DNA of 64,000 bases from Asterochloris sp. CNOR1 (taxonomy: Eukaryota > Chlorophyta > Trebouxiophyceae > Trebouxiales > Trebouxiaceae). The position numbers and the translations under genes were made by a program. Shown piece after piece: positions 1 through 64,000 of the stretch (position 1 is its first letter; the number at the start of each line of letters is the position of its first letter). The notes under the pieces are model-generated. The model was not told the origin of the DNA. It did not search any database and saw only the letters and a program-made list of their open reading frames with translations. The stretch covers positions 2,294,001 through 2,358,000 of the forward strand of contig OZ017749.1 of the NCBI GenBank assembly GCA_963969365.1. The letters are read 5' to 3'.

Positions 1-3000
1 CTACTGCCTCGCCTGCTGGCTGGAACGTGGACGGGGGCACGTGCGCAGCTTCCCGAGGCTGTGCGTCTGCTGTGCCCTCCTCCCCATCACTGTCATCTGC
101 ACACAGTGTGGAACAAGCAGCACATTGAGCTTGCTTGTGCTTGAATCTCAACAGGTCAGCACTGGGGCCAGCGCTGGAGAGGCTTGTGAGGACTTGAAGA
201 ATGGCAGTGCTGTTTAGGCTAGGTGTGCCAGACCTAGTGAACTGGTCGCTGCAGACCAATGACTGCTGACAGGGCATGCTGATGATGGCACTATGAGCTG
301 CACGGGTCAATTGCACCCCAAGTAGGAGAGGTGGCCTGCGCACAGAGCAGACACCGACAGACACTCCACAGAGCACCCACCTGCATCGCCAGTGCCCTCT
401 GCCGTGCCAGCCTTGGACCCCTTGGCAGGATGCCCACGGCGCCGCTGCCGGGCAGGACTGGCCTCACGCTCATCACCCGCTGCCAGTGTATGTGGCTCGC
501 TCTGCTTGGCAGCCTCACCCGCCTCTGCGCCGTCAGGGGCAGCCTCGGCAGCAGGGGCGGCAGCTGGGGCTGCCCCTGCCCCTGCAGCCTCCCCAGCTGC
601 GTGGGTGCGGCTGCTGGCCGTCTGCAGTCCAGGCTTGCCCACCCTGGGCTGGCCAGCCTCTGTGCCTGCTGCCTCGCTGCCCCCGCCAGAGCCGGCAGCC
701 CCATTGGCCTGCTGCAGCCGGGAGGGCACCTTCTCTCGCCGCGACTGGGCCTCGTTGGGCTTGACGACCAGATTGGCTCGCCGCTGTGCGAGGGCGTCAC
801 TGCTGCTGCTGCTGTGGCCTGCTTTGCGGCGGCTCTGGCCCTTGCTGCCCCAGGGCCGCTCCCGAGGCTCCCAGGCGCCATCGCCCTGCAGCCATTCAGG
901 ATCACAGCTTACATCTTACGGTATACGGCAAGCACCTGGTTGCTGGTGATGGTACGGAATGGCTCTATGCAAAAAACAGTGCAAGGCAGGAGGCCTGCAT
1001 GCTCTCCTCAGGCACTCTCCTCAGGCGGGCAACAACCAAACCTGCGCTCATCTCCAAGAGAAGATGTCCATGACTCCCACAGGGCATCGTGCACCAAGCT
1101 GCACAATACAACTGACCGCACCACGCTTGACCAGCAGACTGGGCAGCTTAGGGTGCCAACATCAGCATCTGTGATTGTCAACCTGCCAGCGGCTGAAGCG
1201 GTAAGCAATGCAGCATCAGTGCACGAGGGCGGGCCCCCTTCAATCTGCCGTGAAAGCCCAGCCTGACTGCCAGAGCCCAATGCGAGCTTTGTATACCAGC
1301 TTAGAGAGTGGGCAAGCACATTAGGGGGCTCACCACGTGCCGCCATGCCTTCCCTCCATAGCTGCCTCGCCATATGCGGTCAGAGTCCTTTGTTAGCCAC
1401 AGCGCGTCCAGCTGGTTTTCAAAGCCCATAAATTCTGCAACGCAGCTGGCACAGCGGTGAGCTCCGCGGGTAGTGATGTGGTGGCCACGCCAGGAGTACC
1501 CCAGACTGTGCAGGGGCAGTGGTGCAGGGGGCACACAGGCTGCTGCTTCTGCCCCTCACAAGCTGAGAGCATCTGCTGGCGCTGCTATTCAAAGCCTGTG
1601 CAGGGACATGCAGGCTGCTGCAGACAGCTGGTGCATCCCTGACTGGCTCTGCGGGCCAAGCAGAGCTCGTGGTGAGGAGACTGGCTGCAGCTTGGTGCCC
1701 CTGGGGACCCTGCCTGACGAGGACACATCATCGGCAGATGCATGCACTGGCAGCGGCCCTGGCAACAGCACCGCTCACCTATCTGAACGCGCTTGGTGTC
1801 CTCCCGGAGCACACGTGCACGATACCAGTGGTTGTTGGTGTGGCGGACCATGGGCATCTTGCTGGGGACCCGGGGGCCCAGGCTGCCTTTCTTGGCACCT
1901 GTGGAGCCTGCATACACAGCACCGCAGCTCGAGGCAGGTAGGACACCTGTGCAGCCTGAATACAGCACACCACCTCAAGCATTGCAGACTGCACCTGGCA
2001 AAGCAGGTGGCCAGGGTCCCTTCGCTGCCTGAGCACAGCAAGGCAAACACAGCAGTAGGCAGGCGCCTATGACAGTGTACTCTGCCTGTACCCATGATTG
2101 TGAACACATGTAGGAGAAGCGGCAGCAGGAGGCCTTCACAGTGTGCTGGAAGCTCTGTGCCGTGCAGGGTGCTGTTATGTTGTGGGCGCAGTGTGCCCAG
2201 ACAAAGCTGAGACAGCAGGGTGCCAGCTGCCCACCTGTGCGCTTAGGAGCCTGCCCATTCTCCGCAGGGTGCCCTTCCTGCGAGTCGCTGCTGGTGGAGG
2301 CCACGTCAGAGGGGGCGTCCAGCCGGCCCTCCTGCACGGTAACTGTTCAGCACCACACTGGCAGCACAAAGCAAGTGCAAGCTGGCAAGCTGGCCACAGT
2401 GACTGAAAGCCTGTCTGCTGGGGCTTTGCCAGCTGGACAACCCACCTCATTGGGACTGGGCACATGCGCAGGACTGACCAGGCAACCCACTAGCTCCAGC
2501 CCCACCTTCCTAACTTTGCGCAGCTTGGGCAGGCCATTGGGCCCTTCCTTGCTGTGTTCCTTGCTGCCTTCGTCCTGCGTGCTGCTGTGCCCCGGCTTCC
2601 CCCGGCTGCTGCTGCCCCCAGGCTCAGCCTTGACTGCAGTGGACGTCCGCCCCGTTCTGCGAGGCTGCTGCTGCCTCTCCGCCTCTGCAGTCTCCTGGGC
2701 CTTGCGCGCACGGGTCTGGCGGGCCTCTGGGGTGGCTGACCGCTCCTCATGCAGGTCCAGCTGTGCACGGCCCTTGCTGCCATGTACCCTGCACAGCAGT
2801 GAGGTATGGTGGTCAGCAATGCCCACAGACGTGGCACCAGAGTCGAGCAGTGACCTGCTGGCTGCGCCATGCGCAGGCCATGCCACCCTGGCGGAACCCA
2901 GCCAGCAGCAAGGCATGGTGGTGGGTCAAGATGCAACATGATTGGCAGATGTGCTGACCCAGCTCTGCACAAGCGCTGCCAGCATAGGCTTGCAGCACCC

Positions 3001-5123
3001 CTTGTTTAGCCTTCCCGCTCGACAACTGCCGTAAGCCTGCCTGCCTACATGCTGTCGCGGGCACATCTGGCAGAATCCCCTGAAGCGCCACAATGCTGGC
3101 CAAAGCCCCACATAGTGGGCTGTGTCTTCTCTGATCAGATGCATGGACAGGAATAGGCAAGCCACCCTGTTTTCACTCAAACGGTATCTGCCTCAAGCTT
3201 CAGGCAACCCATGCTGGACCCAGTCAAGCCACATTCGCCTGGCAGGCATCACTGAGCCACATAGCAACTTCCCCCGGCCATTAGCTACTTCAAGCAGATG
3301 GAAAAAGAAGAGTCCCCACTCGCCTCCTGCTGCCAGAGCCCAAGCTGCTCAAGGTATGCCAGGCTGCCCTGCAGCTCATCATGTCAGTGTTGCAGGAGGA
3401 GTTGACAAACGCTTGCCTCCAGCTGCAAGCAGTTGCGCCCAGATGATGGCACTCACTTGGCGGGTGTCTCTTCTTTAGAGTCGCCCTCATCGTCCTCTCG
3501 CTTGAGGGGAGTGGCGCAAGCAGGGCTCCCCCCCGCGCGGGTGACTCGCCTCTCGTGCGGCAGCCGCCTGGCTGACCCTGGTTCCTCCTCATCTGACGCC
3601 TCCGGCGAGCCATCCTGCAGGGCAGAGACGCCAGGGGTCAGCACCAGGCTGACTGGCAACGGCCGAGCACTTGACAGGCTGCAAAAGAGCCTTCCCATGA
3701 ACTGTCTTCCAGACTGACTGCCAGTGACTGGCAGGCTCTCCCAGAGCAGAAGCGTTGGCAGTCCTAAAATGCTACCTTGAGGAGTGCTGAAGCATGCAGA
3801 TGTGACAGCAGTAGCTGATGTTGATACCCAGGGCTGCCCAGCAGCATGACATGCATTGCAGCTTTAGCGGCTTGCATGAGCAATGCGAGAGGGTGAGATC
3901 AGCAGGCAGGCAGCCAGAGGGGTCAGCAAGACCAGTCAACCTCGCACCTCAAGCTCCCTGGGTGACTTGGGCGTCTTTGCAGAGCCCCTGCGGTCGCCGT
4001 CCTCCAAGGGCTGCACCACAGAGAGCAGCATGTCAGTGTGTGGACCAGCAGCTCAGCATGAGCACCTGCCCGCCCTCCAGCCATGACAATGACCATGGCC
4101 CGACATCAGAGCCTGAGCCTTCCTGCAAGGCTTCTGTCAATCTGCTAAGATGAGCCCAATCAGGACACAGCCCCAGCTGGCGGATGGCAGGTGGCCTCCA
4201 TGCACTTTGCATGTGTGGTCACGCAAGACCACAGGGGGACTCATGGCGAGTCGACTACTCTTGCAAACATACATACACCCTGCCTGCCCGGAAATAACAA
4301 CAGGCCATCAGGCCAACCAAGCGCCAGCATCACAGCCACTTGCAGAGCTTATGCCAACCGGCCTGGACACACAACACTCCTGCAGCAGCAAATACCTGAG
4401 CTGGCTGGTAGAAGGTGGGCTTCTTGCGCGTCCTGATGTGGCGGCCAGAGGCCACAGGGGACTCTGGCCCATTCAGCTGCTCATGCAGGCGCCGCGCCAT
4501 TTCCTCGTCTGACACGCAGCCCCATGCATCGCCCTCCTCCTTCCCGGTTTTGACCCTCTTCAAGGGGCTGGGGCCAGTGCTCCCTGCAGGGAGGCACGCG
4601 AGACAAGTGCTAGTCTTGGCATGCTTTAGGGGGCTAAGGGCTGCATGCTTTGCAAAGAGGCACAGGCATTCCTGTCCTGCCAATCTTGGGAGGCTGTGCC
4701 CTGTGCCCGCAGAGGAGTGAGTCCAGCAATCAGACCAGCAGTCAGTCCCACTGTCAGCCTGCTTCAGGGGCCTGGGGAGCGCATGCTACCGATCAGTACC
4801 AATATAACCCCGCTTGACACTGCGCATGCTGCACCAGGTGCTCTCTCCCTGGCCAGAGGCACAGATTTTGCACGCATCTGTCCCGCGATGACCCCACGAG
4901 GAGCATCAGGCCCAATTGGGTGTTGCGGCTGCCCATCTGGTGGGCAGGCCTCAGCGGCCGGGGCTGCCATAAAGGAGTGCGTGTCGCTGCTGCCCCACAA
5001 GGGCCTGCAGGTACATGTTGGGAGGTCCGTCTGCTCCGGCTTACCATTGCGAAGCTTAGGCGAGGAATCCACAGGCACCAGGCTGCCAACACCGCCGCTC
5101 TGGCGCCGAGTGGTTCTGGACAT
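1..5123 (-). CDS. Tudor-like chromatin-associated protein, multi-exon, 3' end outside window
   Basis: Exons read on the minus strand: 5123-~5010 (ATG at 5123, begins MSRTTRRQSGG), 4396-4583, 3948-4010, 3457-3614, 2506-2788, 2235-2331, ~1779-1900, 1334-1434, 381-885 and 1-96, the last running off the window. Most of the protein is charged and disordered (acidic DEEE and Lys/Arg-rich stretches). Exon 4396-4583 has a DEEMARRLHEQLN helix followed by HIRTRKKPTFYQP. Exons ~1779-1900 and 1334-1434 join in frame into one compact domain (HWYRARVLRED...RVQIEFMGFENQ...RIWRGSYGGKAWRHV), whose strand pattern and aromatic spacing look like a Tudor/Agenet-type reader. The join to exon 381-885 is phase 0 and reads GDGAWEPRERPWGSKGQ, followed by an Ala/Ser/Lys-rich tail. 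I do not recognise the family by name; a chromatin role is inferred from the Tudor-like fold and basic tails. Small exons may be missing, especially around 4700-5000. Confidence 0.6.
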
Positions 5124-6252
5124 GCGCCCCACTGCTGCAGGGTCACCTCTGCTCCTGGCACACCGCGTTCTCGTATGGCATGCGGCAGCCCTGCTCAGGT
5201 GCTGGGCCCTGCCCCTGAGCACAGTGTGCCGTAGGGGTCCAACTTGGACCAACTTTGCACTGCACCTGCACAGTGAACATACCAGCCATGAAGGTACAGG
5301 TGCAGGGTGCATGCCTCAGGCTGTGCACACTTGATGGGTAACCCCGCAGAGAGGCTTAGCAGCAGAAGTTGCTGAGCACCACGGCTACCAGATGGCTTGT
5401 TGTACAGGCTTAGGCATGACACCAGCAGATGTGCAGTGCTGACACGGGGAGGCCATGCAGAGCAGTACAAGTCGTCAAAAAGGGCATGCTGTGGCAAACA
5501 AGCGCGCAAGAGCAAGAAGCTTCCATGCTGGGCGCGGCGACCACATGCATGATGCCGTCTCACCACTCTAAGCTGCAAACAAGCCCTGAGAGTCTCCTGG
5601 TCCACTGCTGCGGTGCTTTGCTGTTTGAGTCCCAGTGCAGCAGCAGCAGTGCTGCCTTGCCCAAACTCGTCCACAAGCTTGTGGCAGAGTTACAACCTTC
5701 CAGGAAAAGCTGCCAAGGCAGGCTGGAGAGTAGCGGACCTCAAGGCAAGATCCACAACACTGCTTTGCAAGATTTGTACTGCTGCAGCAATGGTGCAGTC
5801 CCCAGGGTCCTAGTGATCAAGCCTCAAAGGGCAAAGGCTTCATATCTTGCGCTGCGGTGCATCCAGCTGAACAATATGACTTTTCGTAAGTGGACTACTT
5901 TCTTTCCTTCGGTCTGCAAACAAAGGCCTTCCGGGAAGATTGCTGGATCTGCAGTGAGCGACGAACCCTGCTGTGCAGGCTGCATCACTCCACCTCTGCC
6001 ATGGTAAATCCCCTCCAGAAAGTTGCCCTGTTGTGAGGAGCATTCCACCATGCCATGGGTGCCAGGACAAGCTTGGGAAGCACAAGCACTGCCAGATTTC
6101 GAAGTACATGGCCTGTGTGAGGCTGTGTCATCTGTCCTCTAGGAGGGCAGTATTGCAGGGGCGCTGATTTGCCACAGCAGGATGCTGGATCTGCACTGCG
6201 CATGGACACTTGTGCAACTGGTGTAGGGGTGTTTGCCAAAGCCTGATCATTG
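5124..6252. other. Intergenic region between divergent genes A and B
   Basis: No convincing coding exon was found on either strand. The ORFs here have no domain signal and are rich in stop codons in neighbouring frames. It should hold the promoters and 5' UTRs of the minus-strand Tudor-like gene and the plus-strand BTB gene. A first non-coding or short coding exon of the BTB gene could lie here, because 6247-6252 looks like a 3' splice site (tgtgtgcag). Confidence 0.4.
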
Positions 6253-9200
6253 TGTGTGCAGACATCTGGCGCTCAAACAGTGACCGTGACAGACGTTGCT
6301 GGGCACTTACAGCGCATGGCTGGTCTCTATAATCAGCCACAATTCAGCGATGTTCGCTTGACATCAGAGGACAGGCATCAGTTCTACTGTCACAAAGCGA
6401 TTCTGGCGGCAGTGAGTGGCCCCTTTAAAGATGCTGTGGCCACCCAAGGTGAGCACCAGCCCACTGTGATGGCCTGAGGCGGCCAGAAGGGGTAATCAAG
6501 TGTGAGGTGGCAAGGCACGAGTTCTCTGTGAAAGATCCTGGTGTACCAAACTGGCCCCCCTCTGGTGCCCAACAAAGCTGCCAGCATGCTGTTCAGAAGG
6601 GTGGGTTTCGAGGCCAGCGGGCTGCTTTGGTGGTTGGAGAGCAGCTTGCTGCTGCCTGTCCCAGGGCCCGCTTGAGCCTCTGCTGGCAAGTGCTTGAAAG
6701 AAGCACCCCCAGAAGTGCACTGCAGCGACAAAGCTTGTCCTGATGCAAGGCTCCTGTCCTGCAGATGCAAGGCTGTGCTGTCACAGCACCTCTCATAGAA
6801 GCTTGCATCTGCAGACAGGAGGAGGCCCCTCACTGCCAGCAACAACTAAATCTGGTAGCCTGCGGTGACAACATGGGCCCTGCCATCCTCTGACAAAGAC
6901 AGCAGCAGACAGCCCTGTGGCCTGCTGTGTTATTGTGCTGCTCTGAAGATGTGGTGCGCATTGACAAGATGAGCGCAGCCACCTTTTGATGGGGACCAGA
7001 CAGCCCTGCGCCCAGCAAATGTACTCTCCTGCTCTGCCGGTGTCATGCGCATGGACAGCATGGGCTCTGCGGACGTGGTGCACATGGACATGTTGGCCCC
7101 CTGCCACCCTCCCACAAAGACAGCAACCATGTGCCCAGCTCCCTGCTGTCTTTCCCCTGCAGAGGTAGTGCGCATGGACAAGACAAGCGCTGCCACCCTG
7201 GAGGAGGTGCTTCGCTTCTGCTACACGGGGACTGCCACTCTGACGGCAGGCACCGTGCTGCACATCTGCACCGTGGCCGACCAGTTCCAGATCCATGCGC
7301 TGCACCAGCAGTGCAAGCAGTACATCGAGGTGGGGCACTGCTTCACTGCAGTGCACGCTCAGTCAGGCGGGGTCAGTGGGGCCTGTCAGGATGCGTTGTG
7401 GTGAAACACAGGCACAGGCACACACCTGCTCAGGGTTCCCATGGGCCTGGGCCCTGAGTGGCTGCAACGCCTTGCTTCGGTGCCAAGGGCATGCCAGACA
7501 TTGCTGCTGTTTGCGTGCACAAATCGCAGCCCATCCTGGCTGCAGGCCAACATCACTGTGGGCAACTGCGTCCTCATGCTGGAGCAGGCGGACCACTACA
7601 AGATGCAGAAGCTTGGCGAGGTGGGGTCCTTTGGTTTCACAGCACCGCCCTTTGAACTGCAATGCGTGACAGCACCAAGCCCTTCCTGTCAAGCATTCGG
7701 TATTTTAGGCAGCCCACTGGTTGCCAGGCTTTTTACTGATGCGTGTGATGTTCTGCCCTTGCGACATTGCCAGGTGCCATGCAATGCAGTGCAAGCCTGG
7801 CAAGCCAACTGGGCATGCCCACCGTGTGTTTGCACTAAGGGCTGACCTGCTCTGCTGGGAGCCAGCAAGACCCAATTCACAGCTTTGGCGGGCAACAGCA
7901 GAAGGTCCTTGTCGCTCAAGCACATGCTGTTCTCTGCAGGCCTATGCCTCATCAGGAGCTGACCCCTCAGTTGCCTGCTTGCTCCCCTGCAGATCTGCTG
8001 GGACACAGTGGAACGGCACTTTGATGAGGCTGCCCACCACGAGGGGTTCCTCCACTTCAGGTGGGCCCATCAAGCCTGCAGCAGGCCACAGAGCTGCATG
8101 ATGAAGGGGTCAGCCCTGATGTGGCTGCTGCTTATCACCATGCTCAAATTTGCACCCGCCTCTATCTGCTACACACCTCCTGGTGCACTGCCTGTCCCTG
8201 CACACCCTGCCTTGGAAGGGGCTCTTGATACAGCTGTCCAGGTCTGGCATGTACCACCCTTCACCCACCCTCTTGCCGCCTGCCCTGCCCCTGCAGGTTT
8301 GCCACGCTGCGCAAGCTGCTGTGCAGCGACTCCCTGTGGGGCGGGTGCGAGTACGACGTGTTCTGCGCCGTGCTTAAGTGGGTGGGGGCGGAGTCTGCCC
8401 GGGACAGCCACCTGGCTGAGCTGCTGGGCCTCATCCGCTTCCCCACCATGACCCTGGACCAGCTGACAGCAGTGGGCAAGGAGCCGCGCGTGGTGGCCTG
8501 CCCCGGCTTCAAGGTGAGCACCCACGTAGTCATAACCAGCATTGCATGTGACTGGTGCTTGCATGAGGCGATGAGGAATCTGCCCTGGCCTCCATGTGGG
8601 GACCTGCTGCCTCATGCCCACCGCAACCCGGGACCAGCTGACAGCTATTGGCAAGGAGGTGCATGTGAGCGGCCTGCCCCGGCTTCATGGGAACATGCGG
8701 AGTCAAGCTGGCTGGCCTGCAGTTGAGCCTGGCTTCAGGCCCGACACAGTGGCAAGGAGCTGCGTGCAGTAGCCTGCCTGGCTTAAACGCCACAATACGT
8801 TTGTTCAGAGGCAGCAGGAGCCTGTGTATGGTGCTGGTAGCAGCAGGTTGCTCGTGCAGCAGGGCTGTGGTGCTGCTTGTGTGGTCATTAGCTGGGGCTG
8901 CCTTAGAGTGTTGTTGGTATGGGGACAGCCGGAGCCCCTAATGCATGTGGGCACCCTGCAGCAGCAACGGAGTGTGCCACTTCTGTACAAAGCAATTACA
9001 GCGGCCACCTGCTTTTCTGGCTTTTTATGTCGTCCTGCAAGCTGCTGCAGACACGTCCTCCCTTGAGTGCAGGACGGGTACTGGTAATGTTGGCAGCAGC
9101 TGTTGCTGCTGCAGGACCAGTCTCTCTGCAGAATAAGCTGTCACGGGCTGGCTGCACTGAAGCACTTTGAAAGCCAGTGGCGGAAGCTAGTACGCTGCTG

Positions 9201-10086
9201 CGTGGCTGTTGCAATATCTCTGGCTGCAGGACAAGCTGCTCAAGGCCTTCGTGTGTGGGTCAGTCAGAGTTCTGCAGGCGCTGCTGGTGCTGCTGCATGG
9301 CAGACTGGCGGCTGTGACCCGTCACTCCCAAGCTGCAGGACATGCTGCCAGAGGGCTCCATGTGGGTCAGGCCTCGCATCCCCAAATCTCCTGGACATCT
9401 GATTCTGTGTCTGCAGGACAAGCTGCTGGAGGCTTTCATGTGGGTCAGCCAGAGCTCGGAGGATGGGGAGATGATCCCACGGTCCTCCCAGCACATTGAG
9501 ACACGCTTCAGGCCGCGACCAGACCCCGACTTTGTCTCTTGGGCCGAGCTGGACCTGTGCGGGGAGATCTGCCATTGGTCTCCCCAGAGCCTGCCTGTTG
9601 ATGACAGTGAGTTGCCCGGCAACTCCATGTCTGCTGATTGTGCACCCTGTGTTTGCGTATGCAGCACTATGCTTGTCATGTGAAAAGGTTCAGGTGCCTG
9701 GTTCCACCTGACGTGAGGCATTTGCTATTTCCATTTCAACGGTCATGCCTGGCCTGAAACCTTGAGGTCTCAGTGAATGGTATGAGTTTCGCTTGGTAGC
9801 GATAGTGGCCCGCGCTGCTGCCAGCATCGTGTCGGTGGGGTGGCGGCCTCCATGCTGCTGCATCGTCGCTTGCATGTGTGGAGCTCAACAGGGCAGTCCT
9901 GATGCTCACAATAAACTTGAGCCTAGAGCTCGTGTTCCCCCAGGCACGCATGTCACCTTAGTGATGTTTGATCTTCCACTCTTTGGCACAAACTTACAGC
10001 TGTGTGGTGCAGGCCCAGACAGCAGCTTCCTCAAGGACGAGTCTCGCAGCCCCACCCTCAGGCGCTCCCTGAAAATCGCTGACTAG
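6253..10086 (+). CDS. BTB/POZ-BACK domain protein
   Basis: Exons: ~6253-6448, 7163-7329, 7546-7620, 7993-~8059, 8297-8513, 9417-9606 and 10013-10086. The first two form a BTB/POZ domain (FSDVRLTSEDRHQFYCHKAI, then TLEEVLRFCYTGTATL and ADQFQIHALHQQCKQYI). The next three form a BACK domain (NCVLMLEQADHYKMQKL, then the WDTVERHF segment, then LWGGCEYDVFCAVLKWV). The last join is exact: an A left at 9606 plus GC at 10013 makes Ser, and the protein ends RRSLKIAD with TAG at 10084-10086. BTB-BACK proteins usually serve as substrate adaptors for Cullin-3 ubiquitin ligases; that role is inferred from the family. There is no Kelch repeat. The start is uncertain: an in-frame ATG at 6316 precedes the BTB core, but a spliced upstream exon is equally likely. 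Three introns carry decayed copies of neighbouring exons (see findings). Confidence 0.8.
6944..7110 (+). repeat. Decayed copies of BTB exon 2 in the preceding intron
   Basis: Three partial copies of the start of the true exon at 7163 (EVVRMDKTSAAT) lie in the intron before it. They are 6944-6993 (EDVVRIDKMSAATF then TGA), 7041-7070 (VMRMDSMGSA) and 7072-7110 (DVVHMDMLAPCHP). They carry stops or are out of frame, so they cannot replace the true exon. Confidence 0.75.
8609..8785 (+). repeat. Decayed copies of BACK exon in the following intron
   Basis: The true exon ends at 8513 with the LDQLTAVGKE...CPGFK segment. A long degraded copy of the same stretch lies at 8609-8688 (ccagctgacagc, then ggcaaggag, then ctgccccggcttca). 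A shorter, more decayed one lies at 8738-8785. Both are inside the intron that follows the exon. Confidence 0.7.
9105..9376 (+). repeat. Three decayed copies of the exon starting at 9417
   Basis: The true exon (DKLLEAFMWVSQSSEDGE) follows the acceptor ctgcag at 9411-9416. Upstream in the same intron are a weak copy near 9105-9150, a strong one at 9223-9271 (LQDKLLKAFVCGS) and another at 9332-9376 (LQDMLPEGSMWVRP). Each includes its own ctgcag. Confidence 0.75.
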
Positions 10087-14800
<4,714 letters not shown>

Positions 14801-15502
14801 GGGCTGCTGCAGCTTAAAACACAGGTAGTAGGCTCGCCCTGAGGAGCGCTAACTGCCCCTGGCGCTCAGTCTGAACCCCAGATGCATTTCTATGCGTCAG
14901 GTGATGCGCCGGCTGTGCTGTGACTGTGCCTGCCCCACCCTGCGTACCTCCAGGCTTGCAGATGCTCGGCATTCCTCTGGAAGGGCAAAACAGGGGCCTC
15001 AGCCACTGCATTCACCCTCCATGATCTGCAGAGGAATATCTAGAGTTGTGATGCCAACATTTTAAATGCCGTCTGAAGATGGGCTGCTTGGCTCACAGGG
15101 CCACCCAGCATGCATGGGCAACGCAGCCCTCATGTGCATCTCTGCAACGCTCTGGTGTTGTGATGCATGCGCTAGTGGCAGAGCAACATGCCCCATTGCT
15201 GCCGATTTTGCAGAGCTCTTGAGGAGCTGCCAAATTCTGCAGACATCACGCCACACCTTGCGTCCGCCGACAGCCAAGAACACTTGCACCTCCTGCGGGG
15301 CCTGGTGCTAGGCACGAAGCCAGGAGCCTGTGTGCCCACCAGAGCATTCATGGCGAGCTGGTCTGGGCTGCGCTCGCAGTTGCACGATCAAACACTTTAG
15401 AGAAATACAAAACAAAATCCCCACAGATAGAAAGCAACTGGAGAACCTTCGCCTCATCTCATTCACCTTGCCAGGCGGAGCCCCTCCTGCCCTCCAACCG
15501 CC
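14801..15502. other. Divergent intergenic region (DAHP synthase / psaO)
   Basis: Probably holds the missing first exon(s) and transit-peptide start of the DAHP synthase gene near 14940-15010, where a tgccttccag-like acceptor and gtacgc donor can be read on the minus strand. It also holds the psaO promoter. Nothing else was recognised. Confidence 0.35.
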
Positions 15503-16506
15503 ATGCAGACTGCTCTTCACGCCCGCCTGGCCGGCCTGACAGCCAAGCCTGTTTGCAGAATAGGTGGGTTGGCCCACGCTACGGCAGGCTTCGATGCCCC
15601 TCCTGCCGGCCGCAACCTTCCTTGCGGGTGGCCTCACTGCCCAGCATTGCAGGCTGAAGCCCTTCTGATCACATGCAGGACTGGCTGGCAGGGCAGTGGT
15701 GTCCGCCCCATCTCTCCGACGCAGCAAGGGCCGCAGGACCACAGTCATGCGGGGGTGAGCAGGCTGCTGTTGGCAGATCAGACCTTGCCCTGCTGCATGC
15801 AGTGCAGTTGCCCTGCTCATACGTGCAGTTGCCCTGCTCATAGAATGCAGTCCTGACTGCAGACTTCACTGTTGCAGGCAGATTGGTGTCAATGAGAGCA
15901 AGGAGTACCCCGAGAACTGGCTGAGGGCAGACCCTCTGGTGTTTGTTCTGGGATTCATGGGGTGAGTCCACAGCTTGGACATTGCAACCTGCACTGTTTG
16001 AAGCTGCTCTGCAGTCAGCTGCCATGCAGTGCAACAGTGTGATGTGTGCCTCACAGACCATGCCTGACGCTTTACTGATTGTTGCGCACAGGTGGACTGT
16101 CCCCACCACCATTGGTGTGCCCATCCTGAATGGCAGCTCCTTCTTTGGCCAGTTCATGGCCTCCATTGGCTCCAACTTGGCACACTTCCCCACAGGGCCC
16201 AAGCTTGATGACCCCTTCTGGCTGTACCTCACAGTGAGCCGTGACTTATCAGACTTACAATGGCTGCCACTCTTGTCCTGATGGGTTCCTGGCAGCAGGG
16301 TCCACCTTGTGTAGCCCTGTCCCGACAGGCAGTGGCCCAGGAGTGAGGGGGTGGGGCTGCACACCAGGTCCCTATAAGCAGCCTCACAGACAGTCTGCGC
16401 TGACCCAAGCCTGCACATGCTGCAGGTGTACCATGCTGGTCTCTTCCTGACCCTGCTTCTGGGGCAGATTGGCGTGCAGGGTAGGCGCCAGGGCTACTGG
16501 GGCTAA
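15503..16506 (+). CDS. PSAO: Photosystem I subunit O (PsaO)
   Basis: Nuclear-encoded thylakoid membrane subunit of photosystem I, known in green algae and plants, near the PsaL/PsaA edge where LHCII docks in state 1-2 balance. Exon 1 starts at ATG 15503 (MQTALHARLAGLTAKPVCRI, transit-peptide-like). The mature part is in exons ending at 15961 (EYPENWLRADPLVFVLGFMG), ~16093-16233 (WTVPTTIGVPILNG, SIGSNLAHFPTGPKLDDPF) and ~16426-16506 (VYHAGLFLTLLLGQIGVQG, ending RQGYWG). The GG|G junction at 15961 gives FMGWTVP. The SIG.NLAHFPTGP...FWLYL and LFLTL.LGQIG.QGR signatures are those of PsaO. An extra short exon between 15560 and 15880 is likely, because exon phases do not match directly. The TAA stop is at 16504-16506. 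Confidence 0.9.
15804..15843 (+). repeat. 20-bp direct tandem duplication in psaO intron
   Basis: The unit gcagttgccctgctcata occurs twice in immediate succession in the intron upstream of the exon beginning near 15882. Confidence 0.7.
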
Positions 16507-16565
16507 GCATCCCTCCTTGTTCGTCTCAATTTTGAAGCTGAGAAGACTCTGTGCCAATTCAGTGT

Positions 16566-16570
16566 TGTAA
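16566..16570 (+). terminator. TGTAA polyadenylation signal of psaO
   Basis: TGTAA, the usual green-algal nuclear polyadenylation signal, lies 60 bases after the psaO stop codon. Confidence 0.55.
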
Positions 16571-17112
16571 TGTGATCAGCACCCCCTCCTGTCTTACACA
16601 TCCATCAAATGGTGGTCTGGGGAATGGCAAATGGCAACAGCTCGCACATGCATTCGATTCGCTCACTGGAATTCATTTCGTGACAGAACTTGCGTGCATG
16701 CTGACTTCTCTCAGCAGCATGGCCAAGGCTCTGGGACAGCTGTCTGACTGACGCTCCGCCTGTAGTGGTCTTGTTAGGCAGGGTTGGGAATCGGAAGGCA
16801 GGGGCTGACCTCGACACTGAACTAGCTTAGGACTGCTGAAGTGGCTGTGCTTTACTTACAGCACGGAGCCATAGTTGCCTGCACGAGTCCTGGTCTGCTC
16901 CAATTCTGATGTGCATCAAGGCAGAGCGTTTGAAGGGAGCTGGCTGTATGTTCTGCCAGGGGGGCTGCCAGCAGGCAGAGCATGCCTACAGGTGCACAAG
17001 AGGATAGTATGTGAGCTGGTGCAAACAGAAAAGGCTGACCTGATTGCAGCAGCAAATTCAAGCAATCATGCTTGCGTAACATGCATGGGAGGATTTTGCG
17101 GGCGCTGAAAGA
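16571..17112. other. Convergent intergenic region psaO / MLF gene
   Basis: Between the psaO polyadenylation signal and the stop of the minus-strand MLF gene. No exon with domain signal was seen on either strand. It presumably contains the MLF 3' UTR. Confidence 0.35.
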
Positions 17113-19733
17113 TCAGCCAAAGCCACTGGCATCCAGTCTGGAAGACTTTAGGGAGCAGAGCTCCTGGATGATTCATGAAGAATTGCAGCAACATGAACAG
17201 TGCAGCTGCGGCGGCTGCTGATGTGCCCCAACGTGCACCGGTGTTTTGACGTCGCAGATGCTGCCCTGGCGCAGCGCTGCAGAGCTTGTTGAGGCGCTGG
17301 CCGACCTGAACTTGGTCTGTGTGCATAACCACAAAGTACATGAAAACCACACGGACAGACCTGCCTGCTTTGCACATTCCCTCATCATTGAGGAAGGTGC
17401 ATGCCCACCTGACGTTGGGCAGCCCACGGGACCGGATGGTCCAGTCTTCATCAAATTGCCCCAGCTCCTCCTGACGCAAGTTGTGCAGCTCAGCATCTAC
17501 CTCCTCCCTGCCATCAGCATGCCGTACGCGCATGGATGTGCTGCCCTGCAGCGCAGCAGGGATGTGTCAGCTCCCACTGCAGGCGGATGTGTGCTGCAGC
17601 TGATGGCAGGCAGGCACATGGTGTGTGACATGGCCATGCAGGGCGCTGGCCCACAGCAGCAGCCAGCAGGCTGGCACTTGGTGTTCGGTGCAGGGGATGC
17701 TGTTTGCTCTTGGCAGCTGCGTGGCCGCAGCACACAGCTGGCAGATGCAGCCGACCTGGCTGGCTGCAGAAGGCTGTGCGCAGGTGTAGATCGAGAGGAC
17801 ACGTGCAAGAGGACAGGGATGCAGGAAGGGCTGACCCGGTTGCCCAAATGGCGAGAGATACGCTCCTTGTCCAGCCCTGTCCGGCTGTCATACTCATGCT
17901 CCTCGAAGTCTGCCACCTGCAGGCAGAACACAGTGACCAGCCTGTCTCACTGCAGATGCTGCAGGCTGCTGGCCTGCTGCCCACAAACGCTTGCCAACAG
18001 CAGCCGCCTGCAATGGCATGATATCCACTTTATGCACAGTGCAAAGACTGATAGGCACTCCAAAGCAGAAAGCAGCAGGCAGCTAGACACAGCCATGCCG
18101 GCTGGGCATGCTCAACGCAGGCCACAACCCTTATGCAAGGCCAAGCTCGCAGGTTTACATGCAGCCAAGCTAGCTCATGACCAGCAAAGCTAGCTTCTGA
18201 CCAGCAGACGAACCCTGCCTGTGAGTGCAACGTGCTTACCCGGCCTGCGCCAAAGCGTGCCTGCTTCTCCTTACGGTAGTGCACCTCCCCTTCCGGGCCC
18301 CCTGTGCTGTTGAAGTGGGTCGCCGCAAAGAAAAAGGTCCCTGAACAGCAGCACAAGGTAACACTTGGGCTCTGCTGGCATGCACACCCTGGCTGCGGCC
18401 CAAGCCAGGCACCCTTCTCCTGTCGTACAGGTGGTGCAGCCCTGCACATGCAATTAGCCAGCTGTCCAGAAGCATTGCAGCCCAGCCAAACAGGGTAGAA
18501 GTGCAACCGCCTCCCAACTCTGAGCCAGCCAGACGCCTGTAGCCGATGAAGCACACAAAGCATCTGCTCGCCTGCACCAGGCAGTTTGCGGGAGCTCTGG
18601 CTGTAGTTCCTGGCCTCCCCAGGTGCATGCTGCTGCTGGTGGCTTGCCCTGGGCCGGTGCTGGAGGTGGCCCTCCCTGGACGTCTGCTGATGGCGCGGCC
18701 TGCTGTGTGGCTGGGCACGAGGGGAGGGGCCCCCATGCTCATCTGCACCCAATTCAGTGAGAGGCTCATAACTCATGTGTGTGGGTGCAAAATATGATGC
18801 AGCATTGCAGGCCCCACCTTCTGCCAGGTGGAACACAGCTGGCTCCCTAAGGGAAACTCTTACACTGTGAAAGACGCAGCTCAGCCCCCCAGGCAGGTTT
18901 CAACATCCCTCCATCATCAATGACCTACAGGACCACCCAGGCTCACCCTCAGACTCAGACTCAGGCTCCTGCACCAGGGGCGCCCCATGCTGCGTGTAGT
19001 GCGCATGGTGCTGCTCAGGGTGCAACTCCTCGATGTGCGGCTGCGACAGGCGCTCATGCACAAAGATGTCCTCGATGGGGATCTGCAGGCCAGGGCTTGG
19101 TGAGAGCTCCATGTGTATAAGACGTCGTCTTATCAAAAGACAGAAGGCTTTGCCTAAACCTTGACAAACTTCCCCCAGCCCTGCCTCAAGATCTCGTCCG
19201 ACGATCTCCAGCAGCCCCGGCAGGCAGGTGCTGCAGCTGCCGGAGGACATGCAAGCATACCAACCACCCAGCAGCTCATCCAGCTGTTCTGTGGGCCTGG
19301 GAACAGAGCCTCAGGGACAGCGCTGATGCACAGTCTGCCACCAGACCAATAGTCCACTGCCACATCCTCAAGCACTCCTCAAAGCCTCTGCAAAATCCCA
19401 CACCTGGCGCCCAGGCAGTGCATGGCCAAAGGGTGGTGGCATGAAGGCACTGTCAATGGACACTATGTCCTCCATCAGAGAGTCCATGTGCCTGCAGCAG
19501 CCATAGACATCTCTCTGAAGGAAGCATATGTAGGAGAGGGAGTAAGCTTACTTCCAAGTCATCCAAGCACACACAAGTCCTGCTCTCAAGCCCAGGCAGC
19601 TGGAGCTTGGACACTCATGCTGCTCTTCGGCGATGGACAAGCAAGGCCAGCCTGCTCACCTAAAGGCGCTGCTGAAGAACGGGTCTCGCTCAAACTCAGC
19701 AAACATGCTGCTTGCGAAACCGCGGCCGAACAT
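17113..19733 (-). CDS. Myeloid leukemia factor (MLF) family protein
   Basis: MLF proteins are small eukaryotic nuclear/cytoplasmic adaptors linked to transcription and protein quality control; the role in algae is not established. Exon 1 is 19660-19733, starting MFGRGFASSMFAEFERDPFF, the typical MLF opening (a short acidic F.DPFF segment). Later exons carry MDSLMEDI and FGHALPGR (near 19400-19490), an acidic region PHIEELHP...EPESESEG (near 18950-19080), then GTFFFAATHFNSTGG...VHYRKEKQARFGAGR (near 18240-18350). Next come DFEEHEYDSRTGLDKERISRHLGNR (near 17840-17930), then REEVDAELHNLRQEELGQFDEDW (near 17410-17520). The last exon, 17113-17137, is joined as AG|A and reads LPNVRLDASGFG, stop. 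The order acidic N-term, DSxTG...ISRxLGNR, LHNL...F...W is the MLF signature. Tandem with the aprataxin gene, 106 bp downstream of its stop. Confidence 0.85.
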
Positions 19734-19839
19734 ATTGACACAGACACAGACCGACGATTCCAAAACTTGCTTGCTGCTTCAAAACACTAAAACAATTAAT
19801 TACAAGTTATATGACTCCAACACAGCAGCTTTCTCTAAT

Positions 19840-22800
19840 TCATGATGACTGAGGATAGGCTGCTGCACACTGCTGAATGTGCCTTTTTAAAGCTGGGATG
19901 CTGGCCTGCTCAGCATGGCATCTGTGGCACAGAAGCGGCTGTCTCACTAGTTGCTGCGCTGCACTTGGATTCAAGCACACATTGTCAATGCCTGCTTCCA
20001 GCTTGCGCAGCACCTCGGATAGGGGCAGAAAGGAAGCGGTTGTGAAGGTATTCCAGTGCTTCTTGTTCTTGAGGGAGACGCTGTTGAAATCCTACAGCTA
20101 ACAAGCAGCATGTCGGGTCACATGCTGAGTGTGACAGACAGCCAGCAGTTCACGCACCTGGCTAATGACATGGAGGTGCAGCTGCCTCATGGAAGGAACG
20201 CTGTGAAAGCCCAGCTTGAAAGGCCCTACGCCCGCCACGCCAGCCTGCTCACTTGCCCACTTGTTTGCCACAGCCTGCAGGCCACAGACAGCTACATGTG
20301 AATCAGGCCGATCCGCTGATCTAAGGGCAAAGCTGTGAGCACACCAAGGTGGCAGGCTCTCAATCAAGCAAGCCCAAGGTCCCATTGTCTTACCAAGGCT
20401 GCCCTGCTTCCCCTGAACACTGGTGCATGGCGGGTGTCAGATCCCTGAGCGAGTATCACTTCTTCTGGTTACACATAATGGGCTGCCTGTGGCTCAGCTT
20501 GCCTGCATGTGCCGCAGCAGCGGCAGGTGTTTCTGCCCCAGCTGGCTGGGGCTGTCCAATTCAGCTGTGCGCGGGATGACCAGTGCATGGCGCTTGGCCT
20601 TTGGATACTTGTCATTGATCAGCAGGCACTGCTCGTCCACTTGCATCTCTGGGTATTCAGAAGCAAACCTGCATGCACCAGGCAAGGCATGATGGTCATG
20701 AGCGCAGGCAAGGCATGATGGTTGTGAGCGCAGGCAAGGCATGACGTTGATGGGCACAGGACTGGAGTCAGGCCAGTAGCGCTGCAAACCCTAGACAGAG
20801 TCAAATGGTCATCCGGCCAGGACAAAATGTCTGCCAGGCCAGCAACGAGTGGTAGTCAGGCCAGGAAGCTTGGCAGGGCTGGCAGCAGTGTCTATGCTGC
20901 TGTAATGATCATGCCAACCGATGCAACATTTGGCTCCAGTGACACCATGCCCTTCAGTGCAGCCCAGCGTTACGTCTGCTGGCCTGCATCATGTGAGGGT
21001 GCTGACCTCTCTGGGTTGGCAGCCAGCATCTTGAAGCGGTTTGCCCAGTCATCCCTTGCAGCCGTCTTGGTGCTGCTCACTGCCTTGGCAGCAGGTGGCG
21101 GCGAATGCTTCGCCGCCTGCATCATCTTTGCAAAGGCATTGGAGCTCTGCGGCGCCTCTGCCCTTGCCTCAGGAGCCTGCCCAGGCCCTTCTGCCTTTGC
21201 CTCCGTGCAAGGGGCCTTCCCCGGCAGATGCCCAGTCCCTTCTGCTTTTGCCTCCGTGCAAGGGGCCTGCCCCGGCAGATGCCCAGTCCCCTCTGCCTTG
21301 GTGGACGTGGAGGGGCCGGCGGCTGGCAGCTGCTGGGAGGTTTCATGAGCCTCTAGTTGTGTGGAGTTCTGGCTGCCATGCTCTGTGCCCAGGCTGTCAC
21401 CTGCATAGCTAGTTCCTGCCGTGGCTGGGCTGCTGCCAGCCAGCAGCTCATATGTGCTGCTTGCTGCCTCTCGAGCACTCGCCAGGACCTTGCCTGCAGG
21501 CGCCCTGGGGGCTTGGCTGCGGCTGAACATGGACTGTAGGGGGCCAGACTTCCGCCAGACATCTACTGGCTTGGTACCGCTGCCGTAGCACGTCCAGGCC
21601 TGAAGGGCGCGCTCCACATCACCATCTGACTTGGCAACCTACAGGGCAGTATGTGGGTCAGCCTGAAGCACATTGACAGGCTGAAGCACGTGCACACAAC
21701 AGCAGGAGGCCTTAAGGCCTGTACCGGCAACGGCCAGCATCTTGGACCACTGCCTGCTCGGTCGCGCGCCCAGCAGCCAACAGCATGCTTCACAGTCTAT
21801 GCAAATTAGAAGGACTGGCACAGGGAGCAGTGCAGCCAAAGGCAGGCAGCAGCCAAGGGCGCGCAGAAGGGCGCTCTGGCATCCCAGGCAGGAACATCAG
21901 TTGCACCCAGCAACGACTGCTTGCAGCCCATCGCACCATGATGCTCGTCAGCCCCTCAGCAGCCTTGCTAGGCAGATTCTTTTGCAGCTGCTCATACATC
22001 CGTTTGGCAGCAACTCTGGCTCTGGGCCCCTCCAGGTGACCCTCGTGCCCCTGGCGCTGCTCAGCCCTCTGCTCGCACACCCTGGACTCCAGGTTGAGCA
22101 CCACAGCATGCGCCTGCAGGGCATGCAAGCACCCTGAGGCCAGGCATGAGTGGCAAGCCAAGCCCTTCTTTCCAGCAGCAGGCAGGACCGCAGAGGTGAC
22201 CCCATGAGCATCTGTACAACCTGTCAGCACAGCATGGGGGCAGCAGTGGAGCCTGCTGCACAAAGCAGCTGCCAGACGCTGGGGGTCAATGCAATGGTCT
22301 TCAGGAGCAGCGCTGCAGGGTGCAGGTGCAACTCTACAGGCAGACACACCTCCGCACCCTTGTCTCTTGCGAGGGCAAGGAAGTCTGCCCGCTGTTCCTT
22401 AGTCACATGGGTTCTGTCAATGATGCAGGACTTTCCGGCTTGAAGGATTTGCCTGGCGGCTGCCAAACACTGCTGCCTCGAACCGGGCTTCTGTGTGCCG
22501 CTGATGGTGTCCTGCAAGCAACTGTGAGGCTGCAGCTCATCAGAGGCAGAAGGCGCATGCAGGTGGACCACCTATAGGGCCAGACTTGCCCGTCATAGGA
22601 CCCAGAGGTGAGCCACTTCAGAGAGCCCTCTCAGGACAACTGGAACAGCACTCTGCAGGACAATAGGACAGGGCCTGGCATGAGTATGAAAAATCTTTGG
22701 TCACCTGATTGACTCGCACCCACTGGGCTTGGCCCTGCCCAATCAGCCTGCCTGCAAAGGTGCTCTTGCCACTACCAACTGGTCCAACCATCAGCAGGAC

Positions 22801-23542
22801 CACTGGGGCGCCACCCCTGCTGGGACTGGTTGCCTTCTTGACACTACACACAGGATCGGCTGGTCAACCTGGAGGTGCATGAAGACCCTAGCAGAGAGCA
22901 TTGAAGACCCCAAGACAGCTCAGACACTGGATTGAGCATGAAGGTGGGACCCCCCCAGCACTTGCCTCTTCATGCATGCACCGCATGCTGCTCATCGCAG
23001 GCACTTCAGCACACCTGGCGCTTGTAGGCGGGCCCAGTGCATCTCCAGCCTTTCGCTTTGCTCCCCGGGGAGCTTGATGAACCTCCAGCAGCTTGGAAGT
23101 CTCTGTTGCCAGCAGAGCAATGGCGTCTCCAGACTTGAGGACTGCCTCCTCATCCCCTGCAGCCAGCCTGAGCCAGCATTGCTGGCCACACTCTTGGCGG
23201 GCAGCAGCCTGCCAGCGAAGCTGAGCTCACCCTTCACCAGCATGAATCTCCTGTCAGCACCTTTGACAACTCCCACAGGGTTTGTGCCTTTGTTGACCAT
23301 GCTGATGCTGCATTCAAGCACAGAGACCACGCACTGCTCTCTGTGGACGCATGAAATCTTGGATTAGGAGGGTACATCTGTCTGAACTCGATGCCACAAT
23401 TCCAAGTGGCTGACGGCAGGCTGCCCCACCTGCTGATGTTCGTGCTCTGCAGGTCAAAGTGCTCCAAGAGGTGCTGCCGGCCCAGAATGGTCACCTGGGT
23501 CCCATGCAGGTCGATGCACCCTTTGGGAGATCGCAGCTCCAT
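19840..23542 (-). CDS. Aprataxin-like DNA end-repair protein: FHA - P-loop kinase - HIT - zinc finger
   Basis: Aprataxins remove AMP from DNA 5' ends left by abortive ligation. Exon 1 is 23430-23542 (ATG at 23542). With the next two exons it encodes an FHA domain: VTILGR, then NISREQC made by an AG|A junction, NPVGVVKG and VLKSGDAIALL. Next comes an AAA_33/PNK-like kinase: VVLLMVGPVGSGKSTFAGRL (22700-22850), SCIIDRTHVTKEQR (near 22390-22450) and NLESRVCEQRAEQRQGHEG (near 22040-22110). An ~170-residue low-complexity linker follows (20970-21617) with a 17-residue repeat. The HIT domain has NDKYPKAKRHALVIPR (near 20570-20640) and FKLGFHSVPSMRQLHLHVIS (near 20160-20230). The C-terminal zinc finger is C-x2-C...H-x5-C type (LCHRCHAEQ...LKRHIQQC, stop at 19840-19842). 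The first triad His is Gln (QLHLHVI), which I recall as normal in plant homologues. Plant aprataxins (bHLH140 type) share kinase, HIT and finger; the N-terminal FHA is the surprise. No macro domain was seen. Confidence 0.88.
20678..20755 (+). repeat. 26-bp minisatellite, three copies, in aprataxin intron
   Basis: Three successive units built on caggcaaggcatgatggt, with minor differences, lie next to the HIT-domain exon. Confidence 0.75.
21180..21300 (-). repeat. 51-bp in-frame repeat in aprataxin linker
   Basis: The coding linker repeats KAEGTGHLPGQAPCTEA about two and a half times, in frame, at near-identical nucleotide sequence. This shows recent tandem duplication inside an exon. Confidence 0.8.
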
Positions 23543-23818
23543 GTGTGACAGTATACTGAATTCCCGTCAACGCAGAGCCACACATAAACGGGCTCCTTAG
23601 GCGATGTACTTGAGCAGGTGCGACAGTCCTGGGTGGTGTCACACCGCCCTGCTGCTGACTTTGTTCTTTGACCTGGCGGCAGTAAGCACCCGCTGTAAAT
23701 TCAACTGCTCCAGCCTCAAACTACTCTTCGGTGCAGATTCCAGGCAGGTCGTTTCGCAGCTCCTTTCCAGATCCGCCAGATCAAAGGCCTGCAGCGCCTG
23801 GCCCCTTGCGCAGCAGAC
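23543..23818. promoter_or_regulatory. 276-bp divergent promoter, aprataxin / RNA helicase
   Basis: The start codons of the minus-strand aprataxin gene (23542) and the plus-strand helicase gene (23819) face away from each other with only 276 bp between them, so both promoters and both 5' UTRs must lie here unless there are further upstream exons. No TATA box was identified. Confidence 0.5.
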
Positions 23819-26800
23819 ATGGCGCAGGAGGCTCCCCCAGGCTTTGAGAACCGTCAGGCACGCAGACCAAGGAGGAAGCCTCAGCAAGGTGTAAGACCTG
23901 CTGTCGATCAAGGGCAGCGCAGCATGGCTGCCGGCGGCGGCAATGTTCAACAGCAGCGCCAGTGGCACCAGATGACTGCGCAGGTGCAGGGCAATGGCCA
24001 GCAGCCCCCTCCTCAGCGGGATGCTGCTCCAGCCAGGACCAGCAGCACCACTCGCAACCATCTGACAGACGTGTCCTTCTCTAGCCTGCCAATCAGCGCA
24101 GAGACAAAGAGGTGACAGCCACAGATGTCCATCCAAAATGTTTGCGGGATCCCGTGCTGCCCCTGCCTGCCTGCTGGCAGTTCGAGGCTGCATTGCAGCC
24201 TCGAGCTGCTGTAGAGCACTGGCCAAAGTCATGCACTGAGACATCTGCAGGTTGGTCCAGGCAGATTGTGTTCCTGTCGTCTCAGGGAAGCTCTGACACA
24301 CTCAAGCTTGGCTTTGTGCAGGGCGCTGGCTGAGGTCATGCATTATGACATGTGCACGCTGGTCCAGGCGCAGTCCATCCCTGCTGTGCTTGGGGGCAGG
24401 GACCACGTGGTGAAGGCCAAGACGGGCACAGGGAAGACACTGGCATTCCTCATACCCGCCATTGAGAGGGTGAGTCATGCAACCCTGGCCCAGTCAGCTG
24501 CAGCTGCACAACGTGCTGAGGCCGGCAATGGCACCCTTCACATTCACTCTAGAACAGTGGTGTGGCAAGGGCACCGTGGCAGCTCTGCCTGTGTGAACAG
24601 GCCCTGTGCAGAATTTTGGTGTTCAGATCCAAGGCAGTCTGGCAGAGAACAGAAATCACTTTCAAGCAACCAAACAGCTGCTTCCTACTCAGTATGCTTT
24701 GTGCTGCTTCTGCAGATGCAAAAGCTTGGCGTCCCTCAGGGGTCTCTGGCAGTGCTCATCCTGTCACCCACCAGGGAGCTGGCGATGCAGATTGCCACAG
24801 AGGCCGAGCAAGTCGGGCACTTCCAGAGGCTGTCTGTGCAGGTGATGTCTTGTGTGCAGTGCATCGTGCAACCCTGAGCGTCTTGAATCGAGAATAGATG
24901 ACACATTCTGCCGGGCACTGCCAGCCAAGGCATGGGTGCAACCCCCCCCCCCCCCCCCCCCCCCCCGCGCATGCTGGGTGCAAGCATCCCAACAAGAGGC
25001 GCCCCTTGCAGACGGTTGTGGGCGGTACCAATGTGAAGACAGATGCCAGCCGCCTGCGCAACAAGCCGCCCCACATCCTGGTGGCCACCCCGGGGCGCCT
25101 GGACGACCTCCTGAAGCAGGGCGCGCTCAGCCGCCAGGCAATCAGCAGGCTGCAGACGCTGATTTTTGATGAAGGGGACCGGCTGATGGACATGGGCTTC
25201 AGGTGCGCACTGTGCTGCAATGGTGGACAACCACCAGCTACCCGGCATTGCTTATGGCACGGCCAGCACAAGAAGGCCTGCTGTGAAGTGGAGGCCCCAG
25301 GAAGGCTCAGCAGTCTGACATGCTGGCTTTTCTTTGTGGCCACACACACATTCAAAGTCTCAGAAGCCATTTGTGCTTGCAAGACATGCTTAGATGGTTG
25401 TGAGTGTGTCTTGCAGCCTGCCCCTCCCAGGCCAGCCAGGCATTGCTCACTGTTTGCTGGTGCCTGTCTCACCCAACGGTGGCCCTGCGATGCAGGCCCC
25501 AGGTGGACGCTATCCTGCAGCAGCTGCCATCAAAGGAGACCCGCCAGACAGTGCTGTTCAGCGCCACCTTTCCCAAGGACATCCGTGAGCTGACTGGCTA
25601 TGCCCTCAGGAGTGGCTACAGTGTCATCGACACCGTTGGCGAGTCTGACATGCATGCGCATGAGCAGGTGGGCCGCAGTGGATGCTGAACAAGAGCTTCA
25701 GTCAGCAGAACAGTGGCACCGCAGGCAGATTTTCTCCAAGCTGCTGCGCATCCACAACCTCTGTGCAGGTGTTTGCCGGTGGCTTTGAAGTGTGCTCAGA
25801 ACTTCACGGCCTAGCAGCCCTGCTGACTGCAGCGGGAGCAGGCAGTGCCGCTGATGGCTGTGCCCTTACGCAGAACCTCTGATGGCTGCAGGTGCAGCAG
25901 AGCGCCATGGTGGTGCCCCTGGAGAATGCTATCGCATCTGTTTGGAGTGTGATCGCAAAGCACATCCAGGAGGAGCCAGACTTCAAGGTACGCACTCAAG
26001 GCCCACCTGGATGGTCCTCGTCTCTTCTGGAGTGCAGCTAGGAGCAGGAAGCTGCTGGCTGCTCACCTGATGCTGGTTGGCGGCTGCACACGTCTGCCCA
26101 TCAGCTTGCTGGGTGCCAACTGCCGGCAAGCAGCACATGTCTGGCATCATGGACGTGCTCATGCTCAGTTGTCCCCTTCACTGTCCTGTCCCAAGTCCTG
26201 GTGTTGTGATTGTACCCAGCCAAGATGCCCTGCTGCCTGTCCCAGCATATGCACGTGCCCACAGGCCTTCCGGTGCACCGTGTGCAGGTCATCACGGTGT
26301 TCAACACACCTTGCTTGTGTCTAGAGCTTAGTGTCCCTCTGCCCCTTCCATTGCAGGCCCATGCAAACAGGCCTCCTCTGCTGCACCGTGGTGCAGGACA
26401 TGGACCTACCTCACGGCCAGCTGGTGGCCTCAGCCAGGGCGCAGAGCTGCCTGCTCTGGTGCATGCACGTCTTCACAAGCGTCCCACTGCATGCTGCAGG
26501 TCATGGGGTCTCATTGTGGCCTGTTGGCAGCCCAAGGTTGGAGGTGGTCACCGTGTTGTGCCATGCTGCAGGTCATGGTCTTCTTTACTACAGCCCGCAT
26601 CACCCAGATCTATGCTGAGCTCTTCAACAAGATGGGCTGCGAGGTGCTGGAGCTGCACTCTAGGAAGTCGCAGGCGTACAGGTGGGCACTGAACTGCGGT
26701 GATTGCCCAATGCCGCCTTCATGCTCGCACTTGGCAGCATTCAGCTCAGAGGCGGGGGCCCCATTCCAAGGCCGTCCAGAGCATCTGCTGGTGCCCCTGC

Positions 26801-28812
26801 AGCTTCAATGTCCTTCTAAAGGTTTGTGTTGGAGTATGTTGTCCGGTGTTCAGGTGTGCCGTTCACTTAAGAGATTTTGCTTGCAAAATGTAAAAAGCAG
26901 GTGGGCCACGCCTCTGCTGTGCCTGCCAGCTCTCATTGCAACGGGGCCTCTTGGAGCCAGGACTAGCAGCACTGAGCATCAAGGCGCAGTGGCCCGCCAC
27001 CAGTCTCGTTCCCAAGAGGCAGCAAGATTCTTCAGAGCAGGCTGCCTCTGCTGGCTTTGAAAGGGATGCACAGGCGATCGAGGCACTATGTCGCCGTGCA
27101 GGCTGCTTTCATCGGCGCAAAGCATGTCTGCTTAACCCTGGTCGACTGCCTGCAGGACCAGAGTGGCTGAGGAGTTCAGGAAAGGTGCACGCAAGGTCCT
27201 CTTCAGCAGCGATGTCAGCGCTCGTGGGGTGGACTACCCAGACGTGACCATGGTCGTGCAGGTGCCAGCTGTGGTGCTGTAGCAGCACAGAACCTGCCTT
27301 GCGCATGCAGTCAGCTGTGGTGTGCTGCTGTGATCTGGTTGGGAGTGCTGCCTGCACAACCTTTTGCAGTTTGTCAGCCTCAGGCAAGCACAAACCCCCA
27401 TGGATGTCAGGTCTGCTTGGCAAGAGAGATGTTTGCATGCCCCTGTCCAATGGGCGCCCAGAACAAAACCTGCTCTGCCAACGCAACCCAGTTCTGCTCA
27501 GCTCCTCTTCCACTGCCACCCACTGCTTCTGTCGCTGGCTGCAGGTCGGCATGGCAGCAGATCGTGACCAGTACGTGCACAGGGTGGGGCGCACGGCGCG
27601 GGCAGGCAAGCAGGGGGAGGCAGTGCTCATCCTTCAGGACATGGAGCGCGGCTTCCTCAGGAGCCTCACAGACCTCCCCCTGCAGAAGCTGCCAGCGCTA
27701 GATGCACCGGTGAGTTGCATGAGTCTTCTGGGTTTGGAGGAGCTTCTTGAGGGAGCTGACAGGTTGCCCTTCCCGTCAATGTGCTGGGCTTCCAGCCTGT
27801 GATGGGCCTGCCCCTGGTGCCCCTGTGAATCTGAGTCTGCTTGGCGGCAGGACCTCTGCTGGGCGAAGGACGCTGATTGAGCTGGGCACATACTTCCAGG
27901 CTCAAGCTGCAGACCTCCAACCATGTGCTGTGCACTGGACAGCTTGGTGCCTTCTGACTGCATCACTAGCCACTAAAGCATCAAGTTCAGTCAGCACACA
28001 CATGTTGCTTCACACCACCTGCAGGCACAGACCTTGGACAGGATTCAGCAGGCGGCGTCACAGGTGCCTGAGCAGTCTAAGGGAGCAGCCTACCAGGCCT
28101 TCCTAGGCTTCTACAATGGCCATCTGAAGGCCATGGGGCTCGACAAGCCCGGCCTGGTCCAGCAGGCTGCCAACTTTGCATACAGCATTGGTGGGTGCAA
28201 CCACTTTCAAATGCAACGTTGCAGTGGTCCTGGTGCTGTTTGCTGCATCAGAGGTGCAGCCTGCTAGGTGCTGATAGGAAGGCTGCCACAACTTAGAGAA
28301 GGCTGTCTGCTGTTTCAGATTCATGGTCTTGAAAGGCTGCTTGGCTCACACTGAGTCCCTTGCTGCAGGCTGCGCTGACATTCCCGAGATCACACCCAGA
28401 GCAGCAGGCATGATGGGTCTCAAGGTGGGCCTCCAACACCTCAGCCACATGCTTGGAGGCTGGCAGCTCCGCATGCACAACCAAGCAGCTCCGTCTCTGC
28501 ACCGCAGCTGCATCCTTGCACTGCGTCTTCAGCTCCACACTTGTGTTGCAGCCTCAGCTGTCTGCATTGCACAACAGTTGAGGCTCCATACCTGCACTGC
28601 AGGGTGTGCCCGGCATCAAGGTTGGAGGTGGCCAACACAGTGGTGGCGCAGGCCGAAGTGGAAGAGGCGCCGGTGGAGGCCAAAGCGCACGGCCGGTAAA
28701 TGGCGGCAGAGCAGGAGGAAGAGGTGTGCAGATGATCCTTGAATGGGAGGGTCTTTGTTGTAGAGTGCATGATTGGGGTTTGACGCGAGAGTGGGGAGTT
28801 ATTACACTTTGA
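23819..28812 (+). CDS. DEAD-box ATP-dependent RNA helicase, MSS116/RH26-like
   Basis: RNA helicase; MSS116-type members act in organelle RNA splicing and folding (family knowledge). Exon 1 is 23819-24111 ([16 protein letters not shown]...), a basic, Gln-rich N-terminus that could include targeting. Exon 2, 24322-24469, has the Q-motif region and motif I AKTGTGKT; the next exon has PTRELA (Ia). The exon at ~25015-25201 has VVGGTN, TPGR and motif II as DEGD. Later exons have SAT ([15 protein letters not shown]), FFTTARI (start 26572), [14 protein letters not shown] (V, ~27165-27260) and [10 protein letters not shown] (VI, ~27546-27710). The RGVDYPDV wording is typical of MSS116-like helicases. 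The C-terminal extension has a helical segment ([20 protein letters not shown]) and a Gly/Arg-rich tail (near 28606-28730), stop TGA 28810-28812. Motif II is DEGD instead of DEAD. Ghost copies of exons occur before exon 2 and before the 26572 exon. Confidence 0.9.
24180..24203 (+). repeat. Perfect inverted repeat (hairpin) in helicase intron 1
   Basis: The stem cgaggctgca is followed after one base by tgcagcctcg. It lies in intron 1 just upstream of the ghost copy of exon 2 (24214-24272). No function is suggested by its position. Confidence 0.6.
24214..24272 (+). repeat. Decayed copy of helicase exon 2 in intron 1
   Basis: About 58 bases parallel the first 58 of the true exon 2 (24322 onward): gcactggccaaagtcatgca versus gcgctggctgaggtcatgca, then both reach ggtccaggc. 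The copy has TGA where the exon has the codon for Tyr. Confidence 0.75.
24942..24966 (+). repeat. Poly-C tract, 25 bases
   Basis: An uninterrupted run of 25 cytosines in the helicase intron before the TVVGGTN exon. Length may be unreliable in sequencing. Confidence 0.9.
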
Positions 28813-29009
28813 TGCCATCTGTCTATGTGACTTCCGCGCATTCCCTGTGCACCAGCTGTGCTGCCACATAGCGTTTGCTAGGCAATGTGCTGTACCTTTA
28901 CGCTGGTGCTGCAGGCGGCGGTCGATCACGCTAGTGGTGCTGGTGCTTCCCACGACATGTGTGTGTGTTTCATTAGTATGCATGACATTCCTTATTTGTC
29001 AATAAAAGC
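28813..29009. other. Convergent 3' region, helicase / PsbP-domain gene
   Basis: Only 197 bp separate the two stop codons. On the plus strand AATAAA is at 29001-29006. On the minus strand TGTAA is at 28802-28806 (ttaca on the plus strand). The 3' UTRs therefore probably overlap. Confidence 0.45.
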
Positions 29010-30666
29010 CTAAAAGAAGAGCCAGGGATCCTTCTCTGGAGACACAAACCTTTTAGGATCAGGATTTAGCATTGTGAAAGATCTGATTGCCTGATCGAAC
29101 CCTGCCTTCAAGTCCTCCCATTGCTCCTCCCGGCATGTTAATGTCAGCGTGTAATAGAAGCTCAGTTTGGGATCCTTGGTGCCTTTGCGCCAGCTGGTCA
29201 CTGCTTTGCTGTGCCTGAAGTTCTCTTGCTCCTGTGGGCTAAATGTGCTGGGACCTCCCTGCAAGCCAGCCCTGGTGCAGTCAAGTCAGGTGCAAGGCGT
29301 GCTGAGATGAGCTTTTCTGCAGCTCAGTCAGGGGCAAGGCGGGACTCAAACAAGTCGCCCCACACAGGTGCACATGACTGCAGAGGCTGACCATACACAT
29401 GCAGGCACAACAACCACGAATTCCAGAGCGAGTGTGTGGGTTGAGGAGCAGCCCATTTAGGCACGGCTTTGCCTGAGACAACGCCTCGTAGTAGATGTAG
29501 CTGTAGTCTCCTTTCTGCTCTTGTGACACATTCTCCACAGTGCTGAGGCTGATGCGCTGCCCAGAGGTGATGCGTGCCGTTGAGCGGTCGATGAGGACCG
29601 ACTGTGCAATGTCTCTTGCCTTGCACTGCTCAGGAGGCTTGTCATTGAGGGCGGGCGAGGGTGAGCCCACCTGCATGCCCAAGTGAGGACTGACTTGGCT
29701 GTGGCGTGCAAGCTGACCCAAGGAGACCAAATGACCCCAGAAGAAGCAGCGCCAGGAGTGCTCCTGGCACCCCATGATTTAGCAAGAGCTATTGGGGCTT
29801 GAAATGATGCTGGTAGCACATGTACTCAGCTGGGCAGCAGCAGATGCCGTACAGGGCGGCTCCAAGAGCGCTCCAGGCAGCCCTGCAGCTCAGAACTCAC
29901 CAGCATGGTGACAGTGACACCATCTGGGAAGTCCACGAGCTCTGCAACCACTCTCTGCCTAGCATCTGCTGTGAGGGGCGCTGCTGAAGAGTACCGCTCA
30001 GGCTTCCTGCACAGTAAGCACAGCAACTGTCACCACTGAAGCATCTTGGTCAGCTCCACGAGCTGTACCACGCGCACAGCATGCTTGATGCTGCAGCGAA
30101 GCCTTTGACGATGGTGGAGATGGGCAATGCAAGTCAATCTGGGAGCTGTTGGGCTCAGCAATCTGTAAACAAAAGGGAGCAGGCGCTGCCAGGCTCTGCA
30201 GTCTGTATACTTGCTGGAGCAGAGCAACTTTGGGCTTCACAGCCAAGCAGAGGTTGTCTCTCACACCTGCTGAAGATCATGGGCAGCTTGCGACCTGAAG
30301 CTGTCGCCACTGGGTACTGAAACCTGAAGGCAAGGGTGGGGTACTCCAGCACCTTGACCTGCAGGAGGTGCACTCTGTCAGAGAGCGAAATTCGGCAGAA
30401 GTAGGTGCTGTTGTGCATTGAGCTCTCGTTAAGCTTGCCTGATCTGCATTGGCAGGCGTCCCTGTCTGTAGGGATCCTGCATCTGCCTGGCATGCTATGT
30501 CCCAGAGGCCCAGCAGAGTGGTCGCCATGAACACGGCCTCCCGCCTGCTGTAAGATGGCAGTTGCTGCTGGCACTTGACGGCAGCCGTCCTGCATTGCTC
30601 AGGCCTGTGGGGATGCCGGCATGCCCGCAGGGAGCACAGGGGCCGAGGCTGCTGCAACTGTTGCAT
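29010..30666 (-). CDS. PsbP-domain protein, thylakoid lumen (PPD5-like)
   Basis: PsbP-domain proteins are lumenal photosystem-associated factors. The start ATG is at 30666 (MQQLQQPRPLCSLRACR), a Ser/Arg-rich chloroplast transit region, then SRREAVFMATTLLGLWDIACQADA. That is a twin-arginine followed by a hydrophobic stretch and an AxA-like cleavage site, the typical second signal for Tat import into the lumen. The PsbP fold follows in exons near 30280-30360 (VLEYPTLAFRFQYP), 29900-30010 (KPERYSSAAPL, VELVDFPDGVTVTMLVS) and 29460-29640 (LIDRSTARITSGQR). The last exon is ~29010-29250 (FRHSKAVTSWRKGT, YYTLTLTCREEQWEDL), stop at 29010. The KPERYSSAAPL and SDRSTARITSGQR-type wording resembles plant PPD5 as I remember it; the exact paralogue number is uncertain. 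Confidence 0.85.
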
Positions 30667-31019
30667 CTGGAGGTGCTGCTCAGCACTGACGCTACAGGCA
30701 ATCTTGTCCAATGTAGCTTGACAGAGCGGTCAAAGAGAATTGTTGACCTAGAGCTGCTGCTGCGCAAGAGGCAGAGGACTCTCAAATTTGATCTCAGGAA
30801 TTACTTCGATCTGAAGACTGCAAGCAGGCAGAGGTCAGTCTGACAGGTGCTGGTCTCCCAGCCGATCTTTGCCCTCCCGGTATCGATCTGGGCCTGCAGC
30901 CTCAGGACATAGAGGACAATGCACAACACCCATTCCTTGCGGCTGCAGGCCGGTGGCCTGCCCCAGAGGGGGGCCCCCGCAACTGGGGCCGGACCTGAGG
31001 TTGCTCCCTGAGATCTAGC
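30667..31019. promoter_or_regulatory. 353-bp divergent promoter, PsbP-domain gene / PPR gene
   Basis: Both start codons point outward from this interval. No exon was recognised. Two genes of probable plastid function would share it, which fits co-regulation but does not prove it. Confidence 0.4.
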
Positions 31020-34000
31020 ATGAGCACTCAACTGGATGAGGGTCGAGTCTTTCCTGGAGGTCTGCTGCCTCAGCAAAACATGCTGTTCTACCAGGACTAT
31101 GCCTCCACCGGGGGGTATCTGCCTGCTGCTTGGACTCCCTGGCAGCAGCCTGCAGAGCTTGGGGGCGCCCCAGCTCTGACTCAGGGATTCGAGCAGGTCC
31201 CAAAACCTGCTGTCAGCAGGCAGGATAAGAGGGGGCAGCCCCCCATGCCCAGCCTGCTCATGCAGCGGCCTGACCCCCTGCGCATAGCCCAGCACGCGCC
31301 CCAGGGCAATTACAGGGCAGGCAGCCACTACGGGCGGATTGGAGGATCTGTCACTCATGGCCACGGCCACGGACAGGCCTTGCAGGAGGGTGGTCCCCAT
31401 GCCCACTCGATGCCGCAGCCAATCAGGTCAGCAGACAGGGCCTGTGCCATACCCAGGCAGGGGTCTGAAGTTGGGTGTAGGTTTCCAGCCAGGCACACCC
31501 TATCCCAGCACATGCCTGTCCATGGCTGCAGGTGGCAGAACAGGCAGCTGAACCAGATCCCCCGCTTCCATCCCAGAAACCAGGTCCAGCAGGCTGCCAT
31601 GCACCACTACAATGGCCACCAGTACTCAGGGCCGGGCCGCGGGCACCCGCAGGGGCCAGGGCAGGACTGGCCAAAGATGGGCCACAACAAGAACATGGTT
31701 GTTGGTGAGACAGACTTGCAGCTGCTGCTGGCTAGCTGAAAATCGAGCTGGCTACTGCCAGCTAGGCTGCCACCACGTTTTCCCTGTGATTCATCAAGAG
31801 TACGGCTGCGTCCCATGCTGCAACCTGTGACAGGGCCGTGGAGCCAGGCCAGGCATTCCATGAGCACAGCGCAGCTGCACGTGCTGCTGCAGAGATCGCC
31901 GCCCTGCTGACCATCTTGAATGTGTTTGGCTGTCAGGCCTGGTGCCGACATAAGGGCCAGTCCTGACAGACAAGTTAGCTATCTTGCCGGCACAAATTTA
32001 GCAACCTCCCTCTCACCCTGCCTAGACTCAGGACTGCCCTGCCACACCAGATGGGTTGATGACCCATGTGCCTGCCCTGCTTGCAGGGAGTGCGCCGGAG
32101 CTGAGCAGCCACAACAGCAACGGCAGCCAGAACAGCACCGCAACCAACTGCAGCACCCACTCCGACAATGCCCCTGTGAGCATGGCCACCCCCCAGCCCC
32201 AGCCCCAGCAGATGGTGCCCATTGACGACATCCTCTGGCGCATCAAGCGCCTGCCTCCCCATGACCAGATCGATCAGGTGGGCCTTACCTTGTACAGGGT
32301 GCACAGATTTCTGGGCCTGCTGGGGGACTAGTGCACCTGTCGGCCTTGCACCGCCACCCCCTGGTCTGCCCAGGCAACCAGATCACCTTAAGCAGGGGCG
32401 CACAGCTGAGTGTGCATGTCAGAGAGTCCACAGCTCAGCATCCTGCCCGGTGCACGCCGTTTCATGACTAATGTGCTGTCAGCCTCGCTCACGAGAATGC
32501 ACAGCTGATGTTGCCCCTCAGCTTCCTGGCACAGCCGCTTGACCTTGTGAGCACAAGTGTCATCAGAGACGCAGCCCGGCGGCTTGACAGACTGGTTTCG
32601 GCTGTTCTGTGCACCTGCATTTAAGGCCTTGATGTTGTGCACAGGGCCATCTGAATGGGTCAGCCAACATGGCACGATTGGGGCTGTTGGCAGCCAAGGG
32701 CACCCATGGTGCTCCCTATTGGCGTATCAGAGCATGCCATTGCTGACTGCATGTCTTCGGGCTTGCATATGAGCAATGTTGGGCAACACCGCTGCTCTGC
32801 AGACCCGCATGCCCACACTGAGTGCAGCCCTTTCCACTCCCCAGCCCAAAAACTCAAGCAACTTGCTGTGCAGGTTGCGGCAGAATGCATGCCCCAGCTT
32901 CACAGCCGAGGGCTGGCTGCCCTCATGAAGGAGCTGGGAAAGAGCGGCCTGTCCCACCGTGCCTTTCAGCTTTTTGATTGGCTCATAGCGCTTCCTGAGG
33001 GACACATGTGCCAGGTCAGTGGCTCTGGTCTGACAAAGCTGAGTGGCACAGGATGGCATGCATTGACTGGCACATAGCCTGTCTTGATGGAGGCACATTT
33101 GGCAGGTCAGTGACTTGGTGATGGCAGAGCATGGTGGGGCACAGCTCTGTTCATGTTGTGTGGCACAGCTGTGTTTTGGGTGTGGCAGAGCCTGGCAGTG
33201 CAGCAAAGCGTGTGTTGCGTGGCTGAGCCTGACGGTGCAGTAAGGCATATGGCAGGCCTTGCTTGGGCTCCGCTTTGTGGTCAATGTGGTGGGGTGGCAA
33301 CCACCATCAGGGGCTTGCAGCTTGGGCCTTTCTGCGCAGCTCAGCCTTTGACATATGGAGATGCATGGTGGGGGCACAGCAGGTATCTGCCCAACATTTG
33401 CCTGAGATTAGAGTAGTGCTGGCACCACAGGCTGACCACCTTGCTCTCCTGCTTCCAGGGAATTTGTGACGTGTACGTATACACAGCAATGATCAGCAAT
33501 TGTGTGGCACAGCAAGACATGCAGCGGGCCCTGTCCCTTTCTGAACAGATGCGATCCAAGAGCTTGGAGAGAAACGTGCACACCTACAGCGCACTGATGA
33601 ATGTATGCATCAAGAGTGGCCAGCTCCAGCAGGTGAGCGCAGGGCAGGCAGCAGTGTTCTCCAGCAGCGCCAATGGCTGACGCCGCCGCCGGCTTGACGG
33701 GAGTGTGCTGCAAAGGGGAACATCCTGCTGCAGCACTGACTTTCACAGCTTGCGGACTGCACCTTTTTATGTGCGTGCCAACTGCCTGAGGCCAGACAGG
33801 CAGGGTGACGCAAGCCTGTGCTGTTGTGGCCCTCATGTGTCATGCTGCACCTTGCCTGACAGCCACTGCCTGCCTGGTGCACCTGCGCTGAGCGTGTCAG
33901 GCAGGGCAGGCGCTGGCCAGGTCAGCTGCAGGCTGCCAAAATTCCTGGACCTCGGCTGCTGCAGGCACTGGAGGTGTATGGCGAAATGCAGCAGGAGGGC

Positions 34001-37000
34001 TGCATGCCCAATATTGTGACCTACAACACCCTCATCGACGTGTATGGGAAGCTGGGGCAGTGGCAGGAGGCCCTGGGAGTGCTGGAGACCCTGCGCATGG
34101 AGGTGGGCAGCAGAGGTCCGAGGTTCAGCTCCAAGCTGCAGCCTGCCCCCAGCTGTGCAGATGCAGCCACCTGCAGACGTTGCCATGCTTGTGTACGAAG
34201 ACTGCTGGTGTATGCCATAGGTTGATGCAGCCTCATGTTGTGATTCCTTAAGCACCCCTGTGACTAATCCTCCAGGAGCCAAACACTTGCACGCAAGTTG
34301 CAGGCCAGGCAGCATTGTTGAGTCCATGAGAGTCATCAACTATTCATATGCAGCTTCCTTCAGTACCTCCCAATGTTGCACTGGCACAACCTGCCCATTC
34401 ACAAACTCCTATGTTACCATTAGTCGGGTGACGAACTGAGACGTGGCCAGCACCATGGCTTGAAGCCATGTTGGAGGACAGGAGCTACTGGCAGCTTGGC
34501 TGCATAGCTGCTTGGAGCTGGTGCCCAGCAGTGCTGGCTTGGCTTTTTGCACAACGGACAGTGACCTAGCCCCCACCCTGTGAGCACCCTGGCTCTACAG
34601 ATGGCTGAGTGGTCGACCCACAGCCTTACTCTTCTGCAACATCTCCGATGCACATTGCTGACATCTCCCTCCACTCTCAGTGACGTGCATCTGCAGTGCG
34701 TTCAACATACCGCAGGGCAGCTCTGCAACTTACCTGGCACCTCGGCGGCTCAAGTGACTGAGCTGTAGGTCCTGCCGCTGCAGACATGGCGGTGCCCTAA
34801 AGGCATGCTGACACCTGCACTGGCCCGGCTGCCTGCAGGGCATCCAGCCGGTGACGCGCACCTGCAACACGCTGATGATCGCGTGCAACACCAGCGGGCA
34901 GTGGCAGGAGGCTCTCAGGGTGTATGAGGACATGTTGGCAGCCGGGCACGTGCCCAACACGACCACCTACAACGCCCTCATCACCGCCCACAGCAAGGCC
35001 GGCAGCTTCAACAAGGTGCTGGAGGCTTTCCAGCAGATGGTGCAGCAGGTGGGTGGCAGCAGCGGCATGCTTGAGGTTCAAGGGTCACTTTCTTTGCCGG
35101 GCAGGGGCTGTACCTGCAGCCAGGGTGAGGGCTACCACAGCGAAGCTCAGAGGTGCTGGAGGCCATCCAGCAGACATTGTGGCTGTGGCGGCCTGGCTGG
35201 TGTCCCTGAGCCACGCATGGCACTGTGCGGCCGCAAGGTGCTGGGACCATGGGGGCAGCGGATGGATACCAGCTCAAGCCATGTTATGGCTCCTGTTGAA
35301 GCTCACATAGCTGAGCAAACAGTGTTATAGTTGGCATGCATGACACTGGAAAGCCAGGCCATCCAGCATAGGCAGTTGCAGTGGGGGGTGGGGCTGGGGC
35401 TGGGCTGTTTGTGTCCACTGAAGCTGCACGGCTGCCAGCACAACAGGCAGCCCCATCGGCCTGCAAGAAGGGAGAGCGCTCCCGAGAGCTCATGTACATG
35501 CACTTCACCAGGCAAGGTGGGTGTGCTGCACTGCTGTGTACCACTTTGGAGCGGCCAGCTGCTCATGTGCGTCCTGACCTGCCGCAGGGCTGCCAGCGCA
35601 GCGTGATCACGTACAGCAGCCTGATCAGTGCCTGCGAGAAGGCAGGGGAGTGGCGCCTGGCGCTGCAGCTGCTGGAGGAGATGCGGCGAGAGGGGTGCAA
35701 TCCAAACGTGATCAGCTACAACTCCCTGATCACGGCCTGTGCGCAAGGTGGGTATCCCTCAAGCCTGGGCTGCTTGCAGATGTGGGAAGAGTGCACGATT
35801 CATGGCTTGCACTGTGCGCAGGGTGAGCTGATTGGGTTGCAAACAAGCACCTCACGCAGCACGAGCAGGAGGGCTGGCTTGAAACGGATGGGGGCTGCCA
35901 TCAAAGCACTGCGCACCTCCTCAAAACGTTGCAGCAGCCCCAGCTGACATGCTGCAATCATTAAGGTCACCACAGAGCAGGTGCCAGTCTTCAGGGCTCA
36001 ACAGCAGCTGCCTGCCTGCCTGCCTGTGCTCAGTCCACACTGTCGTGCGCTTCAGGGGCGCAATGGGAGCGCGCTGCGGAGCTGTTCCAGCAGATGCAGC
36101 AGCAGCACTGCATGCCTGATGTGGTGACCTACACCGCCCTCATTGGAGCATACGAGAAGGGGCACCAGTGGAGGCAGGCCCTGCAGGTGACGTCTGCACG
36201 CTGGCGTTGCTGTCAAGCTCTTGGCAGTTAGCTGTTGGCATCCCCTGAGTGTGTGTGGCTGACTGCCGAAGCTGCCTCAAAGCTGCATTGCTCAGCAATG
36301 GTCCTGCCTGCATGACCTGACTGTGATGGGCTGGGCAGCAACCTGCCAGCATCGGAGAGCTGATGATACCTCAGCTCGCATGGCTCAGCATATGGAGCTT
36401 GCAGATTTGTATGGTGCCGAGAACCTTGTTTGAGCAAATCAGGGCTCAGCATGTGTGCGGCAAGAGTCATTGCCTCCTGCTGTGCCACAGGTGTTTGAGA
36501 GCAGCAGCAGGACACGCTGCACGCCTGACGCCATTCTGTACACCACCATGATCAACACGTTGTGGGAGACTGGCCTCATGTGGGCGCAGCAGCACGCTGC
36601 ATCCCTTTTCAAGTAAGCCTTGCTGTCTCACCCATCCTGAGGTGTACCAGAGTGAGGAGCATGTTGTCTCACCCGGTGCCGGACCGCTGGTAGCAGCAGC
36701 GGCGTCACCACCAGACAGCGTGACAAGACTGCTTCTGCAGCAGCGTTTGCATTCCTTCTGCCAAGCAAGCCTGAACTCTTGGTATCAACAAGGGCCAGGC
36801 AGCGCAGTGCAGCATGCAGGGGCCTGGCACTTGACGTAGGGTCACCTCCACAGCCGTGAATGGTTATATGGCGTACACAACAATCTGTTTGCATTTACCC
36901 TGCTGGGTAAGTTTGTGACCTGGGTCCCCTCCACTCAGGTGCTCAACATGCTGTCCCCACCTGCTGCAGGCAGGCACACAGCGAGGGGTTGCTGCGGCGC

Positions 37001-40000
37001 TGCGTCCTGCAGACGCTGGAGGGGCTCGAGCTGACCCTGCACTCCGCGTGCACCGGGGTCGCGCTGCTGACGCTGCACACCTGGCTGGAGGACCTCAGGT
37101 TGGGCCTGTGTGGTTGTCCTCTTGTCATGTTGGATGTGGCCACCGTGTTGACCCCCCACAGCCTGCTCACCTGCAGCCAGCAGCAGCGACAGTGGGAGCC
37201 AGAGGCATGCCTGACACCCCTGTCAGGCACGCTGCCTGTCTGCTCATACATGCCTCAGCCCACAGGTGGATCTCTCCCTGTTACCCGGGGCGGGCTGCAT
37301 CCTTTCCAGAGGCAGTCACCTGCCTCCCCTGGCTGGAGACTCTGCCTGCCTGCCCACTGTTCTGCAGAACGCACTTGGCCCACAGAGGGCCTTCCATTCA
37401 CCCTGTCTGACAACAGGATACACACCTGGTTGCCTGCAGGGAACAGGGGGCCACCCTAGGGCCCTCACCCTGTCTGACGACCCAGCATTCAGCTCTCACC
37501 TGTGGCACTTGCCCTCCTGCAGGGAACAGGTGGCCAATGAGGGCCCTGTGTCTCTGCCCTCCAGCATCTCCATTGCTGTCGGGCGCACCAAGCGCTCCGA
37601 GAATGGGACGCACACAGTCAAGGAGGCCGTCATGGCTGTGCTGCAGAGCTGCCACGCCCCCTTCAGGGTGAGGGATCGAGCCTGCTCAGACTCTTGCCCA
37701 GGCAGTGGGTGCAGAGTGACCAGCTACTGGATCGACATGCTGCTATGTGTGTCGGCATGTGCCAGACCAGCTAAGCCAGCAGTGCGGTTTCTTGGATCCA
37801 TGGCCCCCTGTGGCTGGGAACCATGCTGGTCACAACTGCCAGTCGCGCTTGGGACACATCAGTGTCGTGGAGCCAGGCGCTGGCTGCTCTGGCGGAATGG
37901 CCGCTGCCGAGTGCCAGCGGAGCTCTGGTGACATCTGCTCTGCTAGGCACGCTTCACTTCTCCCCTCTCAAGCTGAACTTGGGCACATCTTGGTTGACTG
38001 AGCTGGAGCACTTGCACTGCAGGAGCACTCTGACGGCTCCACCTACGTGGGCCGTCTGCAGGCGCACGGGCCTGACCTGGCCACCTGGCTGGGCAGCTCT
38101 GCTCTGGAGAGCAGCCCTTTGCAGAACCTGGTGGTCCCAGAGGGGCGCTCTACCTCAGGGTGGGTGCCACTCACTGCATCTGAATCTGTGATAAAGCTGT
38201 CAGTGTCAGACAGGCTACAGGTTGCCAAGGCTCCTTTGCTCCCTATTGTGCAATGCAGCTGACAGCATGCTTGACTGCCACTTGAGAATAGCCAGACGCT
38301 GGGCAGCAGAGTGCTGGAGGCCCTCTCCAAGTGCCACGCCACTGGACTTGCCCCCTCACCTGCGTGGGCTGCCACTGAGCAATCTGAATGTCCTGTAGTG
38401 CAGCCGCCTCAACAGCCACATCATTGGCCCTGCCCCTGGCAGCTGTTTGATGGATCAGTGTTGAATGGCACTGTCCCACTGGTGCAGGCAGCCCCACAGG
38501 TGGGGCACGGAGGAGGTTGAGACAGAGCGCAGGGTGCTGGACGCCTTCCGTGCAGTGCACTTCTTTGAGCAGGGGCACCGCCCCAACATGCAGGCCATGC
38601 CGGCTGCCTACCTGCAGCAGCGGCGCTCCCTGGTGCACACAGCTGTGCAGATGGCCGATACTTTGGAGCTCCCGGTGGGTGGTGGCTGTGTTGCTGAGGC
38701 CCAGACGACCCCCCCTCAGCTGCTCCGCATCTCTGTGCAGCTGCTGCGCCCTCAACCTGCTAGGCCCCCGGCAGCTCTGCCTGCTGCCCATGGCTGCTTT
38801 GGACCTAACTGTTGGTGCATTGGTAGAGGTGAATGCAGAGCTGCTGCAGTGCTGCAATTCCATGCAGCTCTGTGGCTGACTAAATGCAGAGCTGCATGGA
38901 ATTGCAGCGCCACAGCTGCTCACTGACACACAGAGATGGAAAGGCTGCTGGCAGTGCTGGACCTCTATTCCGCCCTACCTTTAAGTTGTGTGTGACGCCA
39001 ATCTGCTGCCAGGCAGCCTGCTGACAAGCCCGCTGCAGTACCGAGTCTGGGCCCTGCACTGCCTGCAGGAGGAGATCTCATATGACGCCGTCCTGCTGAT
39101 GGACTGCCTCCTAAGCCACCCAGGGGCAGTGACGGACATAATGCTGCTGCCCACCACCTGCGTGGCCTGCCTGCTCATCATCATGCAGCAGACCTGCAGC
39201 ATGGAGCAGATGCCATCCAAACAGCACCTGGAGCATGTACCAGGTGCACTTGTCATAGCTGGTGCACAGCCCTGCTCTGTGCAGCTTGCAGTTGGTTCAT
39301 GTACTGCCATGTGCTCACCCAAACCGCTGCATGTTGCTGCTGGGGATCTGGTGCACAGTGCACTGTGCGAAGCAGATGCTGCTTGTTGGTCTCACAGCCG
39401 CTTACCTGCTGGAGCCTGCTCAGCCGAGTGCCTTGCTCCAGTTTCGGCTGCTTGCAGGCAGGCAATCCATGTTTGCAATAGTGCTGGCCTTCCTCCCTGA
39501 AGCTCTCCCCTATGGCTGCAGGCCTGCAAATTGACTCCTTGGTGGACGTCCAGGCCAAGGTGCTCAGCGTGCTGCACCACGACACTGCAGCCATCTCGGC
39601 TGTGCGCTGCCTGAAGCTGTTTCTGGAGAGGCTTGGCTGCGCCTTTGGGGAGGGAGATGAGGCAGAGGTGAGCGCAGCTCGGCCGCTGTCTATCTCTGGT
39701 CTTATCTCTGGCACACAGCTAGAGTGGCGGCCGCCGTCCTCGCCGCTGTAGGGGCCTTTCCTCCTGACCATCTCAGCATCCAGTTGCCCAGATGCTGTGG
39801 CCAGGGTGGCAGGTCACCGTCACTATCACATCTCTGCACCACTCAAGCAGCTTCCAGCAGATGATGCACATCTCTCTGTGCGGCCTGCAGCACCGGCAGG
39901 AGGCGGTGGCTCAGACTCTGTTGCCTGAACCAGTGCAGCCACTGACCCATGGCCCCCTGCCTGCAGCACCAGCAGGAGGCGGTGGCTCAGACCCTGGCCA

Positions 40001-40519
40001 TCATGGCCCGCACCCTGCAGGACAACGCCTCCCTCAACTTCCGCCCCTCCATCATCGCGGCAGCAGTCCTTTACTGCGCCCGGCGCGGCCAGGGGCAGAC
40101 CCCCTTCTGGCCGGTCGCGCTGGTGGCCCTGACGGGATACAGCGCAACGCAGTCGGCTGAATTGGTGGCCGCCATAACTACTGTGCAGAGGTGGGCATCC
40201 CATGACTTCCATCCTCTGGTAGACATCTTCTGCATGATGTGGCTCTGCTACCAGCTGGCCAAGCAGGGGCTCCCCCTTTCCTTTGCAAAGGTGGGTGGGA
40301 GCTGCAGAACTTTGTCTGGCAGCGCGTGCTGGGCCTTGCAAAGAGTGTTGCTCTGTGTGTGTGTATGTGTGTGTGTGCTGCAACAGAGGAGGTCCCTGTG
40401 TACATCACAGTCTGAGGCACCACCAGAACTGCAGCCTGCTGCCAGCAGGTCGAAGGTTGCTGTCCTGCCTCTGGTGTAGGTTGAAGCTGTTCGAGCTGGA
40501 CAGCAACAGCCTGTCCTGA
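31020..40519 (+). CDS. PPR - SMR - cyclin-like fusion protein
   Basis: Probably an organelle RNA-binding protein. Exon 1, 31020-31704, is Gln/Gly/His-rich and disordered, with ATG at 31020; exon 2 is 32087-32277 (Asn/Gln-rich, then DDILWRIKRLPPHDQIDQ); exon 3 is ~32873-33015. Nine 35-residue P-type PPR motifs lie between ~33459 and 36615 (DVYVYTAMIS, NVHTYSALMN, NIVTYNTLID, VTRTCNTLMI, NTTTYNALIT, SVITYSSLIS, NVISYNSLIT, DVVTYTALIG, DAILYTTMIN). A split SMR domain follows: ELTLHSACTGVALLTLHTWL (~36970-37098) joined to ISIAVGRTKRSENGTHTVKE (~37524-37669). The C-terminal part is cyclin-like, in exons 38500-38673 (EEVETERRVLDAFRAVHFF), ~38988-39190, ~39522-39668, 39967-40191 (RPSIIAAAVLYCARRGQG, the second cyclin-box repeat) and ~40479-40519 (LKLFELDSNSLS, stop). 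The junctions checked are in phase from the SMR into the cyclin part, supporting one gene. I believe PPR-cyclin proteins have been noted in algae, but cannot verify. Confidence 0.82.
35150..35190 (+). repeat. Decayed copy of PPR exon end in the following intron
   Basis: The true exon end at 35012-35049 (aaggtgctggaggctttcca, then gcagatggtg) is echoed at 35150-35190 (gaggtgctggaggccatcca, then gcagacattg), inside the next intron. Confidence 0.65.
37362..37475 (+). repeat. Two decayed copies of the second SMR exon in its upstream intron
   Basis: The true exon begins after ctgcag near 37523 (ggaacaggtggccaatgagg). Copies begin at ~37362 (ctgcagaacgcacttggccc) and ~37434 (ctgcagggaacagggggcca). 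Each is followed by the phrase ccctgtctgac, showing that a unit including intron sequence was duplicated. Confidence 0.7.
39884..39925 (+). repeat. Decayed copy of cyclin exon start
   Basis: cctgcagcaccggcaggagg, then cggtggctcagac, duplicates the acceptor and first codons of the true exon at 39967 (caccagcaggaggcggtggc). The copy lies in the intron before it. Confidence 0.75.
40352..40379 (+). repeat. TG microsatellite
   Basis: About 13 TG units interrupted once by TA, in the last intron of the PPR-SMR-cyclin gene. Confidence 0.8.
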
Positions 40520-41150
40520 CCGCGCCCCTCAGACAGCAATCCTTGCAGCAGTGCCTCCCCCCATCAGTCCGCGGGATACTGCCCCCTCTCATCCAAGTAG
40601 CAACTCCGCCACAGCTGTAGGACTAGCTCAAGCTAGGGACACCAACAGAGAGGCCTCATCGTTTATTGGCTTGGTGCCCCTACAACGTGCGTTCCTGACG
40701 CAACACCCACAAGGCAGGCATGCATGCGCTACATCTTCCATTTCTTTACATGATGCATGGTGCTCGAGGAGCCCAGAGCCTTTGCGCACGGTCGCTCCCC
40801 CCCACACCCATCAGCCCAGCTCCCAGAGAAGCCCACCATACGCCTACATTGCACCTGCGGCTGCGCCCTACCCGACTTTGCTACCAGAGACATGAGAAGA
40901 AGGGACATTTTCGTAATCAGCCAGGCCTTTTGTCCCTCCCTATCCCATTTGCTAGAATGCAATGCCATCTTCTTTGCCTTAGCCGCAACCTTGATTTTCA
41001 TCCAAATAAATCACTTGAATAGGTGCCTGTGTCATGAAAAGGAAAGTAGTGCAGTGACTGCTGTCATTGAACTCACAACTCGAGTCAAAAGTTTAAGCCA
41101 ATGAGTGTGTGATGAAACTCATGAGCTCTGGCACAATTGCCTGTGGGGCA
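40520..41150. other. Convergent intergenic region, genes I / J
   Basis: Holds the 3' UTRs of the PPR-SMR-cyclin gene (plus) and the rhodanese gene (minus). It is AT-richer than coding DNA in its second half. The ORFs seen have no domain signal. Confidence 0.4.
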
Positions 41151-42420
41151 TCATTCCTCCAAAGGTCTCTCTTGTCTAGTCCAGTCACTCAAGCCTCCTT
41201 TCAGTATCTTGATATTTTTGTAGTCCAGCTTGACCATTTCATAGGCGGCTGAGATGCTTCTGCAGAGCGAAGCACTGAGCTGAGCCCACAGCTGCCTATG
41301 CAAGCGCAGCCCACAGCTGTGTATTGTACTCACCTGCTCTGCCTGCCACCTTCACCCAAGGGCGAGAGATCCCCTCCAACCGCACAGTAAACTACTGCCC
41401 CCTTCCTCTTATCAGGTACCAGTGCGGCGATTTCGTTATAAAAGCCAGGGTTGAACTCAGTTCCTGAAGTAATCAAAGAGGCGCATCAGAGGTCTGGCGA
41501 AAGGGACCTGCACTGCTGTGTGCTGAAGCTCACCATTCAGGATGCCAAATAATGCAAACGCTGCTCGCCTGGCCCACTGCCTAGCGCTGTTCCCTGCGCG
41601 TCAGTCACCCAGAGAGTGAGCCTGGGGAAGCAAATGGCGTCCAAGCCTGCTTCTGTTCCCAGCAACCGGCTTGGCTCCCCTGCAGCGGCCTCATGTCAGT
41701 GCCACACCAGTGGCAGGCTGGACCAAACAGCAACAGGCAACACAGCTGTGATGCGTCACAGCATGCAATTGTCAGAGGCTCTTCTGGGCAACTGTGGATG
41801 TGACAGCCAACGCAGCCGCCACCAGCTACTCCCTGCCCACAACACACAGCTGGGTGTGGTCTGTGACGCTGCCTACCCGTGATGGCTCGCATGAACTGCG
41901 CATGCTTGCTGCCAGGAATGCGGCCAGCTTCGTACTCTGAAAGTGGCCTCACATCAATTACTGGCAGCCCCTTCTGCTGAGCAAATTGCAGCTCTTGTGG
42001 GGAGACAAATTGGGCCTGCAGTGGCAGCAAGCCCATTGGCAGATGGACACTACTAAACAGCCTTAACCAGGCAATCCCTGGCAAATTGCAAGTGCTTGAT
42101 GCGGCAGCCTGCCCACAGGTTGGAGCTGCCTCCCGCAAGGCAGTTCTTGCGTATGCAGGAGCTTGTTGTCATGGTGTCTCAGCAACGCTCGTTTGCATGA
42201 TGCTTGACACAGCCACATGCTGGTTCTGCTGCCAATCGACAGTCCACACCCTTCCAGGCTTACCTTTGCTCTGACCTCTTCCCGCAGCACCTCCCAGGCT
42301 CTCCTGCTAGTGGGTCTGTTGCCAGCGATGTCCAGGCCGCTTGCACCCCGGCTTACAACCTCAGTCACACGTTCTGTGACAGAGCATATGGCATGCGGGG
42401 TCCCTGACCTGTAACAGGAC
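41151..42420 (-). CDS. Rhodanese-like domain protein, plastid type
   Basis: Rhodanese domains bind or transfer sulfur, or serve as docking modules; plastid members exist in plants. Minus-strand exons: ~42276-42392 (RVTEVVSRGASGLDIAGN, RAWEVLREEVRAKV), then ~41884-42019 (QFVSPQELQFAQQKG, LPVIDVRPLSEYEAGRIPGS). Next is a short exon near 41540-41600 (QWARRAAFALFGILN), then ~41345-41463 (GTEFNPGFYNEIAALVPDKR, VVYCAVGGDLSP) and 41151-41259 (YEMVKLDYKNIKILKGGLSD, ending RQERPLEE). The G|GA junction makes LNGTEFNPGF, the usual plant sequence. The active-loop Cys is present in VVYCAVGGD. The stop is at 41151. The first exon with the transit peptide and ATG is not identified; it should lie between 42420 and 42920. 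Confidence 0.8.
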
Positions 42421-42922
42421 AACAACAAGCACTGCAGGAATGGGCAGACATGTCTGCTGCCTGCCAGCCAGAAAGCAGGAGCGTGCTGCACTCATGGCGA
42501 CCCAAGTAGCAGCATATTGCAGGTCACCTCAAGGCCTGCACACCTGCGGGATGGCCATCTCGATGGATGCTGCAATTGGGGGGTCCTACAAGCTGCTGGC
42601 CACTCAGAACAGCGGTACTGGTGCAGCCTGCAGGTCTGCATCTGGGCCAATATATCTTGGCAGTGCTAACAGCCACTTTAGGAGATCCAAGCGCTTGGCT
42701 TGCAGTCTAGCCTATTGCCCTAGCAATTGACTCCCAAGGTCAACCAAATGTGCCAAAATCTTCACGAGAGGGTGGTATGGGCTGCAAATCATCACGGCAT
42801 GCTGTCCCCATCTCGGAGCCAGTCCCAACTGGGAAGGTGACTGTTTGCTTGCTCATGGACGTGCATTGCCAGGTGCTTGCGCCAGACACTAACGCCTCAT
42901 ACGTTTGCAGGGCCCTGCAGCA
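42421..42922. other. Region between rhodanese and GAF-pseudokinase genes
   Basis: Should contain the missing first exon of the minus-strand rhodanese gene and the promoter of the plus-strand GAF gene. A tttgcag acceptor-like site at 42904-42910 suggests the GAF gene may also have an upstream exon. No exon can be defended. Confidence 0.35.
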
Positions 42923-45900
42923 ATGGGGAACGTCACACTGGAGGCTACTGCCAATGACAGCAGTGGAGCACCAGCACAGCCCTTTGAGCCGCCATCCAAG
43001 CCACCTAATGAGCAGCTTCGTATGAAGGTCCTGCAAGGCCTGTGCTTGCTGGACAGGGATGCAGACCCCTTCCTGGATCAGCTCTCAGCACAGACAGCTG
43101 AGCTGTTTGGGGTGAGCTATTGCAGCGGCGGCATGCAGCCACCTGAGAGTGCTGCCAGCCTGCAGCTAGTTCCAAAAGGTCACAGTTGCAGTTGGTGGTA
43201 GCACAACTCGTACTGCCTGGACTGCAGGCTGGCTGCCAGGGGCATTGCTTGAGCCTTACCTTGCAAACACCTCTGGGCATGCGTGCACCACTATGCTGTG
43301 CTGTCCTGGGTACCACCGAGGGTCGTCTGCGCAGTGCTGCTGGCCATGCCCTTGACCCACTGGCTGCCAAGCCCTCACGCCGCCATGTCCATGTGACGCT
43401 GATCAGGATGAGGGCTACTGGCAGGCTTGAAACACCTTTGCTGTCGCCTGCGTATGCCTGCCATCTCAGCGCTCCTTCACGCAGGATTTGGCCTGTCTGC
43501 AGACTGCCATTGCCATGGTGACCCTGGTTGGGGAGAGCCGCCAATGGGCTGCCAGCGTGGGAGGGCCCCACCCCATGGCCCCCACGCTCCACCGTCATGA
43601 TCTGGACCGTAACGTGTCCTTTTGTGCTTGGGCGCTGATGCCGCGCCACCCTGGTGTTCTGCTGATTGAGGACATGCTGCAGGACTCCAGGTGATCGATC
43701 CGCAGATGGAAGGCATGGCTACTGGTCCATGCAAGCAGCGCTTGTAGCGGTAGAGTGGGGGAGCAGCATTTGTATATTCCTTGAGGCAGTCATGACTTAG
43801 TGCTCATGGTGAGGTAGCACTTTCATACTGAGCCTGTGCTGGATGAAGTGCTGCTGTGAGACATGCAATCACAGTCAGCTGAGACCCAGCCTGTGGTTGC
43901 GACCCTCCAGCCCCAGTGTGGCCTCTGTCAAAGCAGTCCAACCTGCTGCATCTGTTGGCATCATCGTCTTGCTGCGTTGCAGGTGTGCTGGCCACCCTTT
44001 TGTGGTCAACCCGCCCCACGTGAAATTCTACTGTGGCGCGCCGCTAGTCACATCTACAGACACAGTGATGGGCACTCTGTGAGTTCAGCTGTCCTGCAAA
44101 GCTAGAGTTGGGCCTGCACTTTGCACTCTGCCATTCAAGGCTGGGAGTCTCGATGTTGCCGGCCGCCTCTGTGTGCTTGCCAATCCTGCATTGAGTGGCT
44201 GGCAGGCAGGTTCTGCCACCCAGAATGCCTGACCGGACAGCGCCACTCGCTCCTGTAGCTGCTTTGTAGTGTGCTCATGCGCTGCCGGCATTCATCTAGT
44301 GCCTATTCAGGGTTGGAAGCTGCTGAAGCAGATTGGCAGGGGCTGTGATCTGCCAGCCAGCCAGCTGCCTCCCTGGGAGGGCAGCATGCAAGCTGCACCT
44401 GGGAGTCCATCAATGCTGCTGCCATATGAGAAGCTTGAAGGTGGTTGACAGCTTTGGGGAGACCCTTGAACCCTGTACCTCGAGCTGGCAGCTGGACGGG
44501 GCCACCTGTCTCCTAACCAGCACGTCCTACTTGTGATGTGCTGTTGCCATCCTGGGTTCAGGTGCCTGGTGGACACCAAGCCCCACCCAGATCTTGTGCT
44601 GGAGGACTGCATTCTGCAAACCAACTTGGCAGAGCTGGTGGTCCGCCACCTGGAGCGCTCAGCAGATGGGAGGGTCCGGGCTGCTTATGCAGGTCAGCTC
44701 CAGTCACTGAGACAGGCAACTCATTTGGTCAGGCTCTGGCTTTTGTGCAGGGCAGCTTTGCGATCACTCAGGGGAAGAAGTGCCTTGATGAACAGCATTT
44801 AGACGTGTTGGCCGACAGGCCCTGTGCGTCATTGCAACAGGAGCTCTGCTGACAGTGTTGGGCTGGGTGATGTGGCCACTCCGGAAGGGCGCATGCAAGC
44901 AGCTTGCAACTGCGCCAGCTCTCACTGCAGAGGCAAACAGGTCGGCAGGCGGTGACCTGATGGCTGGCTACATGCTTCTGGACGTGAGCGCGCCGCGGTG
45001 GCGCCTCCTGCTGTGTGACGACGTGGCCCGCGCTGTGACAGGTGGGACCTGCTGACTGCCTCAGGCTGTGAAGGCCACCAAGCCAGCACGAGAGGGACCC
45101 ATGTTGGTCTGACGCCCCATGTCGCTGTGTGCCTGGCATTGGTGATTGCAGTGGCGCCTGTGACTTTGCAATGACAGTGCTCTCCCTGTCACAGATCTGC
45201 CTGCAGCTGAGACAAAGGATCCTGTCTCAGCGCGCAGTGCGTGTGACATCAGAGCACTTCCCACCCAGTGTAGCACTGATAGCGCTGGACGTCCAAGGGA
45301 CGCTGTGGGCCATGCTTGGTGGACGGCTGACATGCTCAGGCTGTTGCCAGCCATGCGCTTGCTTGGTGCCCTGGCTGAAGCCGCACCTGCTGGAGTGCAG
45401 GCATCAGCCCTGATGACGCAGCCAGCAGGGGCATCTGGGACATGTTCAAGCCAAGCGACATGAGTGACTTCTCCCAGGTGGGCACGCATGGGGTGCCTGC
45501 TGCAGGCTGCTCAAGGAGTCAGGTCCCTGCCGTGCTCAGGCCTGCTCAGGCCTGCCCAGACCTCAGATATCTTCTCTTAAGCCCTGGTCCCTCCATGATG
45601 CAGGACCAGGCCTGGCGGCTGTATGAAACCTGCTCCCACATCACAGACCAGCGTCCTTTTGAGCTGGAGGGCATGCTGACTGGTTCCACCGGCAAGAGCA
45701 TGGCCGTCACCCTGAGATTCAGGTGGGGCCCTGTCACTCCATGAGCTGCACGTGCAGCCTGGTGCAGCCATGCTGCAACCGCTCGCAGGAACTGCAGTCT
45801 GCACACAAGCAATGCACCGCATCAGGCAGCCAGCCTTCACAATCAGTCAACTGTTGTCAGCTCAGCTGTCTCAGCTCAGGCAGCAGTCTGTAGACCGGCT

Positions 45901-48900
45901 GTACCTCCACAAAGCTGTGCAACTGCAAGCTTTGCTTATACCGCACACACCAAGGTCCGGGCGTCGCGCACGTGTGCATGGAGCTGGAGACACCTGCCTC
46001 ACTACTTTGCCTATCCTGTCTGCTGATTCCTCCTGGCCCCATGGCATGAGAGGGGTTCAAGAAAACTGTGGTGCATCTTCAGGCTGTCGCCTGCCAGGCC
46101 GCTGCTGCTGACCGCATGAGGGCTTTGCAATTTGGGTGTGCTCCACGACTCTTTGCACCAAGCCTGGCACATGAGGTCAGGCCCACTCATGGTGCGGTAG
46201 CAGGCCAGCTACTGCGGCACGCCTAGATGCGGAGCATGCCGCCTGCAGCTGGCCGACGGCCTCGCCTGGCAACCGAACATGTGCTGCACGTGTAGGGCAG
46301 CAACTGAAGACATCCCTGTGCATGGCAGCACACCCTCACAGCCCCCAGGTTTGCACCTGCAGGTCAGCCACTGCAGGCCTCCTGGATGCAGAGCAGGCTG
46401 CCGCAACCTGTCCCAGGCGCCTGCAGACGAGCAGCAGCCGTGCCTGACCGCAGCACACGCGCTGCATATGAAGGACAGCCACCACAGGCGTCCATGCGCA
46501 TCACTGGATGAGCTTAGAGCTTCCAGGTGTGCACCTGCAGGCCAGCCACTGCGGGCCCCCTGGATGCAGAGCAGGCCCCCGTGACCTTTCCTGGACGCCT
46601 GCAGCCGGGGGGCAGCCGCGCCCGCCACCAGCACCTGTGGTTTGCCTCAGCACGCCCCACGCAGGCCACCGGGCACGCTGTCATGCGCCGTCTGTCCCTG
46701 GACTGCAAAGTCACCAGCGGAGGCAGCCGGACTGACGGCCAGGCCGCCTCCCCTGACAAACCTCCGGACCGTGCAGCTTTGGGCAATGGAGCCTCCAAGG
46801 AGGTAAGCTTGCAGCCTGAATACGTGTGCCGTGCAGCCAGCACGGGCTGACCTACCTGTCACAGCACCACCAGTGCGTCTCACTCTCCAACGAGCCCCCA
46901 GAGTATGTATCTGTTGGCCAGCAGAGCTTGCGGCTCACATTTGCATGCATCTGGGGTTGATTGTGGGACAGTCTGACTGGTCAATCCGTCTCTTTGCCCA
47001 GAGTGTGCATCTGCTGGCCGGCAGCCTGCAGCAAGTCATCCCTTGAGACAATCCTCTCAGCTGGGGGCAGTTGGACGTGAATGTCCAGCTGGCAGTGCTG
47101 AAGTTCTTTTGCACTGACGCGCTATGTAGGTGGCCAATGCAAGAGCAATTCATGCTGAGGCAGTGGCAGGTGGCTCCCTTTGTGGCATGCGGCAGGCATC
47201 ACCACACTGCACCTTTGCCACCAATGTTTAGGCGCTGGCATAAGGCAGGATGCCCTCTGGCCCTGGTCACACGACTAACACCCGGCAGGCCCAGATGTGC
47301 TGCTAGCTGCGCTCCCTGCTTGTCAAGTCACCCCGGTGATGTCAGTCAGCCTTGGCCTGTTGCGTGAGCAGGTGCTGTTGGCGCAGGGGCAGGCAGCCAA
47401 GAAGGTTCCCATTGACGGCCTCACGCTGGGGCCCACCATCGTGGCAGCAGCGCGCAGCAAGGTCTACAAGGGCACCTTCAACGGCATGGCAGTCAGCGTC
47501 AAGGTGGGTGTGGCGCAGGGGACTGCACCTGTCACTGTGGCCAGCTACAGCCTGCCACCACCTCCCAGCCGATCAGGGGTCCGCACACCATGCGCTGCTT
47601 GTGCTGCTGTCTTGTGTGCTGTCCTTGTCCAGGTAGCGTGACCAGGCATTCAGGCAGGACATCTCCTGGTTCCTGCTGGAATGGCAGGTTGTGCCCCTGA
47701 TGCCAGAAATGGTGCTGTGCAGGTGTTGCAGGTGCCAGTTGGAGCAGCAGATGCCGCACAGTCTCCTCTGCCCTGCTGAGGTGTCTGTGTTGCCCGTGAG
47801 CTAGAAATTGGGGGTGTGCAGACATTGGAGGTACAGACTGCACATGCAGACTCAGCACAGGCCATGTGTCAGGCGCTGACCCTGACTCCGGAACAGCACT
47901 TTGCAGGTGTCACGGGTGGAGATCGCCCCGGGAGATGCTGAAGACAATGTCGACAGCAGTGAGCTGCAGCTGCTGAGGAAGCTGGAACATCCTCACATCT
48001 GCGCTGCACTGGCCAGCAAGACACGGATAGTAGTTGAGGCTGGCCAGGTAATGTCTTCAAGCCTGCAAGAGTAGGAGTGCTGCCTTGCAGCAGATGGCAC
48101 CCCCATGCTACCTGGCACATCTGCCGCAGCACAGCTGCCTGCACTCTGGGGGTGAACTTGGCCTGTCCTGGTCTCAGCCCCTGGGCAACCACCAACTGTG
48201 CAGATGCGCATGGGCCATCTTTGTCGGGCACCGTAATCTCTCCCAACTTGTTGCACAGGTCAGGCGCCACAGGACGAGCAGGAACCTGTTGGGTGCTGTC
48301 GCACCAGGCGAAGAGGCGCAGCACTCACCCTTGCTGCAGCAGGCCATTCAGGAGTCCTGGATTGTGCGCAGGGCCTGCAATCGTGGCACCCTCCAGGCAA
48401 GGAGCCACCAGCTGGCAGCGCTTGCACAGGGACCATGCACCAGCAAGCCTGAGTCATGCTGTAGCACCAACGGCAGCGCGACTGCACGGGCACTGTGCAG
48501 CCGGTCGCCCTGTGTCTGGAGGGTTCTGCTGACACTTGGGCACAGGCGACGCCTGGCGCGCAAGCTGCTGTGGGAGTCCCCTCATGTGCACTGGGCAGTG
48601 CTTGCGGTGCAGGAGGCCTGTGAGCTGTGGCAACGCCTACAGCAGCAACATTTGGCATGCATCTTGGTGTGGGGCCCTCATGCTGGAGGCTGGGCTCTGC
48701 TGCTGATGCTGCAACGCAGCATACTCCTGTAGTCTCCCCCTCTCTCCCATGTGAGCACACCCTGCTGGGGCTGGGCATCTTTGCTGGTGCAAGAGAGTTG
48801 GCATCGGGGCCAGAGCACTGCCACCACATGTGCCTCCTGTTGCAGGAGGTCTGCAAGTCGTGGCCGTGTCTGCCACGGTACCTGATGCACAAGCTGGTCT

Positions 48901-50365
48901 GAGCGCCCTCAGTTTGCGGGCAGCACTGCCGCTGGTGCGGGGTGCAGGGGGAAATTGCAGCGGCGCCACCTCTCGTGCCTCTCACTGTTCAGCACAGTGC
49001 TGACCCCAGGTGACACTGTTGTTGCAGGAGGCTGCCGAGAGGGGCGAGTTCCTGCAGCAGCCCATCACGCACGACCGTCCGCGCAACATTGGGGCCATCT
49101 TGCGCACGGCCAAGCACATCGCGTCTGCTATCCTGGTGCTGCACGAACGGGGGATGGTCCATGGCTGCCTCAGCGGCACTGCCGTCATGCTGCAGGCCTC
49201 TGAGCAGCACCAGCCGCACGCTCTGGTGAGCCAGGAGCCGTGATGGATTGTAGAGCAGCACCTGTTTAGTGCCCTCGCCAGGTGCATGCCTTGGTCCTGC
49301 CTGCGTATTGTGCGGTCAGTGTCCAGCAGGGTGGCATGTTGCTGTGTCAACCTGCCTGTGTTAGACTTAGACACGGTGGGCACCAAAGTGTACTTCAACC
49401 CCAGCCCCACAGCTCATGCATGCTGTGAACACCATCAACCGGCCACAGCTGGGCTGGCACGTGACATGCCTGGCTTTCCTGCCTGCTGGCTGCTGCCCGA
49501 CACACTACTAGTGCTGCAGATTGTGGACCTTGGCCACGCAGTCGAGGCCAGCCAGGCCACTGCAGCCTTGGAGGACTTTGACATTGACGACCTAGCCTAC
49601 CTGGCACCTGAGACTGTTGGCAGTCAGCATCAACTCTTGCAGGCAAGCAGATGCACTGCTGAGCGCCCTGTAGCCTTGATTTTGTTGAGGTGTTGGCTCA
49701 TGGACATGGCTGCTTGTAAGGCAGACAGATTTCTACAATGGAACATGCCCGCTGACCCCTTAGCACATTGCTCTGACACATCTGCTGAGGATCAGGCTGT
49801 CTTGATGTAGCTCGACCTTTTTCCTGATGTGCAGGCATCTGACACATTTAGCTTTGGAGTGCTGCTGTGGCTCATGCACACAGGTGAGCACAGGTGCTTC
49901 TGCATCAACCGGCTCCTGATGCAACAGATGCTCAGTGCCTGTTGGGCCTGTCTTACCTGCAGGCGAGCGGCCATGGCAGGCCGAGACTGCAACAGAGATA
50001 GTAAACCTGGTTTCGTCTGGGGAGGCTAAGCTGCCATTTGAGGACGCACCTGAAGTCTTTGAGGCAAGCTAGGCCCTCTTGCTATTGGCAGGCAGCTGGG
50101 ACACCGCAAACATTCATGTGTTGCATAGCAATTGTGCGGCACTGTGCCTACACCCGTCTTTCAGCTGCCATTGTCACTGCAGAGCTTTGCCAGCCAGTGT
50201 ATGGCGTTTGTCCCTGCTGAGCGGCCAACATTTGCCCAGATCGACGCCACCCTGGACAAGCTCCTGAAGACCTGTACCAACAGCAAAGCCAAGAGCTCCA
50301 AAGAGGCACAGCACAGCAGCCCAAAAGCCGAAGTAGTGAAACAGAATCGCCAGCAGGATTGGTGA
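42923..50365 (+). CDS. GAF-domain protein with C-terminal pseudokinase
   Basis: Signalling-type protein. ATG at 42923 (MGNVTLEATANDSSG; an upstream exon is possible). The GAF domain spans four exons: 42923-43111 (DPFLDQLSAQTAELFG), 43503-43691 (TAIAMVTLVGESRQWAASVG, GVLLIEDMLQDSR), ~43982-44080 (CAGHPFVVNPPHVKFYCGAP) and ~44562-44691 (CLVDTKPHPDL). All junctions are in phase and give MGTLCLVDTKP. A PAS-like region follows (MLLDVSAPRWRLLLCDDVA, GIWDMFKPSDMSDFSQ, ELEGMLTGSTGKSMAVTLRF). The kinase fold runs 47371-47502 (LGPTIVAAARSKVYKGTF, Lys in AVSVKV), ~47905-48047 (ELQLLRKLEHPHICAAL), 48352-48396, 49028-49225, then VDLGHA, YLAPET, SDTFSFGVLLWLMHTGERPW and AERPTFAQI. The catalytic loop is VHGCLSGTAVML, so the HRD Asp, the following Lys and the Asn are all lost; DFG is DLG. 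It is therefore probably catalytically dead. Two introns use GC donors. Stop TGA 50363-50365. Confidence 0.82.
46347..46660 (+). repeat. 178-bp-spaced tandem duplication beside an exon of the pseudokinase gene
   Basis: Unit 1 from 46347 and unit 2 from 46525 share gcacctgcag, ccagccactgc, ctggatgcagagcagg and a cctgcag-ending segment in the same order. The coding exon (RLQPGGSRARHQHLWF) lies in unit 2. Unit 1 is its degraded copy. Confidence 0.75.
46910..47032 (+). repeat. 91-bp-spaced duplicated segment in pseudokinase intron
   Basis: gagtatgtatctgttggcca at ~46911 is echoed by gagtgtgcatctgctggccg at ~47002, both followed by a gcagc-type stretch. Neither copy is recognised as coding. Confidence 0.6.
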
Positions 50366-51089
50366 TGCCAGCTCAATTTGATACCAGCATGCAATGCAGA
50401 CAGCTGTGCAGCCAACATGCCTCAGACAACACTTGAGACATGCTGCCTGCCCAGCCAAGCTTCAGTGTGACAGCCCTGCAGACTCCCCTTGACTGGTCTG
50501 CAGAGGGATGACTTCTACTGGCGCAGATCTGCTGTCAATTCTGCATGAGTTAGAGAACCAAACTGTCCCTGCCTCTCAACTCGAAAACATTTTTGGAATG
50601 CATTGACTTGAGTAGACCTCCCTCAAACTTGAAATTGCTCAGCGCAGATTGTGAGAGAACTGCAACTGCTGCAGTGGTGTGCTGAACATCTGGCAACGCA
50701 GCTGCACAGCCCCCGTTGGCCTGCTCTGAAGCCTGGTGTGCATGCAGGAGGCTGCAGGAGCAACATTGATCTGTGGCATCCCAAGCCAGCTTCTGCCTGA
50801 TGGTGAGCTGTTAGTGAAACAGAAGACCTAAGGCAAGCTGCAGCCAGAGGAGCCCACTGTGGGCAGGAGTGCAACCGTGAACCAGATGGTTGGAGCATGC
50901 CTTCCAAAGCTTACAGCACTTTAGCAGGTGACAAATCCAGGACGCAGTACAGGATCTGCTCAGACTGGGTGTGCGCCACTTTATGTGGGCAGACAGGCCA
51001 GAAGGTCAGTGCTGGGGAGACTGGAAAGTGCCTGGGCCCCGGGGAAACCGGGCTGAAATATGAATGTGTGTCTCGAGATGAGTGTCAGC
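50366..51089. other. Convergent intergenic region, pseudokinase / antiporter
   Basis: Carries both 3' UTRs. A minus-strand TGTAA (plus ttaca at 50911-50915) lies 175 bases after the antiporter stop and is a candidate polyadenylation signal. A Cys-rich plus-strand ORF begins at 50897 but overlaps the antiporter's last exon (see rejected items). Confidence 0.4.
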
Positions 51090-54000
51090 TCATGCATTTC
51101 GACTGCCCAGACTGCCACCTGAGAAAGTCTTTTGCAAAGGAGCAATCTCTGGGGCTTCCATGCTGCTGCGGGGGGCCTGCTCGCTGCAGCAATCAGTAGC
51201 ACTCTTGGCAATCATGATACGCTGTGATGCAACCATTGCCTTGTATGCTGAAGGCCCCGCAAACTCACATGTCTCCATCTTTGCGGTCATGAGGCAGCAG
51301 GTGAGTAGCCCTCGCTTCCCCAGTAAGTATGACGGCACGCTTGAACAACAGCGGCCCTGCTAACAAGTTCAGGGTGATGACACATACCTGCAGCAGGGTA
51401 TTCAAGCCAGGAGTCCTGCCAGGTGCAGCTGTTGGGCATCCAGCTCAAAAGGCATGCCGCCCCTTCGACAGCGCCACCACTGACACCTCACCATGAGTGT
51501 TGTAAAGTCAGCCGCCCAGTCCCCCGGAAACTTGGCCGCAGTGGTCTTGGCCAGCCCCATTGCCACTCCTGCCTGCAGCCGTCAGAGGGGCCACAGGCCT
51601 CTGGTTGTGTTCAGGTATGTTGCTCAGGCGCTGCCACACGCAACCTTCAGTTCCAGGCCTGGAGACTTGGCAGGGGCCATCATGGTGCTGATGTTCACAC
51701 CGTGTACACTAGCGCCCCTGGCTTCGGCATGTTGGTAGCGCTGGCAGCAGGGACAGAGGCCATTGCGCAATCAGCAGGTGCGAGTAACAACAGCTCGGCA
51801 TGCTTTCCGCTTTCAAGTGCTCCACAGGCTGTGAGGCGGCACAATGCGCACTGTGTGCAGCGGCTGACAGCCCCATCAGGCAGGCGCGCCAGGTGTTGCC
51901 CAGCTGACGTGGCTTGCCTGCGTGACCATGCCCATCCACAGGTGCTTGCGGGCGTCAGACGGAGCGGCCCCCAGCCAGCAGCCCAGCCAGGACCCAAGGT
52001 ATATTGCGCCCAGGCGAGCCCCAAAGATGACTGCCGCAGCCCACAGGCTGCCCACAAAGGAGGCCTGCGGTCAGGGGAATTGGTCAAAGTTTGGGGAACT
52101 GCTGCAAGAAGGGGCAGAGGGGGGCTAAGGTACCTGTGTCAGCTGCTGACATGCCACGTGCACACTACAGCAGATGCAAGCACCGCTGGCTGCTCGTGCA
52201 CCACTCCGCCCATCATCAGAACCTCTGCTGCGATACCCGTCCTGGCAAGCAAGGGCACTTGGCCCTGGCAAGAGCAGCTGTGCAAGCTACACGTGAGGCC
52301 ACAGGTGTGGGATGCAGGTCCCACAGCATAGACAAGTGTGAGGGTCGCGTTGCAGCATGGCTGGGGTCACAGAAGGGCCCTTGAGTGGTCACTGGAGGTG
52401 CCCACCAGCTTGAGGCTGGCTCCCGTGAGGCCAAAGAAGAGGAGGTAGACCAGGGGCATTAGTTGGGACAGGCTGGCTGCCAGCTCCTCCTGAATCAGGC
52501 TGCTGGATGCCTCAGCCCTGCAGGCCGAGTCCGGTGTGCTGGGCAGGGCAACAGCTGCGTCTCCCTGGCTGCTGGACGGAGCAGCTGGACGCACCAGCTC
52601 CACAGGGCACCAAGCAGTTTTCACTGAGGCTTCTCAGTGAGCTGGCTGCCAGCAACACTTGTCGCGCAGACCTGGCAGCCTGCTGCCAGGTGGGCAGACC
52701 TATGCCCCATAGCGTGCTCAGGCAGGGCTATTGCACATTCCCTTGGACCCCCAGGTCACGGCCCACCTGCGGTTGGTGGTCACGGCCCCCGCGACCACAC
52801 AGGTCAGGAGGGGCTCTGCATGGATGGCCTCGGCCAGAAAAAATATGGCGGCTGTGCACAGCAGCACCACTGCAGGCTGCACCCTGCACAGCGATGGGGT
52901 AACACAGATCAGCACCAGCTGTACACTGTAACTAGTTTGCAGCGCCCACCTTGCGGAGCTCACAGACCTCTGCAGGGGCCTGGTTAGATTGGGCACACAA
53001 GCAGTTGTGGCAAGCTGTGGCACCCTGCATCAGCTGCAACTTCATGCAACATTGTGGGAGAGTCCATGTCTGAGCAGGGCCGGGCAGGCGCAGGACCACC
53101 CAGAGGGATCTGAAACGAGAAGGGCGCTGACTCACCACTTCTGGGCGGGGCTGGGCAGGCGCTTGACTGCCGCAGGCCACCTGCGCCCCGAGGCACTGCC
53201 CCCAACTTGTAGCCCCAGCAAGATCCCTGACACTGTTCCCAGCAGCCCAGAGGACACTAGGGTGGCCAGGGGCACCAGCAGGTGGGACGCCCTGCCCCCG
53301 CCGGGCTCCTTGCGCATGACCTATGCTGCAGGACTGCCGGGGTCTGGGGCGGCCATTCATACAAAGGCGTTGCCAGTGTCTGGACGTGAATGCACAGCCA
53401 GCATGGCGCTCACGACCTGGCCAGTCAGTACAGACTGCTGAAGGCAGCGCCACAGGTGCAGTCATCAGGATGCCCAGGTTCTGTAAGCAGGCTGCACTGG
53501 TGGGCAGCCCAGAGACACTGTGTGAGGGTAGGGCCAGCAGGCTCTGGCAACCTCACAGCCGTGCGGCATGACAGGCTGCAGCTACGCAGGACACAGGACA
53601 GCAAGCTTCGCATGCATGTCTCCGCACCGTCGTACACAAGGACCCAAGGCCGAACCAGCACAGAGACTTCGGGTGGCAGGCAACGCAGGCTCCACGCTGG
53701 ACAGCTCTACGTTTACCCGCAGGCATGGATGCTTCAGACGCACAGACCCTCACCCTACAGGCAATGCCTGGATTGCCCGCAGAGCCGTTACTGGCAGTGG
53801 CACACTGGCTCACCACGCTGGCAGCCTCCAGGTTGATGGCAAAGCAGATGAAGGTGACCACGTCCTTGACCACCACCACTGCCATGACCAGAGAGCAGAA
53901 GGGGCCCCTGCCCTCAGTCTCCTTCAGCACAGCAATCTGCAGCCGTAGGCGGCAGCTCAGCAAGCTGTTGGGCTCCCTTGTCTTGGGATGGATCCAGATG

Positions 54001-55353
54001 CATCATGCAGTCCACCGCACGTAAGCAGGCGTAGAAGCACAGCCAGGCAGGCCTCTGCAGCGCGGGCAGGTGGGACTACTGGCAGGCTTCCCTCTGCTGA
54101 ACAGTAAAGGGTTGATGGGAGCTGCATCTCACCGCAGAAGCAGGTGATCGGGCAATGGCCAAGACCCCTGCCAGCGCAGCCAGGACCTCTAGCTGGGCAG
54201 CGGACAGGCCCTTGGCCATTGGCAGCAGCGGCGACAGCAGCAGCACTGTGAAGAAAACGGCCATGAAGCTGCAGATGGAAAGCCCTGTCGTGATGGACAG
54301 CACCTGCAGCCATGGGTGTGGGCAGCCGCGAGTGGGCAGCCGTACTGGCAGGGCCGGGACCTGTGCCGCTCAGAGATCAGGGGGACTGAGTGCATCACAG
54401 CTCTGTTCACCATGCAGAGCTTGCTGCCTTAGCCCCGCTTGTTTTTGCAGTACCTAGCTTCAGTAGCAGGGCAAGCAAAAGTCCAGGCCTGCCAACCTGG
54501 CCCTGGGTGCGCCTCAGCTGAGGGCCTTGGGAGCCTCATGTTCAGCATGGAGCACGTCCTGTAGTTAGCCAAGGAGGCCTGCTGCCTGGCATTGAGTGCG
54601 CCACAGCTCAGGATGCGCCGGCAGCTGACTTCCAGTGCACGTCAACATTGCCAGGGACATCGAGACACGTGATGAAGCAGCCTGCCCGAGTGCAGCGTCA
54701 CATGCAGGCTTTCGCCACCTCAGTCCTCCAAGCTGCAGCAGCACCACATTTCCTTTCTGACCTGGCGCTGAGTGCGCCGCAGCTCAGAGATGCGCAGCTC
54801 TGCCCCAGCGGCCAGCGCGATGATGCTGAGGCAGAGACCGTCCATGAACTTCACGGAGCTCAGCGCCGGCACAGTCAGCAGGCCCATCACTGAGGGCCCG
54901 CTGAGCACGCCAGCCAGCAGGTAGCCTGCAGAGCATCAGGACTAAGTGATAGTGCGTCAGAGTGCATCTCAGCCAGCGTCAGCAGGCTGATGCATGGGGC
55001 CCCTGCTGCTGCGCACTTGCCGGCAGGTAGCCTGCAGGGCACCAGCACGCCTGGGACCGAGAGAGGCAAACCAGCGGCCAAACAGCAGCTCACTGTGAGC
55101 AGGCGCACGACCATAGGCTCGGTGTGATAACCTGCCAGAACGGACACCCGGGAGCTGTGCCGGCTCATTGGATGGTGCAAGGAAGCCCCTGCGAGAGGGA
55201 CATCCTTGTCCAACATCACAACACCATCCATGCGTCTGATGTTCTCCGCTCACCTGTGATCAGGGGAGCCTTCACATGCTGGGCGCCCTTGCCCATGAAC
55301 CACCATGATGGTCCCAGCAATCCGAGGACTGCCAAGCCATAAACAGCTGCCAT
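51090..55353 (-). CDS. CPA2-family cation/proton antiporter (KEA-like)
   Basis: Membrane antiporter, probably K+/H+ exchange in a plastid or endomembrane; family inference. ATG at 55353: MAAVYGLAVLGLLGPSWWFM, first membrane segment, then HVKAPLIT joined G|GC to GYLLAGVLSGPSVMGLL (exon ~54762-54925), with FMDGLCLSIIALAAGAELRI. Later exons: ~54120-54303 (FFTVLLLSPLLPMAKGLS, EVLAALAGVLAIARSP), ~53816-53950 (AVLKETEGRGPF, MAVVVVKDVVTFICFAINLE), ~53170-53290 (LLVPLATLVSSGLLGTVSGI), ~52745-52885 (VVLLCTAAIFFLAEAIHAEP), ~52395-52510 (LMPLVYLLFFGLTGASLKLV), ~51925-52050 (FGARLGAIYLGSWLGCWLGA), ~51493-51560 (GLAKTTAAKFPGDWAADFTT), ~51276-51383 (VITLNLLAGPLLFKRAVILT) and 51090-51183 (EQAPRSSMEAPEIAPL, stop). 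The AT|C join to the last exon uses a consensus GTGAGT donor. No TrkA-N domain was seen, unlike KEA1-3. The ITGYLL..G...GP and AVLKE motifs are family hallmarks. Copies of its second exon's edges lie in both flanking introns. Confidence 0.85.
54496..54630 (-). repeat. Two decayed copies of the exon/donor edge of antiporter exon 2
   Basis: The true exon end (plus strand 54762 on: ctggcgctgagtgcgccgca) is echoed at 54583-54625 (ctggcattgagtgcgccaca) and at 54496-54526 (ctggccctgggtgcgcctca). Both lie in the intron downstream of that exon in the minus-strand reading direction. Confidence 0.75.
55012..55045 (-). repeat. Decayed copy of antiporter exon 2 start in its upstream intron
   Basis: ggcaggtagcctgcagggca at ~55018 repeats the acceptor and first codons of the true exon near 54916-54936 (agcaggtagcctgcagagca). 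Confidence 0.65.
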
Positions 55354-55715
55354 TGAGGCCCCTCTGCCCTATCTGGAGAAAATCCATGATGGACTTGAAT
55401 CGATCATGAATGCCTATGGGTGGTGCACAAAGCAAACGAGCAGAAGCGCAATGGCAGACTGGGCAGCGCTGGCCCAGGCCAAATGCAACTTGACTATGGC
55501 AGGCGGCTGTGGATCTGCCTAATTCACCCTTTCAGCTGGCAATGTCAGCAGCATCTTCCACAGTGCCCACCTTCAAACTCCAAGAAAGCCACTGTACCGC
55601 AGAGAAGCTGCAAGTCGGCACAGAATGAGCTACTGCAGAGTGGGCCACTGCAGACTGAGCTACTGCAGTTTCCTGCAGCAACAAGCCGAGCTCTTTTGAA
55701 CTGAAAGCACACAGC
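55354..55715. promoter_or_regulatory. 362-bp divergent promoter, antiporter / LIG6
   Basis: Outward-facing start codons at 55353 (minus) and 55716 (plus) bracket this interval. No exon was recognised. A short imperfect repeat of tgagctactgcagagtggg (gagctactgcag / gggccactgcagactgagctactgcag) lies at ~55625-55672, close to the LIG6 start. Confidence 0.45.
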
Positions 55716-58700
55716 ATGGCCATTCCTGCTCACAAGGTTATTCCTGGTGAGAGGGGCAGTGTTGGGTATGGTTAGAGGAGCACAAGACTCTACAGGGGGT
55801 GCACCTTTCAACTGCTCGCACTTTCAGCAGGTACTGGCTTTGTGGTAGATGGCTTCAGACATGCCCGGCAGGATGTCAAGGCATACTTCCTGTCCCATGC
55901 TCACTCAGGTCAGCCACATGATTTGGCCACAGCGTGTATTCCTGCTGACAACACAATATGCAAAACCAGTCAACAGTGTGCTGCAGATCACTACACAGGC
56001 CTGACAGAGAACTGGGACGCAGGGCTGATCTTCTGTAGTGCAGTCACCGGCCGCCTGGTGCAGTACATGCTGGGCATCAAGGCGCAGTGCATACAGGCAC
56101 TGCCCATGGACCAGCCCCAGATGCTGCATGGTGAGCTGCTGCTTCATGCACCTGCAGCCCTGCAGGCACTCCCTGCTGTGCTGTACGAGGCCTTGCAGGT
56201 GCCATGAACAGCTTGGTGCCTTGATCGTGCTCATGAGCTCTCTGGGACTCCTGTGCCGACGGCTGTGCCATGACCATCAAGCGTCCATCGTGGCTGCAGT
56301 GTGCTGGCCCATAGCTGGATCAGGTTGCCACATCTGGCTGGCTGAACGGCGCCTATCTTGGGCATAAAGAACCTCTGGAACAGTCCTTCCAAGCCCGGAA
56401 GACAACTGTATTTGCTCTGTTGGCTCTTGATAGTCAGGGCTGGTGTACACACTGTTCAAGCTGGCCACATGCAAATTAAGTCTAAAGGCATGCTCCCCTG
56501 CTGCTGCTGCAGGAGTGGAGGTAACACTGGTAGATGCCAATCACTGCCCAGGGGCAGTGCAATTCCTGTTCAAGCTGGCCACAGGAGAGACCTACATCCA
56601 CTGCGGGGACATGAGGTTTGGGCAACACCTACTGGGGGACCCCCACCTGCAGCGCTTCAGGGGCTGCACAGCCATCTTTCTGGACACGACCTACCTGAAT
56701 CCCAGGCACACCTTTCCTCCACAGGTGGGAACACCGTGGTCATGGCATGTTGAACGGTAGCATGGTCCCTGACTGGCACGCAGTGAGCTGTTTGACAGGG
56801 CTGCCCAGCCAGGCACAGTGACAGTTGCGTGAAGCCTCTCAGCGCCCGCAAGGCCCGGTGCTCATCCCCTGGCGCTGCTGCATGTTGCACTTCTTCCATG
56901 GCTGCTACACACACTGTGCTGCTGCTTCAAGCCAATGCAATGCAACTTGCGCCCACATGACCCCTGTACAGCCATCGCCTGGCAGCCAGGCTGACTGGCT
57001 TGCAGGCTACAGTCAATGCCCACCGCCCATGACCTGCTGTTGCAGGGCCCATTAGTGGCATATTGTGCAGACATGATTGCTGACCTAAGCGCTCTGTCCA
57101 ATACACTGCCCGTGGCCTGTCGCTGTAACACGAGTCTGTGCGCTGTGTGGACCACCATACTGCATCTTCTGCTGCAGCCCTCGATGAGTGCTGCTGCAGG
57201 ACGAGTCAGTGGCCTGTGTGATAGACACTGTTGCCAGTTCAACCGTCAGGGCCCTGATGCTTTAAAACCATACAAAGGCAGCGTGCAGGACGACCACTGC
57301 ATGGTGGTCCCTGCAGTCCTGGCTGACACCAGCGCTCTGGCTGAGCCAGACCACACCTGGCACTCAGCTATCAGCAGATGCGCAGCTGTGTAATCAAACC
57401 TATAGCTGAATGTTGCTGCAGGACGAGTCAGTGGCCTATGTGGCAGACACCATTGCCCGCCTGATGGCCGAGCCCACCCGCAGAGTGTACCTGATTTCGA
57501 CATACAACATTGGCAAGGAGCGCATCCTGCTGGCTGTGCACCGCCAGTGTGGCTGTAAGATCGGCGTCTCAGAAAGGAAGCTGGGGACCATGCAGTGCCT
57601 GGAGCTGCCTGGTGAGGAACCCAGCACTTCTGGTAGTTAGTACCCTTGCCGAGTGGGCATTTCCTTCCCCTCCACCCCGATCTCCCCTTCACACCACCTG
57701 AAAAGGCAGCAGCAGGCACTGCAGTGCCTGGGCCCATGCAGGAAGGCTTCCTGCGGCCGCCAGCGCCCACGCAAGCCAGGTAGTCCTGCGCTGCTGCAAT
57801 GTTGCATTCTGTGATGTCACCGTGCTATCTGCAGTGATGCCAGGCTGTGCTTGCACCCAACCCTCTGCCTGTCCATGGATAGGTCCGCTGCATCAAGCCT
57901 TTGGCACCCAACAGGTGTCTCCCTCGGCTGCACATGTTGCGATCCTGTGCGATGACACAATGATGTCGTCCCAGAGGCACCTGCAGTAGCTCCACAGCTG
58001 TGCTGTGACTACCTTGCCCTTATGTGTCCATCACCTGTGTGCCTAGCAAGCCTCTTCAAGCTTGGCAAGCCTCTTCAAGCCTTTGTCAACACCCTGCAGG
58101 TGTTGATGTCAACGAGATGTTCACCACTGACCTGGCCACCACCCCAGTCCATGTGGCGGGCATGGGGTTCATTGGTGAGCCAGGGCTGCTCAGCCTTGCA
58201 TGAGGCTGGCAGGCCAGGTGGTGTCACAGTTTTGCTCCCTCGAGTGTCATGCAGAGCAAGAAAGAGCAACGAGCGCTTCCCTCTTAGCCGGGCTGACAAG
58301 GTTTGCTGCCCTGCAGGCGACACCTGGCCCTACTTCAGGCCCAACTTTGTCAACATGGAGCAGTATGGAACTGACCATAATGCAGAGGAGGTAACTTCTG
58401 CTGATCTGCTGGCATCTGTGTGACATTTGCATCTGCACGGTGCAAAGTGCCCTGCATTGCTTGTGAGCAGCGGGAGGGACCCACAAGAGGTGGGCTCTGT
58501 ATTTGCACTGTCCTGAAACCTCCCAACTGGCTGCTGCCAGGCGCCACAGTGGTTCTGGCAGGCGAGTGGGGGCTTCACTTTCATCGCCTCCGTTCTGGGG
58601 CATTGTCCCTTATGTCAACTGGCATGGTGGTCCCTGTTGATGCCTGATATTGTCCCCAGACGCTTGCTCTTGCTCTGTTCTGGCAGCCTCCCATGGCCCC

Positions 58701-61700
58701 ATGTGTCAGCTGCTGCAGTGGCCCTGCAGGTGGTGGGCCTGGAGTTGCAGCCATCCTTTGGGACTCTGCTGTAGTAGGCTTGAACAGCTGCCACAGTGCC
58801 TCCTCCCCAGGCGGCTGGCTGTGCTTAGCTCTTCTGACACAGGTCCTCCCCTGTACCAGCTTGCAAGCAGCCCTGTAGTCCCCCCTGCCCTGCAGGTGCT
58901 TGGCTTGTTTGGCGACAGGGTGGAGGAGCTCCCTTGGAGCTCTTCTGCTGCATCTCCAGACAGCTGTCATGGGGCTTGAATGCTGAAATTCGTTTGAGGC
59001 CATCAAATCCTGCCCTGCAGGTGGTGGGCTTTGTTCCCACTGGCTGGACCTATGAGATGAAGCGGAAAACGTACCCTGTCCGATCCAAGGAGGCCTGCCA
59101 CATCCACCTGGTGCCCTACAGCGAGCACAGCTCCTACACCGAGCTGCGGGATTACGTCCGCTTCCTCAAGCCCCAGCATGTGGGAACACTCTCTCGCTTG
59201 GTTGCTCCACAGGCTCTGTGCACAGGGGATGCATGCCTGGCCATTGCACACAGACCCTACCTCCTGCACTGAGCTGCGGGACTCTGCCTACTTCTTGACA
59301 CCACCGCAGAGTGCCTTCCTTGTGCCGATGCAGCAGCAGCAGCAGCGGCCAGTCACCTGCTGCCTGTGCTTGTTGGGTGCGCCTGGCTGGGAGCAGCTTT
59401 GTGACTGCATGGATTGGCGAGCAATGATGCTGCCTGTTTTGGAGGATGGCTTCTTGATGTGTTGAGTGTTGAGACAAGTTGCAGGTCTGGCCGCTTTGCG
59501 CAGCAATGCTGCAGGAACAGGATGTGATGCCTGACAGCCAGAAGCATCGACTTGTTCTGGCCTGGTTGACAGAGTTGCGCTGCACACCATCATGTGCACA
59601 TGAGAAGCAGCCTGCACAACACCAGCTGTGGGCTCCGCAGCAGCCCCACAACATGGGGGCACAACCATTGCCAGACATGCGCCATGACCTGCAGCAGCCC
59701 TGCAGCAGACGCAAGGAGCACTGTTGCTGCGCATGCTGCATTGTGTGCTTTCCTGGGGCGCAGTCAGCGTTCAGGCAGGAGCGAGAGTGATGCTGGCATG
59801 CTGTACTGCAGGTCATCCCCACTGTGGGCGTGCATGATGACAGCAGCGGCAAGAAGAATGCTGGAATGCTGAAGCACTTCAGGAACCTCGTGAATGAGAC
59901 AGCTGCAAAGCAGCATTTTCTGCGCTCCCTGCACAAGTCTGGCAGCACAGGCAGTGGGCAGCTTCAGGCTGCTGCGGAGGAGGCTGTCGCTCAGGCAGAG
60001 GAGGAGCCAGCTGCAGGTAAAGGAAAAAGGGGCGGTATGAGCCAACCTGATGCAGCACTCCAATAAGCGGAAGGGGTGCTCAGCTGGACTTGCTGACTCT
60101 ACTGCACACATGCAGTTTGCCCCAACAGGGTGCGGCCGCATGATGGTTCAGGCGCCCTTTGCAAAGGCATGCGCTCTGCGCCACCACACGCACACGGGAC
60201 GTGTCCAACAATCTGCAGGTGCAACCTTCACTGGCCACATTATCAAGGGGTCTCGGACACAGTGCTTTCTCCCTGTGCAGATGCACCTCGTGGTGCTGAA
60301 CCCTCAGAGGATGGCCCAGCGCCTGTGCCAGCAGCAGGGGCTGCCTCTCCTGGACACGACAACACTAAACAAGCCGAGGAGGCTTCGCCAAGTTTCCAGT
60401 CCAGGCCTCTGCCTGAGCTTGCTGCTGTGCCAGGCAGCAGTGCACAGCCAGCTGGCGGCAAGCCGGCGCTGCTGGCTATGCCTGCACCTGTGCCTGCTGC
60501 TGTGGCGGCCAGCAGTGCAGCGCTGTCCGGCAGCAAGCGCAAGAGGGGCAGCCCTGAAGTTGACTTGGGGGCTGGAGGCGGTCTGAGGCCTCAGGAGGAG
60601 GCAACGGGCGCCAGCCACGCGCTGGATGCAACCAGCCTGCCAGTGTCACAAGCTGGCGAGCCTGGTGCAGTCTCACTCTCCGCACCCCTCGCCCAGCTGC
60701 TGGCAGTGGTGGGGCCAGAGGCGTCCACCGGGCAGGCACAGGGGCTGCTGGCCAGAGCAGGAGGCGATGTTGGCAGGGCTCTCAACATGTGGCTGGATGC
60801 CAGCAAGGACCCTCAGGCATCCACCACCGCGGACAGGCCCAGCCAGCAGCAACAGGGTCACCAGCAGCAGGGTCCTGAGCCCTTGAAGGCTACCAGCAGT
60901 GGAGGCAGGGCCAGCCAAGGACAGCAGGGCCTGCAGCAGCAGCCTGCCAGCAGGCAGAAGAGCAAGCCTCTGGACCGGGTGGCAAAGCCAGGGCCTGGGC
61001 GCAAACGAAATGTCGGCGCTGCCAAGGGCAGCAGCAAATCCCTGTCCCAGGAGGCCAAGGCTGCTGCAGAGGGGCCCAAGCAGTGCAGCATCACCACGTT
61101 CTTTGCTAGCCGCTGCGCAATTGGCCAGGTGGCTGGCACCACCAGCTGCACCGTAGCGGCTGGGGCGTTGCCCACAGCAGGCGCTGCCCTGCACGGAGCC
61201 AGCACTGCTGAGAGCACGGCTGTCTCAGTGGCTGGCGCTGCTGCTGCCAACGGGGCAGCAGACGCGACAGGGGCTACGGTCAGTGCTGCCTCACACAAAG
61301 GCAGCAGCGCCGACACTGCTCCAATGGAAGTGGAGCAGGAGGACAGCGTCGTCCATCTGGACACCAGCAGCCCCTGTGAAGTTGAGGCGCAGCAGGCGCA
61401 GCAGCAGCTTATTGATGAGGTAGCCACTGCGCCCAGCCAGCGGCCCGTTGAAGCTTCAGCACCTGCTGCGCCAGGCAACATGCAGTTGCCCACAGATTCT
61501 GTTGCCCTACCAAGCAGGCCTGAGCTTGAGGAACAGGGGCAGCAGCCAGTGCTGCACCCCATGTTTCAGCCGCGCCAGCGCAAGAGGCCTGCCAGCAGCA
61601 GCCAGTGTCCTGCTGTTGCTGGGCAGCCAACCCCAGAGGGCAAGCGCCAGAGTCCTGCTGTGACTCCCAGCAGCAGCCAGAAGGCTGAAATGGCTGCTGC

Positions 61701-64000
61701 GCAGCCAGCAGGCTGCCAGCCCACGGCAGAGGTGGTGGCAGCTAGTGGCAGCCCAGCGGCCAGGGTGGGAAGGGTCACACTTGGTGCCAAATTGGCGCCG
61801 CAGCCAGTGAGGGATGTGCCGCACGATGCTGTGCTGTTGCCCGTGCAGCAGTACAAGCCGATCGACCATGCGTGCTGGGAGCAGGAGGGTGCAACACCCT
61901 ACCTGCACATTGCCCGCGCCCTCCAGGTCAGCTTGTTGCATATATGCATTTGCACTTGGCTGCTGCTTTCCTGGCTTGGCATTGGCCAATCATGTGTGTT
62001 GGACAGCAAGCACCTGACAGAACAGTGGCGGACCACAACCTAGCTCCGCTGCTGAGGTTCCTGATCTACACCTGTGGTTCACCAGGCATTGTGGGGGTTA
62101 TATGTCTGCTTTCGTCCATTGGCCTGTGGCTAGCTGCCTGAGCTGTAATCTCAAACATGCAGGCAATGGACGGCACTACCAAACGCCTGAGGATTGGAGA
62201 TGTAGTCACCAATATGTTTCGCACCGTGCTTGCCTTGTCGCCCGGTGAGCTGGTTGCTGACCTGACACTGGAACACACAGATGGTTCTCTGCAGGGCATG
62301 GATGTAAACTCCGGATGTGGTAGGCTATATTGCTGGGGCCTAGCTTGGCACTCAATCAGTGTTGCTTCACTGTGAGATCACACTTCTCCTGCTGCACCAT
62401 CTTACTGTGGAAGTACCCATGGTGTCGTTGGGTGGAGCCCACATCCTGAGTCTTGTGCTCTGCAGGCAAGACACTGCTGATTCCCAGTCTGGGCACAGAG
62501 TGACTTGGTGTTTCTGCTTGGTGATGAGGCCAGGCTTCCTTCCCTCCACAAGTGCATGGATCTTGCTCTGACAGAGACTCTCGTGCCTGCAGGTGACATG
62601 TTGCAGGCCACTTATCTTGTCATGGGCAAGCTAGCCCCTGATTATGAGAATGTGGAGCTCAATGTGGGAGGCAGCACTGTGGCGGCAGCTGTCAGGGAGG
62701 CCACTGGTGGGTGACCCCATTGCCTGGGTCAGGGTTCCCTGAAAAGGGTTAGGGCATGCTGTACTGCCAGGATGTTGCCATGACGATGAGCTGCAACCAT
62801 CTGCGCCCAGTTCAACGTGGAAGGCAGTGTGTGTATGTGCTGTGGCACTGGCTGTCAGAGAGGCAGCTGGTGGGCAGCCTTACTGATCTCCATGCATCCC
62901 TGGGGCCGTGAAGTCACTCTAGCGCTAACCTGTCAGCTGCTGCATTCAAAATTACCACAGGCACAGCATGAGCTTCAACGCCATGGCCTGTGCTGCAGGC
63001 ACCACCAGAGCAAGGTTGCGAGACATGTACACAGAGCAGGGGGACTTGGGGGATGTCGCACAGGCCTGTCGCCAGACGCAGGTGAGGCTCTCCGCTGCCA
63101 GACACACTTTGCTGCACGTGTATTCCTGGCAGGCAGTTCAATGCCTCAAGTAGTGCTGTCGCAGAGCCTTTTGCATCCTTTTAACATGAACGGATTACAG
63201 GCTGTGCAGGCAATGGGGTGCCCTGCCGTCAGACCTGCTCCACACATCTTGCGTCAGCCTTGCCACATCAGTTGTGCAACGGCGCAGCAGTCCTGTCCCT
63301 GATGTGCTGCAGACCATGCTGCACCGCCCAGCCCCATTGAGTGTGGCTGGAGTGTACAAAACACTGCGGCAGATCGCGCTGGAAAAGGGTGCTGGGTCAG
63401 CTGCCCGGCGCCAGCAGGCAATCCTCAGCATGCTTCGGAGCTGCAGGTGGGAATGTATCGTCAGCTTGAGACAGGGTTTGTCACTCTGCATGCTCTGCAG
63501 CTGCAGCAAGGATGGCTTGTCTACCTGGGGAGCTGCCTGCCTGCAGCTTTGACGGCTGCATCCCCTTCACATCAGTGCAGTCAGTTGGCTTTTGAGGTGT
63601 GTCAGCAAGCCTTAAGCTCTTTGTCAGGTCGAAACCTGCAAGGGCCTGCTGCGGCTTATGACACCAGTCTGTGCCCTGGTGCAGAGCCTCAGATTTTCTG
63701 CAGGTTGGTAAAGTGTCGAAGGCCTGCAGGAAGTGCGGCGCTCATTTCACACTAGACCAGGGCCTTGAAGCTGTGCTGCTGCAGCAACCGCCACAAGTGC
63801 ATGTTGCTGGGATTGGTGCAGAAGGGAAGGGCATTATTGCAGCTCCACAGCACTCCTTGATACCTGCAGGGAGTGCGAGACCAAGTACCTGGTGCGCACT
63901 CTGGTGCAGAATCTGAGGGTGGGCGCCAACTGGCGCTCTGTGATTGGCCCCCTGGCCAAGGCAGTTGTACTGCACAAAGAGGGCATGCGAGTGCCCAAAG
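55716..64000 (+). CDS. LIG6: DNA ligase 6-type protein: SNM1/beta-CASP nuclease fused to ATP-dependent DNA ligase, 3' end outside window
   Basis: Plant-lineage DNA repair enzyme joining a metallo-beta-lactamase/beta-CASP (SNM1-like) module to a ligase-I-type DNA ligase. Exon 1 is 55716-55746 (MAIPAHKVIPG), joined to 55831-55908 and 55987-56130. Splicing yields FLSHAHSDHYTGL, the HxHxDH metal motif. Later come VTLVDANHCPGAVQFLF, ETYIHCGDMRF (~56517-56725), YLISTYNIGKERILLA (57422 on), PVHVAGMGFI (~58101), VVGFVPTGWTYEMKRKT and HLVPYSEHSSYTEL (59021-59178). A long exon, 60281-61926, is Ala/Gln/Ser-rich. It holds a basic KRKRGSPE segment, a UBA-like helix bundle (LAQLLAVVGPEASTG...ALNMWLD) and QCSITTFF, a PCNA-binding (PIP) box pattern. 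It ends YKPIDHACWEQEGATPYLHI, start of the ligase DNA-binding domain. Further ligase exons run to the right edge (LRIGDVVTNMFRTVL, GDMLQATYLVMGKLAPDYEN, ARLRDMYTEQGDLGDVAQ, LVRTLVQNLRVGANWRSVIG). The catalytic KxDG part lies outside. Several introns hold ghost exons. Confidence 0.92.
56439..56470 (+). repeat. Decayed copy of a LIG6 exon segment in the upstream intron
   Basis: ctgttcaagctggccaca at 56453-56470 is identical to an internal part of the true exon at ~56567 (VQFLFKLAT), and both are preceded by a related gggc...gtgca stretch. Confidence 0.65.
57041..57360 (+). repeat. Three decayed copies of the LIG6 exon beginning at 57422
   Basis: The true exon reads QDESVAYVADTIARLMAEP. Copies are 57041-57101 (QGPLVAYCADMIADLSALS), 57191-57262 (QDESVACVIDTVASS, with 17 identical bases gcaggacgagtcagtgg) and 57283-57350 (QDDHCMVVPAVLADTSALAE). 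All lie in the intron just upstream and each starts at its own tgcag. Confidence 0.8.
58721..58912 (+). repeat. Two decayed copies of the LIG6 exon beginning at 59021
   Basis: The true acceptor and exon start ccctgcaggtggtgggcttt occurs as ccctgcaggtggtgggcctg at ~58722 and ccctgcaggtgcttggcttg at ~58889 in the upstream intron. Confidence 0.7.
59261..59312 (+). repeat. Decayed copy of the LIG6 exon ending near 59178
   Basis: tcctgcactgagctgcggga and the following ~30 bases parallel the exon end tcctacaccgagctgcggga at ~59131. The copy has a TGA in place of the Thr codon. Confidence 0.7.
62812..62880 (+). repeat. Decayed copy of the LIG6 exon ending near 62709
   Basis: The exon end (aatgtgggaggcagcactgt, then gctgtcagggaggccactgg, then tggg) is echoed at 62812-62880 (aacgtggaaggcagtgtgtg, then gctgtcagagaggcagctgg, then tggg) in the following intron. 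Confidence 0.75.

Follow-up and report, generated by a model that had tools for sequence, protein, structure and literature searches.

In tandem exon duplication, which underlies mutually exclusive exons, exon sequence is duplicated locally into introns, and introner elements constitute another case of repeated sequence linked to introns. The copies described here, from the genome of Asterochloris sp. CNOR1, resemble the former in being local duplications of exon sequence, but what is duplicated is a single exon edge, and the duplicate decays irrespective of frame; they resemble the latter in that sequence is repeated in introns, but each copy resembles the neighbouring exon. Small tandem duplications are also said to have been the subject of a rice study by Vaughn and Bennetzen in 2014. 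According to PMC8355091, small tandem duplications arising from break repair are short, direct and head-to-tail and form a common class of insertions. The duplications reported below are likewise short and direct and, in some pairs, head-to-tail, but differ in forming an old, decayed series that selection and decay associate with splice junctions, and their repair pathway is only putative. Tandem duplication is moreover a classical model of intron gain, and in a potato RdRp case the duplication crosses an intron-exon boundary (PMC4974935). Both there and, in part of the pairs, here a tandem duplication carries splice signals across such a boundary; in the potato case a new intron was gained, whereas here the copies lie inside existing introns of many genes, which lengthen, and the frequency differs. 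The statement in the initial annotation that no described system was known is therefore limited by this one junction-crossing duplication in potato (PMC4974935). Tandem duplication itself is known; what is new is the commonness of junction-spanning duplications as a route of intron lengthening, and within a literature searched largely outside the subscription journals no title or abstract describes them as a general route of this kind.

The window, i.e. the whole stretch of 64,000 nucleotides analysed (C4:2294001-2358000 of a 56.38-Mb genome in 21 contigs), was complemented by a second, independent sample of 200 kb of contig C1 (offsets counted from 1,000,000), in order to check the pattern outside the window that had suggested it. 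Genes were modelled using a small hidden Markov gene finder seeded with recognisable exons and self-trained on the 264 kb of DNA, with no RNA input. This yielded 457 high-confidence exons, a donor consensus close to CAG/GTGAG and an acceptor consensus close to TGCAG/G (slash at the splice site). Among the faults of these models, neighbouring genes are apparently fused and some decoys are called as short exons. Eight of the nine predicted proteins or pieces submitted matched clear Pfam families (BTB/BACK, class II DAHP synthase, DEAD helicase, PPR, GAF/kinase/cyclin C, SNM1-type nuclease, HIT/AAA and DNA ligase N terminus). The predicted ‘antiporter’ protein matched no Pfam family, which leaves that label unconfirmed, and an SMR domain is absent from the Pfam matches of the pieces submitted. 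The predicted helicase also aligns to a solved relative, and residues 1-361 of the 364 in the LIG6 nuclease model align to the solved SNM1A. A further gene is predicted on the minus strand at 29010-31021 of the window, the product of which, judged by eye, we take to resemble a PsbP-like lumenal protein.

The first or last 80 bp (at most) of each exon were compared to the adjacent intron over a maximum of 350 bp at a score of at least 15, with swapped introns as control, for 384 exons each way, of which 97 each way lie in the window. A copy of the exon edge was found in the adjacent intron in 20 of 194 edge tests in the window and in 49 of 768 in the window and C1 combined, where about 3.4 were expected by intron swap. 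Similarity to adjacent introns is thus far higher than to unrelated ones, and the introns do hold copies of neighbouring exon edges, as first proposed from the letters of the window. The 20 copies in the window fit the ‘at least 15’ places then counted, and none of the six genes named at that stage is without one. By side, copies were found in 28 of 384 tests at donors (2.6 expected) and 21 of 384 at acceptors (0.8 expected), the window contributing 10 of 97 on each. The median length is 465 bp for the 45 introns that hold a copy and 288 bp for the 339 that do not, bearing in mind that longer introns also give more room for copies.

A test of shorter edges (40-bp exon tails and heads, score of at least 14, swapped-intron controls) reveals a marked side-specificity. 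Exon tails recur in the downstream intron in 28 of 333 cases versus 4 of 1665 when swapped (p = 1.2e-18). Of the exon heads, 12 of 338 recur in the upstream intron, compared to 5 of 1690 when swapped (p = 1.1e-6). Exon heads in downstream introns are at background level (2 of 333, p = 0.46), exon tails in upstream introns are not significant (3 of 338 versus 3 of 1690, p = 0.06), and exon middles compared to the adjacent introns are likewise at background (1 of 157 and 0 of 166). The arrangement described in the initial annotation, exon ends downstream and exon starts upstream, is therefore correct, and copying of just any exon part was rejected, as the middles and wrong-side combinations stay at background. 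Both samples contribute: at 40 bp the window gave 9 of 85 for tails downstream (control 2/850) and 6 of 87 for heads upstream (control 2/870), and C1 gave 19 of 248 (control 12/2480) and 6 of 251 (control 4/2510), respectively. A preponderance of donor over acceptor copies is apparent with 40-bp edges at a score of at least 14 (28/333 versus 12/338, p = 0.009). It shrinks when 80-bp edges and a score of at least 15 are used (28/384 versus 21/384), and is not claimed.

The copies in the window are as follows. In the BTB gene (plus strand) the end of exon 8297-8513 (source 8435..8511, from gene model and edge test) is copied in the downstream intron at 8610..8687, with a spacing of 176 and 81% identity. 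Upstream and downstream of it, acceptor plus exon start occur three times at 6906..7193 (6906, 6997 and 7120, the last containing the modelled acceptor of exon 7163-7329) and three times at 9217..9457 (9217, 9326 and 9404; predicted exon 9417-9606), two sets that agree with the repeated tandem copies noted earlier. An intron of the same gene also holds a 71-bp piece (7906-7976) that is present twice on contig C9, at 86% identity and with about 8 kb between the two places; these were found, as two further places, by a genome search with 7880-8000, the sole intron piece searched alone. On the plus strand of the helicase gene the start of exon 24322-24469 is copied in the upstream intron at 24216..24262 (spacing 107). 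The PPR gene (plus) carries copies of the end of exon 32874-33014 at 33063..33105 (spacing 91, GT kept), of the start region of exon 33459-33632 at 33140..33169 (spacing 342), of the end region of exon 34839-35048 at 35151..35174 (spacing 137) and, weakly (score 15), of the start region of exon 36056-36186 at 35906..35952 (spacing 165). The cyclin part (plus) has, at 39883..39920, the acceptor and start of exon 39967-40290 (spacing 76, 36/38 identical), the GAF/kinase part (plus) a weak copy (score 15) of the end of exon 44931-45041 at 45148..45194 (spacing 153), and the kinase part (plus) a 178-bp tandem duplication at 46240..46595 across the acceptor of exon 46541-46802, with a decoy exon start at 46365-46440. 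Copies on the minus strand are those of the end of exon 4396-4583 of the first gene, in its downstream intron at 4175..4247 (spacing 224), and, in the antiporter-like gene, of the end of exon 53136-53320 at 53069..53096 (spacing 71), its start region at 53504..53540 (spacing 262) and the end of exon 54762-54925 at 54586..54618 (spacing 176). LIG6 (plus) has the start region of exon 56513-56724 at 56435..56469 (spacing 114), the acceptor and start of exon 57422-57611 at 57185..57235 (spacing 222, 86% identity, AG kept), the end region of the same exon at 57702..57731 (spacing 129), the end of exon 59021-59179 at 59248..59308 (spacing 130), a weak copy (score 15) of the start region of exon 59812-60016 at 59775..59803 (spacing 68) and the end of exon 62593-62706 at 62840..62869 (spacing 163, GT kept).

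The duplications are local and direct. In both the window and the 200 kb of C1, direct repeats spaced 20-300 bp apart are tens of times denser than those at 1-3 kb. An ungapped self-comparison of the window (score of at least 18) gave 12 segments at 50-100 bp versus 1 over 2000-3000 bp, and two shuffles of the window gave almost no such local direct repeats; C1 shows the same excess at short spacing, plus 15 segments at 3-4 kb. Chance similarity is excluded by the two shuffles, the long-distance offsets and the swapped introns. Among 170 pairs detected in a scan from 30 to 400 bp, 150 are spaced 30 to 225 bp, and local segments are direct in 182 cases versus 11 inverted (spacing 30-400, score of at least 16). 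This orientation bears on the suggestion that end joining copied nearby exon or intron DNA into breaks as templated insertions, which would agree with the unrelated sequence lying between some copies and their source. End-joining templated insertions occur in both orientations, however, and the few inverted copies exclude their inverted form, while exon tails are not clearly present in upstream introns (3/338 versus 3/1690); we regard templated insertion as very unlikely. Several of the well-preserved pairs form head-to-tail units with intron flank included, of 79 bp (C1 offset 112561), 110 bp (C1 124301) and 178 bp (window 46240-46595). Most pairs are heavily decayed, and the aligned length has a median of 0.44 of the spacing (69 pairs at a score of at least 18).

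Among the more decayed pairs, intron flank is retained in part. On the donor side residual homology is seen in 13 of 33 cases at a score of at least 13 (3.4 expected) and none in the remainder, and the mean ungapped identity of 28 pairs declines to 0.30 and 0.27, close to random, at 12-30 bp beyond the donor site. On the acceptor side it is seen in 4 of 25 at a score of at least 16 (0.47 expected), again with none in the remainder, and as 7 of 25 versus 6.1 expected are found at a score of at least 11, the excess rests on the 4 strong cases. The pairs at 39883/39959 (36/38 identical) and C1 95881 (31/33) have clean edges at most about 8 bp from the splice site and copies separated by unrelated sequence, the former not being plainly head-to-tail, and several clean-edged copies stop 5-15 bp beyond the junction. 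Such near-identical, clean-edged copies would call for a subsequent insertion or deletion, or for filler sequence; near-identical duplications are few, and the rate may therefore not be constant.

Two places in C1 show how such duplications appear in gene models. At offsets 14996-15215 an exon end, in an exon which presumably encodes a ribonucleotide reductase small subunit, recurs in the following intron as a long, decayed copy of which 67 bp align, and the gene finder called this copy as exon. On the minus strand at C1:1,149,902-1,150,125 a 118-bp duplication spans an acceptor, and in the gene model its upstream copy forms an exon of 66 nt, after which comes a GC-AG intron of 52 nt; this duplication near 1,150,000 is a candidate for intron gain by the same process. 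The edge tests sought copies inside introns, and intron gains fell outside their counts.

Reading frame separates duplications within exons from those reaching into introns. All 14 exon-exon pairs, from about 10 loci, have spacings divisible by three (two of the 14 were flagged as not lying within one exon, one of these being a 105-bp PPR repeat). Tandem repeats that keep the frame lie within exons at 21178-21330 of the window (51 bp, HIT/AAA gene) and at 60316-60870 in the long LIG6 linker exon (spacings 72, 75 and 165). Exon-to-intron copies show no frame constraint on spacing (remainders 0, 1 and 2 in 12, 17 and 20 cases), and mismatches are nearly flat over the three codon positions (143/677, 117/673 and 169/673), as in near-neutral decay. 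Indels occur in 19 of the 49 copies, all 19 frameshifted, and an in-frame stop in 5 of 49, the stops being fewer than the wording of the initial annotation implied. The splice site, said to be included in the copies, is so in part: where the junction is reached, the acceptor dinucleotide is kept in 8 of 11 copies (7.6 expected) and the donor dinucleotide in 8 of 21 (12.8 expected from identity, p = 0.03), the latter giving a weak hint that decoy donors are silenced.

Another reading would have the copies in use as exons, either tandem alternative or mutually exclusive ones. The decoys that keep AG (8/11) or the donor dinucleotide (8/21), and those called as short exons by the gene finder, would be compatible with this. 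The copies are, however, partial, taking in one exon edge while exon middles stay at background, their spacing is without frame, 19 of 49 are frameshifted and their codon-position differences are nearly flat. The 49 exon-edge copies, being side-specific, do not take the form of whole-exon, in-frame copies with two splice sites, and in LIG6 the residues of the decoy taken as a mini-exon face an adjoining 4-residue gap in the SNM1A alignment. Use as exons is accordingly slightly less probable still than templated insertion, and the copies probably lack a function in RNA. Least credible of all, and almost certainly not the source, is a route through RNA, by copying of spliced transcripts or by reverse splicing. 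The copies are exon-rich, as this would predict, and of 6322 cDNA-junction pieces compared to introns of the same gene 8 versus 3 in the control matched at a score of at least 18 and 3 versus 0 at a score of at least 20; the latter leaves a small doubt. At scores of at least 14 and 16 the counts are 55 versus 52 and 16 versus 10, i.e. no clear enrichment of spliced exon-exon junctions in introns among these 6322 pieces, and several well-preserved copies include intron flank.

The explanation we favour, with a probability of roughly 0.8, is that ordinary short tandem DNA duplications which straddle splice sites lengthen introns while leaving the protein unharmed, and that the bias towards exon edges reflects tolerance and slower decay. 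Short tandem duplications would arise at the DNA level along the genome, probably by break repair or slippage. If such a unit lies across a splice junction, use of the splice site closest to the body of the exon would restore the old mRNA; the additional exon edge and its splice site would end up in the intron, and the intron would gain one unit. Units within exons would be purged unless a multiple of three. Selection would hold the exon side, leaving only the intronic copy to decay, while intron-intron pairs would decay on both sides; with this one-sided decay, exon-edge copies would be recognisable longest and dominate what is seen. The earlier proposal of recurrent local duplication, through slippage or unequal exchange, as a route of intron growth is supported by the direct orientation, the head-to-tail units of several pairs, in part the flank homology, the simulation described below and the lack of a clear cDNA-type excess.

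The placement of the 170 pairs (spacing 30-400) bears on whether duplication is aimed at the junctions. Compared to random placement, intron-intron pairs number 56 (62.6 expected), intron-junction 38 (19.0), exon-intron 27 (36.1), junction versus low-confidence exon 14 (1.2), exon-exon 14 (13.8), intron versus low-confidence exon 10 (8.2), exon-junction 3 (10.5) and intergenic 3 (7.1), the last 5 being spread over four further classes. The two junction excesses (38 and 14), an exon-intron to intron-intron ratio of 11 to 1 in the highest score class and the clean-edged copies ending 5-15 bp past the junction are what would be expected if a transcription- or splicing-linked process, e.g. nicks or R-loops at exon borders, aimed duplications at junctions beyond the neutral level. 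Exon-intron and exon-junction pairs are, however, below random, and intron-intron pairs are near it. A junction excess alone does not mean aimed duplication.

Simulations were set against this, with uniform tandem duplications, free introns, constrained exons and the same detection as for the real data. They left out units that crossed two junctions or fell entirely within an exon, and their ages and indel rates were set by choice rather than by fitting. For ages 0.1-0.6 the simulated exon-intron to intron-intron ratio at cut-offs of 16, 20 and 25 was 1.70, 1.91 and 2.28, versus 1.18, 1.87 and 3.00 observed. At a cut-off of 30, where 11 to 1 was observed, it was 1.7 to 2.5 for these ages and 6 to 58 for older age ranges. 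Simulated alignment lengths are similar to those observed. The exon fraction of matching segments has a median of 0.79 versus 1.0 simulated (ages 0.1-0.6), and in comparison to another simulation set 0.84 versus 0.81 to 0.90; a constrained splice signal on the true side may lower this fraction. Over the settings tried the ratio at a cut-off of 16 ranged from about 1.0 to 15, driven mainly by the age range, and the simulation consequently demonstrates sufficiency rather than a fit. As uniform placement yields an exon-edge bias of the size observed, a splicing-linked process is not needed. A reading in which a lesion linked to transcription or splicing makes junctions hotspots of tandem duplication, introns growing chiefly from their edges and acquiring decoy sites that selection must silence, is unlikely, although less so than the other alternatives, and an aimed process of this kind in general is given the same low weight. 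As regards duplication ‘at exon borders’, the local duplication stands and need not be aimed there, since duplications are also found within introns (56 of the 170 pairs) and, in frame, within exons; the border bias is due largely to the tolerance of selection and the slower decay on the exon side.

Exon-edge copies can mislead gene finders, as happened in LIG6. Intron lengthening without transposons is rarely caught in the act, and here, among the exons tested, a recognisable copy in the neighbouring intron persists for 28 of 384 ends (7.3%) and 21 of 384 starts (5.5%), about 3.4 of these by chance. As the exon constitutes a nearly fixed reference, it could be used to date each event, which would make it possible to measure how fast introns grow and what becomes of duplicated splice sites.
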